Shown piece after piece: positions 1-64,000 of a DNA stretch of 64,000 nucleotides. The stretch spans positions 806,001 to 870,000 of the forward strand of contig NC_135244.1 of the NCBI RefSeq assembly GCF_947623445.1, in the 5' to 3' direction. Positions within the stretch are counted from its first letter, which is position 1; each line of letters starts with the position of its first letter. Both the position numbers and the translations under genes were made by a program. Origin of the DNA: Clavelina lepadiformis. Lineage: Eukaryota; Chordata; Ascidiacea; Aplousobranchia; Clavelinidae. Under the pieces are notes generated by a model. It searched no databases. It had not been told where the DNA came from and worked only from the letters and a program-made list of their open reading frames with translations.

Positions 1-1657
1 CTTCTGAAATTTTGTTTGCTATATTCTTTGCTATAAATTCTAGACAGGTCTGGAAAAAACCGAGTAGTCATTAAAATACTGAAAAAATAGTCTATAAAAT
101 TAGAACTGATTTTGACATTTAATCATACTGACCGACAACGAACAGTGACATGGATTTTTTCATCCCTTGATGTGCTTCCAACACGATTTGACATAATATA
201 ATATCAGAGCTTACAAATCTAACAGTCAAACTAATACAGTATCGTATAGTGTCTAGCAGTGTCAGTATCATAGAGTGTTTGTTACACACTCGACGCTGCA
301 AAGAAACAAAGTCATTATTATTTGGTATATCGGCCGATTTGGACATTTTAAAAACTCTACAAACATTACCCTTTTAGGCACAGTAGCTGTGTTTGCAAGT
401 ACAGTAACTGCTTTTTAATTCGACTAAAAACAAAACAAATTTGCTGGTGCAGTCATGGAGTAATGTTTGGAGAAAAATGTTCTACATTTCATAGTTTCTA
501 TAGAAATCACAAAACGTGAAGGTTATAAAAATGAGTCGAGTGACGAAAAATTTTCAGAATTTGGTTAGACAGACCACAACCTGGTTCGAAAGTACAGAAG
601 TTTGATCAACGAGGAATCGAGCGTGCAAAGATGCAAATTTTGCTGCGATGGCAGCATGCACTAAAGCCTCAATTCTTTATTTGTTTAACATCAATTGGTG
701 TTGTTCAAACAACCAGTTTCTTTTTTTGGTTATCTATTACAAATTGGCTTAAAAATAACCAAGTTTAGTGTCCACTTTGATGAAACTCCTGTGTGCGACT
801 GCCACACTTTCCACTATTAGACAGCATTAAATAACTAAACAAGCAATATTTTTGCAACAACAATTTTCAATTTAAAAGAATTCAGCAATTATAATACAGG
901 ACAGAAATGCCAGAATGTTTGATAAATTTTGACCTCCACGAATAAAGAGGTCACGTGACTTTCGTGAATTAAAGACAATGTTTCTGCATTAGAATTTGTC
1001 TATACCTGTATCTATATGAAAGGGAATGCAAAACTTACCATCATAGACAACTAGGCCTAGTGGAGAGTCATCATAATCATTATCATAATAATCAAATCGG
1101 CCTATCGTAATCAATCACATTCACATAATCACGCAAACAATTAAACAAACAAACAAACAATTAAAGCTGTATGCCTTTGATCCACAATATCTTTCTTGAC
1201 CACTGGATGCACGATTTCTTAACAAAAACGTACCAGTTATACCGGTAGTCTGAAGACTAGGCTATAACCGTTTGTTACAAATACGGTACTTAGGCTACTC
1301 TGACCGTAGCCTAGGATATATTCATCATAGCCCGATCCTAAAATATTACCTTCGCTAGCCTGATGGGTTCAATTGCAAGAACCCAGACTACCCAAGCTAA
1401 ATATATACCGGAAAATTATTATTAATGTATAGCCTACTAATATATTGTCTCACTATCACTGTCCAAGTTTTAACTTTTCCCGTGAACCTTTTGCTGAGCT
1501 TCGAAAACAGCGCCTCGTGACGTCATCAGATCTTCGACCAATCCTAGCTCGGTCTATAAAATTTGCCCAAGTATTTTGAAAGCATTAGTAGATTTCTATG
1601 TTCAAGAGAGGCAGGAAGACTAAAAACCATAGACGGTAAGAGGAATAATCAAGTTAT

Positions 1658-2045
1658 CAATGTTGTACTCGAGTGACATTTTTTGGTGACTTGATTTGCC
1701 TCGAGTCAAACGTCTGAATTAACTTGATTGGAATCACTATCCAAACTAACTTGAGTCACATTATGGCAGTGATAACGACAAAAATTCAGCTTTGAGTAAG
1801 AAAATTGAATACGTTTTCTAAAACATAACACTTATCTGAAAGAGAAATCTACCTGATTAATTCAAAGACAAGCTAGACAACAATAACGTTTTCAAAAGCA
1901 ATTTAGTGCAAAAGCATATCGTGTGACGTCAGACAATTGTTTAAGTAAAGTTCATTAACCTGATTTGACCGAGTTTTAATTGCCTAGACTTGACTCCCAA
2001 ATTGACTCGAGTCAGAAAAAAAATGGCTAGTTACTCACAACACTG
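1658..2045. mobile_element. Non-autonomous hAT-like MITE, about 388 bp
   Basis: The two ends form imperfect terminal inverted repeats. The left end reads CAATGTTGT, the reverse complement of the right end reads CAGTGTTGT, and both carry a CATTTTTT block about 20 bp in and a CTCGAGTC block further in. The flanks carry a plausible 8-bp target duplication with 6 of 8 matches (CAAGTTAT at 1650-1657, GAAATTAT at 2046-2053). CAGTG ends plus 8-bp duplications are typical of the hAT superfamily. The element has no coding capacity. The decayed repeats and duplication suggest it is not recent. Confidence 0.5.
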
Positions 2046-3294
2046 GAAATTATGAACGAATTTGTTCTGTGATATTGTCAGCAATTCGGTATGTTTCAAG
2101 CAGAAAATAACAAACTAAAATAATTAAATCTGAAATTTTTATTCACTTGAATCCTGTCATTTTTAGAAGCTAATTTCAGAAGTTTCAAGTAAACTTATTA
2201 GCAAGGATCGTTTCCAGATTTTGCGTAAAAATCATGCCACGCTTAACCATTTCCAATAGTTGTTAAAATCAGCTAAAAACCAACACACGTTTTTGAAACA
2301 CCCTTTATTTTGGAGATAAATAAATAGTGAATTTTGTCGAGTACAAGAAATTAACGTTGGAGTATTTTGTTTATTGCCTATGACCTTATTTATTTTTTGG
2401 GTTATTTAGTAATGTAGTGTTTAGTTCAATCATTCAATTTTATTTTATTACCTTTTAGAAAAGATAAGCTGGAATATTGTCCGCAAGTGGTCGCTCAAAG
2501 CTAATAAAAGTCATAGCAAGCTAGCGCAGTTAGAATATTGAATATTAAACACTAGCTGGCATATTAACTATTGATCCAAATCGAGAATAAAAGTTTAAAA
2601 CTTGGATAACATCTTTACAACAGTTGCGCAAGTGGTCATGCTAACACCCAACAACACAAAATCAACAACCTTAGTGGCATTGCAACCGCTCCCCGCACAA
2701 TTTTTTGAAAACGGTTTCGTCAATAGCTCGTTACAAAAAAAGTGAAATTTCGTTTATAATTTCGGAATCGGCATGTTTTTATCCTTTTGTAGAAAATTTG
2801 TTGAGAATGAGTTTAGATCCCCTTTAAATAAAACAGTAGTTGCAAGTAACCGTGGATCAGTTACGAGGGCGACGGGACATCATCATGCACTTTGATGAAA
2901 TCAAACCTTTAAAAGATTCTGTTAAGAAATCGAGCCCGCTGCCCTCACTGTATTATTTGGTCATGTAAAAAGAATTTCTTGTTAACAGCGTCTAAGACAG
3001 TAATGTTGCAATTCCATAGAAATAGGAATGGACCGGCATTAAGTCCCGCATTACAGAAATAAAATTTTATAAACATGGATAAAATAGAACCCGTTCAATT
3101 CAAACCTACGAAAATGTCACCGTTATACCGTTGTATAATGACTACTCTCGCTATGCCGGTCTGTTTATAATTGATGATTAAGACTCAAGATAATAATAGT
3201 CTTATCAACATTGGTTTATGCTAGATAGAGGGTTGAGTTAATATCGACCAAAATTAGTTGTTAAAAATTTATTCAAATGCAACGTGATCGCTGT

Positions 3295-3654
3295 TTATTG
3301 CCGATTTCTACATATTGTATTGCACCTTGTCGCACGTTTAAACCAATTTAACCATATTTGCTTAATTGTAGCCCCATCAAGTAAGTTGTTGCCCATTTGA
3401 AGGAGTTCTACTTCCATCACGTGATATAGTCGCCCAAAGCCTACTCGAAAATTATCCAACAAAGCGCTGATTGAGACGGTTTCAGTCTCTGTGGTAGATA
3501 ACCAGTTGACCAAGGCAAGTTTCATTTCTCCCACCAACATGTTCTTTGTGGGATGAAATACCGGAAACAGGAACCAGTAGTCCGCAGCTGTACAATGCGC
3601 CTGTGCATGTACAACTCGTGCTATGATGGCCATGCAGGAGATGTTTATGCGCAT
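3295..3654 (-). CDS. Possible small ORF or exon, unrecognised
   Basis: A minus-strand frame of about 119 codons starts from an ATG near 3654 and ends at TAA at 3295. Its codon use is balanced and looks more coding-like than the surrounding AT-rich DNA. The first 18 or so residues are hydrophobic and could be a weak signal peptide. The body is rich in Leu, Trp and Phe. I recognise no domain, there is no clear splice partner, and it may be a chance frame, an isolated exon or a remnant. Confidence 0.22.
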   Translation of the reverse strand: MRINISCMAIIARVVHAQAHCTAADYWFLFPVFHPTKNMLVGEMKLALVNWLSTTETETVSISALLDNFRVGFGRLYHVMEVELLQMGNNLLDGATIKQIWLNWFKRATRCNTICRNRQ

Positions 3655-4824
3655 ATTATGAACGAATAGACTCACGCTTATGATGCCACAGTATAAAGTG
3701 ACAGGTTGTTGCTTGATTTGAAATACAGTACCATAACTTTAGTTCGTTATGACGTTCAAGAGGTTGGCATTGCAGAGATGAAATGAGGAAGTATAGTATC
3801 TGATTTAATGGCGTCTTTAATTAGAACACGGAAATTTGTTGTTTACCATGCCTACAGACTTAGAATGAACACGTGAGTGTAGGCAGTAGACCATGAACTC
3901 GTTACAAAGCAAAGTGGAAACTGATTTTACCGTTTTTAGTAAAGGAAACAACAGAATTGGTGTTAAATGCAAATTCTCCGTAGAACTAGACGATTTTACT
4001 ACATGTCGTATTTAAAACCAAAACAACAGTTATGCAATTGATCGTGCAAGTAGCAAGCGATTAAATTGCTCTTAATTTTCCTTGGCACGCGCTGTACATC
4101 TCATCCAGTTTGGGAAATGAGGCCTTGACACTTTTATATGAAAGGTGTTGGACACAAACAAGACCATGTACCATGTAAAAACAATATACTTAAAAATGTT
4201 AGCATCAGATTACGGTTTGTCGACTGGGTTTGGTCTATTTAGGTTCGTCAAAACGTCACTCAAATGCCAGATCTTTGTCGTGATATGTCAAACGTTTATG
4301 ACGTCAAAATACGTCATAATTAAACATGCACTGTCGTTTTCGTATCGAAATAGGCTTATATCCCGAAGCAAGAAATTTCATAAAAGCAATTCCAACATTT
4401 CCCGTTCGTCTGGTATACAATTCATCATAAATGGTAGTTTCATGACCGCATCATCGAAAAGTGATGCACGGCGTCTTGTCCAAAGATAGCTTCTTCTTGA
4501 TTTGATATAAATAGAATTAGCTTCCGCGTGGAGTTGCATCGTTCTGCCACAATGGCGTAATCGGTTGCATAGAAAGTGATTGGTTATCAAGAGAAGACGA
4601 TTTAAAATATAGATTGTCAGGTCGTCTTCAAACGTAGTTCATCTAACTACTGTGGCATGCGTGTGCTTTCAAGCCCACGGTTGTAGCAAAGGAACGTTGA
4701 GTTTTTTTCTACACAAATACAGAAAAGTATTTTTGTTATTCAGAGAGACTTGCACTTGTTTTTCTGGAAGAAAGTTTCAGTAAATTTACTTTTTTGTCCG
4801 TCAACTTACTGTGGGGTAAGGATA

Positions 4825-7800
4825 ATGAGTGGAGGCGGAAAGCGATCCCCTAATTCCTCAAAAAAGCAGGGACTGGCCCAGCGACCCTATTCCATGTTCG
4901 TGGGGTCCCAGTATCTCAAAGCTGGAAGTGGGGACAATTTGTCCGTGACGTCATCATCGAGTTCTTCGTCATTTGCTGATCCCAGTTCACCTTCCAGGAG
5001 TCCTACGTCATCACTAAATCGTTCTGCTGTGAAGTAAGAATCATAATATTTCTATGTTGGCAAATGAAGTTAAAGTTGAAAGATTCGATTCAACTGAATT
5101 GGAGAGTTAGCATTTATTTCACCCTGAACAACTTACTGAGTGTAAATTAAACATACTGTGGTTGCCACCAGACGTAATAACTAATAACCATCAAATATAA
5201 CAAACAACTGGTAAATACAGAACTTGACATTTAATTAACCCATTCAGTTAACTTCATCAGGGCGATGGTCTGTCAACTACTAAGTGTATGTGTGACATAA
5301 CCAGATTTGAATATTGGTTCAAGGTGACTATTATTACCACAACAAAGTTAATCGTTAAATCACTATTCAACTCATCAGATTGATTGTCGTGGCATAATGA
5401 GTAATGGTACCACAGTGTGATGTCATTAGACAACTTGAGTTGCTCGTTTTTCCGCCCGAGCGACGATTTTGAACAAATGTTTGAAGTATTTACGCTAGAA
5501 CGTGAGTGTTACGTCACAGCACACTTTACGCCCACAACCGCGTTCAATCGCCAGTACGTAATTTCCGCATTGGCTTGGTGCAAAAAAGGCGATGAACAAT
5601 GGAGTTCTCGCATCTGATGTATACGTTGTCGCTTCCCTAAGATACGTTGTGTGGAAGCGAGTCGTGGTTTCCTAACTAAGTTATAAGGCTGCTGCTGCTG
5701 GGACGACTGAATCTGAAGTTTACTTGCAGGCAGGGAAAGAGAAACTCTGAGTTTTACATCGGAAACTTTGACTCTGTCAACTGTACTGGCCGGTCAATCG
5801 ACATCAATTCCAACAACACTGACAAGTTCTACAGCCCGCCGTACGGTGATAAGCGAAAGAAGAAAGGAGATTTGTGAGTAACAATGCTTCACATAATGAT
5901 GTCATAAAAGAGATGTGTGGATAATCGATAAAATTTGCCACAAACACTCATTTAAATTTCAAGAGGCCTTAAACGTTTTGAGCAAAGGTGATTTATGTAA
6001 AAATGACTACAGTGCTGTAGTCTACAGCTCATAGTTAACAACTGGCCCACGCTTTATTAACACAACCCGCGTGATTAATAATGTGATACTGATAAATGTA
6101 ATGTGACACTCAGTAGACGCTTTGAAAGCCTGAACGCATTCAACAGTAACTTTAGCCGTTTCACCTGGTACAGTGGTAGACTGGTTAACAGATTGATTTG
6201 CGAAACTGAATTGCTCCAGAGCAAATGTTTGATTTGCGCAATTAGGTTGTTTCACCATTTGTTGACTCTATATCAAACTTGCCGAGTGATATCCTTTGTG
6301 ACGACACACACGCCTGTTGCGTGCGATCCCGCTAACGTATGACGTATTGAGATGATTTATCCGTTTTTTGATTCCATTTTAAGTCATTACAGTATTTTTT
6401 ATTGCCTCGGGCTTCGCTTTTAAACCCTTGACATTGATACTTCTTTATGACGTCATACATGTTTTAACGTCATAATATGAACTTTACCAGGTCAACTCGG
6501 GTGACAATGCAGCCAGCTGGACCGAGTGCTAGGACATGGACTGTGCCGAAGTCGGTCAAGTAAGTTAGTAATTGCTAATTTGCGTGTGTGTGTATGTCGT
6601 TTCACGCTCCAGTGCGTTTAACCTTCAACTTATCGCTACGTCACTTGATAAATGTTTCCGAGTGTCTGGTTTTGCTTTTGTTACGTCATTTTGCCAATTG
6701 TTAAAAGGCAATTAGGAAAGCATCGTCGACAAATGACGTCCGAGGCACTCCTTGATGCGGTTGTTCGTTGTTGATAATTAAAACAACGTTGGTTTTTACG
6801 AATAGAATTATAATGCATTATACTGCGGGTTGTGATTGTTCATTGGAAGTATGTTTGATGCGACACACTGCGCCTCATTATTACGTAAATTTGTCATTTC
6901 GTTTCTTTTTAAAACAACAAGTTGCTTTTATGACATGAACGCTTTCATTTCTGCTTGAATTGATCCTTTATTAATGGCAACTACTGTAATATATAATCCT
7001 GACTTTAACACAGCATAGAAGTCTGTATAAGCACGAGTTGATGAATTTGTTGTTCATGTTTGAGACGAATCACCTCCGTCGCATCCCTTGTCGCCATATG
7101 CTCGTATAATGCGAGAACATTCGAGTATTATCGTCGTCGTATCGATGATTCTCTGTTATTTTATTCCCTCCATGTTGCATTTTATATTCTCTTTATTAAT
7201 TATTTATTCTCTATTGAATTCATAGCGTTGAGAATTCAATGAGAATGATTGTACTATCGACGGAAACTTCTGACAAATAATACGTTCTCGTTGCTTTGCT
7301 CGTTTGTCGTATGAAAGAATTTTATTTTTACATGGGGGTGCCTTCATAAAGCGAAATATATCTCACTCGTTTTCACCACATCTTCGAATTATAATTGGTC
7401 GGGTTGTTTGAACTTGACAACTGCAGTCAAAAACGTCACAATCACATGATTATGCCGCCTCGCTTTTGATCATTCATTCTCATAATAATAATTACGTGAT
7501 TGCGTGAAATACGTGCGTAGGCACACGAGCGAAAAACTGTCGACGTCACAATCGCGGTTGACTGGAGAAACGAACGTTATCGCTTCTGTTCTTTTTCGCG
7601 ATACCGGGACTTTAACAGCCGTGTGATTGGTCAATTTATTTTATTTTTTCTTCGCAGGAAGCTGACCACTGGGGGGAACGTGTTCGGTGTCCACATCGGC
7701 AAATCGGGAACTTGCTACGTGTCGGTTGTGACGTCAAAAGGAGACAGGTTGATCCAGGCATTCGATAGGTCAGGGGTCATGATAAAGTCTTTTCCGGCGC

Positions 7801-9041
7801 GCGCCACTAAAGCCGGAAAACCCTTTGAACCTTACCAGGTAGTCTATGACGTCATAAATATCTACATGAACACATTTTATTCTGTGTTTTTCATAACTTT
7901 GACGAAAATTTTTCCTTCTGATAGATCCACGAGACTCCAGAGGGCCACCTTGCGGTTGCGAGCGGAAACTGCGTCACCGTGTGGACAAAGGAGGGCAAGC
8001 TGGTGATAGAGCACGGAAGGAACATGTTCAAATTCGCCAAGTGCCTGGCGGTGCGTTCGACTGGTACGTTGCCGTGGCAACATGAAATAGTTTTTCGTCA
8101 CAAGACCGTTTTACAGCTTCCTGCCAGTCACGTCAACCAAACTTTGTAATTATGTCAATGACCTGTCCATGCATGAACCGGTGTGTGCCGAACCATTTGT
8201 TTGTTTCGAAATTCTAAAACCTCGCAAGTGTAAACGTTTCAACCTAAACTTGACGGAGACAATACAACGACACATACATATGTATGTAGCAAATAAAATT
8301 GTTATGGATACGTTTCCGATCACGACATAAAAATTCCATCGCTTTGTGCTTGTGTTCGTTTCAAATCTCGGTCTCCCACCTTTTTATCTTAAGCTCATGA
8401 AGTCAATGTAAAGGTGTTTTTACGATCTCTATGTGTACGATATGATTTAATTCTGATTTTTATTTACTTGAAAGGCGAAATTATCGTCACTGACACCGAC
8501 AATGACGCAGTGAAAGTGATCTCGGCGAGTGGGCAACAGATTTATCAACTCGAAGCAAAATTTAAATGTCCGGTAGGTGTCGCCGTCGACAGCAACGATC
8601 ACGTGATAGTCGCCGATTGGACAGATCAGATTAAGGTAAAAAGATAAAAATATTTTGAAGGTGATGATTTTAATCATGGTCTATTCAAATATTTTCCTGA
8701 CAATGCACGCTGTGACATCATAAACACCTTGTTAGGTTTTCGACGAGAATAACGAATTGATTCAAACATTTGGCAAGAAAGGCGGCCGCGATGGAGAACT
8801 CGACCTGCCGTACGGTGTCGCTGTTGACTGCGAGGACAACATAGTGGTGGCGGACATGTGGAACCATAGACTCTCAGTGTACTCGTCCGACGGGACGTTC
8901 CTCAAACACCTGGCGTCGGAGCCAGACCAGTCTGTTCGCATGCCAGCTCACGTTTCAGTCGCCAGTGGCACATCGGCGGAAGACTATCGTCTGGCGGTCA
9001 CCGACTTTGGAGCGAACTCTGTCCGATTGATAGCGTATTGA
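4825..9041 (+). CDS. NHL-repeat beta-propeller protein (about 402 aa)
   Basis: I infer seven coding exons: 4825-5033, 5730-5873, 6491-6559, 7658-7838, 7925-8063, 8475-8635 and 8736-9041. All junctions are GT/AG and keep phase, giving 402 residues. The first 140 or so residues are Ser/Pro-rich and basic and look disordered. From exon 4 on, the protein is a chain of NHL-type blades with repeated motifs such as CPVGVAVDSNDHVIVADWTD and LPYGVAVDCEDNIVVADMWN, ending in a closing strand (TDFGANSVRLIAY). NHL propellers mediate protein or RNA binding and are best known at the C-terminus of TRIM2/3/32/71-type ubiquitin ligases. No RING, B-box or filamin domain is visible here or upstream, so this is an NHL-only protein, or a TRIM-NHL relative that lost its N-terminus. 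The function is unknown. A candidate poly(A) signal lies at 9442. The ATG at 4825 was chosen because it opens exon 1 just after upstream stops. Confidence 0.85.
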
Positions 9042-10409
9042 ATGGCCGCGAGGTGTCGCCTAAGTGGCATTGATTTTGCAAGTTGGAAAAGCCCCGTAGA
9101 AGTATAGAGAATTTTTCATTCAAGTATGTGACGTCATACGTCGCGACGAGTACTTGATCGAGGGGGGCTGATTCGTCCTTCGTTTCTGTCGCGAAGTGTT
9201 ATTTTCTTTTGTACACGGCAACGTTCCTTTTCGATTAAATTATATTCAATTTTTTTTGAATGATATTCTGACTCCAAACTTTTCCGACAAGAATATTGCG
9301 TTGGTCACTCGAAATACATCACGAATTATCCTGTGCGCTGACACCAGGTCCATAGAAATCTACAGACGGGCAAATTTCTCTCCGTTTTTCATTCTATCTC
9401 TGCTCTGATGCTTCAAACTCGTGCAGTTGCGCAGGAAAATTAATAAATCGAAGAAATGTTACAATGGGAAAGAAACTTTTAAGAACTGTAGCCGCTAGCA
9501 GGGAGGGTGGGACGCAGTGACCATTGTTATTTGACGACGCTGACGATATTCTAGAACGAACAAACAATTGAAATGAATTCGAGAGTCGTTTTTCATGTAT
9601 TTGTTACAAAACGGATTCGAATGGTGTCCAGTGTCTCTAGATCTTTGAAAATACATGGATCAAACAAATTTTGTTTGTTTGAAAAAACAAGAGCTTCTAA
9701 TCGCGGTTGAGGACAGGCGAGGTCTGTTTCTATTCTAAATCATAAACAAGCATCTCTGTAACCATCGCTTGCGCCTAGAAAATGAGCAAATTATTATTTT
9801 AAGTTTTTTTTTAAAAACTGATCGATTATGTTTCTGATATGAGAGAAAGGAAAGGGATTTGACAAAGCAGTAATTTGAGCGTCTTTAAGTCAGCATGAAC
9901 GGCAGCTATTCGTGCGTAATGATTTGGCCAACAATATGCAATCACCTTTCTCAGCTTTTGTCTTAAATACCTGTAAAAAGCTAATTGTGATTCGACAAGT
10001 TACAAACCTCAAGGTTAATCCGGCCAGAGTCGTAAACGGGCAGAGCGACGACTAATTTATGAACCTTCGGTGCCTGTTCGTGATCGTAAAATCTCGTCCA
10101 AGATAAATCGCTTCATCGGTGAAATTTACGACCGGCCTTTTGTAAATTTCCTTAAACGCGCCTGTTGAAAGAACGAAGATTAGCAAGTTGTAAAAATACG
10201 AATTTGAAGATAATTTTCGTGCGGTAGTCAACTCTGTAGTTGCTCTTCATATAGAGCATATTGTATATTGCATCAGCAAACAAAGGAAGTTATAAATTGT
10301 CAACTTACAGTTGCATCTGTTTGCGGGCTAAGTAGGATTTAGTAATAAGAACACGCGTAGTGGTTGGGAAAAAACTTCGATTACAACAGCTTCGAACGAT
10401 TCCGGTTCC
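9042..10409. other. 3' UTR of the NHL gene and intergenic spacer
   Basis: The stretch holds the likely 3' UTR of the NHL gene with AATAAA at 9442-9447, then about 900 bp with no supported gene before the next transcription unit on the same strand. I saw no repeats or other structure in it. Confidence 0.5.
9442..9447 (+). terminator. Candidate poly(A) signal, NHL gene
   Basis: This is an AATAAA hexamer 400 bp downstream of the NHL stop codon and the first canonical hexamer on this strand after it. The cleavage site was not determined. Confidence 0.4.
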
Positions 10410-13400
10410 ATGGTTGAAAGCATTTCAAAGAGCGACGTCATTAAGCGGTGTACGCGCGATGGCAGGAACAGTTCCAAGAAATCTTTGCCGGTCATTTGGT
10501 TCAAAAGGGCAAGTGATTGTGTATGTTGATGATTACAGTTGGTCGTTCAAGGACCTGCTGAACGAAGTAACTCCTTTAGTCCGACTGCTGTAAGTGTCTG
10601 AGATTTACACAAGGGGATCTGACTCATAAACTTGATCAAATGAAAAGGCGACGACATAATGACGTTGATACAAGGAGGTCACAGTTGCGAGACAGTCGCA
10701 ATTAATTACACGAGCTATGTCTGTAAGTTAAAAATTTCAGATATTCGAGTTAAACCACTTTGATAGAATTGAGTTAGTTTTATCTTGGAACAACATTATT
10801 TGAGTTTTGGTCAAAATCAACTCAAATCTCGGACATCAAGCAGCGAGTCAAAGGCAGAGTTGGTCGAAGGAATGAAAGATTATTTGCGTTCGCCTTTTGC
10901 GCGCTTGTCACATTTGTTTTGATTCTATAGAAGTCAGCTTTTAAAGGCTATTGTTGACTCTAATTCTTAAATAGCAACGAAGCAGGGCTCGGCTTATCCA
11001 TTCAATAAACTTTTGTTTGCTTAGCAACAAACCCCAAATCCAGGCGGCCGGTCGTAAAGTCAAAAGAAAGTAAAAAACAAACACGGTTACATGATGTCGT
11101 GATCGTAAGCCGCGACCAGTGTTATGACGTCACAATTACTCTGACAACAAGCGATTCGAGTGGCGAGGAAATAAATAATTTTCCCACGATGAATCGAGGA
11201 GTGAAGGATCGTTGAAGGCGATTTGACGAATCGCGATAATTCGTCGTCGGACAGTTTCCGGTTCAAGTTCACCAATCATGTTGCCTTCAATTTAAAAACT
11301 GCGATTATTTCGTTTCTCGAAGTACGGCAACTGGCAGAAAGTTAGGAGCTGTGGCCACAGGATAGGATGTTACAATTGTCGCTATATCGCAGTTGTATCC
11401 AAGCTTGATGCTGCTCAAACACATCTCGTGCTCAGGTGTTGTTGAATATTCAGATGTCTGCATCGTGCAGGCGATGATGGAGAGAAGTTGGTGATACTTC
11501 ATTTTATGCTGAGATTATTTTAGCCGCTGATGGAAGTCGTTGAACTTAACCTGGTAATAATTTCAATCGTTTATTGATGCCACAGATCACCTTATCATAG
11601 GATCCACAACATGACGAAATCTGCTTCTGGTCTTAATCTGTTTAAATCTTTGTAATAATTTCGAGAACCATCAGTTTGAAGAATTAAGCTTGGAGCCCTG
11701 AGATGGCGGATCGAATTATCGCGGCACTGGATTATTTGGACGCGCACACAGAGATCGTTCTGCAGAAATCCAAACATGTAAGTCATCTGCCTGGTTGCGT
11801 TGATGACTGTGTGGAATAATAAACTTTGTGTAGTCACAAAAGCAGCAATGAGCTTTTGTTAAAGTTTCATCGTTATAGACAATATTATTAATGAAAAGCA
11901 AATACTAAATGTGATGGCGGGTACGTTTTATGACCTGCTACAAGCTACAATGGTAACTGGTACCTGGTAGAAGGTACATTGTGATACGTCACCAATACTG
12001 TACTTGTGACGTTTGCGTGACAAAAATATCCTCCCATCCATTCTATTTCGTTTCGTTGAATCTTTTGAACGTAACTTGATGTCGTCATATTTAGCTTTCC
12101 TTGCTTAAGCTAATAGCAGTTAGCAGGCTGCTAGTTCGTTACAAATTTAACTTCACCAGCCCACAGTGTACAGTTTAGCTTGAGCACGCGTGCGCTTTCC
12201 AGTCCTCACGAATCAAGAAGTCTTTTAAATCTTTGGCGATGCAAACACCTCTGTGACTACAACAGTCAACTTCAAATCTACGTCACTTGATTGTGACGTC
12301 ATCTTCATTTTTTCAGCGATGCCTTGGAGACATCGACGCAAAGTATGACGTCATCGATCCGACCGAGCTTCCTTTCCAGCCGGTTATTAAAAATAATCTG
12401 ATGCTCTCGGGCACCACCAGGACGAATATTTCCCGCGAAAAGACGATCCAGCAAATCGTGGACGAGGACCGGGAAAAAATTGTCCAATCAGCCCAGAGAA
12501 CAAGGTAATCACGTGATATTGCCACTGCAGCATGTGTGGTGCAAACCGTGTGATGATTGTGACGTAATAGAACTTTTGCACGATGTAAGTTAGATAGCGA
12601 GCTGTTGTTGCAGCTACGTTTCTGCCAATCCACGTTAAAATCGTGGCTGCCGCTATTTCAACAGAAAAAATCGCGCCCTCGCAGCTATTTACCTCGTTTC
12701 TTGTCAAACTAACTTAAATATTATAACATAGTTATATAAACCGCCTAACCTAAACTAACCTAACTGCCTATCATTAACAACAGGCTGCGTCAGTGGCAAT
12801 TTAAGAGGGTGGCTGACTGGACTGTAGTCTGAAGGCCCCGAATTTTAGTGATTCGTGAGTTGCAACAGAAATACTTCTAAGAACAGAAATGATTTTTTTT
12901 TCATGTTAAATGCTAAATAGAACTCGTCTGAGTCTGTTTTTTATAAGAAAATTAACGTCAGGTATTTTTGTATAATTTTGTCGTTCTTTTGATAATATTA
13001 CGTCATTAACTCACTACGTCACCTAAGTTATAATTTCACTGAGTATGACGCAATATCAAATCACTTACTCGGCCTGCTTCTCATATACTGACCACCCCTT
13101 GGGCTGTGTGGTCTCACTCTCTAAAACTATAATGGAGGAACATGCCGGCTATATCCCTCATGTATTGGAACGTATGAAAGCTATGACGTCATCAAAAGCA
13201 CAAAATGCTTATCAATTTTTCTTCCCTTATATTGAGCGTTATCGCGCTATTGTTGTATCCGTGCCAGACCCTTTAATTATTACGTAATAAGTGGATGATT
13301 AGGTGTAGGTGGGTAACATTGATTCCATTTAAGGATCCTTTTGCCCGGATCGAAATTGTGACGTAAGTTCTACCCCGGTTTACAATTGCTTTAAAAGCCG

Positions 13401-16400
13401 GTACATTTCGTCATTTAAAGAAATCGGTTGTTGACCTTCAAAGATTTGCCGCGTTTTATTGTTTGACCTCAATAAACGATTTTACCAACAATCTCACAGA
13501 ATTATTCACAGTGGCCAAGATATTAGCCAGTTTACAAGCGCATTGCTTAAAACTTACAAAAGCGATTCTTTGTCGCATCATTTTAAACTATCCAATTTCC
13601 TGTCCATAGAAACGAAGCCTTTAATTACGCAACAGAAGTGTTTTGATATTCCCAAAGCGCCATGGCTGGCAACGCTTTGCGCTTTTTGTGTGTTTATGCT
13701 GTAAATAAAAGAAATATTTTTATGTATTATCAAACATTGTTAGAAGAGGTTCCTAAATGTCGCTATTGTTAGTAATAAGGGTTTAATGCTCCTGCCTTGG
13801 TGGGGTACTTGTTTTCCCTGAATAGCGCACCTGGTCATTCGCTTGTAAGTTTGTGTTGGACTAATCCAATATTCTGGATTACTACATAGTTCAAAATCCT
13901 TTAGACATTTAGCTATAAATAGTCAAAAACGTCACGTTTGTTAATTTATTCTTTTTAGTACTTTGTGTATTCAGCATAAAACCATTTCTTGCTGCGTTGT
14001 CGTGAAAAAAATGCTTGACCGTAATTTGCTTCATTTGATTCTCAGGTCTGCCATCTCGCGGAAAACAAATCCTCAGAGTCGTCCACAAACGTCGCTATCA
14101 AGCGCCAGCGGATTTCTCAGCAACGGAAATCGACGTCAAAATCATCGGCTAACGTCACGAGCTACGTCATCGTGTGCTTCACAAACGAGCGTGAAGAAAT
14201 TGACCTTCACCCAGCCCGGGGTGGAAGTAGGTCCCAGTGACGCAAGAGATGACGTCATGCAGGAAATAGCAAACAAACCGCTCACCCACAATCCGTCCCT
14301 GGTTAAGGTGAGTTTAATGGTTCTAGGTCGGTTCAATCCATGGACGATCCAACCAACGCTTGTGGGTTGAATTTTCCAACCACCGGATGAACGATTAATC
14401 GCAAGTTAAATTAGTTTTATCTACTCAGTGTACATTATTTTTGCTTTGTGGTCGGTAACATGTAAACTCGAGCAAAATGAGTGAAAGAATAATTGGGTCG
14501 TTGTCATGAACTGTAGAGAGAATGTGTTTGATTAATAGATAAATAAACATTTAAACGCCTCTAAAATAATACTAATTTGTTTGTTTTGATCCGAAAAATT
14601 GCTGCTAAATTCTACAAATTTATTTCGAATCTTTAAATTTAGTCCCGCAGCGCCCCCGCGCGGAGCAGAACCGCCCCACACGCTCTCGCTCATCGCGTCA
14701 GCATTGGTTGTCGTTCTATGACGTCACTTAAGCATTCGCGGCCGTTACGAGATGGTTTGAAACGCGCTCAGACCGCTCGAGACAAATATGAGACAAAGGC
14801 AGGACCCTTTGCCAAGGTTAAGGTGAGAAAATCTTGAACTTGGTTGTGACTGAAAGTTTCGCCTATGTAGATAAAAATTATGACATCATTTTCTTATTAC
14901 GTCATGTTACCATGGACTCCGTCGTCTAGGTTTCCAGCTCGGATATGTGGGTGGTGTCCGACTCGACGCCGGCCTCGTATTTTAACGGAGATCTTCTTGG
15001 GGAGTTGGAAAACGAAGGAGCGAGGAAAACGGCAAATTGGGAAGAAGCTGCGGACTCTGTTCCCCGCGAGGAAAAGAAATCTCGACCGCGGTACGTTGGA
15101 GAAAAAAATTGCTCGACGGATATTTAAGTCATTGTTATATCATTGTTTCGTCGTACACTTTGTTTAAAATTTGTTGTGACATCACAATGACACAATAGTT
15201 TGTTAACATTTCTTGGTAATACTTTTCTCACTCTAGTTTTTACCGTAGTACTTTTACTGTAGTTTTAACTTAACGAGTTATTTTCCCTGATGTGCAAAAC
15301 ATCGATCTTTCTTTCAGATACGAGAGACAGCTTGGGGCGCCCCCACAGTTTGGACCCAGCCAGCAGTGGTACACTTTCGCCGGGAAAGACCCAACGAAAC
15401 AAAGACCCATTCTTACCTCGTTCGCAGGTTGTATGTTGTGGTTTAGGATTCTATACAACTTGTTCAGCGAATCTTCATCAGTCGTTATCTAGATCTCAGC
15501 AACTGTGACGATATAACTGCCAAGTTATTTGGTTGTAAACTGCTATATGTTGGTTCTCACACTTTTCCCAAGAGAATAAAAACAAAACGACTTTTTCGAT
15601 TTCTTAAATAAAATGCTGTAGATGAAAGTGCTTCATCAACAAAATTGTTCGCGTTTAACTTAATAAGTTGCAACAACATAAATTTTGTAAAAAATGTACA
15701 TTTTGTACAAATCTGATAAAATTCTTTGTCGACAACAACAAAACCATGTTATACACTTTAGTCCATTTTTTTGTATTTGATCAGTGTTATGTCATGTTTT
15801 ATTTGTCACATTAATATATTTATTAGACGTTCCGTTGTTGTTTTACAGACGACTCCGGGTCCGATTATTACAACATCGAGTCAAAAGTCAGTGAAAGGGT
15901 CCTGACTCAGCTACAAGCCAGTCCGGGAATGAGGATCGGAATAAACGGCCAAGTTGTATCAAAATCAATGAAGGTGAAAGAATGTGACGTATAGTTAAAT
16001 AATAAACTGCCAAGATTATTGTCAGTAGTCACAACAAACATCTGTTAAACATCTGCAGGGTGGTATTGGCAAATAATGACGATCACTTTGATATAAATAA
16101 GTTCTGTTTCATTGTGTGATACTCACCTGACGAATTGCTGTAATTGCAAAATATGCATGAACGTTGAATATAAAATATTTTACGCCGTAGGCTGGCGCAT
16201 GTCAGTCGCTAACAAATGACAACAAACTGTGCAGCGGTGACTTGTTCATTTATAGTTGAAAGAATTATTAAAAGGCTCCTCCCATACACGTGACCCAGCA
16301 CAGTTTGAATGATTTGTAAATTGTTGATAAAAGGTGACAAAGAAATCAGGAGAAAAAGAGAAAATCAAGGGAAGCGAGAAGGGAAGTGAATCAGAAGACG

Positions 16401-19400
16401 ACGGTTACAGCGGAAGTAACAAGTAAGTGTTCGATATTTTCCCCAATGAATTTATGCCGCGGCTAGCATCGCCCGAGCCCCTATATTCGTATTATCTTGT
16501 ACTGAGAGCTTTGAACCTTGACCTCATCTTTTGATAAGAAGGAATTCAGCTACATTGGTCCTGCGCTATTGTTTCATCATAAACCTCATTCAGGCAGGAG
16601 TCTAAAAACGAGGATGACGAAATTAAGTCCGATTCGAAATCTTCTCAAAATGATGACGATAAGGAATTCCGCAATTCTTCTGACCAGGATAATATCTCCA
16701 ACCATGACGTCATCACCAACGAAGAGGAGGACCGCCACTTCAGTCTATTACGTTACATCGGCGTTCCTAGAGGAGAAAACCCTTACGTCACGCATACGTC
16801 ATCGGAAGCAACTTCGACATCCGGTGACGTCGTATCTCTATTCAAAAGCGTTTGCAAGAACGGGAAAGCGTCGGTGGCGACGGAGGAGGGCGACGAAGCG
16901 GTGTGGAAGATTCTAGAAGGGACATCATCAACGCTGTGGTTGAACAAGCAGCGATGGCGGGAGCTGAGGGAGGAGATGGTTCGGAGGAAGGCGAAGAGGA
17001 TCGCGCTCCACGACGCTCCAGGACCCCTGTCGTGGAGGGATCAACTGAAGAAGATGGGAGGAAGGGTTGTGGAGGGAAAGATAAAAGAGGAGGAATCCGA
17101 CCAGAAGGTGATGAAATGATAGAGCGCTATCCTGGCTGGCAACAAAATGTTGGAGTTGCGACTCATTCGTGGAATTAATACAAGAGTCAAAACAGCAGCT
17201 AGGACGTCAACCAGAAGTTTTATTCGATGTTACAAATATTTATCGTCTTTATCATTGTAATAATTTTTCTGCTAAATAAATCATGTAATTGATATATCCT
17301 AATCTGATATAAATCTTTTAATTTTATCGTGCACCCAATGCTAAAGTATTAATGAACCGATTGCCTATTTTTTACGTAAATTTGTTTTCAGGGCACTAAT
17401 ACGTCAGTTCCTGTCATTTTCCACAAGTTGATGGATTTTGACCATCTCCCCCCAGGCTTTGTTCACGTGACTGCAAACGGATACAGGCCGCACTCAAGTG
17501 TGACGAACGTTGACCGAGACTTAGACCTTTCACCTCCTTCCAAAGGATTTCAACCGTCAGTGGGCGCTTCACCGAGAACTGTGAAGTAAGATGATAGAAT
17601 AAGTTCATGTAAACTTTGCAAAACTGATATTAATAAGCGCATGACGTTTTATGAATTTGACCGTCACAATGACATCACAAATCACATTAAACGTCACAAT
17701 ATCAAAAAGCACATTAAACGTGAACTATTACTTAAAGATAAACGTTATTGTGATACTTCGAAAGTTTTGTGAATATTATATTCATTATCATGTTCACTCA
17801 ACATCAAAATAAGAAATATTCCTAAAGTGAAAGTAAAAAAAAATGAATGCATCTAACAGATCTGCTCACGTGACTGGGACCGATCACGTGACGGCATTCC
17901 CTCCTCGGCCCTTCACCTCCCACTTTGAACTTCGCAAAAGTGCAGGTGGAAACAGAGATTCAAAAAGTGAACTTGAACTTGCGGATCTATTGCGCGTTGC
18001 TCGCGATTCTCTACCGTTGCCAAGCAACAAGAGCATCATCATTTCAAATAACAAAGGTACAAATCGACTATAAACAGATGGCTTATGTTACGTCATACAT
18101 GCGTGAGATAATCAAAACGTCATCATTCACAGTTGAAGGCGACGCGAAATTGGATGACGTCAGCAATGAAGAGCTGGAAGCGTTGCGTGAGGAGGCGACG
18201 AACAACATGAAGATGATGGGAGGCGAGGAAGTAACAGAAAAACGGAGATCGGATCCGGGAGATGAAAATGAGGCGGAAAAAACTCACAGGTGCCAGGAGC
18301 TCTGTCAATTGTTAATCCTTTCATCGATTTATGTTAGCACGCGAGTTCATGATTCGAAAATCCTGGAATCGATTGCCAACATTTTTTGCTGCAGGCGAAA
18401 ACCTGAGCGCACAGTTACGTTGAACAGCCTCCCAATGAAGGCGGAAGCGACAATCGCGACAGTCGACATCAGACCATCGGTGCCAAAGTAAGTCCACTCT
18501 AGGGGGGGGGGGGGGGGCGCAGCTGTGTGTCAGATAAAAAATTTAGTTCGAGATTTATCTTTGAACATTTTTGCTTGCAAAGGTCATCAATGCCCGTGGG
18601 TAGCCTGAACCTTAAGGCATTGAGCGAGAGTTGCAACATTTCTAACGGAACGAACCCGCCATCACCACCGGTAAGACGATGAAAAAGCGGTTTCTTGATT
18701 TCAGGGATAATAATCTTTAATCATTTTCGATTTGTATATCAGCTTCGCATCGCCATGGCCACCAACTCGTCCGGGACTCCCCCTAACAGCGTAATAAACG
18801 GGACACGAGCTGGAATGTCAGCGCCAGCAAATTCTCCCAAAACGTCCCCTCATCATGCGGCTTATTTCAAAAGAAGTCCCCGAGTTGAAAGTCACACCCA
18901 TCCATCCTATGACCAGAACCACACAGCACGACAGAGCACGAAGTCTGGCTCATGGGTGACTCGATCTCCTGGGAGTTCCCCTAGAAGCAACCTCATTCAT
19001 TTAAATAATGGTGAGTATATGCGGACGCGCCACTTTTAAAAAATGATGAGTGGAAATACGACGTTTTAGGTTTCCGGATTTACTTAAAGCTTACTTAACT
19101 TAACTTAACTTAACTTAATTTACTGAACAGCTGTTTTTAAACTTTAAGTTTTGGATAGCACATTGTCGTTGTCTTACGTGACCATGGAATATTGACTAGC
19201 CTTTGTGACATATTAATTCGTCATTCCAGGTTCTAGTTTGCCTCGGAAATCATCGGGCCGTGCATCAGGCGGCTTCATGGCGTCGCCTTTAACAGGAAGA
19301 CCGGCGAACAAACACCGTATGAATGGCGGAAAGTTGTCGAGCCCAAACGACAAAGTTCTTCGCGCGAATATCCAAATCGATCGCAGCAAAACTGAACCTC

Positions 19401-20966
19401 ACGATCACGTGAGCCAGGCCGGGTTCATCCAAATATCTCGCTCCCTGCGCGTCCCTCCTCAAAAGCCCTCCTCCGAAGCGGCCGGGACGGGGAGCAAGGT
19501 GTATGACAGCTACATGCGCGAGCTCAATTCGCGCGAAGGCTCTGGGAAGAAAGGATTCAGCGTTAACCCTCTCATGGGAAAAAGTCTGGGAGGAACGCCC
19601 GGGAAGGTGGCCCCTGACCGGACGAACTTTCCAACACCCAGCCAAGGCGGCTCAAATGTGACGACGTTGACAGGAAAGTACCAAAGTTTTAGCGCACTTC
19701 CAGTACGACGCTCCGGGCAACTGGGTGAAAGAGAGCAAGCAATTAATAAAGATGCAGGAGCCCTGCAAGGTATCAGAAGCAATGTCCCAAGCTCCGTTCT
19801 TCCTCTAGGACTTCAGGGAGATCCTGTCCGCCTTAACCTGGATAAGAACATCCACGTCATCTACAGAGATCTCGGTATCCCAAAGAAGAGCAGCAGAAGT
19901 TCGCTTTCAGGATCAGCAATACAATCTAGAACGTCTTTCGAAGCTGCAGATGGCGGTGGAAAAACCGCTGGCGTGAAATCCCACCCCAATTCTGCGAAAT
20001 CGCGGGCATCTACACGTTCTCTTTTCCGCGACGATAGATCTCTCGTCCTCAGCATCCCAACAGCTGCCCCCACTCCGGATCTAGATAACCACGTCAATGA
20101 TATAACATGCGATCAACACAATGGAGAAGAAATAACTAATCTCGAATTAGAAGCGACACTTGCATCAAACAGTGAAGTTAAAATAGAACCGGTCTTGAAC
20201 GAAAGCAAAGTCATCGACGATCCATTGGAAGAAGAGGAAACAAATCCACGGGACGCACCGGAAAAGCAAACGCGAGCATCTCATGAGGTGGTGGACTCAG
20301 GAACACAATGGAGCCCGCATGAGGCCATTCACCGCGCCACTGGTGAGTTGCATAGAAACGCTCTCGCTTTTTTTGTCAATCTATTTCGGAATCTGGCCAA
20401 GTCCATATCAATTCAGTTTCTATATTTAATCTATGTCATAAGCTTGGAGATATTATGAACAGATATTGTTGCATTTTCTTCCGACGATTACAGGTATAAG
20501 TCCGGATCGTGCAGACGAAGAGGAAAGCAAACACTTGAAAGAAACCAACAATGATAAAATCCCGGATGTAGAGACAGCACCGTCTGATGATCAACATGCG
20601 CTGGAGATAAAAGAATCAATCAAAAATGATTCAGCGGAAAATTTTCATCCGGAGAAGAATGATTTTGGTGATAAGTGCGACGTTACTTTAGAAGCTCCTT
20701 TGAAGCCTGACTCCGACATCAAGATGAACGAAGATAAAAAAGTTGATGCAGAAGCAAAGGAAGAAACTGAAAAAAAAGATCTAGAGGACGCTAAAAACAT
20801 TGAGGAAGAAGAGGAGGAGGACACACAACGTGTGCAGAGAAGCATGTCAGACAGTCATCTCAACAACATGGATGCAGCAGCTGGAGAAAGGGATGTTCCA
20901 AATGATGAAGATCTCGCAGTGAGAGGTGTAACCAAGGTAACCGTGAACATACCTGACAAAACCTAA
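10410..20966 (+). CDS. Large Ser/Glu/Lys-rich protein, 17 exons (about 1440 aa), unrecognised
   Basis: The inferred exons are 10410-10520, 12317-12504, 14046-14307, 14643-14822, 14930-15090, 15318-15427, 15849-15973, 16334-16422, 16594-17107, 17392-17585, 17860-18056, 18133-18289, 18395-18487, 18583-18670, 18743-19010, 19230-20342 and 20494-20966. Their summed length is 4323 nt (1440 codons plus stop) and every junction keeps phase, which strongly supports one transcript. The protein is mostly low-complexity: basic Ser/Arg-rich early exons, an acidic then Trp/Arg-rich helical part in exon 9 (WRELREEMVRRKAKR), a Ser/Pro/Gly-rich exon 16 of 371 codons, and a very acidic Glu/Lys tail. I see no signal peptide, membrane segment or known catalytic motif. 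An intracellular scaffold or cytoskeletal role would fit but is a guess. The first exon and the 16334 acceptor (poor pyrimidine tract) are the least certain. Exon 6 could instead end at 15430, also in phase. Confidence 0.7.
12505..14045. other. Long intron 2 of the large unrecognised gene
   Basis: This 1.54-kb interval separates two phase-matched exons. It contains two short open frames (13045-13287, 13459-13704) with no recognisable motif and no good splice context, and a run of TAACCTAA-like repeats near 12744. I see no independent gene in it. Confidence 0.5.
18502..18517 (+). repeat. G16 homopolymer in an intron
   Basis: A run of 16 guanines begins 14 bp after the splice donor at 18488 in intron 13 of the large Ser/Glu-rich gene. 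Such runs can form G-quadruplexes in RNA and are also error-prone in sequencing, so the exact length is uncertain. Confidence 0.9.
19090..19122 (+). repeat. Short tandem repeat (ACTTA)n
   Basis: About five copies of a 5-bp unit (ACTTA) lie in the intron between exons 15 and 16 of the large Ser/Glu-rich gene. Confidence 0.8.
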
Positions 20967-22257
20967 TCCAACCGAGATTGTTTAGGGATTTCAATTGTAA
21001 TGTTGCTGATGGAGGGTTGGAGCTGGATTGAATTATTTTCAGAGATATCTGCTGTACAGCAGCTAACAGAGTCATTCACTGACACAAGAACTGAAACGGT
21101 TTATATTAAAAATTATCGTTAACGCTGTTCGCGTAAACGTCTACCTAATTGTACGACGTGTACTGTCCCATAGCTATATTGTTTTCCAGAAGGCTTTGTT
21201 GCAATTCCAGAAAGGCCACAACAAGTTCTTTGTGTGATATAGGCGATGGGTATTGTTCTATAAGCGCCTAATATTTCCAAGCGATGTACTGGAAGTTTAA
21301 TTTATTGCTTTTACCACAAATGCACTTTGATTACGACGCACTTAGCAACTCTTTTGTTGATGTTATAATTGTAACTTAATAAATTCCTTTGATATTGCGC
21401 ATAGACTTTAAAAATTTGAGATAACAGTTTAGATGAAGAATGAGACAAGACAAAATGCTAATAGTAATAGAGTGGTGGTGTGTAGTGCAGTAATAGTAAT
21501 AGTGAGTAAAAAATACACCCAATCAGATTTTGTAGAGCTGAATACACCACCTAAAGGCCTACCGTGACAGCAATAACTAACCGTCAGCGGAAATTAGAAC
21601 AATTCACTTATTGTGTGTTAAACTGTGCACTTCTGGTGTGCAGCACGTGATTGCTATATTCACGACGACGTCACCAACATGAATGAATATTTTCACCAAC
21701 CAATGAATATTTTAACTTTCTTAGACAAGAAACAAACGTACCCTGTATAATGGATAAAATTATATACAATAGATCAACAAGTTTTATGACCAAATCAAAC
21801 CGCCTTCAAAGTATGACTGCGGTTCAGTGTAGATTTATAAACGTGAAAATAGGGAATACTTCGATTAAAAATTAAATTCCGTAATCCAAGATTGAAACCG
21901 TTAAGAAAACGTAGAGGTTTTGTTGCAACTATTTATATTAAGTTATACTTGAAAGGACCAGTTGGCTTTATTGCAACGAATGTGGTAAGTCAATGTCAAG
22001 TATACGTTTTCCAGTTTCGATTTACTAATTAAATTTGGCGGGAAAAAGACAACGATGTTACGAAAGTGTCTCTGGTGAGTGTTGAGCAAATCGAATCAAC
22101 TTGTGTAGGTTTTCTTTGTCTTTTTAGGTTTTTGTTGTATCTAAAATAAAGTGAATTCTTAAGTCGAACAAACTCTTCTCTGCGATATGCTCGCACTCAC
22201 AGCAGCACGAGCACCCTAAGATATAAAACTGTAGTATTTTGAATCTCTCTCACTTTT
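20967..22257. other. Convergent intergenic region with 3' UTRs
   Basis: This is the space between the stop codons of two convergent genes. It has a plus-strand AATAAA at 21378-21383 for the large Ser/Glu-rich gene and a minus-strand candidate (TTTATT at 21967-21972) for the adhesion GPCR. An imperfect AGTAAT-rich patch lies near 21460-21510. No other gene is supported. Confidence 0.5.
21378..21383 (+). terminator. Candidate poly(A) signal, large unrecognised gene
   Basis: This is an AATAAA hexamer 412 bp after the stop codon at 20966 and the first canonical hexamer downstream on this strand. Confidence 0.4.
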
Positions 22258-25200
22258 CTATTTGCTGCAACCGATGATGGTCGTTGGCGTGAGCTTAACA
22301 AAAGTTTCCTGAATACTTTCTCGGATTGCTTTCTTTCGTCCAATGGCAACAATGAAAAGTGAAAAACCTGACGTAATAAAACATTATCATGTGAGAAAAT
22401 GAAAACAGATTTAAAAATAGAAAATAAAACATATATATATATACATAGATATACATTTAGCTACACCTGTTTTTCCTAAGTTGGTCACGGTTTTTAACGG
22501 ATGGCTACCAGGATGGTGGTCACTTGTAATTGTAATAAAACCCACTAAGAACCACATAAACTTACCCTGCAGTGAGTTGAAGATGGTGAATATATAAGCA
22601 AATGCAAGGCTCACATCACTACTGTTAAAGATTAGGAATCCGAATATCCAGGTGATGCCGAACATCACAAACAAAATGACAGAGAACTTTAAACGTCGTT
22701 TCGCTTCTTTGTATTGTTGTTTATTTTTATTACGAGTAACCTATATATATTTATGCACATTTAACCTATATTTATAATTAAAATCGTTATAGAATAACTA
22801 TACATAGGTTTTGGGTTCACTTAGCAGATTTCAATATTTTTGGACAACAACAACGTTTTAGCAGTTTTAAGCCTCAAAGACTCACCTTTTCTCCAGGTCT
22901 CTTTTTCGAGAAAAAGCTGATGACTGACCAAAGATAAAGCAATAAGTTGCAGGATAAAACAATCGCAGCCGGGATTATCACCAAGTACAACATCATGTCG
23001 GGAACTATCCAGCATCTTGTAAGAATATTCCATCGATCATATTTAATAACGTAAACGTCGCAATGAAACTTTCCAATATTATAACGTTGTCGCTCACAAC
23101 AGAAATTAGTTAGTTTACATAAAAGCAGCCTATAGTGTGAATTTGTGCGAACTCTTATTGTCGAAACGTTATTTGTTCACTTTTCATGTAATAGGTGTTA
23201 TTTGTATGCTGCAATAAATTTCAATGCTAGGAATGATTAATTATCGACTAACCTAAATTTTCCTTCTATTGTTGTTATCTTCTTAGTGGTGACATCGTTA
23301 ACTTGACCTGCGTACCACTGTGGTTTGAGTGTGGCGACCAACCCAACTAGAACAACTGGCAACCCCCAGCCAAGGCATAAAAATGATATTACGAACTTTT
23401 TGGAGGAGAAAGTTGTCTTGAAATGTATAGGCTGAAGAGTAAATTAATATAAAGCAAGTTGAAACAAAATTAATTTGAAATATCCAAGCAAACCAAGGTT
23501 TTGACAAGATCGTTGTTCGTCACAAACTGCTGTTTTACAAGTAAAGGATTGATCACATTTATAATGGAAATGAAAACAGGAACAGCTTGAGCAAACATCC
23601 ATAAAAATGCGCTGATCAGTGCAAAGTGAAGAGTTCCTGCCACTGCTTTGCACTTCCCCTCATCCGATCTTACTCCTGGAATTTCACTGATCAGGATTAA
23701 AATGTTGAGGAGGAAAAGAGAAAACGAAAGATTCAACATCACAAACTTTGTGCTTTGTCTCATCTGAACTTTGACAGATTTCCTGCAAGAAAATTAACTT
23801 GGGTAAATGTATTGTTAAAATAAGACATCAGGTGGTAAATACAAACCATGTGATGAGTAGAGCAATGATCGTCAACAAGCTTGCAATTCCTGATATTGAA
23901 CAACCAACATAGGTAAGAATATCAAGTCCTCTGTTGTCAGTGATATTACCAAATGCCTAGAGATACAGTAGATACATTAGTTAAATTAATACAAAATCAT
24001 TGGAAAATTATTTTATGAAGAGGTTTGCTCACGAAAAGGGATGCAAAGTTGGTCAGATGATTGCACTCGCAACGCAACAATTGCTCTGATGAAGATAACT
24101 TGGTGCAACCTTCTGAGGACCAATAAGATCCATCTTCAACCCAAAATCCACAAAACCAAAGACGATGAACCAAAGACAGATGGCATTTGAAGACTCTAAT
24201 ACAGGAAAGAGGAGACGAAGATGCAGAACGTATTCATATGATAGTTGCCCGCTGATTTCAAAAGGTGAAATTTTTAACTGACAAGTACTTTTAAAATGTT
24301 ATTTACATGGAGAACTGATATTAGAAGCACGCGTGTAAGTAATGACGTCACCTCATTCATTTCAAAGGAAATTTGAATCTTTTCAGTAAAATTTTCTGTG
24401 GTATTTTCAGGATCCAAAATTGTTGCAGAAAGTATGACATAAGAATTTACAATTGATTTTTCAAAACCATGTTTATCTTTGATTTTATTCATTGATGAGT
24501 TTGCATTAAACAAACTGTCACCGAGAAAGCTATAAAAGCTAACCTTTCCGTCTGTACAAATAAATGCTGATGTAACCATTTAGATTTAAACCAAGCACAA
24601 AAAATTTAAATTTTTAGAAAAATTGTCAACCTTCAGTAAACACCAAGTCACCTTTGCTTTTATCAATAATTTGATAGGGAACAAAAATTGATGTTTGGTT
24701 TATAATTTTGTCTTCAAAGTAGAGTGAAAAACTGTAATTACTAAAGAATTTTCCTGTATTGGGTTGAAAGGCGGCTCTCAATCCAACTCCAAAACCATGA
24801 TCTGTTCCGCATTGAATATAAAACACCAAGTAAATCAAGCATTGTCTTTACAATTGAACCATAATGGAATTAAAACATTTGAAATAAAATCAAAACGTGG
24901 AATATAAGGAATGTAATTTTCAGCCAAGACTCAATAACAACCAACACAACCTTTATCTGACGAGTTTGCTTCTGGTAAGTTTACAACAGCCACGAAAATA
25001 TTTGGTGTCGTTGCATTAAATACTTCTCCGTCACTCACGTTCACTTTTTGAGCAACCTGGTCCAGTATTCTGAGTAGTCTACAAACAAACATTTGTCTGA
25101 TTGATTCATCAAAAAATATATTATATAACGATGCAAGTAGAGCTACGACACACAAATCGTCGACTCGACCTCATTGTTATTTTCTTGGTCAAGTTATTTG

Positions 25201-27083
25201 TTGACGCAGCTAAATTTCCGACAGCTTTCACGTATTTAGAAGAATTCTGCAACAGATTAAAAATACGTAAAAAGCGAATTATATGTACAGAGTAGCATTA
25301 TTCCAGATCCTACGCAAATGCTCAAAATTCGATTTCTAATTTATGCTTTCACAAAGACCTCTTTAGTTATTGATGTTGCCGCCGAAACAACTGATTCAAA
25401 ATAAGTGAATGTGCAGTTCTTGAAATTGCAGGCAGCTGATTTAACAAAAAGCTCCGTAATTAATGAAGCGGAATTTGATTCAGTTATTGAAACATTCGAT
25501 TCCATATTGCCGCCGATTTCCAACTTCCGGTTTCCCAAACTATACTGACTAACGTTTTCTAAATTTCCTTGAAAATGCGTTGAGTTTATTGATTAGATTT
25601 GATACAACGAAATAGAAATTCAACGTTGTGATATTAATTTCAACCAAGTACGTTTAATCTGCAAAATTTTCTTATATGTTATGAGACTTACTGCGAAATT
25701 TTATTTCATCCAAAATAACAACAACTTCATGCCCCGTAATATGAAATATGAAAGTGCCACCATTTACCAAAATTTTCACTTCTTTCCAAGAACGCTGCTG
25801 CTTTTTTGCTTCCCAAATTACTTCCCTAAAAGTGATTGAAATATTTGCCTGAGGTTTGAAGCAGATATCCAGTTTTACTTGATGTAATGCGTAGATAGAA
25901 AGGTTGCAACATGATTTTAATATGAAAACATGAGCTACGGTCATATTTTGGAAAATTGTCAACTCACTCATTTTCGGAATTTGTTTTCTTTAACTGGAAA
26001 AAACCAACCAAATCAGAAATGTAATTTGGGTCATCCGTCGATATTCGGTAATAAAAACTCAACTCCATTGTCTCATTTGATTTCAGTTTAATTGTCAAAG
26101 TTGCCGGAGTCCCAGTTAACCATTTTCCAATGAAACTTGCTGAAAAATGTATGAAAATGAAAAAAATGTAAAAACAAAAGGCACACGGAAATGAGATTGT
26201 AATATTTGTCTTCGGACTGAGAAAAGGAAGGAAGTCTTGAACTTGTAAATATTTTCTCTGCGTCAAACTCCAGTTACCGCGCAGCTTGTTTGTATGCATC
26301 GTCCGAGGAGTATTAATGTTTGTTTTGTTTCTTTTTGCTTGGATGGTTTGTTGGCTGCACGTATAATTTAACCCAAAACTGTAACATTTTCCCGAGCCAC
26401 AGAGGATTTGAACGGTCATCCCTGCCTTGTCCGATGACATCCTACGTAGTGCAACGATGACGTAGCCAAGCTTCTAACCCGTTTTGCTTACTTGCAATTC
26501 CGACACACTTCACTGATCGCACTAAAGAATCATAAAATTGGTACCAGAAAATTAACTCACTACCGGCTGCTGCAAGTTCAGAATAGTTGTTATACCGGTC
26601 CCATCCATCATTCTTGTATCCACAGAACGGGTCATCATCGTTTTCAAATCCGCAATAACCTACAGAAAAGCAGCAGATTATGAAAACAATATTGCAACAT
26701 GAAAGGTCAAGTTGAAAGTTAAGGAGTAAACTATATAGTAATGTGTAATAAATTATTAGAATTAAAAATTCAAACAAGTATGTCCCTATCCTTACCCAAT
26801 GCTAATACCAACACCCATATGACTGATCTAAACACGATAACTGAAGTACTATTTTGCGCAACGTAAGGTAAAGAGTTAATTCTCTGTTAAACGGTTTTTC
26901 ATAATACCAAGTGGTTAACAGTTATCGCCCAAAGTCTTTTTCAAATACAGTATTCCGTTTATGACGGCAATAATGACGTAAGAGCACAAAATCAGTAGCC
27001 GTGACCGGTGACATACGATCTAGATGAGACAAAAAAAGACCTCACTCACACGACTGAGCTTGAGTCGATGAAGTAAAAAACAT
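22258..27083 (-). CDS. Adhesion G protein-coupled receptor with MAM domain (about 820 aa)
   Basis: The inferred exons, in transcript order, are 27083-27050, 26840-26796, 26659-26561, 26139-25968, 25825-25692, 25567-25359, 25246-25170, 25078-24951, 24801-24652, 24551-24352, 24195-24033, 23956-23847, 23782-23539, 23431-23253, 23129-22886, 22740-22566 and 22367-22258. All junctions keep phase except exon 10 to 11, which I could not resolve. Exons 1-2 encode a signal peptide (hydrophobic core VIWVLVLALG). Exons 3-5 form a MAM domain, opening with CGFENDDDPFCGY and closing with VVVILDEIKF. Exons 6-10 are an N-glycan-rich GAIN region. Exon 11 carries the GPS (FCGFW...W...GC...C.CNHLTNFASLF) with the HL/T autocleavage site. 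Exons 12-17 encode seven membrane helices, including ITWIFGFLIF and FNSLQGF in helices 6-7. The predicted role is a self-cleaving surface receptor sensing an extracellular ligand through its MAM domain. The gene is convergent with the large Ser/Glu-rich gene. The subfamily is not assigned. Confidence 0.85.
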
Positions 27084-29686
27084 GATGAGAAACAATGAAG
27101 GCAGAATTGTCTTCATCGCAGGTGAGTTCGGATTCTTTTTTTAAATCAAGGAACAGAATTTTAACCTGTAATTGCAAAACTGCGATGAGGACTGTACAAA
27201 ATAGTTTTATTGTTGAAACATTCTTTGGGTTGACTCTGGAATATTTCACAATTATCAGGAAAATAAACCGAAATTTTCAAGAAGAAAATAAAGAAAAGTT
27301 TTCGAACAATCTTTCAGTTTTTATTTGCAAGCTTTACAATTTGTTGTAATCGCTTTAGTCTTTGCCTGTTGGCTGCCGCTAGCTATATATAGTTATAACT
27401 ACAGTTATAACAATATTTTCTCTGCTAATCTACTGGACAATGGAACTTAAGAAACAATTGCTGAATAATGGAATGATAGCGTGTATATACATAGAGTATA
27501 TACCGGATATCGCGTAGAGATTGACTCTTCTAAAAAGAAAAACTAAAAGTCTCGTTTTTACACACCAATATATATTGTGCTTGATATCATGGGATGACGT
27601 CATTCACGTTCCTGGTTGCTGACAGATTTATTATCATAGCATGCGCGATTATTTTACAGCAGGCAACATTAGCTACGCAATTTCATTGCAAACATTTTCC
27701 GATTCAACCTGTTTTAAAAAGACAGTTTATAATTAAAAGTTCATTTATTTTGTCTTTAAACGGTTTAGAAGTTTTATTTCTCTCGTGATGATGCTGATGC
27801 AAGGTCAAGCAAACAAAAGCGGAAACAACCGCAAATTTTTAATTCCATTCGAACGACATGAGGCAGTATATGACTAATGCATGTTTGTTGTCGTAACCTC
27901 AAGTCCTTAACCTGTGATGAAACTCATGTTTGACCCAAGCGTTCCATTTCCTATTATGAGAGAACGTCTTTTGAATGAGCTGTAAAGGTTTTTCGAAAAC
28001 AAATAATTTTCAAAAATCAATTATGTTGTTATAACCCTTGGTAAATCTTATACTTACGTCGTCCGCAAATAAACGAAATGAAGGTGAGGGAATTCCCATT
28101 TCCACGTCATGAACTAAATGCAATTACGTGCAACGACGTCATTTAGAAACACGTTTGTGAAAAAGTCATGGGAATATTCGTGATAAGGGTTTCATGAGGA
28201 CAAACCATTTTCTTTTCACAGTACTTTGGGCACTACAGACAAACACTGCAAGACGTGACCAATGCATATGACAAAGTTGCACAGCGTGATGCCTCCTAAA
28301 ATATGTCAACAGTGCTTAGAATGTAAAACAATCCACAACTTCTGTTATGGCTGCCTCAAACATACATTCATTACGTTTTTCACTTGATTATTATTTTAAT
28401 TGTCGAACAAAATATTATATATATACAATAGCTTAATAATTATATAAACTTATAACATATACATTATATGATATATTGATGATGATATATTTTAATTTTT
28501 AATTTGATGTCATAATTGCAACGGCACTGCCTTTCAGAAACAGCCTGTACGTGACGTAGAAGCCTGCACGTGACCGAGATCTTGTGTTCTCGCTGCATCA
28601 ATCTGACATTTCCTGGTAATGTGAGTCTCTACGTTGGGGAAATCCCTTCTTCGAAACTTAGGGTATGCCGCTATAAAGAGATATGGAATCACTGATCACG
28701 AGTTAACGTTCGCCAAACGACAACAATTCTAGTCGATTTTAATGACAGAGGGGCGTGGCCTATCCAAAATGAAAGCTCCGATTGCAAAATTATTTTTAAC
28801 TGCCCGTCAATCAATAACATATGTAAGGCCCATCGCAAATTGCTGAAAGCAAGTACAGATTCAAACTGAAGTTTTACATTTCCTTATAAGAGATTATATT
28901 GCTACTGGGCAAAATATTCATGCGTTGATGAATGATTAATAATTGTAACAATGCACGTAAAAATAATGCGCTAACATGAATAACTAACATGCCTCGCCCA
29001 AAGTGAAAGCGACTAGCGCAGTCGCCCTGTTATAGAGAACAAGCAAACAAAACTGACGTAAATCATCAATAACGCAAATAGTCGTTAGAGGAAAAACTCT
29101 CATAATAGAAATCTAACCAATATCTAGATTCTAGAGCGAGTATATGTTTGAACACACCACATGTCCACTTGATACTCGTATATTTGACTGGAATGTTCGA
29201 CACAGTGGGCACATGTCAGCATAGAATTTAGAAGCAGAACGTTAGTAGGTTTAAGTTAAAAAGTTGCTTTCAGTCTAGCGCAGAAATACAAAAGCAGTTG
29301 ACGTCACTATTTGAGTAGCTGGGGGCTAACTAGACCAGCTGCTTTAATATAATGTGTAGCTATCAATGAGACACAAGGTCTTATATCTAAGCAAAATACA
29401 CTCAAAATACTGTATGAGATTTATTTTAGAATTATCAAAGTCGAGGTTGATGGGGAGTGATATTTGGTTTATGTTTTCATAACAACCTCCATGTTTCCTT
29501 TGTTTAAGAGAAAAATGTCAGATTAATTATTATTACCAGCAGGACGCAAGACATACTGACAAGTTGTTTTGCATAAAATGTGACAAAGTATTAATTACAT
29601 ATGGAATACAGATAAGGGAGTGATTTTTGTGATTCTAATTATACAGGTATAAGGTTATAAAACAACAAACTTACAAATTACTTGCG
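27084..29686. other. Intergenic region
   Basis: The interval holds the presumed promoter of the adhesion GPCR (minus) and about 2 kb of AT-rich DNA. It contains one copy of a dispersed repeat (28244-28313). Short frames near 27095-27349 and 27594-27788 show no motif or splice context. No further gene is supported. Confidence 0.5.
28244..28313 (+). repeat. Dispersed repeat, copy 1 (about 70 bp)
   Basis: The segment starting CACTGCAAGACGTG is clearly similar to 30397-30470 in the same orientation. Shared blocks include AATGCAT, CACAGCG, GATGC and GTCAAC. The family is unknown. Confidence 0.55.
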
Positions 29687-30049
29687 ATGCCTTTCCTGCG
29701 CATTACTATGAAATGTTTTCCGTGGAACGGTGCTGATTATGTGCACAACAAGAGCGCTGTAGGCTTACTATCTGCATCGTCTGAGTTGACTGGCGATCTA
29801 AAAGAAAGTATTGAAACCGCGATCAACGAACTAGCTTGTAGTGAAAACCAGAAGGTGACCGTTGAAAGAGGATCGACATATTGCGAAATAAAATCTCGAA
29901 ATTACCCTTCAGCCAAGATGCGAGGTTTTGTCGAAAATTCACTTTTCGTGAAATTATCGGACGTGTTGGAGGAGCATAGATGGCATTTCACGAACGAGTC
30001 GCGAATTGAAAGTCAGAATCTTGTCACGTGGACATTCAAGCACGTTTGA
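29687..30049 (+). CDS. Small single-exon protein, 120 aa, unrecognised
   Basis: An open frame of 120 codons runs from ATG 29687 to TGA, with codon use richer in G+C than its flanks, which favours a real gene. The product has no signal peptide or membrane segment and looks like a small globular alpha/beta protein, with a mid-protein helix (ETAINELACSENQ) and a Trp/Phe-containing C-terminus (LVTWTFKHV). A pyrimidine-rich stretch ending in CAG lies 40 bp upstream (to 29646) and could be the acceptor for a 5' UTR intron or spliced leader. AATAAA follows at 30202. I recognise no family. A final exon of a larger gene is possible but no upstream exon was found. Confidence 0.5.
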   Translation: MPFLRITMKCFPWNGADYVHNKSAVGLLSASSELTGDLKESIETAINELACSENQKVTVERGSTYCEIKSRNYPSAKMRGFVENSLFVKLSDVLEEHRWHFTNESRIESQNLVTWTFKHV

Positions 30050-30360
30050 CTCTGAAAGCAGCTTTTTTGAAACTGGAGTTTCATTTTAATTTCTTTTATG
30101 TAATTAGTTTATTCAATTCCAAATTATTTTTCGGCAGGAACTTGATTGTTCATTTCCATAATTTGCAACTATATTTGATGTTCCACGCACAAGACCGCAA
30201 AAATAAACTTCAATTCTGTATAATCTTCTGAATGCAATAATTATTATTCTGAACAACTTGAGCGATGTCGTCTACGAAAAGATGTGAACGTCTCCTTCAT
30301 ATTTTCTTTGTCCCGTTCTTGTGTTTTCATGAAGTCAAAACAAATCACATGTTCAATGAC

Positions 30361-30381
30361 TATCATATCATATCATATCAT
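30361..30381 (+). repeat. Microsatellite (ATATC)n
   Basis: About four tandem copies of a 5-bp unit lie immediately upstream of dispersed repeat copy 2. Confidence 0.8.
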
Positions 30382-30396
30382 GATCAAATAAATTAC

Positions 30397-30470
30397 CACT
30401 GCAAGACGTGGTTAATGCATGTGACGCAATCCCACAGCGCGATGCTTCTTTTAAATTTGTCAACAATGTT
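30397..30470 (+). repeat. Dispersed repeat, copy 2
   Basis: This is the partner of 28244-28313, in the same orientation. Both begin CACTGCAAGACGTG. The two copies bracket the small 120-aa gene. Confidence 0.55.
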
Positions 30471-30913
30471 CAGTAACCAAAACGGTCACGACATTGTTGT
30501 AAGAATTATTCATGAAAATAGCTTGTCAGCACATTGATAAAACCAGAACAATTTTCGGCTCATACGCATTACGCAGTTGATGCGATTTTGCTTATGCAGC
30601 TTATATTAACACGGACATACGACACGGAAGGAAACATTATTATTGCAAGCATAGGGCATACAAGCAGCTTGTATCAAGTTAACTTGCAGAGTAAAATTTA
30701 AAGTTGTTTTCTCGATACAAAGGCTTTTCAGTGTGTTAATGCATTTTATTTTATCAATTTGACAAATCAATTTGAACCAGCAACTAAATAATAAAAATTT
30801 CGTATTTTAATGTGCTGTAAATATAATTTCGTGTGTATTTAGCAAGATTAAAATAGTTTAGTAAGACTACTCGAAAATTGTTTCTAATCAGTGCCTAATA
30901 GTAACAAAGCGAA

Positions 30914-32470
30914 ATGCATTTGAGTTTATCATTGATAAGTTTTTTGGTGGCGACATGCATCGGCCAAGATTCCTTCACATGCAGAAGGTCAGACCAAGAG
31001 CAAAATGTTGTCCCAATACAGGGGATTCCCGGAAAAAGGGGTCCTGTTGGATTGAAAGGGTCAAAAGGAGAACCAGGGGTGGCTGATGACAATGAAGTGG
31101 ACTTTATCAAAAGTAAATTTTGTTTTTTACGCCTCACTAACAAGATATGCTCAGAAACACATTGTTACGTATATACTGGTATACACGCATCCACTTGATG
31201 TGCATGTGCATGTGGATGTGATTAAATGGTAGAGCTTAGCTGAGATGTGAGGAACTTGTGTCGTCACAATACTTAAATTGTGAGGTTTTGCAGGTCAGTT
31301 GGTTTCCTTGCAGCAACAACTAGAAGCTCTCAGAAGTAATTATCGTAATTTTGTTTTATAACTGATTAAGTGACGTTGTTTTCACGCAAGTAATTCGGTG
31401 AATAAAGTAGATGTAATTTCAGAGAAGCCAACGAATTGTTCTGAAGTTAATGCACCGGATCGTACAAACGGGTTCTACGAAACATCTGCTTATATTGGAT
31501 GCAGTTGTCGTTTGGAATTCTGTGACTTTTCATCTCCAGGAGAAAGAAAATTTTGGGTATTTATTGCTTCTGTTTATTAATGGTAATCGCTTGCGTAGCC
31601 ATAAATATAACATTAAAGTTGGTTTAACACCCAATCTGGTATGTATTGTACCATATTTGGAAATGAAAATGAAAGATCTTTCTTATGAAGGGGTCACACA
31701 TTCGTCTTCCTTTTGACTCCTTCATTGGACATTCCGTGGTGATTATTGGCAAACCGACAGCGGACCAGTGGTAAGGGCAAGCCATATCAAGTTTTGACGT
31801 TTGAAACTTTTTCGATTTTTACAAAAGCTGAATATTTTCATGCAGGTTTGTGATTAATCTTTTTCTTTCGACGGATTTCTTAAACCTACATTTCAAGGCG
31901 ATGCCAAGTCAGAATTGGATTGTCCGAAATACTTTCGCGAACGGGGCCTGGGGTCATGAAGAAAGGGATCTAGGTGTCCCGTACCCGTTTGCTCTTAACC
32001 GACAATTTAAGGTGACCATGATTAGCTTGACTGGGCCAGTTTATCCACGTTGCTGTAGATTCCGCTTTGAATACGCGGAAGTCGTTCAGGCTTCGTTATG
32101 CCTTTGTGATGTATTGGTGTGATACAATTATTTCAAAATGAACTTTTTTTGTGTGGTTCAAGCAGCGTCTTAACATATCATTATGACAACACAGCATCTT
32201 AACGGTTGCATTTGTATAACCTATGTAGGACTCCAAAGGTGGTAATGTGTTGTTCTTACTGAAAACCACAACGACCATGAAATGCTGATTACATTTAACA
32301 ATAATTATTGTTGTTTTTAGCTGAAATTCTCGGTAAACGAAGGAGGTTTCCGTGTCTACCTCGACGATGCTCATCTCCTCAATTACGCGCATCGCCATCG
32401 ATCTTGGACCGACATTAAGTTCTTTCATGCGCACGGCGCCGTCAGCATCGAAAGAATGTGGGTGGAATAA
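30914..32470 (+). CDS. Secreted collagen-like galectin (256 aa)
   Basis: Six exons, 30914-31112, 31294-31335, 31423-31556, 31691-31770, 31846-32011 and 32321-32470, sum to 771 nt (256 aa) with all phases kept. Residues 1-17 are a signal peptide (LSLISFLVATCIGQ). Residues 37-55 are six Gly-X-Y triplets (GIPGKRGPVGLKGSKGEPG). Residues 67-80 are a short amphipathic helix (SQLVSLQQQLEALR), plausibly a trimer-forming neck. Residues 81-125 are a linker with four Cys. Residues 126-256 are one galectin domain of normal length, with GHSVVIIGKPTADQWFVINL, NGAWGHEER, FALNRQFK and HLLNYAHRHRSW. The layout is that of a collectin or ficolin but with a galectin head, so a multimeric, secreted glycan-binding protein of innate recognition is likely. 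Of the sugar-binding residues the His of HFNPR, the later Asn, and the Trp, Glu and Arg of WGxEER are present, while the Asn and Arg of HFNPR are replaced (HFKAM). AATAAA lies at 32628. Confidence 0.85.
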
Positions 32471-34977
32471 TCGACAATGTAAACTGTAAACGACTTTATT
32501 TTAAGAAACTCGTCACTTTATTCTCTCTTCAATTGAAAACCGAGGTCATATATATCTACTGTATAAACGATTAGTATCTACTTAGAGTTAAATCATTTAC
32601 AATATGTAGCTTGCTAACAAAAATACTAATAAACCATCCTTTGTGACCTAATTAAGAGGGTGTGTGTTCATCAATGGTCAAAGAACCACACTTGTCCTCA
32701 GGCTGCAAGTCAACACTCCAGGGAAGTGAACCATAACTTACATTACCATAACAAAGTTATGTTGGTCCAGTGAGGCCAAGAATAGACCAGGTCCTGGCAG
32801 TCAAAAGTGAACAGTAAAAATTGCAATGACTTAATTTGACTTAATAGCAGACATTTTGTGCAAATAGCATTGCAACCCGCACACTTCCGAAATGTATTGT
32901 AAAGTGCAGTGATTAGTATTCCAAACTTAGAAGGCTCAAAAAACTTTTTGGGTTTATCAAAGTCAAATCTGTTTCCTAGCCATTGATATATGCAAAGTTA
33001 GCCTTTATTTACGCAAAACGTTGGCTACAAACCAGTAAGTGCTTTTGCGAACTTCAGACCCCACCTTATGCGACCGTACATATCAACCCCTAAACACCAC
33101 AGATCAAACCCCAAGTGTCTTAAAAATCACATTAAAAACGTTGTTTTGCTGTATCCAGTGTGTAGCGCATATGTCCTTTCCAACGAGCCACCATGTTAGC
33201 TAAAACTTTACTTCAGACACATTCTCATGGAAAATTCTTGTAACTTTGCTCGGAGATCATTTTTCTCTTCTCAATCCTGCTTTGGGTATTCCCCACCTAT
33301 TTTCTGTTTTTCGTTTCTTCAGCAAACAATAGAAACAATATAATCCTAGCCAACATCTTCGGGTACAGCTGATCAAAATTCACCAGGACTTGAAAACGTA
33401 GAAAAGTTTATGAAATATTTTCTTTGTTTTTTTCTGTGAACAGTATTTTCTTTCTCAACAACAGCAAAAACGTCATCGTGGAATTTCTCTAACAGAGATG
33501 TCGGCCTAAATAAACATATCAAGAGGAAGTTCATGTTTGTAGTAGATTAATTTTTTTTCTGTGTGAAATAAGTCTGACCGAGGGATCATGTAACTTTGAT
33601 TTGATTCGGTTGATGACCACTTTTCGTTGGTTACCGGCAAACCTTAAACCCGACATATTTTTGTGAATATGTCGCAGGTGTCACCGAACAAAATGCTTTA
33701 ATTTTAGTGTTTTTGAAAGTGATTGACAAATGATTGTTTTAACTCGGCTTTCTGTTAAAATTTTATATTGACTTGAAGAAAACATGACGCTTTTCACGTC
33801 GAGGCCGTTCACTTTCACAAGTTATTTGTCCAAAATATTTTCATTATCGGCTCTTATCAGCAGTAGAAAGCAAACTGAGGGCCAATATCCGTTTGCTTCT
33901 AACCCACCATTAATGACCACGCAGAGTCTCAAGAGACAATGTACAAGTCAAAATGAGGACAAGCCAACGCCTTGTAGGCTCTTCTTATAAATTATTAACT
34001 ACCGGTTGTGTGTTACCTTGCTACTCCAGCGTCTTGTGAATATTGGCGTAATGATATATTGCGCATACATTGGCGTAATAATGGCATGTATGACATTCAT
34101 ACAAAGACTCAAAATAAATAAATTACATTCTTTCAAGCAACTTCAAGCGGTGAAGCGAGGTTGGGTTGGGGTTTTATTTTGAGTCTAAGAATTTGCACTT
34201 CTGCTCTGAGAAGAAAACAAATATCACAAAACAACTAAAAATACAGAAGTAAGCGGTCGCTATAAGACAAGATTCTATTGTTCTTGGGGGAATGTTTAAA
34301 AATGTCACATTTTTAAGTCTTACGAATCCGGATTTGGCGTATTGGGAAAACTGGCTCAAAAATCAACACAACAAACAAAACTATCGAATCTCTGTAAATT
34401 TCAATTTTCTATTATTTCTTATTTCTCACGCCTACGCTTTTTTGTACAGTTTGTACATAGTTAAATAGAAAGAAACGAAAGGAACTGAAACAATGCTCAT
34501 TATGTCGTACACAGAGCGAGAGTAAGCGCAGACCATATTAGGTTTTAAAATGGGTAAAAGTGCACGTATTACAATAGAACTAACTTTTGCAGATTATTGC
34601 TCATAGCGAACCGAGGATTGTCTGGAAAATGACCAAAACGATTTATTATCAGGCATTTTATGGGTATAAGGTTGCAGCACAATAAAACGCTCGGATTGAA
34701 AAATTACAAGACAGACACAAATACGACAGCAATAAACATTGCGCAGAATAAAAATGACATTAACATGTGCTGAGCAGTGGTGCGGTGATGAGTTCAGTTG
34801 TTTTTGCAGAAAGGGCGGTCGTCTCCAACCCAAACCTTTAAGTTCTGAAACAAAATTATTCAAAATGTTTAAAGTGGTGGAATGGATTTTACAATTGGAG
34901 AACACCAGGAACATTATATAAATATATATATAAATATATAGATATATAAGATAAGCAAAAAGAAATAAGCATCATGG
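32471..34977. other. Convergent intergenic region
   Basis: This 2.5-kb interval lies between the stop codons of the collagen-galectin (+) and NLR (-) genes. It has AATAAA at 32628-32633 for the lectin and TTTATT at 34642-34647 as a candidate minus-strand signal for the NLR. An AT-only dinucleotide patch lies at about 34918-34950. A 68-codon frame at 33784 has no recognisable feature. No gene is supported. Confidence 0.5.
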
Positions 34978-37690
34978 TTATACCGGGTTTTCCAAGTTGT
35001 TCAAAGCATCTTGGATTTTCTCTTTCTCTTCCTCATTTGGTCGTTTCCTTCCTCCACGACCGTCAGTGAAGCAATAAATCATGCTCAAACGATCCGTCAC
35101 AACCCTCAGCAAGCCAATTACGTCATCAAAGTTGATGGTGTCGAGGTCGTTGTAATCTATGATCATTCTTCCTATCTGAGGAGGCGACAAAACCACGACA
35201 ATGAAATTGCATAAAGTTTTGGACCAGAAACATCGATGCGGTTGATTTAAAATGAGTGCAAATAAGCAAATTTGCATCTTACTTGTCCTGGTCTCATGTC
35301 TTTTATGACCGAAGCAATCCTTCGAAATAAATTGATCTTCAGTTCACAGAGGGAGAGACCGAGCCATTCCAGCTTGTGTGTGACTCGCTGTAAGACGAAG
35401 CAAAGAGAGGTGACTTGATTGGCGCCCAAGACCAGACTTGACATCTGTAATCTCGTAGGGAAGCATTTTGCTGCCGTGCTTGCCATAGACACACTATTTC
35501 CCTCTGAGACACAGCCATAAAGATCAAACAACTGATGACGATGCACAAGGTTTTCTGCTCCACCTGAGCTTAAAGCAAAGTTGATGAACTCCACTTCATC
35601 TTTTATAATTGTCTGCTTTGTCTTGCTCCGGGTATTAGACAAGTATTTACCTGAGGACAGCTGGTGAGGAGAGATGTTGGTCAACTTCTCAGTAAGTACA
35701 TTAGATAAAAAGCTCCTCTTTGCAGGAAAACTCTCGGATGCTTGAAATGTTTTACAAAGAAATCAGTTGCAATGCGCACTATCCATGTTGAAGTTACAAA
35801 ATCTTAATCATCAATAGAAAGCAAAATAGATCAAATACCTTCGTTGGGTCCCAAGTTAATCAGCAATCCGCACACAAATCGTCGTACGACCATCCAGTGG
35901 TCCTTAAAGAGCTCATTTTTTACAAACTCTTCAAATTCTTCCATTGCCATGTAATGGACGATGTGTAAAGCCGCGAACCACTCCTGGAAGGTTTGGTGGC
36001 AGAAGTAGAGCCTTGTGTCTCCATCGAACACTCTGTTGTTGATGAAACCCCTGTAAGTTACCAGCTGGATCACTATATCCTGCACTGTGCCAGGATCCAA
36101 CCCAACTTCTCTCAATTGCTCGGGGGTGATGACGACCGTGTTATGGCTCGTGGCGAGAAATGCGAGCTTCCCGATTTGGAGAGCTAATTTCTGAAAACCT
36201 TCCATGCTTCGGTGGTTGTCGCTGTGTTTGAGGTTCTCCATGACTGTATGGAAAACCAGTGTGAGTGTGTTCCCAATCCTCGAAGAGGAAGCTTGATGAA
36301 GACAAGCTGAGATGATCAGTTGAAGCATCAGAGGATTGTGACAAAGAGGCACCAGGTGTTGCTCGTTGTTGTTCAGGTGACTCCATACCTCATCTGCTTT
36401 GGTACCGGCGTAGGCGTAGAAGAGCCGCTTCATGGAGTCGAACGTCATGTCACCGACAAAGTAAGTTGTGCTCGGTCTCAACTGCTTGGGCAGGAAAATG
36501 AGAGAATGCGGCCGGGAAGTAACGATCAGCTTGCAGTTTGGGAGAAAGTGTTTGTTGCAGAGGTTGGCGATCAGGTCTTGGACTGGTTGGGGTTTGTCGT
36601 ACGCTTCCTTTGATGGGTTGCTGCAAATTGTGAACTCAGCCTGGTCAAAGCCGTCCAGGATCAACACAATGTTGTGATTGTGTTTCTTCAGCCAGGAAAA
36701 TGCATTATCACAGGTGGCCTTTGCAAGACCAGGATACAGCTTGTTAATCAGTAGTTCTTGTAGTGTTAGTTTGTCCTTGTAGTTCATATCCATTAAACGC
36801 AAGTAAAAACACACTCGATTAGGCCATGTGCAAGACCTGGCCAACCGTTTACTACAAACGGTTTTTCCGGAGCCAGGATAGCCAACGAGGCTGACAAAAC
36901 GAGATAAATTCTCTTCATTAAGCAAATCCTCAAGCTTGATTTCTTTCCCGGCGCGTTTGTTTTGATGTTTAGAGATTCGGTCAACAGGGTTGTATTCTTC
37001 CTTAGTCGGGGCTGCGTCACCGCCGTAGTAGGATATTTCGGTGATAGTTGGATGCACAATGGGGATGGCGCTGTCATCCGAAACATCGACTCCCTGTAGC
37101 TGCAAGTCTCTGTCTTTAAGGTGATGAAAATGAAGTTTGACGATTTCCTTTATGGCAAGTTCCTCTAAAGAAAGACGATTAAATTGACATCGGAACCAGT
37201 CATGTTGTTAATCAATGTTAGTTTTGACGGCATACGAAGATTATTGTGACGACATAATGAAGCAAACTAACCGCAATTGTCAAAGGAACTGATGTTTTCG
37301 TTTTGTTCCAGTGGTGGAACTGTTACATTGACCACCAGCCCTGTTATGACAATCAGTTAATAATTGACTTGAACTTTGCCCAGCGAACTTTGCGACAAAC
37401 AGAAATAAATTATGACATCGTTTTTTCGGCACCTTGCTTACTAACCGAGTAGCCAATAAACAACTTGGATTAGGCTAATTTTCAATTTTTTGGTTGAATG
37501 ATAAAGAAAAATTAAAAAAGACACTGAAGAAATATTACGATCATTTCACTTTACCTTGTATTATGACATCTGCTAGATTGACTTGCTCTGCACCAATGAT
37601 ACCATTATCAATGCGACTATTCTCGATGCTGGTGTTGCGGTTGATCGCACCGCATGGCATAGTTTGTTCACCGTTCACATTTTCATTCAT
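34978..37690 (-). CDS. NACHT-domain NLR-like receptor (711 aa)
   Basis: The inferred exons are 37690-37555, 37340-37272, 37164-35839, 35740-35651, 35599-35283 and 35175-34978. They sum to 2136 nt (711 aa) with all phases kept. Residues 1 to about 68 are a polar Asn/Ile/Gly-rich leader. The next 75 or so resemble the pre-NACHT segment of animal NLRs, ending IKLEDLLNE. The NACHT ATPase follows, with Walker A GYPGSGKT near residue 163, Walker B LILDGFDQAE near 239, the sensor motif VTSRPHS, and a winged-helix region including FCHQTFQEWFAALHIVHYM. Exons 4-6 look like a few degenerate leucine-rich repeats (LQMSSLVLGANQVTSL, LEWLGLSLCELKI). NLRs are cytosolic sensors that oligomerise on ATP exchange. 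No DEATH, CARD or pyrin domain is visible in the first 140 residues, and no frame over 60 codons suggests one in the 2 kb upstream. The ATG lies 8 nt after a strong AG acceptor, so a 5' UTR intron or trans-splicing is likely. Confidence 0.85.
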
Positions 37691-40600
37691 AGTTTGTGCT
37701 GGTTACAAAAAAGAACTTACACTGAAAAAGCGGACACAAAAAATAAATTGCAATTGATAAAGTCTGCAACAAAACCCTTAACTAATGCACAAAGCTAAGC
37801 CTGAAGCCCTGATCGACAGGATCAATTTATCACGTGAAGCTCGCAGTGAGTTTCGCCTAGGATGTGTATAAGATGAGAGCCAAGCCTGGTGTATCCCCTC
37901 CCTAAAACTTTCTCTAAACACGTCATGCTACGCTTGAATGATTTTGTTCTAGCCTTCTACTCGAAGATTATGTTGGATCAAAAGTACAGAGCAGAAGTTA
38001 ACCTAACTACTTCCAATAATAATTTACTGGAACAAGTTCACGAAAGTGAATTGCGAAGGGAACAATATTATAATTAGACATAACTTAATCGTATGAATTA
38101 CCGGTATTTAATAGCAAGCCAGACTAGACGTTTAACTGAAAACTAACCTCGCAACGACGTTATTTAATGGCTCGAAGGTTTCGTGCAACACCGAAGTCTT
38201 TATGTTGTAAGCTCGGTCGCAATGAACAAACCGTTAAGCAGAAGCAACCCTCGCAATTTTTAATGTCAGGATGAGCAGTGACAAAAACACAAAAGCTTGG
38301 TCACGACGCCTTTCTCTATATAGCAGCATACGTCATCTGATACCCAAAGCTCACACAAACGTTTCAAAGCAATTTTCACTCACAACGCTCCAGAAGAGTG
38401 AAATTGAATTGCCTCTGAGCACTGTAAAATATATTTACTTATTCGTGGCAGTAACCTTCTGTGCTTTGATGCTTTGGCACGAAGGCTGTACAGTGTCCTC
38501 TGTACATTCAAAGCACACTGAGAACAAGAGAACGGAAAAATACAAAATTTAGCAAACAATAATAAAAAATATTAAAAAAATATTCTAGAACTTGCTGCTC
38601 AAGTCGAAAAATTGGTGCATTATGAGTCGACATATGCTTCTTTGTTATTCAACACATGGCCTACAATTGGATGAATTTTTGTTATTAACATGTAATGCCT
38701 AATCCTAGACACAGTAATTCAATTATATGCAACAAATATCAACGGTAACACAGAAAATGCAAAAATATCAAGTTTAATTCCTATTTCTATTGGATAAGTT
38801 TTATCAATATCGGCCTTTAACCTTATACTTGTAACCGCTGTTTCAAGTCAACTCAGTTAGTATTCTGAGACCACCTTCTGTGCTATCTGACCAAAGCACT
38901 CGCGACCTATATCAGCTATATATAACCTACTTGTAGCAACGCGCATTAGCTTGTTTACGATCATGGATGGATCCTGCCATGAAAAGTCCCTTTCTATACC
39001 AAACATTCCAAGCAATTTGCTCTAGTAGCTATTTCTACATTGTATGTGCTACGCCAGTAACAATACATCGTGTTTGCTATGAAAGTAAACTTTCCACCAT
39101 TGTTCTACGTTTATATCGATCGATGCGCAACCATTTCTATTTGTATTGTGGCCATTCAGCTTCCCAGATTCTGCTCATATTGAAAAGACTATATCACACA
39201 ACTGAAAGTCGTATCATTTTACAACAAAATACTACACATATGGTAAGGGTTTTGTCACTAAACGCAACAAGTCAATTTTAAATTGTGTTTGATTGTACTG
39301 TAGCATAAAATGTTGTCCGTTCCACAAATGCTACTTTTGTAACGAAAGAAAGCGCAAGATCCAATCGGCGATAACAGTTGAAGTGTCCACGAATCATCAA
39401 TAATTTTAACTCATTCTACTTCACCACTAGCATCATACTGATTGTTATAAATAGCTGTAATGCATTCTAACAACTTTCTAACCTTCATACTACTGTAACT
39501 GATCGTTATGAACTAAGTCAATAGGTTTAAAAACTTTCATTGGTTCGGATTCTTCTGTGAACGGTTGAAGACGCTTCCAGGGAAATAAATTTACAACATA
39601 GTTTCTCAGTAAGAATGTGAACGAAAGTTAAACTTCAAATCTGTAAAACAAATGTTCAGCTCAGTTCAAAATTACCAACAGCCCAGAGAGACTTACTTGA
39701 AAAACGATGAATTTAAGGTTTCTTTACTTATTAAAAAGATTGGTCAAAATATCAGAGATACCGCAATTACAAAAAAATCAAGTATTGTGGATTGTGGCCA
39801 ATTTTACGCGTGGCTCGTCATTCCCAGCTGGTCTTTGGTGACGAGCGGGTAAACAAACTTTCCCTATTTTCGCACAACGCTAAAGTTGATAAATATCTGA
39901 TTTGAAGGTCTGAAAGCAAGAAAAAAAAACAGCACTACATACGGCCAATTTAGCGATTAGATTTTCGAACTGCATCCTCTTAAATATAGGGACAGGGAGT
40001 CTTTAGGTTCATCGAACTGATGCGTAACATCTTTAAAGGGAAATTGCCCACAGCCACTAAAAAGCAGAAACGATGCCAAAATAGAAAATAATTCCAAACG
40101 TCTAACATTGTTGCTGCTTGACTCAGATACAGATTTAATTTCTTCTGCCGATAATCGACTACTGTAATGCTTTAGAAAGATAAACATTTATCATTGAAAC
40201 AACAACAGCAGTAGGCCTATATATACTGTGTATAGGCCTATAACAACAGCAGTAGGCCTATATATACTGTGTATAGGCCTATAACAACAGCAGTAGGCCT
40301 ATATATACTGTGTATAGGACTATATATACTGTGTATAGGCCTATAGAATAACGATTATTGTTTTTTTTATTATTCAAGTCGTAAAATCTTCATATAGAAT
40401 GATAAACAAAATCTTATGTGTTGATGTCAACACTGTATAAATCACTGTTTAAATCACCGTCATTGTTTAAATTGGTTCCAGTAATTTGGGTAATATTCAT
40501 GAAATACATCTTTTCCAATTGATTCGTCTGCTAAGTTATTTCTACTATGCTTAAAATATTCATGTTTTATGGCGAAGAAAAAATTAAGTACCTTTAAACC

Positions 40601-40714
40601 CGAATTATTAAGTTTCCATACGAAGAAAACCGGAACCTTATAACAGCAGAATTGGTATAACATTAGTTGGGAGAGCCCAGAGATGCGCAGGATGACGTGC
40701 TTGACGTCAATCAT
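37691..40714. other. Intergenic region between the NLR and the homeobox array
   Basis: About 3 kb lies between the NLR start and the first array unit. It holds short frames without motifs at 38271-38552 (93 codons, one possible membrane helix, VKYIYLFVAVTFCALML) and 38967-39281 (104 codons), neither with splice or codon support, and a minisatellite at 40200-40346. I call no gene here. Confidence 0.45.
40200..40346 (+). repeat. Minisatellite, 41-bp unit, about 3.5 copies
   Basis: Tandem copies of a unit contain AACAACAGCAGTAGGCC followed by TATATATACTGTGTATAGG. The unit is itself partly palindromic (AGGCCTAT ... ATAGGCCT), so each copy could form a hairpin. The last copy is shortened. Confidence 0.85.
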
Positions 40715-40757
40715 CCTGTGTGTGACCAATTTGCCTTTAAAAATTGTTAACTCGCTT

Positions 40758-40810
40758 TTTATGCGCGAGGCTATTATTGCCTAATTAGTGATTTCGTGAT
40801 GGTGACGTAG
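40758..40810 (+). promoter_or_regulatory. Conserved 5' module, unit A
   Basis: The segment contains GCGCGAGG, TAATTA (40782-40787), TGATTT and GTGACGTAG in fixed order and spacing. It is kept almost unchanged in all five complete 5' regions, about 400 bp upstream of the ATG, while nearby sequence has drifted. TAATTA is a classical homeodomain site core and GTGACGTAG is CRE-like. A promoter or 5' UTR role is inferred. Confidence 0.5.
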
Positions 40811-41206
40811 GAAGATTCCAATCTGTACTGGCGCAGGCTGCGGAGCGGTTTTCACAAGAAACAGTTTTCGTTTTGTTGTTTGCGTTTGAAGTTGTGTGAT
40901 GGTTTACAACCTTTAAATATTTGCAAAGTTTGAAAGTTGCAGAGCCAGACATAAATGAGGATGGGTTTGTCGACAAGTGCTGCAACGCAGGTGTTTGAAA
41001 TTTTGACTAGTTCTTTTGGATTTTATGATGTCATAATCAGATCTGAGCAGTAAACCTCACACCTCAACCTGTTGCTACAGATTTTATGTTTTGTTTAAGT
41101 TAAAGTTCTGACTGTGCCGAGACTGTTAAAAACCAAGATTTTACATAAAACGATTCGACATTTTCCCCCGGGAAAATTATTTTTAAGTTAGGCAGATATC
41201 TTAAAA

Positions 41207-43426
41207 ATGTGTAAGTATTTGTTGAAAATATTTGATGTTACTGGTTATTTAATATATTTGTTGTTGTTGTTCCTAAGATTCATTGGTGCTAGATGTTCGA
41301 ACACTAAATGAAAAATTGCACTATTCCTCCCTAACTCAGTTTTTCAACCTGTTAGAACTAACCATTGTGCTTTTTCACTTCAAAAAAATTTCAAGAAAAA
41401 TAAACTCCCAGCTTACAATATTCGACCTGTAGTAATATTATGATCCTTGATTAAAAGCTGTGTTTGATGTAAAAGGATAATTTTGCATTTATTTTAGCAG
41501 ATAGAAAGAAAAAGAAACACGATACAGGAACGGTTTTATCCAACGAACAAATCAAGATACTTGAGAATGAGTATCAACGCAGCAAATACATCAGCTTTGA
41601 TAGACAGAAAGAACTTGCTGAGGAATTCAATGTGAAAGTATATGTGATTACAGGATGGTTTCTTGAACGTCGTTCAAATGACCAATATCAAGCCAGAGAG
41701 AAAACTAAGCTACCGCCAAACTCAATTAACCTCAACGAAAACGCTTCTCCAAGCTCATCGTTGTTTACAACAGCGACACCTGTGGCAGGACTTCAGTCTG
41801 TCGACTCTAGTCCGACGTCTTACTTTCCATTCCACCATTACATGACGTTTCCAAGTCTAGATGGAGTTGGTCCGACAAGTGTGACGTCACAAGGAAACAG
41901 CTCAAGATCTGGCCAAGCTGCTGTTGCCGACACCACGCCGAGTATGTTATTGTGTAACAAAAATTTATTAAGAGATTTGCTATAAACCAACTGATATTTC
42001 TCGATCGTTTTTACTTCAGCAAGTAGTCAGCAAAACACAACAATCCAACATCAGTATTCGAATCAGCAGGGAGTCTTACGGAAGAAAGAAGTTCAACACC
42101 GCCCTGATTACAGCGACTTTGAAAAAAGAAAATCTGATATATTATCGCATTTGAACTCCTTCATTCTAAGGAACTTATAACTAAAAAGAAAGCAATAGAA
42201 GGAGAACACGTGTTGTACCACCGGCGATATCTTTGGATGTGTCTGTGTTACTTGACCGTTTTTAATTGTTTAGGATGAAGAGGTTTGAATCCAACCGACA
42301 TGAGCTTGAAACAAGCGACGCTGCCAATATTATGAAGCATACACAAGGAAGCTTCGACGAGCAGCATCGAATTCATTCCTCCTACCACGGTCAATCTTCG
42401 CATCAACGCCAGGTCAGTGATGACGCAGCAGCTTCATCGTCATATTCTGAAATGGCTTCGTTCACCAACTCTGCACCAGGTAAATATATTTGGCGATATT
42501 AAAGTAAGTTTTAAAATCCAGGTAATATTTTCCAGTTATTTTTCAGCTGAAGAAATTCCATTTGACTGTCGAGATCAGGATTTTACAATGAAGCAGTTGG
42601 ATTTTTTGGAGGATGAATTTGTTTACTGGGAAAGCCTCCAACCTTTGAGATTGTGGTACATTTCTTGTGCACTCAAAGTACCCGAATGGATGGTTGAACG
42701 GTGGTTTGAGATAAGACGCAAATCAATCAAACAGACATCAAAGAGAAAGTTTCCAACGTCTGCATCAAACACCCAGAGCACAGGTATGCCTCATGTACAT
42801 ACACCGTATATATGTATTGCAGTATAGGAACGTGTTGAATAATCCCGCCTCGTTGCATGAAGAACAGTAGTAGTAGTAGTAGTAGTAGTAGTCAAGACGT
42901 AGTCAGGATATTAATGAGATTTAATGACGTAACAATTTACTTCTTTTAATAATAACCAGGTAGACGTCTACTAGATTTAGAGGAGGAACCTAAAAAACCA
43001 TCCAGGAAGCGTTGGGCATATTCAGACGAACAGAATGCCGGATTGCAAGTAGCTTATGACGAAAGTCGCTTCCTTACTAACGAGAGAACAATTGCTCTGG
43101 CGATATATTTCGTAATACCTGTACGACGAGTGGAAAACTGGTTTCACAATCGTACCAGGACACGTCGAGGAGCTTACTTAAAGCAGAAGAGACTTGACAA
43201 AATACAACAAAATAAACAGAGTACTTCAAGCTCATCGTTGGCAGCATTACCGTCATCACACATCCACAGACAAGATCCATCTCAGCAAGATGGGAATGAG
43301 CTGGACTACCTCGATGGAAATTTGACTAAGAAAATCGACCAATCCAATGAATTGGCTCCACTTGACGTCTATGACGTGATCCATGTTTTAGGTGATCAGC
43401 AAGATGACGCCAATGAACCAATTTAA
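41207..43426 (+). CDS. Divergent triple-homeodomain protein, copy A
   Basis: The inferred exons are 41207-41210 (ATG+T), 41501-41941, one starting at 42020, 42274-42479, 42547-42783 and 42975-43426. Homeodomain 1 starts in exon 2 (YRKKKKHDTG ... ITGWFLERRSND), homeodomain 2 fills exon 5 (QLDFLEDEF ... VERWFEIRRKS), and homeodomain 3 opens the last exon (KPSRKRWAYSDEQNAGL ... VENWFHNRTRTRR). Each has exactly 37 residues from the helix-1 Gln to Trp48, as in canonical homeodomains. Residue 51 is Glu, Ile and Asn respectively. Linkers are Ser/Gln/Thr-rich. The protein ends VYDVIHVLGDQQDDANEPI, shared by the array. It is presumably a nuclear DNA-binding regulator. The exon coding EGQVNAEA... in copies D and E is missing, replaced by an AGT repeat, without loss of frame. 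The end of exon 3 is unresolved. AATAAA lies at 43609. No orthologous family recognised. Confidence 0.75.
42866..42892 (+). repeat. (AGT)n repeat replacing an exon in unit A
   Basis: About nine AGT triplets lie where units D and E carry an 81-bp exon. Unit C has the same replacement with four to five triplets (about 49456-49470). The array seeds it, since the lost exon ends with AGTAGTCAAG in unit E. Confidence 0.8.
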
Positions 43427-45105
43427 CAGAGCAAGTTGCCCCCCGGGTTTTCTTGTTATTCATTGTTTATCTTGGACGATCTTAATTGATTTTATGAAAG
43501 CTTGTTGCAACAAGATAATTTATAACCGCTGTAAAGAATTTTTATTTGGCAACGATTTTCTTTTGATTTTAGAGTTGGTTTTCTACGTTTTATATCCGTT
43601 TTCCGCAAAATAAAATACAAGCATCATCGTTAAATACTGGTGCAACTATTAACTGCTACAGAGACCTTGTCAAGGATTTCGATATTGATGAAAAAGTACT
43701 CTGGATTATACAAGATGCAATATTGTCAAGAAGAAACTATTAAAATCAACGTTGAAAGCAGTGATTTTGTCGAAATAAGAAGGTCGCAACTTGCTCGAAG
43801 ATTCCAGCAAAGGTTTTTGTTTCTGATTTCTATCTTTTTCTATTTCTATTTCTATCTTTCTTTCTGATTTCTATCAAGTAGATCCAGTTGCAAAAATAAA
43901 AACAATTTGCGTTGATCATTTTGGCTTTGAACGTGTAGTGAGTGACTGCTTACGTCGAATTTTAGATTCCTTCAGTTTATGTGAATGTACCGTAATAGAT
44001 AGTTCTTAAAATGTTTTGGCAATTATGATGGTGGGATACAAAATCTCATCTAAGTGACCAAGCTTATTTAGAATTAAATACAAATTGAGAAATGTTACTT
44101 TGAATTGTTTAAGATAGGCCTTCGGATGGGCCTACAGCCAATTAAGTGCAAAGGAGCTTGGACGAGAAAACTACTGTGTGCATCAGTTTGTATGTTTTTC
44201 CTGATATATTTTCTTAATATCATGGAAGTGAAGCCACGTTTAGACTTTACAATTTCAGTATTTTTATCCTCCAGAGGGCACCATTTGCAAAAGTACTGTG
44301 TTGGCTACATACATTTAAACAAATTGTTACCTTAATACATTCGCTCCATGTAGTAGCTTATTATTCAATAATTATTTGAAAACCGAGCATTAATGTTTAA
44401 CGTTTATTTCATTTTGCGTTAAAAATGTTTAAAATGAAACAACTAGCGCTAAAATCGACATGAATTCTTTGCAATATTACCTGTCAGAGTATATGACAAC
44501 AGAAACCAAACATTATTTGAAGCAATAAGCTTCCATAAAACAAACACAATTGCTCTAAAATAAACAATGTCACGCATTAATAAAAGTTTTAAAGCAACAC
44601 ATAATTTTATTTTTGCGTGTTACCGCCTTCATGATGATCATTTAAGTTAGCTATGGTGTCGTTATTTGGAGCCACAAAGCTATTAATTGCATGATAACAG
44701 TAGTCAACTTTTGACAATGACAACGTTATTGGACTTGAACTGCAACTCGAAGTGATGAAACAAGGAGCTTCTTTCTTGCATGCATGTCGGCGTCTTTAAT
44801 CCGGGCTTTATATTCTGATTTTCGTTCCGAAAACTCTGAAGTTTACAGTACCTCAAATTTCGGTTGAACAAAACGTTTGGATGCTTTAAGTTTCTTTGTG
44901 ATCCCTGTCAATCTGCAATGAAGGGAGAAGCAACAAATTGCATCTTTTAAAATCATCATTTTTTCCAATGAAAATTCTATCTAGTTTTCACATCTGGATC
45001 GAGTGCTTTTTGCTGAAAAATCCATGTTTTTAAAACTTAATTGGTTTTACAAAAACTTTTATTTCAACAATGCTAAATATGTCTACCTGCTGTAGTACAC
45101 ATAGA
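43427..45105. other. 3' flank of unit A and unique spacer
   Basis: The conserved 3' flank of unit A (to about 44600) has AATAAA at 43609-43614. About 500 bp without similarity to the other units follows (44600-45105). Short frames at 43640 and 44105 are not conserved between units. No gene is supported. Confidence 0.5.
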
Positions 45106-45498
45106 AGAAATGCCGGATTGCAAGTAGCTTATGATGAAAGTCGCTACCTTAGTAACGAGAGAACAATTGCTCTGGCGGTATTTTTCGTATTAGCTTTCCA
45201 TCGTGTACAAAACTGGTTTGGTTCTTGTACCAGGAGACGTCGAGCTGGCTTAAAGCAGAAAAGACACGAAGGAAACAAACAGAACCAACAGAGTACTTCA
45301 AGCTCATCGGTGGTAGCATTGACGTCATCACACATCCACGGGCAAGATCCGTCTCAGCATGATGGGAACGAACCGCAATACTTCGATGGAAATTTGATTA
45401 ACGAAAACGACCAATCCAATGAATTGGCTTCACTTGACGTCTATGACGTGATCCATGTCTTAGGTGATCAGCAAGATGACGCCAATGAGCCAATTTAA
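45106..45498 (+). pseudogene. Array unit B: 3' fragment of a triple-homeodomain gene
   Basis: Only the last exon survives, beginning inside homeodomain 3 (NAGLQVAYDESRYLSNERT) and reading cleanly to the shared C-terminus and TAA. The first 20 or so residues of that homeodomain, both other homeodomains and the 5' module are absent, and the upstream 500 bp is unrelated. Residue 51 is Ser (WFGSCTRRRR). It is a truncated duplicate. An upstream ATG (45070) would give a 142-aa frame but nothing suggests that it is expressed. Its 3' flank, with AATAAA at 45680, continues into unit C and is nearly identical to the C-D interval, so the truncation or duplication is fairly recent. Confidence 0.75.
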
Positions 45499-47045
45499 CA
45501 GAGCAAGTTGCCCACCGGTTTTCTTGTTATTTGTTGTTTATCTTGGACGATCTTAATTGATTTTATGAAAGCTGGTTGCAGCGAGATATTTTATAACCGC
45601 TTTAAAGATTTTTTATTTGACAACGATTTTCTTCTGATTTTAGAGTTGGTTTCCTACGTTTTATTGCCGTTAACCGCAAAATAAAATACAAGCATCATCG
45701 TTAAATCTTGTTTTAATTATCAAATGCTACAAAAATTAAAAAACGACAAGTAAGAGAATATTTTTTAATTGAAATATGTTTTCTCCAAAGTACGATTCAA
45801 TGCGTTTCTGCAAGACCTTTTCAAGGACATTGACGTCATACTGCAACTGTTAGAATCAACATTGAAAACAGTGATTTTGTCGAAATAAGAAGGGTGCGCA
45901 ACTTATTAAAAGACTCCAACAAATATATTTTTTTGAGCTGTATCAAGTAGATCCAGTTGGAAAAATAAAAACATTTTGCATTGATCATTTTGGCTTTAAG
46001 CGTGTAGTGAGTGACTGCTCTTATCGAATCTTAGATCCCTTCAGGTTATGTAAATGTAACGTAATAGATAGTTCTTATAAATTTTTTGGCAATTATTATG
46101 GTGGGATACAAAACTCATCTAAGTGACCAAGCTTGCTTAGAAGCAAATGCAAATTTAAAAATGTTACTTTGCATTGTTTAAGATAGGCCTTTGGATGGGC
46201 CTACAGCCAATTAACCATAAAAGAACTTGGACGAAAAAACTGCTGTGTGCATCATCTTTTATGTTCCTACTGATATAATTTCTTAATGTCATGGAAGTGA
46301 AATCACGTTAAGACTTTACGGTTGCAGTATTTTTATCCTCAAGAGAGCGCCATAATCAAAACTACTGTGTAGACTACATAAATTAAAACGCATTATTACC
46401 TTAATACAGTCGTTCCATGTAGTAGCTTATTATTCAATAATGAATTTCAACCGAGCAATAATGCTTAAAGTTTATTTCATTTTGCGTTAAAAATGTTTAA
46501 AATAAAATAACCAGCGCTAAAATCGAGGCGATTCCGAATTCCTATTCCTATTATATTCCGAATTCGAATTTCGAATGCGAATGCATTCGAATGCGAATTC
46601 CTATTACTTATTACCTTAATACAGTCGTTCAATGTAGTAGCTTATTATTCAATATTTATTTGCAACCGAGCATTAATGCTTAAAGTTTATTTCATTTTGC
46701 GTTAAAAATGTTTAAAATGAAACAGCTAGGGCTAAAATCGAGACAAATTCTGTGCAATATCATTTGTCATTATATAAGACGACTGAAACCAAATATTATT
46801 TGTTGCAATAACCTTCAATAAATCAAACACAATTGTTCTAAAATGAACAGTGATATGCATTAATAAAAAATTTTAAGGCATCTAGATATTCGGTGAAAAT
46901 ATTCCTTTTCTTTAAAACATATATTTTTCTGCAGAAACCATATCGCTTGAACCATTTAAAAGTCATTTCATGCTTTAAACAGTACTGGCTCCGTGCTTTG
47001 AATACATGATTTTGTTTCTGTTCATGGAACGTTTTTACAATCAAC
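45499..47045 (+). repeat. 3' flank of array unit B
   Basis: The flank is nearly identical to that following unit C (50002-51330). It differs by an AT-rich palindromic insert (46540-46605) made of GAATTC and GAATGC words, after which a block of about 130 bp that begins TACCTTAATACAGTCGTTC is repeated (46400-46530 and 46612-46740). No gene is seen. Confidence 0.65.
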
Positions 47046-47088
47046 CTGTGTGTGATCAATTTGCCTTTAAAAATTGTTAACTCACTTT

Positions 47089-47140
47089 TTATGCGCGAGG
47101 CTATTATTGCCTAATTAGTGATTTCGTGATGGTGACGTAG
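47089..47140 (+). promoter_or_regulatory. Conserved 5' module, unit C
   Basis: Same arrangement as in unit A, with TAATTA at 47112-47117, then TGATTT and GTGACGTAG. Confidence 0.5.
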
Positions 47141-47722
47141 GCAGAATCCATTTTGTGCTGGCGCAGGCTGCGGAGCGGTTGTGAAAAGAAATAGTTTCGT
47201 TTTGTTACTTGCGTTTGAAGTTGTGTGATGGTTTGGAACCTTTAGAAAGTTTGCAAAGTTTGAAACTTGCGGAGCCAGACATAAATGAGGATGGGTTTGT
47301 CGACAAGTGCTGCAACGCTGGTGCTTGAAATTTTGACTAGTTCTTTTAGATAAAAAGCAAGGCAATAAATCTTACAGTTTTGTGATGTCATAATAAGGTC
47401 GGAGCTATAAACCACACACCTCAATCTGTTGCTAAAAATTTTACTTTTTACTTACATACGTTTAAGGTTTGCTTGTGCTGAGAATGCTAGAGCTTTGTAA
47501 TTTTTTAATAAACTTTTACAATATTGCTTCTTTAGAAAACTGAGTTCATAATCATGTCTGATCATATTCAGCAACAAAACTAAACTCTATTTGTTGTAAC
47601 AGATGTTACTTAAGTTAAAGTTCTGACTGCGCCGAGTCTGTTAAAAATTAAGATTTTACGCAAAACGCTTCGTTATTTTCACCCTGAAACCTTGTTTTGA
47701 AGTTAAGGAAGAAATGATTAAG

Positions 47723-50001
47723 ATGTGTAAGTATTTGATGATATATTTGTTGTTGTTGCTCAGATGCATTGTTGCTAGATTTTCTAGCACTAATGGAAAA
47801 ATTGCACCGTTTCTCCCTAGCTAGTTGTCAGTTTCAACCTGTTAGAACTTACCAGTGTGCTTTTTCATTTCAACGAAACTCCAAAACAATAAAGCTTCCA
47901 GTTTACGATATTCATCTTGCAGAAATATTATGATCCTTGATTAAAAGCTGTGTTTGATGTCAAAGGATAATTTTACATTTATTTTAGCAGATCGAAGGAA
48001 AAAGAAATACGATACCGGAAAGGTTTTATCCAAGGAACAAATCAAGATACTTGAGATTGAGTATGAACGCAACCAATACATCAGCATAGATAGGCAAATA
48101 CAATTGGCTGAGGAATTCAATGTGGACTTACGTGATATCAGAGAATGGTTTCTTGATCGTCTCGCAAATGACGAGTATAAAGCCAGAGAAAAAGCTAAGC
48201 TACGACCAAACTCAAATAACCTCAGCGAATACGCTTCGTCAAGCTCATCGTTGTTTACAACAGCGAAACCTCTGCCAAGACTTCAGCCTCTTGACTTCAG
48301 TAGATTAACTGCAAGTCCTGCAGCACATGCGACTGACTCTGGCTTAAATGACTTCTACGATGATCTTCTCCAATATCCGCACGTGGGCGGGGGTTTACCG
48401 CATAACCTTTACTTGAAACCCCAGCATTACATGACGTTTCCAAGTCTCAATGGAGTTGGTTCGAAAATTATGACGTCACAAGGAAACAGCTCAAGATCTG
48501 GCCAAGCTGCTGTTGCCGACACCACGCCGAGTATGTAATTGTGTAACAAAAATTTATTAAGAGATTTGCTATAAACCAACTGATATTTCTCGATTGTTTT
48601 TACTTCAGCAAGTAGTCAGCAAAACACAACAATCCAACCTCAGTCTTCGAATCAGCAGAGAGTGTTGCGGAAGAAAGAAGTTCAACAAAGCCCTAATTAC
48701 AGCGACTTCGAAAAAAGAAAATCTGCTATATTATTGCATTTGAACTCCTTCACTTCAAAGAAACTTATAACTAAAAAGAAAACAATAGAAGGAGAACACA
48801 TGTTGTACCACCGGCAATATTTTTGGATATCTCTATGTTACTTGACCGTTTTTACTAGTTTAGGATGAAGAGGATTGAATCCAACCGACATGAGCTTGAA
48901 ACAAGCGACGCTGCCAATATTATGAAGCATACACAAGGAAGCTTCGACGAGCAGCATCGAGTTCATTCCTCCTACCACGGTCAATCTTCGCATCAACGCC
49001 AGGTTATTGATGACGCAGCAGCTTCATCGTCATATTCTGGCCTGGCTTCGTTCACCAACTCTGCACCAGGTAAATATATTTGGCGATGTTAAAATAAGTT
49101 GTAAATCCAGGTAATATTTTCCAGTTGTTTTTTAGCTGAAGAAATTACATTTGACTGTCGAGATCAGGATTTTACAATGAAGCAGCTGGAGTTGTTAGAG
49201 GACGAATTTGGTTACTTCGAAAGCCTCCTACCTTTGAGATTGTGGCACATTTCTTGTGCGCTCAAAGTACCCGAATGGATGGTTGAACGGTGGTTTGATA
49301 AAAGACGCAAATCAATGAAAGAGACAACAAAGAGAAAGTTTCCAACGTCTGCATCAAACACCCAGAGCACAAGTATGTCTCATGTACAATGCACCGAATG
49401 TATGTAGTGCTGTATAGGAACGTGTTGAATAATTCCGCCTCGTTGCATAAAGGACAGTAGTAGTAGTAGTCAAGACGCAGTCAGGGTATTATTGAGATTT
49501 AATGACGTAACAATTTACATGCTTTAATAATAACCGGGTAAACGTCTACTAGATTTAGCGGAGGAACCTAAAAAACCATCCAGGAAGCGTTGGGCATATT
49601 CAGACGAACAGAATGCCGGATTGCAAGTAGCTTATGATGAAAGTCGCTTCCTTACTAACGAGAGAACAATTGCTCTGGCGATACACTTCGTATTACCTTT
49701 CCATCGTGTAGAAAACTGGTTTCGTTCCTGTACCAGGAAACGTCGAGCTGGCTTAAAGCAGAAAATACACGAAGGAAACAAACAGAACCAACAGAGTACT
49801 TCAAGCTCATCGTTGGTAGCATTACCGTCATCACACATCCACAGACAAGATCCATTTCAACAAGATGGGAAAGAGCTGGACTACCTCGATGGAACTTTGA
49901 TTAACGAAATCGACCAATCCAATAAATTGGCTCCACTTGACGTCTATGACGTGATCCATGTCTTAGGTGATCGGCAGGATGACGCCAATGAGCCAATTTA
50001 A
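47723..50001 (+). CDS. Divergent triple-homeodomain protein, copy C
   Basis: The inferred exons are 47723-47726, 47991-48530, one starting at 48611, 48864-49069, 49136-49372 and 49553-50001. Exon 2 is the longest in the array, with an extra linker (DSGLNDFYDDLLQYPHVGGG) not seen in A, E or F. Homeodomain 1 ends REWFLDRLAND (residue 51 Asp), homeodomain 2 VERWFDKRRKS (Lys) and homeodomain 3 VENWFRSCTRKRR (Ser), so none keeps Asn51. Exon 3 stays open here to 48866, unlike in A, E and F, where it soon hits a stop, so its true end is uncertain. The exon equivalent to 57636-57716 is lost and replaced by AGT repeats, in phase. All other junctions keep phase. The C-terminal peptide is intact. This is one of the two most complete copies. 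AATAAA lies at 50182. Confidence 0.75.
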
Positions 50002-51330
50002 CATCGCAAGTTGCTCTCCGGTTTTCTTGTTATTCGTTGTTAATCTCGGGCGATCTTAATTGATTTTATGAAACTGGTTGCAGCGAGATATTTTATAACC
50101 GCTTTAAAGAGTTTTTATTTGACAACGATTTTCTTCTGATTTTAGAGTTGGTTTCTTACGTTTTATTGCCGTTAACCGCAAAATAAAATACAGGCCTCAA
50201 CGTTAAATCTTGTTTTAATTATCAGATGCTACAAAAATTAAAAAATGACAAGTAAGAGAATATTTTCTAACTGAAATATTTTTTCTCCAAAGTACGATTC
50301 AATGCGTTTCTGCAAGACCTTGTCAAGGACATTGACGTCATACTGCAACTGTTAGAATCAACATTGAAAACAGTGATTTTGTCGAAATAAGAAGGGTGCG
50401 CAACTTATTAAAAGACTCCAACAAATATATTTTTTTGAGCTGTATCAAGTAGATCCAGTTGGAAAAATAAAAACATTTTGCATTGATCATTTTGGCTTTA
50501 AACGTGTAGTGAGTGACTGCTCGTATCGACTTTTAGATCCCTTCTGGTTATGTGAATGTAACGTAATAGATAGTTCTTATAAATGTTTTGGCAATTATGA
50601 TGGTGGGATACAAAAACTCATCTAAGTGACCAAGCTTGCTTAGAAGCAAATGCAAATTTAAAAATGTTACTTTGCATTGTTTAAGATAGGCCTTTGGATG
50701 GGCCTACAGCCAATTAACCATAAAAGAACTTGGACGAAAAAACTGCTGTGTGCATCATCTTTTATGTTCCTACTGATATAATTTCTTAATGTCATGAAAG
50801 TGAAATCACGTTAAGACTTTACGGTTGCAGTATTTTTATCCTCAAGAGGGCGCCATAATCAAAACTACTGTGTAGACTACATAAATTAAAACGCATTATT
50901 ACCTTAATACAGTCGTTCCATGTAGTAGCTTATTATTCAATAATGAATTTCAACCGAGCAATAATGCTTAAAGTTTATTTCATTTTGCGTTAAAAATGTT
51001 TAAAATGAAACAGCTAGCGCTAAAATCGAGACAAATTCTGTGCAATATCATTTGTCATTATATAAGACGACTGAAACCAAATATTATTTGTTGCAATAAC
51101 CTTCAATAAATCCAACACAATTGTTCTAAAATGAACAGTGATATGCATTAATAAAAAATTTTAAGGCATCTAGATATTCGTTGAAAATATTCCTTTACTT
51201 TAAAAAATATATTTTTCTGCAGAAACCATATCGCTTGAACCATTTAAAAGTCATTTCATGCTTTAAACAGTGCTGGCTCCGTGCTTTGAATACATGATTT
51301 TGTTTCTGTTCATGGAACGTTTTTTCAATC
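50002..51330. other. Flank between array copies C and D
   Basis: This conserved non-coding flank has AATAAA at 50182-50187 and a conserved leader-like segment. Minus-strand frames in the 5' modules recur in all units but change frame and length from copy to copy, so I do not call them genes. Confidence 0.5.
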
Positions 51331-51375
51331 TTCCTGTGTGTGATCAATTTGCCTTTAAAAATTGTTAACTCACTT

Positions 51376-51428
51376 TTTATGCGCGAGGCTATTATTGCCT
51401 AATTAGTGATTTCGTGATGGTGACGTAG
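51376..51428 (+). promoter_or_regulatory. Conserved 5' module, unit D
   Basis: Same arrangement as in unit A, with TAATTA at 51400-51405. Confidence 0.5.
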
Positions 51429-52007
51429 GCAGAATCCATTTTGTGCTGGCGCAGGCTGCGGAGCGGTTGTGAAAAGAAATAGTTTCGTTTTGTTACTTGC
51501 GTTTGAAGTTGTGTGATGGTTTGGAACCTTTAGAAAGTTTGCAAAATTTGAAACTTGCAGAGCCAGACATAAATGAGGATGGGTTTGTCGACAAGTGCTG
51601 CAACGCTGGTGCTTGAACTTTTGACTAGTTCTTTTAGATAAAAAGGAGAGCAATAAATCTGACAGTTTTGTGATGTCATAATCAGGTCGGAGCAATAAAC
51701 CACACACCTCAACCTGTTGTTAAAGATTTTACTTTTTACTTACAGACGTTTATGATTTGCTTGTGCTGAGGATGTTAAAGCCATGAAACTTTTATCAAAA
51801 TTTTACATTATTGTTTCTTTAGAAAACTGAGTTCATAATCAGGTTTGATCAGACTCAGCAACAAAACTAAACTCTGTTTGTTGTAACAAATGTTACTTAA
51901 GTTAAAGTTCTGACTGCGCCGAGTCAGTTAAAAATTAAGACTTTACGCAAATTGTTTCGTTATTTTCCCACTGAAACCTTGTTTTGAAGTTGGAAGAAAT
52001 CATTAAA

Positions 52008-53908
52008 ATGTGTAAGTATTTGATGATACATTTGTTGTTGTTGCTAAGATGCATTGTTGATAGATTTTCTAGTACTAATGGAAAAATTGCACCGTTTTTC
52101 CCTAGCTAGTTGTCAGTTTCAACCTGTTAGAACTTACCAGTGTGCTTTTTCACTTCAACTGAACTCCAAGACAATAAAGCCCCTAGCTTACGATTTTCAT
52201 CTTGCAGAAATATTATGATCCTTGATTAAAACCTGTGTTTGATGTCAAAGGATAAATTTACATTTGTTTTAGCAGATAGAAAGAAAAAGAAAAACGATAC
52301 CGGAACGGTTTTGTCCAAGGAACAATTCAATACACTTGAGAGTGAACATGAACGCAACCGATTCATCGACACCACGCTGAGTATGTAAATGTATAACAAA
52401 AATATATTGAAAGATTTGTTATAAACCAACTGATATTTCTCGATTGTTTTTACTTTAGCAAGTGACCAGCAAAACACAACAATCCAACCTCAGTCTTCGA
52501 ATCAGCAGGGAGTGTTGTTGAAGAAAGAAGTCCAACACCGCCCTGATTACAGCGACTTTGAAAATAGAAAATCTGAAATATTATGGCATTTGAACTCTTT
52601 CACTTCAAAGGAGCTTATAACTAAAAAGAAAGCAATAGAAGGAGAACACGAGTTGTACCATCGGCGATATTTTTGGATGTGTCTGTCTTACTTGACCGTT
52701 TTTAACTGTTTAGGATGAAGAGGTTTGAATCTAACCGACATGAGCCTGAAACAAGCGACGTTGCCAATATTATGAAGCATTGGCAAGGAAGCTTCGACGA
52801 GCAGCATCGAATTCATTCCTCCTACCAAGGTCAATCTTCGCATCAACGCCTGGTTAGTGATGACGCAGCAGCTTCATCGTCATATTCTGACATGGCTTCG
52901 CTCACCAACTCTGCACCAGGTAAATTTATTTGGCGATATTAAAACAAGTTTTAAAATCCAGGTAATATGTTTCAATTGCTTTTCAGCTGAAGAAAGTCCA
53001 TTTGACTGCCAAGATAAAATCGATTTTACAATGAAGCAGCTGAACTTTTTAGAGGATGAATTTGGTTACTCCGAAAGCCTCAAACGTTTGAGATTGTAGT
53101 ACATTTCTTATGCGCTCAATGTACCCGAATGGATGGTTGAACGGTGGTTTGAGATAAGACGCAAATCAATCAAAAAGACAAAAAAGAGAAAGTTTCCAAC
53201 GTTTGCATCAAACACCCAGAGCACCGGTATGTCTCATGCACATGCACCGTATGTATGTATTGCTGTATTGGAACGTGTTGAATAATCCTGCCTCGTTGCA
53301 TGAAGGACAAGTCAACGCGGAAGCAGCAAACTCGCTGCCATCAACAAGCAGCGCAAGTTCTGAACAACTTGCAGAATGTAGTCAAGGTAATATTTTTGAG
53401 ATTTAATGACGTGACAATATACATGTTTTAATAATAACCGGGTAAACGTCTACTAGATTTAGAAGAGGAACCTGAAAAACCATCCAGGAAACGTTGGGCG
53501 TATTCAGAAGAACAGAATGCCGGATTGCAAGTAGCTTATGACGAAAGTCGCTACCTTAGTAACGAAAGAGCAATTGCTCTGGGGATACACTTCGTATTAC
53601 CTTTCCATCATGTACAAAACTGGTTTAATTCCTGTACCAGGAGACGTCGAAGAGATCGTTTAAAGCAAAAGAGACATGAAGGAAACAAACAGAACCAACA
53701 GAGTACTTCAAGCTCATCGGTGGTAGCATTACCGCCATCACTCATCCACAGGCAAGATGCATCTCAGCTAGATGGAAACGAGCCGCACTATCTCGATGGA
53801 AAGTTGATTAACAAAATCGACCAATCGAATGAATTGGCTCCACTTGACGTTAGTGACGTAATTTATGTCTTAGGCGATCAGCAAGATGACACCAATGAGC
53901 TAATTTAA
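52008..53908 (+). pseudogene. Triple-homeodomain gene copy D, damaged
   Basis: The exons correspond to 52008-52011, 52276-52380, one starting 52459, 52714-52919, 52987-53226, 53306-53386 and 53457-53908. Exon 2 has lost 435 nt relative to copy C, exactly 145 codons, removing helices 2 and 3 of homeodomain 1 and the whole linker while keeping frame. Homeodomain 2 has a stop at 53097 where the other copies have Trp (TAG for TGG). Homeodomain 3 (VQNWFNSCTRRRR, residue 51 Ser) and the C-terminal tail remain open. The 81-bp exon 6 is present and in phase. It is probably a pseudogene. A product ending in homeodomain 2 would have no complete homeodomain. AATAAA lies at 54090. Confidence 0.75.
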
Positions 53909-55624
53909 CAGAGCAAGTTGCCCCCCGGTTTTCTTGTTATTTATTGTTTATCTTAAACAATCGTAATTGATTTTATGAAAGTTTATTGCAGCGAGATATT
54001 TTATAACCGCTTTAAAGAGTTTTTATTTGACAACGATTTTCTTCTGATTTTAGAGTTGGTTTTTTACGTTTTATTGCCGTTAACCGCAAAATAAAATACA
54101 AGCATCATCGTTAAATCTTGTTTTAATTATCAGATGCTACAAAAATTAATAAACGACAAGTAAGAGAATATTTTTTAATTGAAATATTTTTTCTCCAAAG
54201 TACGAATCAATGCGTTTCTGTAAGACCTTGTCAAGGACATTGACGTCATACTGCAACTGTTAGAATCAACATTGAAATCAGTGATTTTGTCGAAATAAAA
54301 AGGGTGCTCATCTTGTTAAAAGACTCCAACAAATATATTTTTTCGAGCTGTATCAAGTAGATCCAGTTGCAAAAATAAAAACATTTTGCGTTGATCATTT
54401 TTTTTTAAACGTGTAGTGAGTGACTGCTCATATCGACTTTTAGATCCCTTCAGGTTATGTGAATGTTACGTAACAGATAGTTCTTATAAATGTTTTGTCA
54501 AATATGATGGTGGGATACAAAAACTCATCTAAGTGACCAAGCTTGCTTAGAAGCAAATGCAAATTTAAAAATGTTACTTTGCATTGTTTAAGATAGGCCT
54601 TTGGAAGGGCTTACAGACAATTAACTGCAAAGGAACTTGGACAAGACAACCGCTGTGTGCATCATCTTGTATGTTTTTACTGATATAATTTCTTAATATC
54701 ATGGAAATGAAATCACGTTAAGACTTTACGGTTTCAGTATTTTTATCCTCAAGAGGGCGCTATATGCAAAAGTACTGTGTTGGCTACATAGATTTAAACA
54801 AATTGTTACCTTAATACAGTCGTTCCATGTAGTAGCTTATTATTCAATACTGATTTGCAACTGAGCAATAATGCTTAAAATTTATTTTATTTTGCGTTAA
54901 AAATGTTTAAAATGAAACAACTAGCGCTAAAATCGAAGCAAAGAATCAGCAAAAACAAAAAATGAATTAAGATTTCATTAAAGTAATTGGGGTCTTTACC
55001 TACCATACTCTTGATTTTCTTTTTATTAATTTTGCTTTGTCCTTTATTTTATGCTACTGTTCATTTATTGTTATTGTTGTTGTTCTATTGTTCTATCACA
55101 ATAAACAAAAAAGATCGGAAAAAAACATTAAAACACATTCCTATTACTTATTACCTTAATACAGTTATTCAAAATAGTAGCTTATTATTCAATGTTTATT
55201 TGCAACCGAGCGTTAATGTTTAAAGTTTATTTCATTTTGCGTTAAAAATGTTTAGAATGAAACAACCAGCGCTAAAACCGAGGCAAATTCTGTGCAATAT
55301 CATTTGTCGGAATATATGACAACAGAAACCAAATATTATTTGTTGCAATAATCTTCCATAAATCAAACACAATTGTTCTAAAATGAACAATGATACGCAT
55401 TAATAAAAATTTTAAGGCATCTAGATATTCGGTGAAAATATTCCTTTACTTTAAAACATATATTTTTCTGCAGAAACCATATCGTTTAAAACATTTAGAA
55501 ATCATTTCATGCTTTAAACAGTGCTGGCTCCGTGCTTTGAATATATGATTTTGTTTCTGTGCTCGGAGCTTTTTTCAATCTTCCTGTGTGTGATCAATTT
55601 ACCTTTAAAATTTGTTAACTCACT
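53909..55624. other. Flank between array copies D and E
   Basis: This conserved 3' flank has AATAAA at 54090-54095. It carries the T-rich insert and duplicated block noted for unit D. No gene is supported. Confidence 0.5.
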
Positions 55625-55678
55625 TTTTGTGCGCGAGGCTGTTATTGCCTAATTAGTGATTTCTTGATGGTGACGTAG
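55625..55678 (+). promoter_or_regulatory. Conserved 5' module, unit E
   Basis: Same arrangement as in unit A, with TAATTA at 55650-55655. Nearby sequence has small deletions but the module is kept. Confidence 0.5.
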
Positions 55679-56067
55679 GCACTGGCGCAGGCAGCGGAGC
55701 GGTTGTGAAAAGAAACAGTTTTGTTGTTGTTGTTTGCGTTTGAAGTTGTGTGATGGTTTGCATCCTTTAGAAAGTTTGAAACTTGCGGAGCCAGACATGA
55801 ATGACGATTGGTTTGTCGGCAAGTGCGGAAACCTGGTGCTTGAAATTTTCACTAGTTCTTTTAGATACAAAACAATGCCAGTTTTCTGATGTAATAATCA
55901 GATCCCAGTAGTAAACCACACACCTCGACCTATAGTTACAGATTTTATGTTTTGTTTAAGTTAAAGTTATAACTGTGCCGAGACTGTTGAAAATCAAGAT
56001 TTTACATAAAACCTTTCGACATTTTCTACGAGGAAACTTATTTTTAAATTTTGGCGGCAATTTTAAA

Positions 56068-58016
56068 ATGTGTAAGTATTTGTTGAAAATATTTGATGAT
56101 GAATATTTTGTTGTTGTTGTCCTTAAGATGCATTGGTTCGAATACTAATTGCGAAATTGCACTATTCGTCTCCAGCTAACTCAGCTTTGCAACCAGTTAG
56201 AACTAATCATTGTGCTTTTTCACTTTAACAAAAGTTTAAGACGAAGAATCTCCCAGCTTACAATATTTGACCGGTAAAATTATTATTATCCTTGATTAAA
56301 ACCTGTGTTTGATTTCAAAGGATAATTTTACATTTATTTTAGCAGATGAAAAGAAAACGAAACACGATACCAGACCGTTTTTATCCAAGGAACAAATCAA
56401 TATACTTGAGATTGAATATCAACGCAGCAAATGCATCAGCTTTGATAGACAGAAACAAATTGCTGAGGAATTTCAAGTGAAATTATCTGCGATTACAGGA
56501 TGGTTTCTTGAACGTCACTTAATAGACGAATATAAAGCCAGAGAGAAAACTAAGCTACCGCCAAACTCAATTAACCTCAGCGAAAACGCTTCGTCAAGCT
56601 CATCGTTGCTTACGCGAGCGACATCTCAGCATAACATGACGTTTCCAAGTCTTGTTGGAGTTGGTGCGACAAGTGTGACGTCACAAGGAAACAGCTCAAG
56701 ATCTGGCCAAGCTGCTGTTACCGACCCCACGCTGAGTATGCTATTGTTAATATAAACAAATACAGTAAAACGTTTTTAGATAAACAGACTGACATTTCTC
56801 GATTGTTTTTACTTTAGCAAGTGACCAGCAAAACACAACAATCCAATTCCACACTTCGAATACGCAAGGAGTGTTGCGGAAGAAAATATTCTACCACTGC
56901 CCTCAAAGCTGCATCCCCGAAAATAAAAAGTTTGTTATAACATCGCATTTGACCTCCTTAACTCAAAGGAACTTATAACTAACAAGAAAGCAATAGAAGG
57001 AGAACACTTGTGTGGTATCATCGGCGATATCTTTGGATGTATCTATGTTACTTGGCCGTTTTTAATTGTTTAGGATGAAGAGGTTTGAATCTAACCGACA
57101 TGAGCCTGAAACAAGCGGCGCTGCCAATATTATGAAGCATACACAAGGAAGCGGTCAATCTTCGCATCAACGCCAGGTCAATGATGACGCAGCAGCTTCA
57201 TCGTCATATTCTACCCTGGCTTCGTTCACCAACTCTGCACCAGGTAAATATATTTGGCGATGTTAAAATAAGTTGTAAAATCCAGGTAATATGTTCCAAT
57301 TGCTTTTCAGCTGAAGAAAGTCTTTTTGACTGCCAAGATCAGATCGATTTTACGTTGAGGCAGCTGGATTTTTTGGAGGACGAGTTTGCTTACAATCAAA
57401 AGCTCGATCTTTCCACAGGTAGATTGGCGTACCTTACAAGTGCACTCAGAGCACCCCCAGGCAAGATTGAACGGTGGTTTGAGAATAAACACAAATCAAT
57501 CAAAAAGAAAAAAAAGGGAAAGTTTTCAACGTCTGCATCAAACACCCAAAACACCGGTATGTCTCATGCACATGCACCGTATGTTTGTAGTGCAGTATGG
57601 GAACGTGTTGAATAATCCCGCCTCGTTGCATGAAGGACAAGTCAACGCGGAAGCAGCAACCTCGCTGCCATCAACAAGCAGCGCAAGTTCTGAACAACCT
57701 GCAGAAAGTAGTCAAGGTATTATTTTTGAGATTTAATGACGTGACAATATACATGTTTTAATAATAACCGGGTAAACGTCTACTAGATTTGGAGGAGGAA
57801 TCTAAAAAATCAACTCGAAGCCGTTATGCGTTTTCAAAAGAACAAGAGGCCGGATTGCTAGTAGCTTATAATGAAAATCCCTACCTCAACAACAAAAGAT
57901 CTCTTGCTTTGTCTTTGGGATTGCAAATACCTTTCCATCGTATAAGTGGTTGGTTTCATAACCATACAAGAAGACATAAATCTCTGAAGAGACATGAAGA
58001 AAAAACAACAAAATAA
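56068..58016 (+). CDS. Divergent triple-homeodomain protein, copy E (short tail)
   Basis: The exons are 56068-56071, 56346-56735, one starting 56818, 57074-57243, 57311-57556, 57636-57716 and 57787-58016, in phase except for the unresolved exon 3 end. Homeodomain 1 ends ITGWFLERHLID (residue 51 Glu). Homeodomain 2 (QLDFLEDEFAYNQKLDLSTG ... IERWFENKHKS) carries Asn51 and is slightly longer between helices than in other copies. Homeodomain 3 (EQEAGLLVAYNENPYL ... ISGWFHNHTRRHK) also has Asn51. The frame stops at 58014 right after homeodomain 3. The conserved acidic tail survives in another frame (58037-58225), so the protein has lost about 60 C-terminal residues through a shift. Exon 4 lacks 13 codons, as in copy F. 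AATAAA lies at 58403. Its Asn51 residues suggest that it is closest to an ancestral DNA-binding form. Confidence 0.7.
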
Positions 58017-58551
58017 GCAGTACTTCAAGCTCTGGGTTGGTAGCATTGACATCATCACATTTCCACAGGCAAGAACCGTCTCAGCAAGATGGGAACGCGC
58101 CGGACTACTTCGATGGAAGTTTGATTAACGAAAACGACCAATCCAATGAATTGGCTTCACTTGACGTCAGTGAAGTCATCCATGTCTTAGGCGATCAGCA
58201 AGATGACGCCAATGAACCAAACTAACATCGCATGTTGCCCCCCGGTTTTCTTGTTATTCGTTGTTTATCTTGGACGGTCTTAATTGATTTTATGGAAGAT
58301 TATTGCAACGAAATATTTTATAACCGCTTTAAAGAGATTTTATTTGGCAACGATTTATTTTGATTTTTGTGTTTTTTTACGTTTTAATGCCGTTTACCGC
58401 AAAATAAAATACAAGCATTGTCGCTAAATACTGTTATAACTATCAGCTGCTACAAAGACCTTGTCAAGGATTTTGATATTGATGAAAAAGTTCTCTGGAT
58501 TATACAAGATGCAATATTGTCAAGAAGCAACTGTTAAAATCAACATTGAAA

Positions 58552-60534
58552 GCGACGTCTTACATCGCTACCCCTAGGGCCTAATTGGTATATAGCATCT
58601 CGAGTTTATTTTCTGATTGTGTGAAGACGGTGGAATCTGTGTTGGTGTGGTGTTGCGCTAGGCTGGTAAGTGTTGGGCGAGTGTTGAATTGAGTCTACGT
58701 TTGGAGTTTTTAGAAGAAAGATGGTTGTTTTTATCTAAGAAATGCTCATAAAAGTTAGTAAAGCAAGAGGAGCTAATTGACTAGCTGTAAAGCGGGAAGT
58801 TTCCTGGCTGAGAAAAAGTGTGGTTACAAGTTGACTGCCAACAACGACCAAATCAAGAAAGTCGACTAATTCGGAAGTTATTTCACCTGCAAAGGGAAAT
58901 GTAATAATGGAATGAAACGGTTGTAACAACTGTCTTGTGATGCATTTTAAAATCTCCGCGCAATTCTTGCAAATCGAAATTTAGCTCTGAAAATGCGACA
59001 TAGCTCCCGCAATGTTATGTCATATCTGTTTTTATATGGTTTTGAAAGTTGAACATTGAACAAGCAAACTGCTAAAGGAATAAAGGCATTCTAAATGTGG
59101 TCCAGTGGATGATGCAGATGGGGTGACAGTGTTACTATAATTATGAAGTTCTTTAAAGGGCGAAAACTACAAAATCGCTTTGAAATAAAATGCATAAGGG
59201 ACAACTCAGTCTCATTGGACACATCACAAGAAAGGTGAGGTTGGATCTATGGTATTTTAGGTAGCGATACAAAAGTTAAGGTTCCCGCTGAAAGTTTGAT
59301 GGAAACGTTCACAGATCGCTCACCTGTGAGAAAGATGATTTGTCAAAGTTCGCCAAACGAATGAGATACCGTGGCAAAATAATATTTCGCACTGTTGTTT
59401 ATTTGTATTTTGTGTGTTTTCCTCGCTTGATTTATTTTGTTAGTGTTGTATCACCCTGACTTCTTTTGTCCACTGTCTTATTTGATTTTGTTCTTTTTGG
59501 CGCTTCATTGGTTTGATGTGGTCGAACGCGTAATCAATGCCTGTCTTTTTCCGATTGGTGTCCCGCATTTGCTTCAGGCGTGAGTAGTTGCCTTCCTGAA
59601 AAAAGTAGTGGCCTTTTAATTCAGTGTACGTTTGAGTGTTCAGAGCGAGGACCTGTCATTTTTTTGATCTCTCGGATCTGCTGTTGGTGTTTTTTGTTAC
59701 ACTTTATTAACTTATTTTACATGTGTGTTTGTAACTTTAAGCTCCAAACGGAGATGAATTTTAAATCTCTCATGAGAATGCAATCAACCTGCTGTGCACA
59801 ACGTTCGTTGGTTTTGAGGGGCCCGTGAAAGCGGTAGAAAACGTACCTGGCAGAGGAAAATCTGTAAAAACACCTCCCAGAAGATGACAATATACTTCTT
59901 CTCTAAAGTATGGTTTAACCGAGTTTCTGTTAAGAAATCTCTCTCATGCATCAATCGCAAATTATTAGAGCTTTAGACTTTTCCTTTTTAAAGAACTGCT
60001 GATAAAAAAATGTTTTAATTGTTTAATAAAATATTTTACTTGTTTTGAACTGTTGCAAAACTTGATCTTTGCTGTTTTAAAGGAGCTTAGAAAACATTTT
60101 TAAATGAAAACAAATCTGCCACCTAAGCGTGCTTAAGACGTTAAAATCAACCAATTATTGTTGTTAAAGGAGCTTTCCCTTGTTGATTGTACCCTGGTTT
60201 TGCTAAAACACTCAACCACCAACTGACGCTTCAACAATGAGTTTAAAGCAACACTGCGTCCTCGTTTTCTGCATTAGTAAATAAAGTTTTTTAATTTCGC
60301 AATTTTGCGGGATTGCTTTGCAATACAGAAGCTCTCGCTCATTTTCCAATAATTTAAATTATCTTTTTTCTTATCTATGCCAGTCATCTACACTGATTGA
60401 AAATTATAGAACACATTAAATTTTTACACCCACATAACCCTCATACCTCGGTGAAAAAGATGACCGACTTATGTCAAGTAAATTTGATGAACCTCTCTAT
60501 GCTTCATTCTACTATTTGTACGGTATTTAGAGAA
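58552..60534. other. Non-array insertion in unit E (about 2 kb)
   Basis: This sequence interrupts the conserved 3' flank of unit E and has no counterpart in the other units. I see no terminal inverted repeats, no target duplication and no reading frame with a recognisable domain (short frames at 58735-58929 minus and 59580-59828 plus). It could be an old mobile element, filler from a rearrangement, or original sequence lost elsewhere. Confidence 0.5.
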
Positions 60535-60755
60535 TGTCGAAACAGCGGAACTTGTTCAAAGACTCCAACAAATGTTTTTTTTTTCTGATCTGAATGAAGT
60601 AGATCCAGTTGCAAAAAATAAAACATTTTGCATTAATCATTTTGGCTTTAAACGTGTAGTGAGTGACTGCTCATATCGACTTTTAGATTCCTTCTGGTTA
60701 TGTGAATGTGACGTGATAGATAGTTCTTAACATGTTTTGGCAAATATGATGGTGG

Positions 60756-61210
60756 GTTGGAAATTTGTAGAAAATGGAACTCCGCGGACTTCCCCATTGT
60801 TGTCAAGCATTCCCAATTGTAAGCTTCGAGATTTCCAGCACCAGATTTAAGTTGATGTTGTCTGAACCGTTTTAACCAAAATTTAATGTAAAATAAGAAA
60901 CAGAATATACTTTAGTTTGGCACGTTTTAAGTTTCACAGTTCACCTGAAGAAGCAAGCTAATGCTTGCGAAAGCTCGTGTCGAAAAGTATAAAGTTAACC
61001 TTAAGAGTGCCAGATTTAAGTTGTTTGATTTTATGGTGTCAAAAACGCTAATTTAGAGATTGCTTCTTACAGGCGGCGAAGAAACTTCGGGAAGTGAAAC
61101 AGCACATCACAGGGCGGACGCATTTGCTCATTTCATTCATTGAAAGAACCCTGTAGTTGGGTGACCTGTTTGAAGAACAGATTAAGAACATTTGCAATAA
61201 AAATCTGTGC
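60756..61210. other. Second non-array segment in unit E, with hairpin
   Basis: About 455 bp replaces roughly 120 bp of the usual flank. It contains a perfect 6-bp hairpin, GCAAGC-TAAT-GCTTGC at 60953-60968, set between GAAGAA and GAAAGCTCG. No coding frame is seen. Confidence 0.5.
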
Positions 61211-61882
61211 AACAGCTTAACCATAAAGAAACTTGAGTAAGACAGCTGTTCTGTTCATCATCTTGTATGTTCTTGCTGATATATTTTCTTAATGTCATGG
61301 AATTGAAATCACTTTTAAACTTTACCGTTTCAGTATTGTCATCCTCAAGAGGGCGCCATAATCAAAACTACTGTGTAGACTACATAAAATGAAACGCATT
61401 ATTACCTTAATACAGTCGTTCAATTTAGTAGCTAATTATTCAATAATTATTTGCAACCGAGCAATAAACTTTAAAATTTATTTTATTTTGCGTTAAAAAT
61501 GTTTAGAATGAAACAACCAGCGCTAAAATCGAGGCAAATTCTGTGCAATGTCATTTGTCAGATCAGAGTATATGACAACAGAAACCAAATATTATTTGTT
61601 GCAATAACCTTCAATAAAACAAACATAATTGTTCTAAAAATGAACAATGATATTCATTAATAAAAATTTCAAGGCATCTAGAAATTCGGTGAAAATATTC
61701 CTTTACTTTAAAACTTATATTTTTCTACAGGAACCATATCGTTTAAAACATTTAGAAATCATTTCATGCTTTAAACAGTCCTTGCTCCGTGCTTTGAAAA
61801 CATGATTTTGTTTCTGTGCATGGAACGTTTTTGCAATATTCCTGTGTGTGATCAATTTACCTTTAAAAATTGTTAACTCACT

Positions 61883-61936
61883 TTTTATGCGCGAGGTTAT
61901 TATTGCCTAATTAGTGATTTCGTGATGGTGACGTAG
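61883..61936 (+). promoter_or_regulatory. Conserved 5' module, unit F
   Basis: Same arrangement as in unit A, with TAATTA at 61908-61913. Confidence 0.5.
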
Positions 61937-62508
61937 CCAAATTCCATTTTGTGTTGGCACAGGCTGCGGAGCGGTTGTGAAAAGAAACAGTTTCGTTAGT
62001 GTTTTTTTTCGCTTGCAATTGTGTGATGGTTTGGAACTTTTAGAAAGTTTGCAAAGTTTCAGTGCCAGACATAAATGAGGTTGGGTTTGTCGACAAGTGC
62101 TGCAACGCTGGTGCTTGAATGTTTGACAAGCTCTTTTTGTTAAGAAGGAGAACAATAAATCTGACAGTTTTGTGATGTCATAATCAGGTCGGAGCAGTAA
62201 ATCACAACCTCAACCTGTTGCTAAAGATTTTACTTTTTACTTACAGACGTTTAAGGTTTGCTTGTGCTGAAAATGTTAAAGCCATGAAACTTTTATCAAA
62301 ATTTTACATTATTGTTTCTTTAGAAAACTAAGTTCATAATCAGGTTTGATCAGACTCAGCAACAAAAATAAACTCTATTTGTTGTAACAAATGTTACTTA
62401 AGTTAAAGTTCTGACTGCGCCGAGTCAGTTAAAAATTAAGACTTTACGCAAATTGTTTCGTTATTTTCCCACTGAAAGCTTGTTTTGAAGTTGGAAGAAA
62501 TCATTAAA

Positions 62509-64000
62509 ATGTGTAAGTATTTGATGATATATTTGTTGTTGTTGCTAAGATGCATTGGTGCTAGATTTTCTAGCACTAATGGAAAAAATGCACCATTTGT
62601 TCCCAGCTTTCAGTTTCAAACTATTAGAACTAACCATTGTGCTTTTTCATTTTAACGGATCTCCTTTAAATTATGCTCCCAACTTACGATATTCCTGTTG
62701 CAGAAATATTATGATCCTAGATTAAAACCTGTGTTTGATGTCAAAGGATAATTTTACATTTATTTTAGCAGATAAAATGGAAACGGAACAAGAAACCAGA
62801 ACGGTTTTATCCCACGAACAAATCAAGATACTTGAGATTGAGTATGAACGCAACCCATTCATCACCATTGGTAGACAGAAACAAATTGCTGAGGAATTCA
62901 ATGTGGACATAATTGTTATTAGAAGATGGTTCCTTGAACGTCGTTCAAATGACCAATATCAAGTTAGAGAGAAAACTGAGCTAGGGCCAAACTCAATTAA
63001 CCTCAACGAAAACGCTTCGTCAAGCTCATCGTTGTTTACAACAGCGACACCTGTGGCAGGACTTCAGTCTGTCGACTCTAGTCCGACGTCTTACTTTCCA
63101 TCCCACCATTACATGACGTTTCCAAGTCTCGATGGAGTTGGTCCGACAAATGTGACGTCACAAGGAAACAGCTTAAGATCTGGCCAAGCTGCTGTTGCCG
63201 ACACCACGCCGAGTATGTAATTGTGTAACAAAAATTTATTAAGAGATTTGCTATAAACCAACTGATATTTCTCGATTGTTTTTACTTCAGCAAGTAGTCA
63301 GCAAAACACAACAATCCAACCTCAGTATTCGAATCAGCAGAGAGTGTTGCGGAAGAAAGAAGTTCAACACCGCCCTCATTACAGCGACTTTGAAAATAGA
63401 AAATCTCTTATATTATGGCATTTGAACTCCTTCATTCAAAGGAACTTATAACTAAAAAGAAAGCAATAGAAGGAGAACACGTGTTCTACCACAGGCGATA
63501 TCTTTGGATGTGTCTGTGTTACTTGACCGTTTTTAATTGTTTAGGATGAAGAGGTTTGAAACCAACCGACATGAGCCTGAAACAAGCGGCGCTGCCAATA
63601 TTATGAAGCATACACAAGGAAGCGGTCAATCTTCGCATCAACGCCAGGTTATTGATGACGCAGCAGCTTCATCGTCATATTCTGAAACGGCTTCGTTCAC
63701 CAACTCTGCACCAGGTAAATATATTTAGCGATATTAAAATAAGTTTTAAAATCAAGGTAATATTTTTCCATTCCTTTTCAGCTGAAGGAAGTCCATTTGA
63801 TTGCCAAGATAAAATCGATTTTACTATGAAGCAGCTGAACTTTTTGGAGGACGAATTTGTTTACTGCGACAGTCTCCAATCTTTGAGATTGTGGTACATT
63901 TCTTGTGCACTCAAAGTATCCGAAACGAAGGTTGAACGGTGGTTTGAGATAAGACGCAAATCAATCAAAAAGAAAAAAAAGAGAAAGTTTCCAACGTCTG
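62509..64000 (+). CDS. Divergent triple-homeodomain protein, copy F (partial)
   Basis: The exons visible are 62509-62512 (ATG+T), 62772-63212, one starting 63291, 63545-63714 and 63782 to the window edge. Homeodomain 1 (VLSHEQIKILEIEYERN ... IRRWFLERRSND) has Glu at 51. Homeodomain 2 (VERWFEIRRKS) has Ile. The exon 2 linker (GLQSVDSSPTSYFPSHHYM) is almost the same as in copy A. Exon 4 has the 13-codon deletion shared with copy E. No stop is seen apart from the exon 3 problem common to A and E. Homeodomain 3 should lie just beyond the window. Confidence 0.7.

What the first reader, a model, noticed from the sequence alone, without database searches (positions are those of the whole stretch)
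40715..64000. Tandem array of divergent triple-homeodomain genes
Six units in the same orientation, mostly 4.3 kb apart, each full unit encode three different homeodomains in separate exons, each with the exact 37-residue spacing from the helix-1 Gln to Trp48. Multi-homeodomain proteins are few (DUX with two, ZHX/HOMEZ and ZFHX with more), and this exon layout, linkers and tail match none that I know. The array pattern recalls mammalian DUX4 clusters, by analogy and not homology. It may be a lineage-specific, fast-evolving regulator family.
Basis: partly seen in the sequence, partly recalled or inferred. Interest (0 to 1): 0.92.

Follow-up and report, generated by a model that had tools for sequence, protein, structure and literature searches.

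The report
Sea-squirt paired divergent homeobox gene array
A sea squirt carries a tandem cluster of unusual homeobox genes, apparently packed as single-homeodomain and double-homeodomain gene pairs, in which most copies have lost the amino acid normally used to read DNA, so it may be a fast-evolving, lineage-specific gene-regulator family.

Summary
The homeodomains are real. The window is chromosome 5 of the ascidian Clavelina lepadiformis. The array runs past the window: seven units carry HD1, HD2 and HD3 exons (one broken), plus an HD3-only relic; more divergent homeobox genes follow to C5:924 kb, and a second cluster lies at 1.20-1.25 Mb. 'Triple-homeodomain gene' is not the best reading. 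Of 12 public gene models with array exons, 10 are split into a single-HD gene (exons 1-3) or a double-HD gene starting at its own ATG one base after a splice acceptor. The two coding regions are 94-96 bp apart in five units and overlap as ATGA in two, under the 100-bp limit used to define Ciona operons. The genome carries the Ciona spliced leader in a 745-bp tandem array with a splice donor. Coding indels keep the frame (9 of 9, against 7 of 55 noncoding). Amino-acid change runs near the noncoding rate, except in a constrained C-terminus (omega 0.23). Asn51 is kept in 4 of 33 scorable domains at this locus. No convincing relative outside Clavelina was found. Best reading: lineage-specific dicistronic homeobox pairs, a new variant of known homeobox expansions. 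Trans-splicing, DNA binding and regulatory role are inferred, not shown.

The parts
41207..42180 (+). Unit 1, HD1 gene: exon 1 ATGT at 41207, exon 2 (HD1) 41498-41941, exon 3 from 42020 to the stop at 42178-42180; public model LOC143460071 (P0008)
42274..43426 (+). Unit 1, double-HD gene: acceptor then ATG at 42275, exon 4 42274-42479, exon 5 (HD2) 42547-42783, exon 7 (HD3 and tail) to 43426; exon 6 lost; public model LOC143460070 (P0005)
45034..45498 (+). HD3-only relic copy (open frame 45034-45498; similarity to exon 7 starts near 45103)
47723..48868 (+). Unit 2, HD1 gene: exon 1 ATGT at 47723, exon 2 47988-48530, exon 3 from 48609; the open frame runs to a TGA at 48866-48868 that overlaps the next ATG; public model LOC143460972 (P0009)
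48864..50001 (+). Unit 2, double-HD gene: exon 4 48864-49069, exon 5 49136-49372, exon 7 49559-50001; exon 6 lost
52008..53908 (+). Unit 3, broken: HD1 mostly deleted, TAG in HD2; exon 7 open; public model LOC143460977 isoform X3 (P0012)
56068..56978 (+). Unit 4, HD1 gene: exon 1 ATGT at 56068, exon 2 56343-56735, exon 3 from 56818 to stop 56976-56978
57074..58016 (+). Unit 4, double-HD gene with a short last exon: exon 4 57074-57243, exon 5 57311-57556, exon 6 57636-57716, exon 7 57793-58016; a three-HD public model (LOC143458760, P0002) covers unit 4 and takes its last exon from unit 5
62509..63451 (+). Unit 5, HD1 gene: exon 1 ATGT at 62509, exon 2 62769-63212, exon 3 from 63291 to stop 63449-63451; public model LOC143458691 (P0007)
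63545..64000 (+). Unit 5, double-HD gene, runs off the window: exon 4 63545-63714, exon 5 from 63782, last exon ends at C5:870703
42259..42280 (+). Trans-splice-like acceptor and start of the downstream gene in unit 1 (TTTTTAATTGTTTAG|GATGAAG); the TTTAG|GATG core is kept in 7 of 7 units

Best explanation
Each array unit is a pair of tightly abutted homeobox genes: an upstream single-homeodomain gene (HD1; exons 1-3) and a downstream double-homeodomain gene (HD2 and HD3; exons 4-7) that begins at an ATG one base after a conserved splice acceptor. The pair is most likely transcribed together as a tunicate-type dicistronic operon, with the second message released by spliced-leader trans-splicing at that acceptor. 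The products are probably nuclear regulators: HD3 (Asn51 kept in 3 of 8 copies) would make what canonical DNA contact remains, HD1 and HD2 (Asn51 in 1 of 13) would give altered DNA contacts or protein contacts, and the constrained C-terminus (...VYDVIHVLGDQQDDANEPI) would be the effector surface. The family spread and diversified in the Clavelina lineage by unequal exchange. Shown here: homeodomain identity, the close pairing, coding constraint, loss of Asn51, a spliced leader in the genome. Inferred: co-transcription, trans-splicing at this acceptor, DNA binding, effector role.
For: Public models end and restart between exons 3 and 4 in 10 of 12 cases; unit 1 has two separate gene numbers, LOC143460071 and LOC143460070. 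Stop-to-ATG gap is 94-96 bp in 5 of 7 units and an ATGA overlap in 2 of 7, under the 100-bp limit that Satou et al. 2008 used to define Ciona operons (PMC2760879, passages). The TTTAG|GATG site is kept in 7 of 7 units, while the spacer before it has 1-, 1- and 2-base gaps and no splice donor shared by all units in a phase that fits exon 4. The Ciona leader (recalled) occurs 905 + 766 times with at most 1 mismatch, against 4 + 4 for the reversed pattern, and in a 745-bp array on chromosome 6 it is followed by GTAAGT. An HD1-like gene stands alone at C5:890.9-891.4 kb. Frame kept in 9 of 9 coding gaps against 7 of 55 noncoding, p 4e-7. C-terminal 28 codons omega 0.23 (bootstrap 0.06-0.77). Asn51 counts. 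Mosaic exon trees.
Against: Two models cross exons 3 and 4: P0002 (unit 4, donor present only there) and P0012 (unit 3, which needs a non-GT donor), so at least some predicted transcripts are joined. No RNA reads were seen, so co-transcription and leader addition are untested. In units 2 and 3 the upstream stop lies beyond the acceptor, so an upstream message cut at that site would lack its stop. No canonical poly(A) signal was noted by eye between exons 3 and 4. Asn51 loss may mean little DNA binding at all. dN is near noncoding divergence.
Confidence: 0.58

Rival explanations
1. Two neighbouring genes with separate promoters: the same HD1 and double-HD genes, but the downstream one starts from its own transcription start (with or without an unseen 5' exon), not from an operon.
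For: Separate gene numbers in the public annotation. Nothing here shows co-transcription.
Against: The space between the coding regions is under 100 bp in 7 of 7 units, and the ATG follows a splice acceptor by one base, which leaves little room for a promoter and leader exon unless they overlap the upstream gene.
Confidence: 0.18
2. True triple-homeodomain genes: exons 1-7 are cis-spliced into one protein of about 500 residues.
For: Exons 2, 5 and 6 have lengths that are multiples of three where measured, with phase-1 ends; P0002 is annotated with three HDs; P0012 joins exons 3 and 4.
Against: Exon 4 begins in phase 2 and no conserved donor in that phase is found in exon 3 across units. P0002 takes its last exon from unit 5. 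In 5 of 7 units the exon 3 frame stops 94-96 bp before exon 4. 10 of 12 public models are split.
Confidence: 0.13
3. A decaying or nearly neutral array: tandem duplicates with little function, drifting towards pseudogenes.
For: Pooled dN (0.156 exon 2, 0.134 exon 5, 0.171 exon 7) is near noncoding divergence (0.10-0.25). Unit 3 is broken, unit 4 shortened, one copy is a relic. Asn51 is lost in most copies.
Against: Frames are kept through 9 of 9 coding gaps (unit 3 exon 2, unit 4 exon 7, exons 3 and 6 and the relic left out). About 7-8 stop-making changes are possible per 100 amino-acid-changing ones, yet 6 of 7 copies keep HD1 and 6 of 7 keep HD2 open. The C-terminus is constrained. Splice sites and the exon-4 ATG are conserved.
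Confidence: 0.1

Closest known systems
DUX family of mammals (DUX4 in D4Z4 arrays; DUXA, DUXB)
   Same: Two homeodomains in one protein (the double-HD gene), tandem arrays of a few kb, fast evolution; a C-terminal effector region is proposed here by analogy (recalled for DUX4).
   Different: Intron-containing DUXA has an intron inside each homeobox and DUX4 array copies lack introns (PMC2211742, passages); here each homeodomain lies in one exon and introns are kept. No sequence affinity to DUX beyond the homeodomain was seen (DUX4 E 0.36 or weaker in a PDB search). Asn51 is mostly lost here, and a single-HD gene is coupled upstream.
Ciona operons resolved by spliced-leader trans-splicing
   Same: Same strand, coding regions under 100 bp apart, downstream ATG just behind a splice acceptor, leader present in the genome (PMC2760879 passages).
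   Different: Here the pair is a lineage-specific, tandemly amplified homeobox pair; leader addition and joint transcription are not shown.
Lineage-specific homeobox expansions (for example lepidopteran Shx, PMC4207634, listing and start of abstract only; mammalian Argfx/Leutx/Dprx/Tprx, PMC4904359, likewise)
   Same: Local duplication and rapid divergence of homeobox genes in one clade.
   Different: Those are single-homeodomain genes (recalled); here single- and double-HD genes are coupled, and the residue at position 51 is mostly changed.
ZHX/HOMEZ and ZFHX multi-homeodomain proteins
   Same: Several homeodomains in one protein (only unit 4's public model has three).
   Different: Pfam found homeodomains and nothing else in P0001, P0002, P0005 and P0009 at E 0.01: no zinc finger.

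Membership tests
Homeodomain superfamily (PF00046) | Profile score over the curated cut-off | tested here: met
   7 of 10 exon ORFs over cut-off, 2 below, 1 (half domain) without a match; whole proteins P0001, P0002, P0005, P0009 at 29.9-51.1 bits. Unit 1 HD2 alone is below cut-off.
Homeodomain superfamily (PF00046) | Core residues L16, F/Y20, W48, F49 | tested here: met
   Kept in the complete scorable copies of the array except unit 4 HD2, whose 2-residue insertion shifts the register.
Canonical DNA-reading homeodomains | Asn51 (near-invariance recalled) | tested here: not met
   HD1 0 of 6, HD2 1 of 7, HD3 3 of 8; 12 neighbouring domains 0 of 12; total 4 of 33 at C5:847-924 kb; 4 of 8 in the 1.2-Mb cluster. 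The 8 best-scoring domains elsewhere in the genome: 8 of 8 (a biased sample).
DUX | Two homeodomains in one protein | tested here: met
   Double-HD public models P0001, P0003-P0006; 2 stretches by Pfam in P0001 and P0005. Holds for the downstream gene only.
DUX | Intron inside each homeobox in intron-containing members (DUXA) | tested here: not met
   Each homeodomain lies in one open exon; DUXA description from passages of PMC2211742.
DUX | Sequence affinity to DUX homeodomains | tested here: inconclusive
Ciona-type operon | Same-strand genes with under 100 bp between them | tested here: met
   Coding regions 94-96 bp apart or overlapping in 7 of 7 units; definition from passages of PMC2760879. 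True transcript ends are not known.
Ciona-type operon | Spliced-leader system in the organism | tested here: met
   Ciona leader with GTAAGT donor in a 745-bp tandem array on chromosome 6; sequence presence only, no RNA evidence.
Ciona-type operon | Leader on the downstream message; joint transcript | not testable with these tools
   No RNA reads held.
ZHX/HOMEZ or ZFHX | Zinc fingers together with homeodomains | tested here: not met
   Only PF00046 in P0001, P0002, P0005 and P0009 at E up to 0.01.

The most novel reading that the evidence does not exclude
A chordate lineage has built a large cluster of homeodomains that dropped Asn51 and re-diversified their base-facing residues, packaged as dicistronic spliced-leader operons, with a neighbour tied physically to the transcription machinery (a homeodomain-MED31 fusion about 40 kb past the last array unit). 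It would be a homeodomain counterpart of other rapidly evolving DNA-recognition arrays, perhaps reading lineage-specific repeats or acting in the early embryo.
Probability: 0.25. Interest if true: 0.85.

Novelty: new variant of a known kind. Interest (0 to 1): 0.66.

Why it matters
Homeodomains are among the most conserved DNA readers in animals, and Asn51 is almost fixed in them (recalled). A locus where 29 of 33 scorable domains lack it while reading frames and splice sites are kept makes it testable whether a homeodomain can read DNA another way or has become a protein-binding module. If the pairs are operons, this would be a case of homeobox genes amplified as dicistronic units in a chordate. 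If the double-HD gene acts in early embryos, it would be a convergent counterpart of DUX in the sister group of vertebrates.

Tried and rejected
One gene with exons 1-7: rejected as the general case because the exon 3 to exon 4 join has no donor conserved in phase and most public models split there. A start at the in-frame ATG before HD1 (MSKDN in unit 2): rejected because unit 1 has TAA two codons into it; exon 1 is ATGT|GTAAGT in 7 of 7 units. Assignment of HD1, HD2 or HD3 to a homeodomain class: no clear nearest class. The FastTree of 47 local domains groups each type by position and puts the 891-kb gene with HD1, but deeper nodes are not usable. Structure of the double-HD protein: low confidence, not used.

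Positive selection: exon 2 M0 omega 1.26 and M2a over M1a 2dlnL 9.85; exon 5 M0 0.73 and 2dlnL 9.85 (own Python implementation, 6 and 7 sequences; not run on exons 4, 6 or 7). HD2 turn and helix 3 gave omega 6.1, but with dS only 0.023. I do not rely on these: dN is near noncoding divergence, and units are mosaics (unit 6 exon 2 groups with unit 2, its exons 5 and 7 with unit 5), which can inflate such tests.

Paper searches for a description of this locus or family (I saw listings and starts of abstracts) showed none among the papers listed; lists were capped and many journals are not held. I recalled a homeobox amplification in Oikopleura; one search listed no paper on it. Asn51 near-invariance was sought in PMC4901127 by term and not found; the one passage shown names L16, F20, W48 and F49. 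It stands as recalled. Rfam found nothing in the window and only a below-threshold match in the leader array.
Full report
Where it is. G000 has 209,060,895 bases in 95 contigs and the window is C5:806001-870000. Contig C5 is 24,617,235 bp. The published Clavelina lepadiformis assembly is 210.1 Mb, mostly in 9 chromosomes, with chromosome 5 at 24.62 Mb (PMC10884593, parts 1 and 2 of 3 of the main text read), and proteins from a contig of exactly that length are named Clavelina lepadiformis.

What is there. A homeodomain HMM seeded partly with these sequences, and independently Pfam, find the three domain types. Seven units carry HD1-HD2-HD3 exons between C5:847.2 and 884.7 kb; five begin in the window. 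Unit 3 has lost most of HD1 and has a stop in HD2; unit 4 has a short last exon; one extra copy at window 45.1 kb is HD3 only. The whole-genome search reports 116 PF00046 matches (150 of 192 candidates scored). By my count from that table 24 lie in C5:847-924 kb and 8 in C5:1.20-1.25 Mb, so the array is part of a larger divergent homeobox region. Protein searches of the genome with P0009 and P0001 found the units and neighbouring fragments on C5 and nothing elsewhere (24 and 28 matches, all on C5).

Gene anatomy. Exon 1 ends ATGT|GTAAGT in 7 of 7 units. Exon 2 holds HD1, and its length is a multiple of three in the six units measured (unit 3 not measured). Exon 4 begins TTTAG|GATG in 7 of 7, exon 5 holds HD2, exon 6 is absent in units 1 and 2, and exon 7 holds HD3 and the tail. 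The exon 3 frame stops 94-96 bp before the exon-4 ATG in units 1, 4, 5, 6 and 7, and overlaps it as ATGA in units 2 and 3. Public models mostly end and restart here: of the 12 that carry array exons, 5 are HD1-only (P0007-P0011; P0011 with HD1 mostly deleted), 5 are double-HD-only (P0001, P0003-P0006), one joins three HDs but takes its last exon from the next unit (P0002), and one comes from the broken unit and joins exons 3 and 4 (P0012). A thirteenth hit, P0013, holds only a tail fragment. Three of the names carry isoform labels, which usually reflects RNA evidence in such annotation (recalled; not checked).

Operon reading. Satou et al. 2008 (PMC2760879, passages read) define candidate Ciona operons as same-strand pairs under 100 bp apart, find them directly abutted, and warn that general pipelines often fuse them wrongly. 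All seven units meet the distance test, measured between coding regions. On chromosome 6 it recurs every 745 bp, and in the stretch fetched it is followed by GTAAGT, as expected of leader genes. One match on chromosome 1 lies upstream of what looks by eye like a retroelement coding region (not tested), as if a trans-spliced message had been copied back. Leader addition at exon 4 itself is inferred. Against it: two models cross the junction, and in units 2 and 3 the upstream stop lies beyond the acceptor.

Is it coding, and how does it evolve. Distinct gaps among units are multiples of three in 9 of 9 coding cases and 7 of 55 noncoding cases (Fisher p 4e-7; exons 2, 4, 5 and 7 counted; unit 3 exon 2, unit 4 exon 7, exons 3 and 6 and the relic left out). 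Pooled dN/dS is 1.17 (exon 2), 1.79 (exon 4), 0.67 (exon 5), 0.60 (exon 6) and 0.63 (exon 7, relic included). Within exon 7 the homeodomain part is at 0.75 (bootstrap 0.53-1.10) and the last 28 codons at 0.23 (0.06-0.77). Noncoding divergence of 0.10-0.25 is close to dN, so weak constraint explains most of the change. Site models favour a class above one in exons 2 and 5, but units are mosaics and I treat this as a hint only.

What the domains may do. Position 51 is E or D in 6 of 6 scorable HD1 copies, I or K in 6 of 7 HD2 copies (N in one), and N, S or T in HD3 (N in 3 of 8). In all, 4 of 33 scorable domains at C5:847-924 kb keep Asn51 (all four in the array, 0 of 12 neighbours), against 4 of 8 in the 1.2-Mb cluster and 8 of 8 of the best-scoring homeodomains elsewhere (a biased comparison). 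HD1 is still predicted to fold as a homeodomain. So the fold seems kept while the usual base contact is gone in most copies. The most likely division of labour is HD3 for what DNA contact remains, HD1 and HD2 for altered or protein contacts, and the C-terminus as effector. This is inference.

Relatives and novelty. The two searches with array sequences found only Clavelina proteins, and the search with five neighbours found three Clavelina proteins and then a gap of more than 45 orders of magnitude in E-value. Each search scored only candidates sharing five-residue words, within a length window. An HD1-like gene stands alone at C5:890.9-891.4 kb, which suggests that the HD1 gene is older than the pairing or has also been copied alone. 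The papers listed showed no description of this locus. I rate it a new variant of the known kind 'lineage-specific homeobox expansion', with an operon-like pairing and mass loss of Asn51 as the unusual features.

Noticed in passing
C5:923126-924332, minus strand (L015), outside the window: A homeodomain fused in frame to Mediator subunit MED31: one open exon holds the homeodomain and the start of MED31, and a second exon completes MED31. The near-identical public protein P0015 scores 46.2 bits for PF00046 and 129.5 bits for PF05669.
   Followed up: partly
C5:919.6-936.7 kb: All 8 MED31 exon matches found in the genome lie here, readable as four copies of a gene that is usually single-copy (recalled), interleaved with divergent homeodomain exons. 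A second homeodomain exon lies just upstream of the 920-kb MED31 copy, but the splice phases did not obviously fit.
   Followed up: partly
chromosome 6, C6:12139467-12206206 and possibly beyond (L029 holds two units): A 745-bp tandem array carries the exact Ciona spliced-leader sequence followed by GTAAGT, the likely leader-RNA genes of Clavelina.
   Followed up: partly
L025 position 1501: A leader copy without a splice donor sits upstream of what looks by eye like a retroelement coding region, perhaps a reverse-transcribed trans-spliced message.
   Followed up: no
C5:1200381-1252211 (L019-L024): A second cluster of divergent homeodomain exons, 9 by my HMM; one, at 1235338, is in a 1589-residue open frame whose printed part is made of repeats of about 20 residues.
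   Followed up: no
C5:905015-906615, minus strand (L013): Three homeodomain exons in a row on the minus strand, each a different divergent domain: a possible true multi-homeodomain gene.
   Followed up: no
C5:886374-887169, minus strand (L011): An inverted fragment of the HD1 gene tail; a Clavelina protein (P0013) from a 5.68-Mb contig matches it, and other proteins from that contig are array copies that differ from this assembly.
   Followed up: no
window 35834-37207, minus strand: An open frame of 458 residues with a NACHT domain (PF05729, E 9.7e-21), an NLR-like gene.
   Followed up: partly
window about 40708-41100 and repeats near 47.0, 51.3, 55.6 and 61.8 kb: The upstream flank of the units is itself a well-kept repeat with similar antisense open frames in at least four copies; the 700 bases before exon 1 differ by only 0.146 per site on pooled average.
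   Followed up: no
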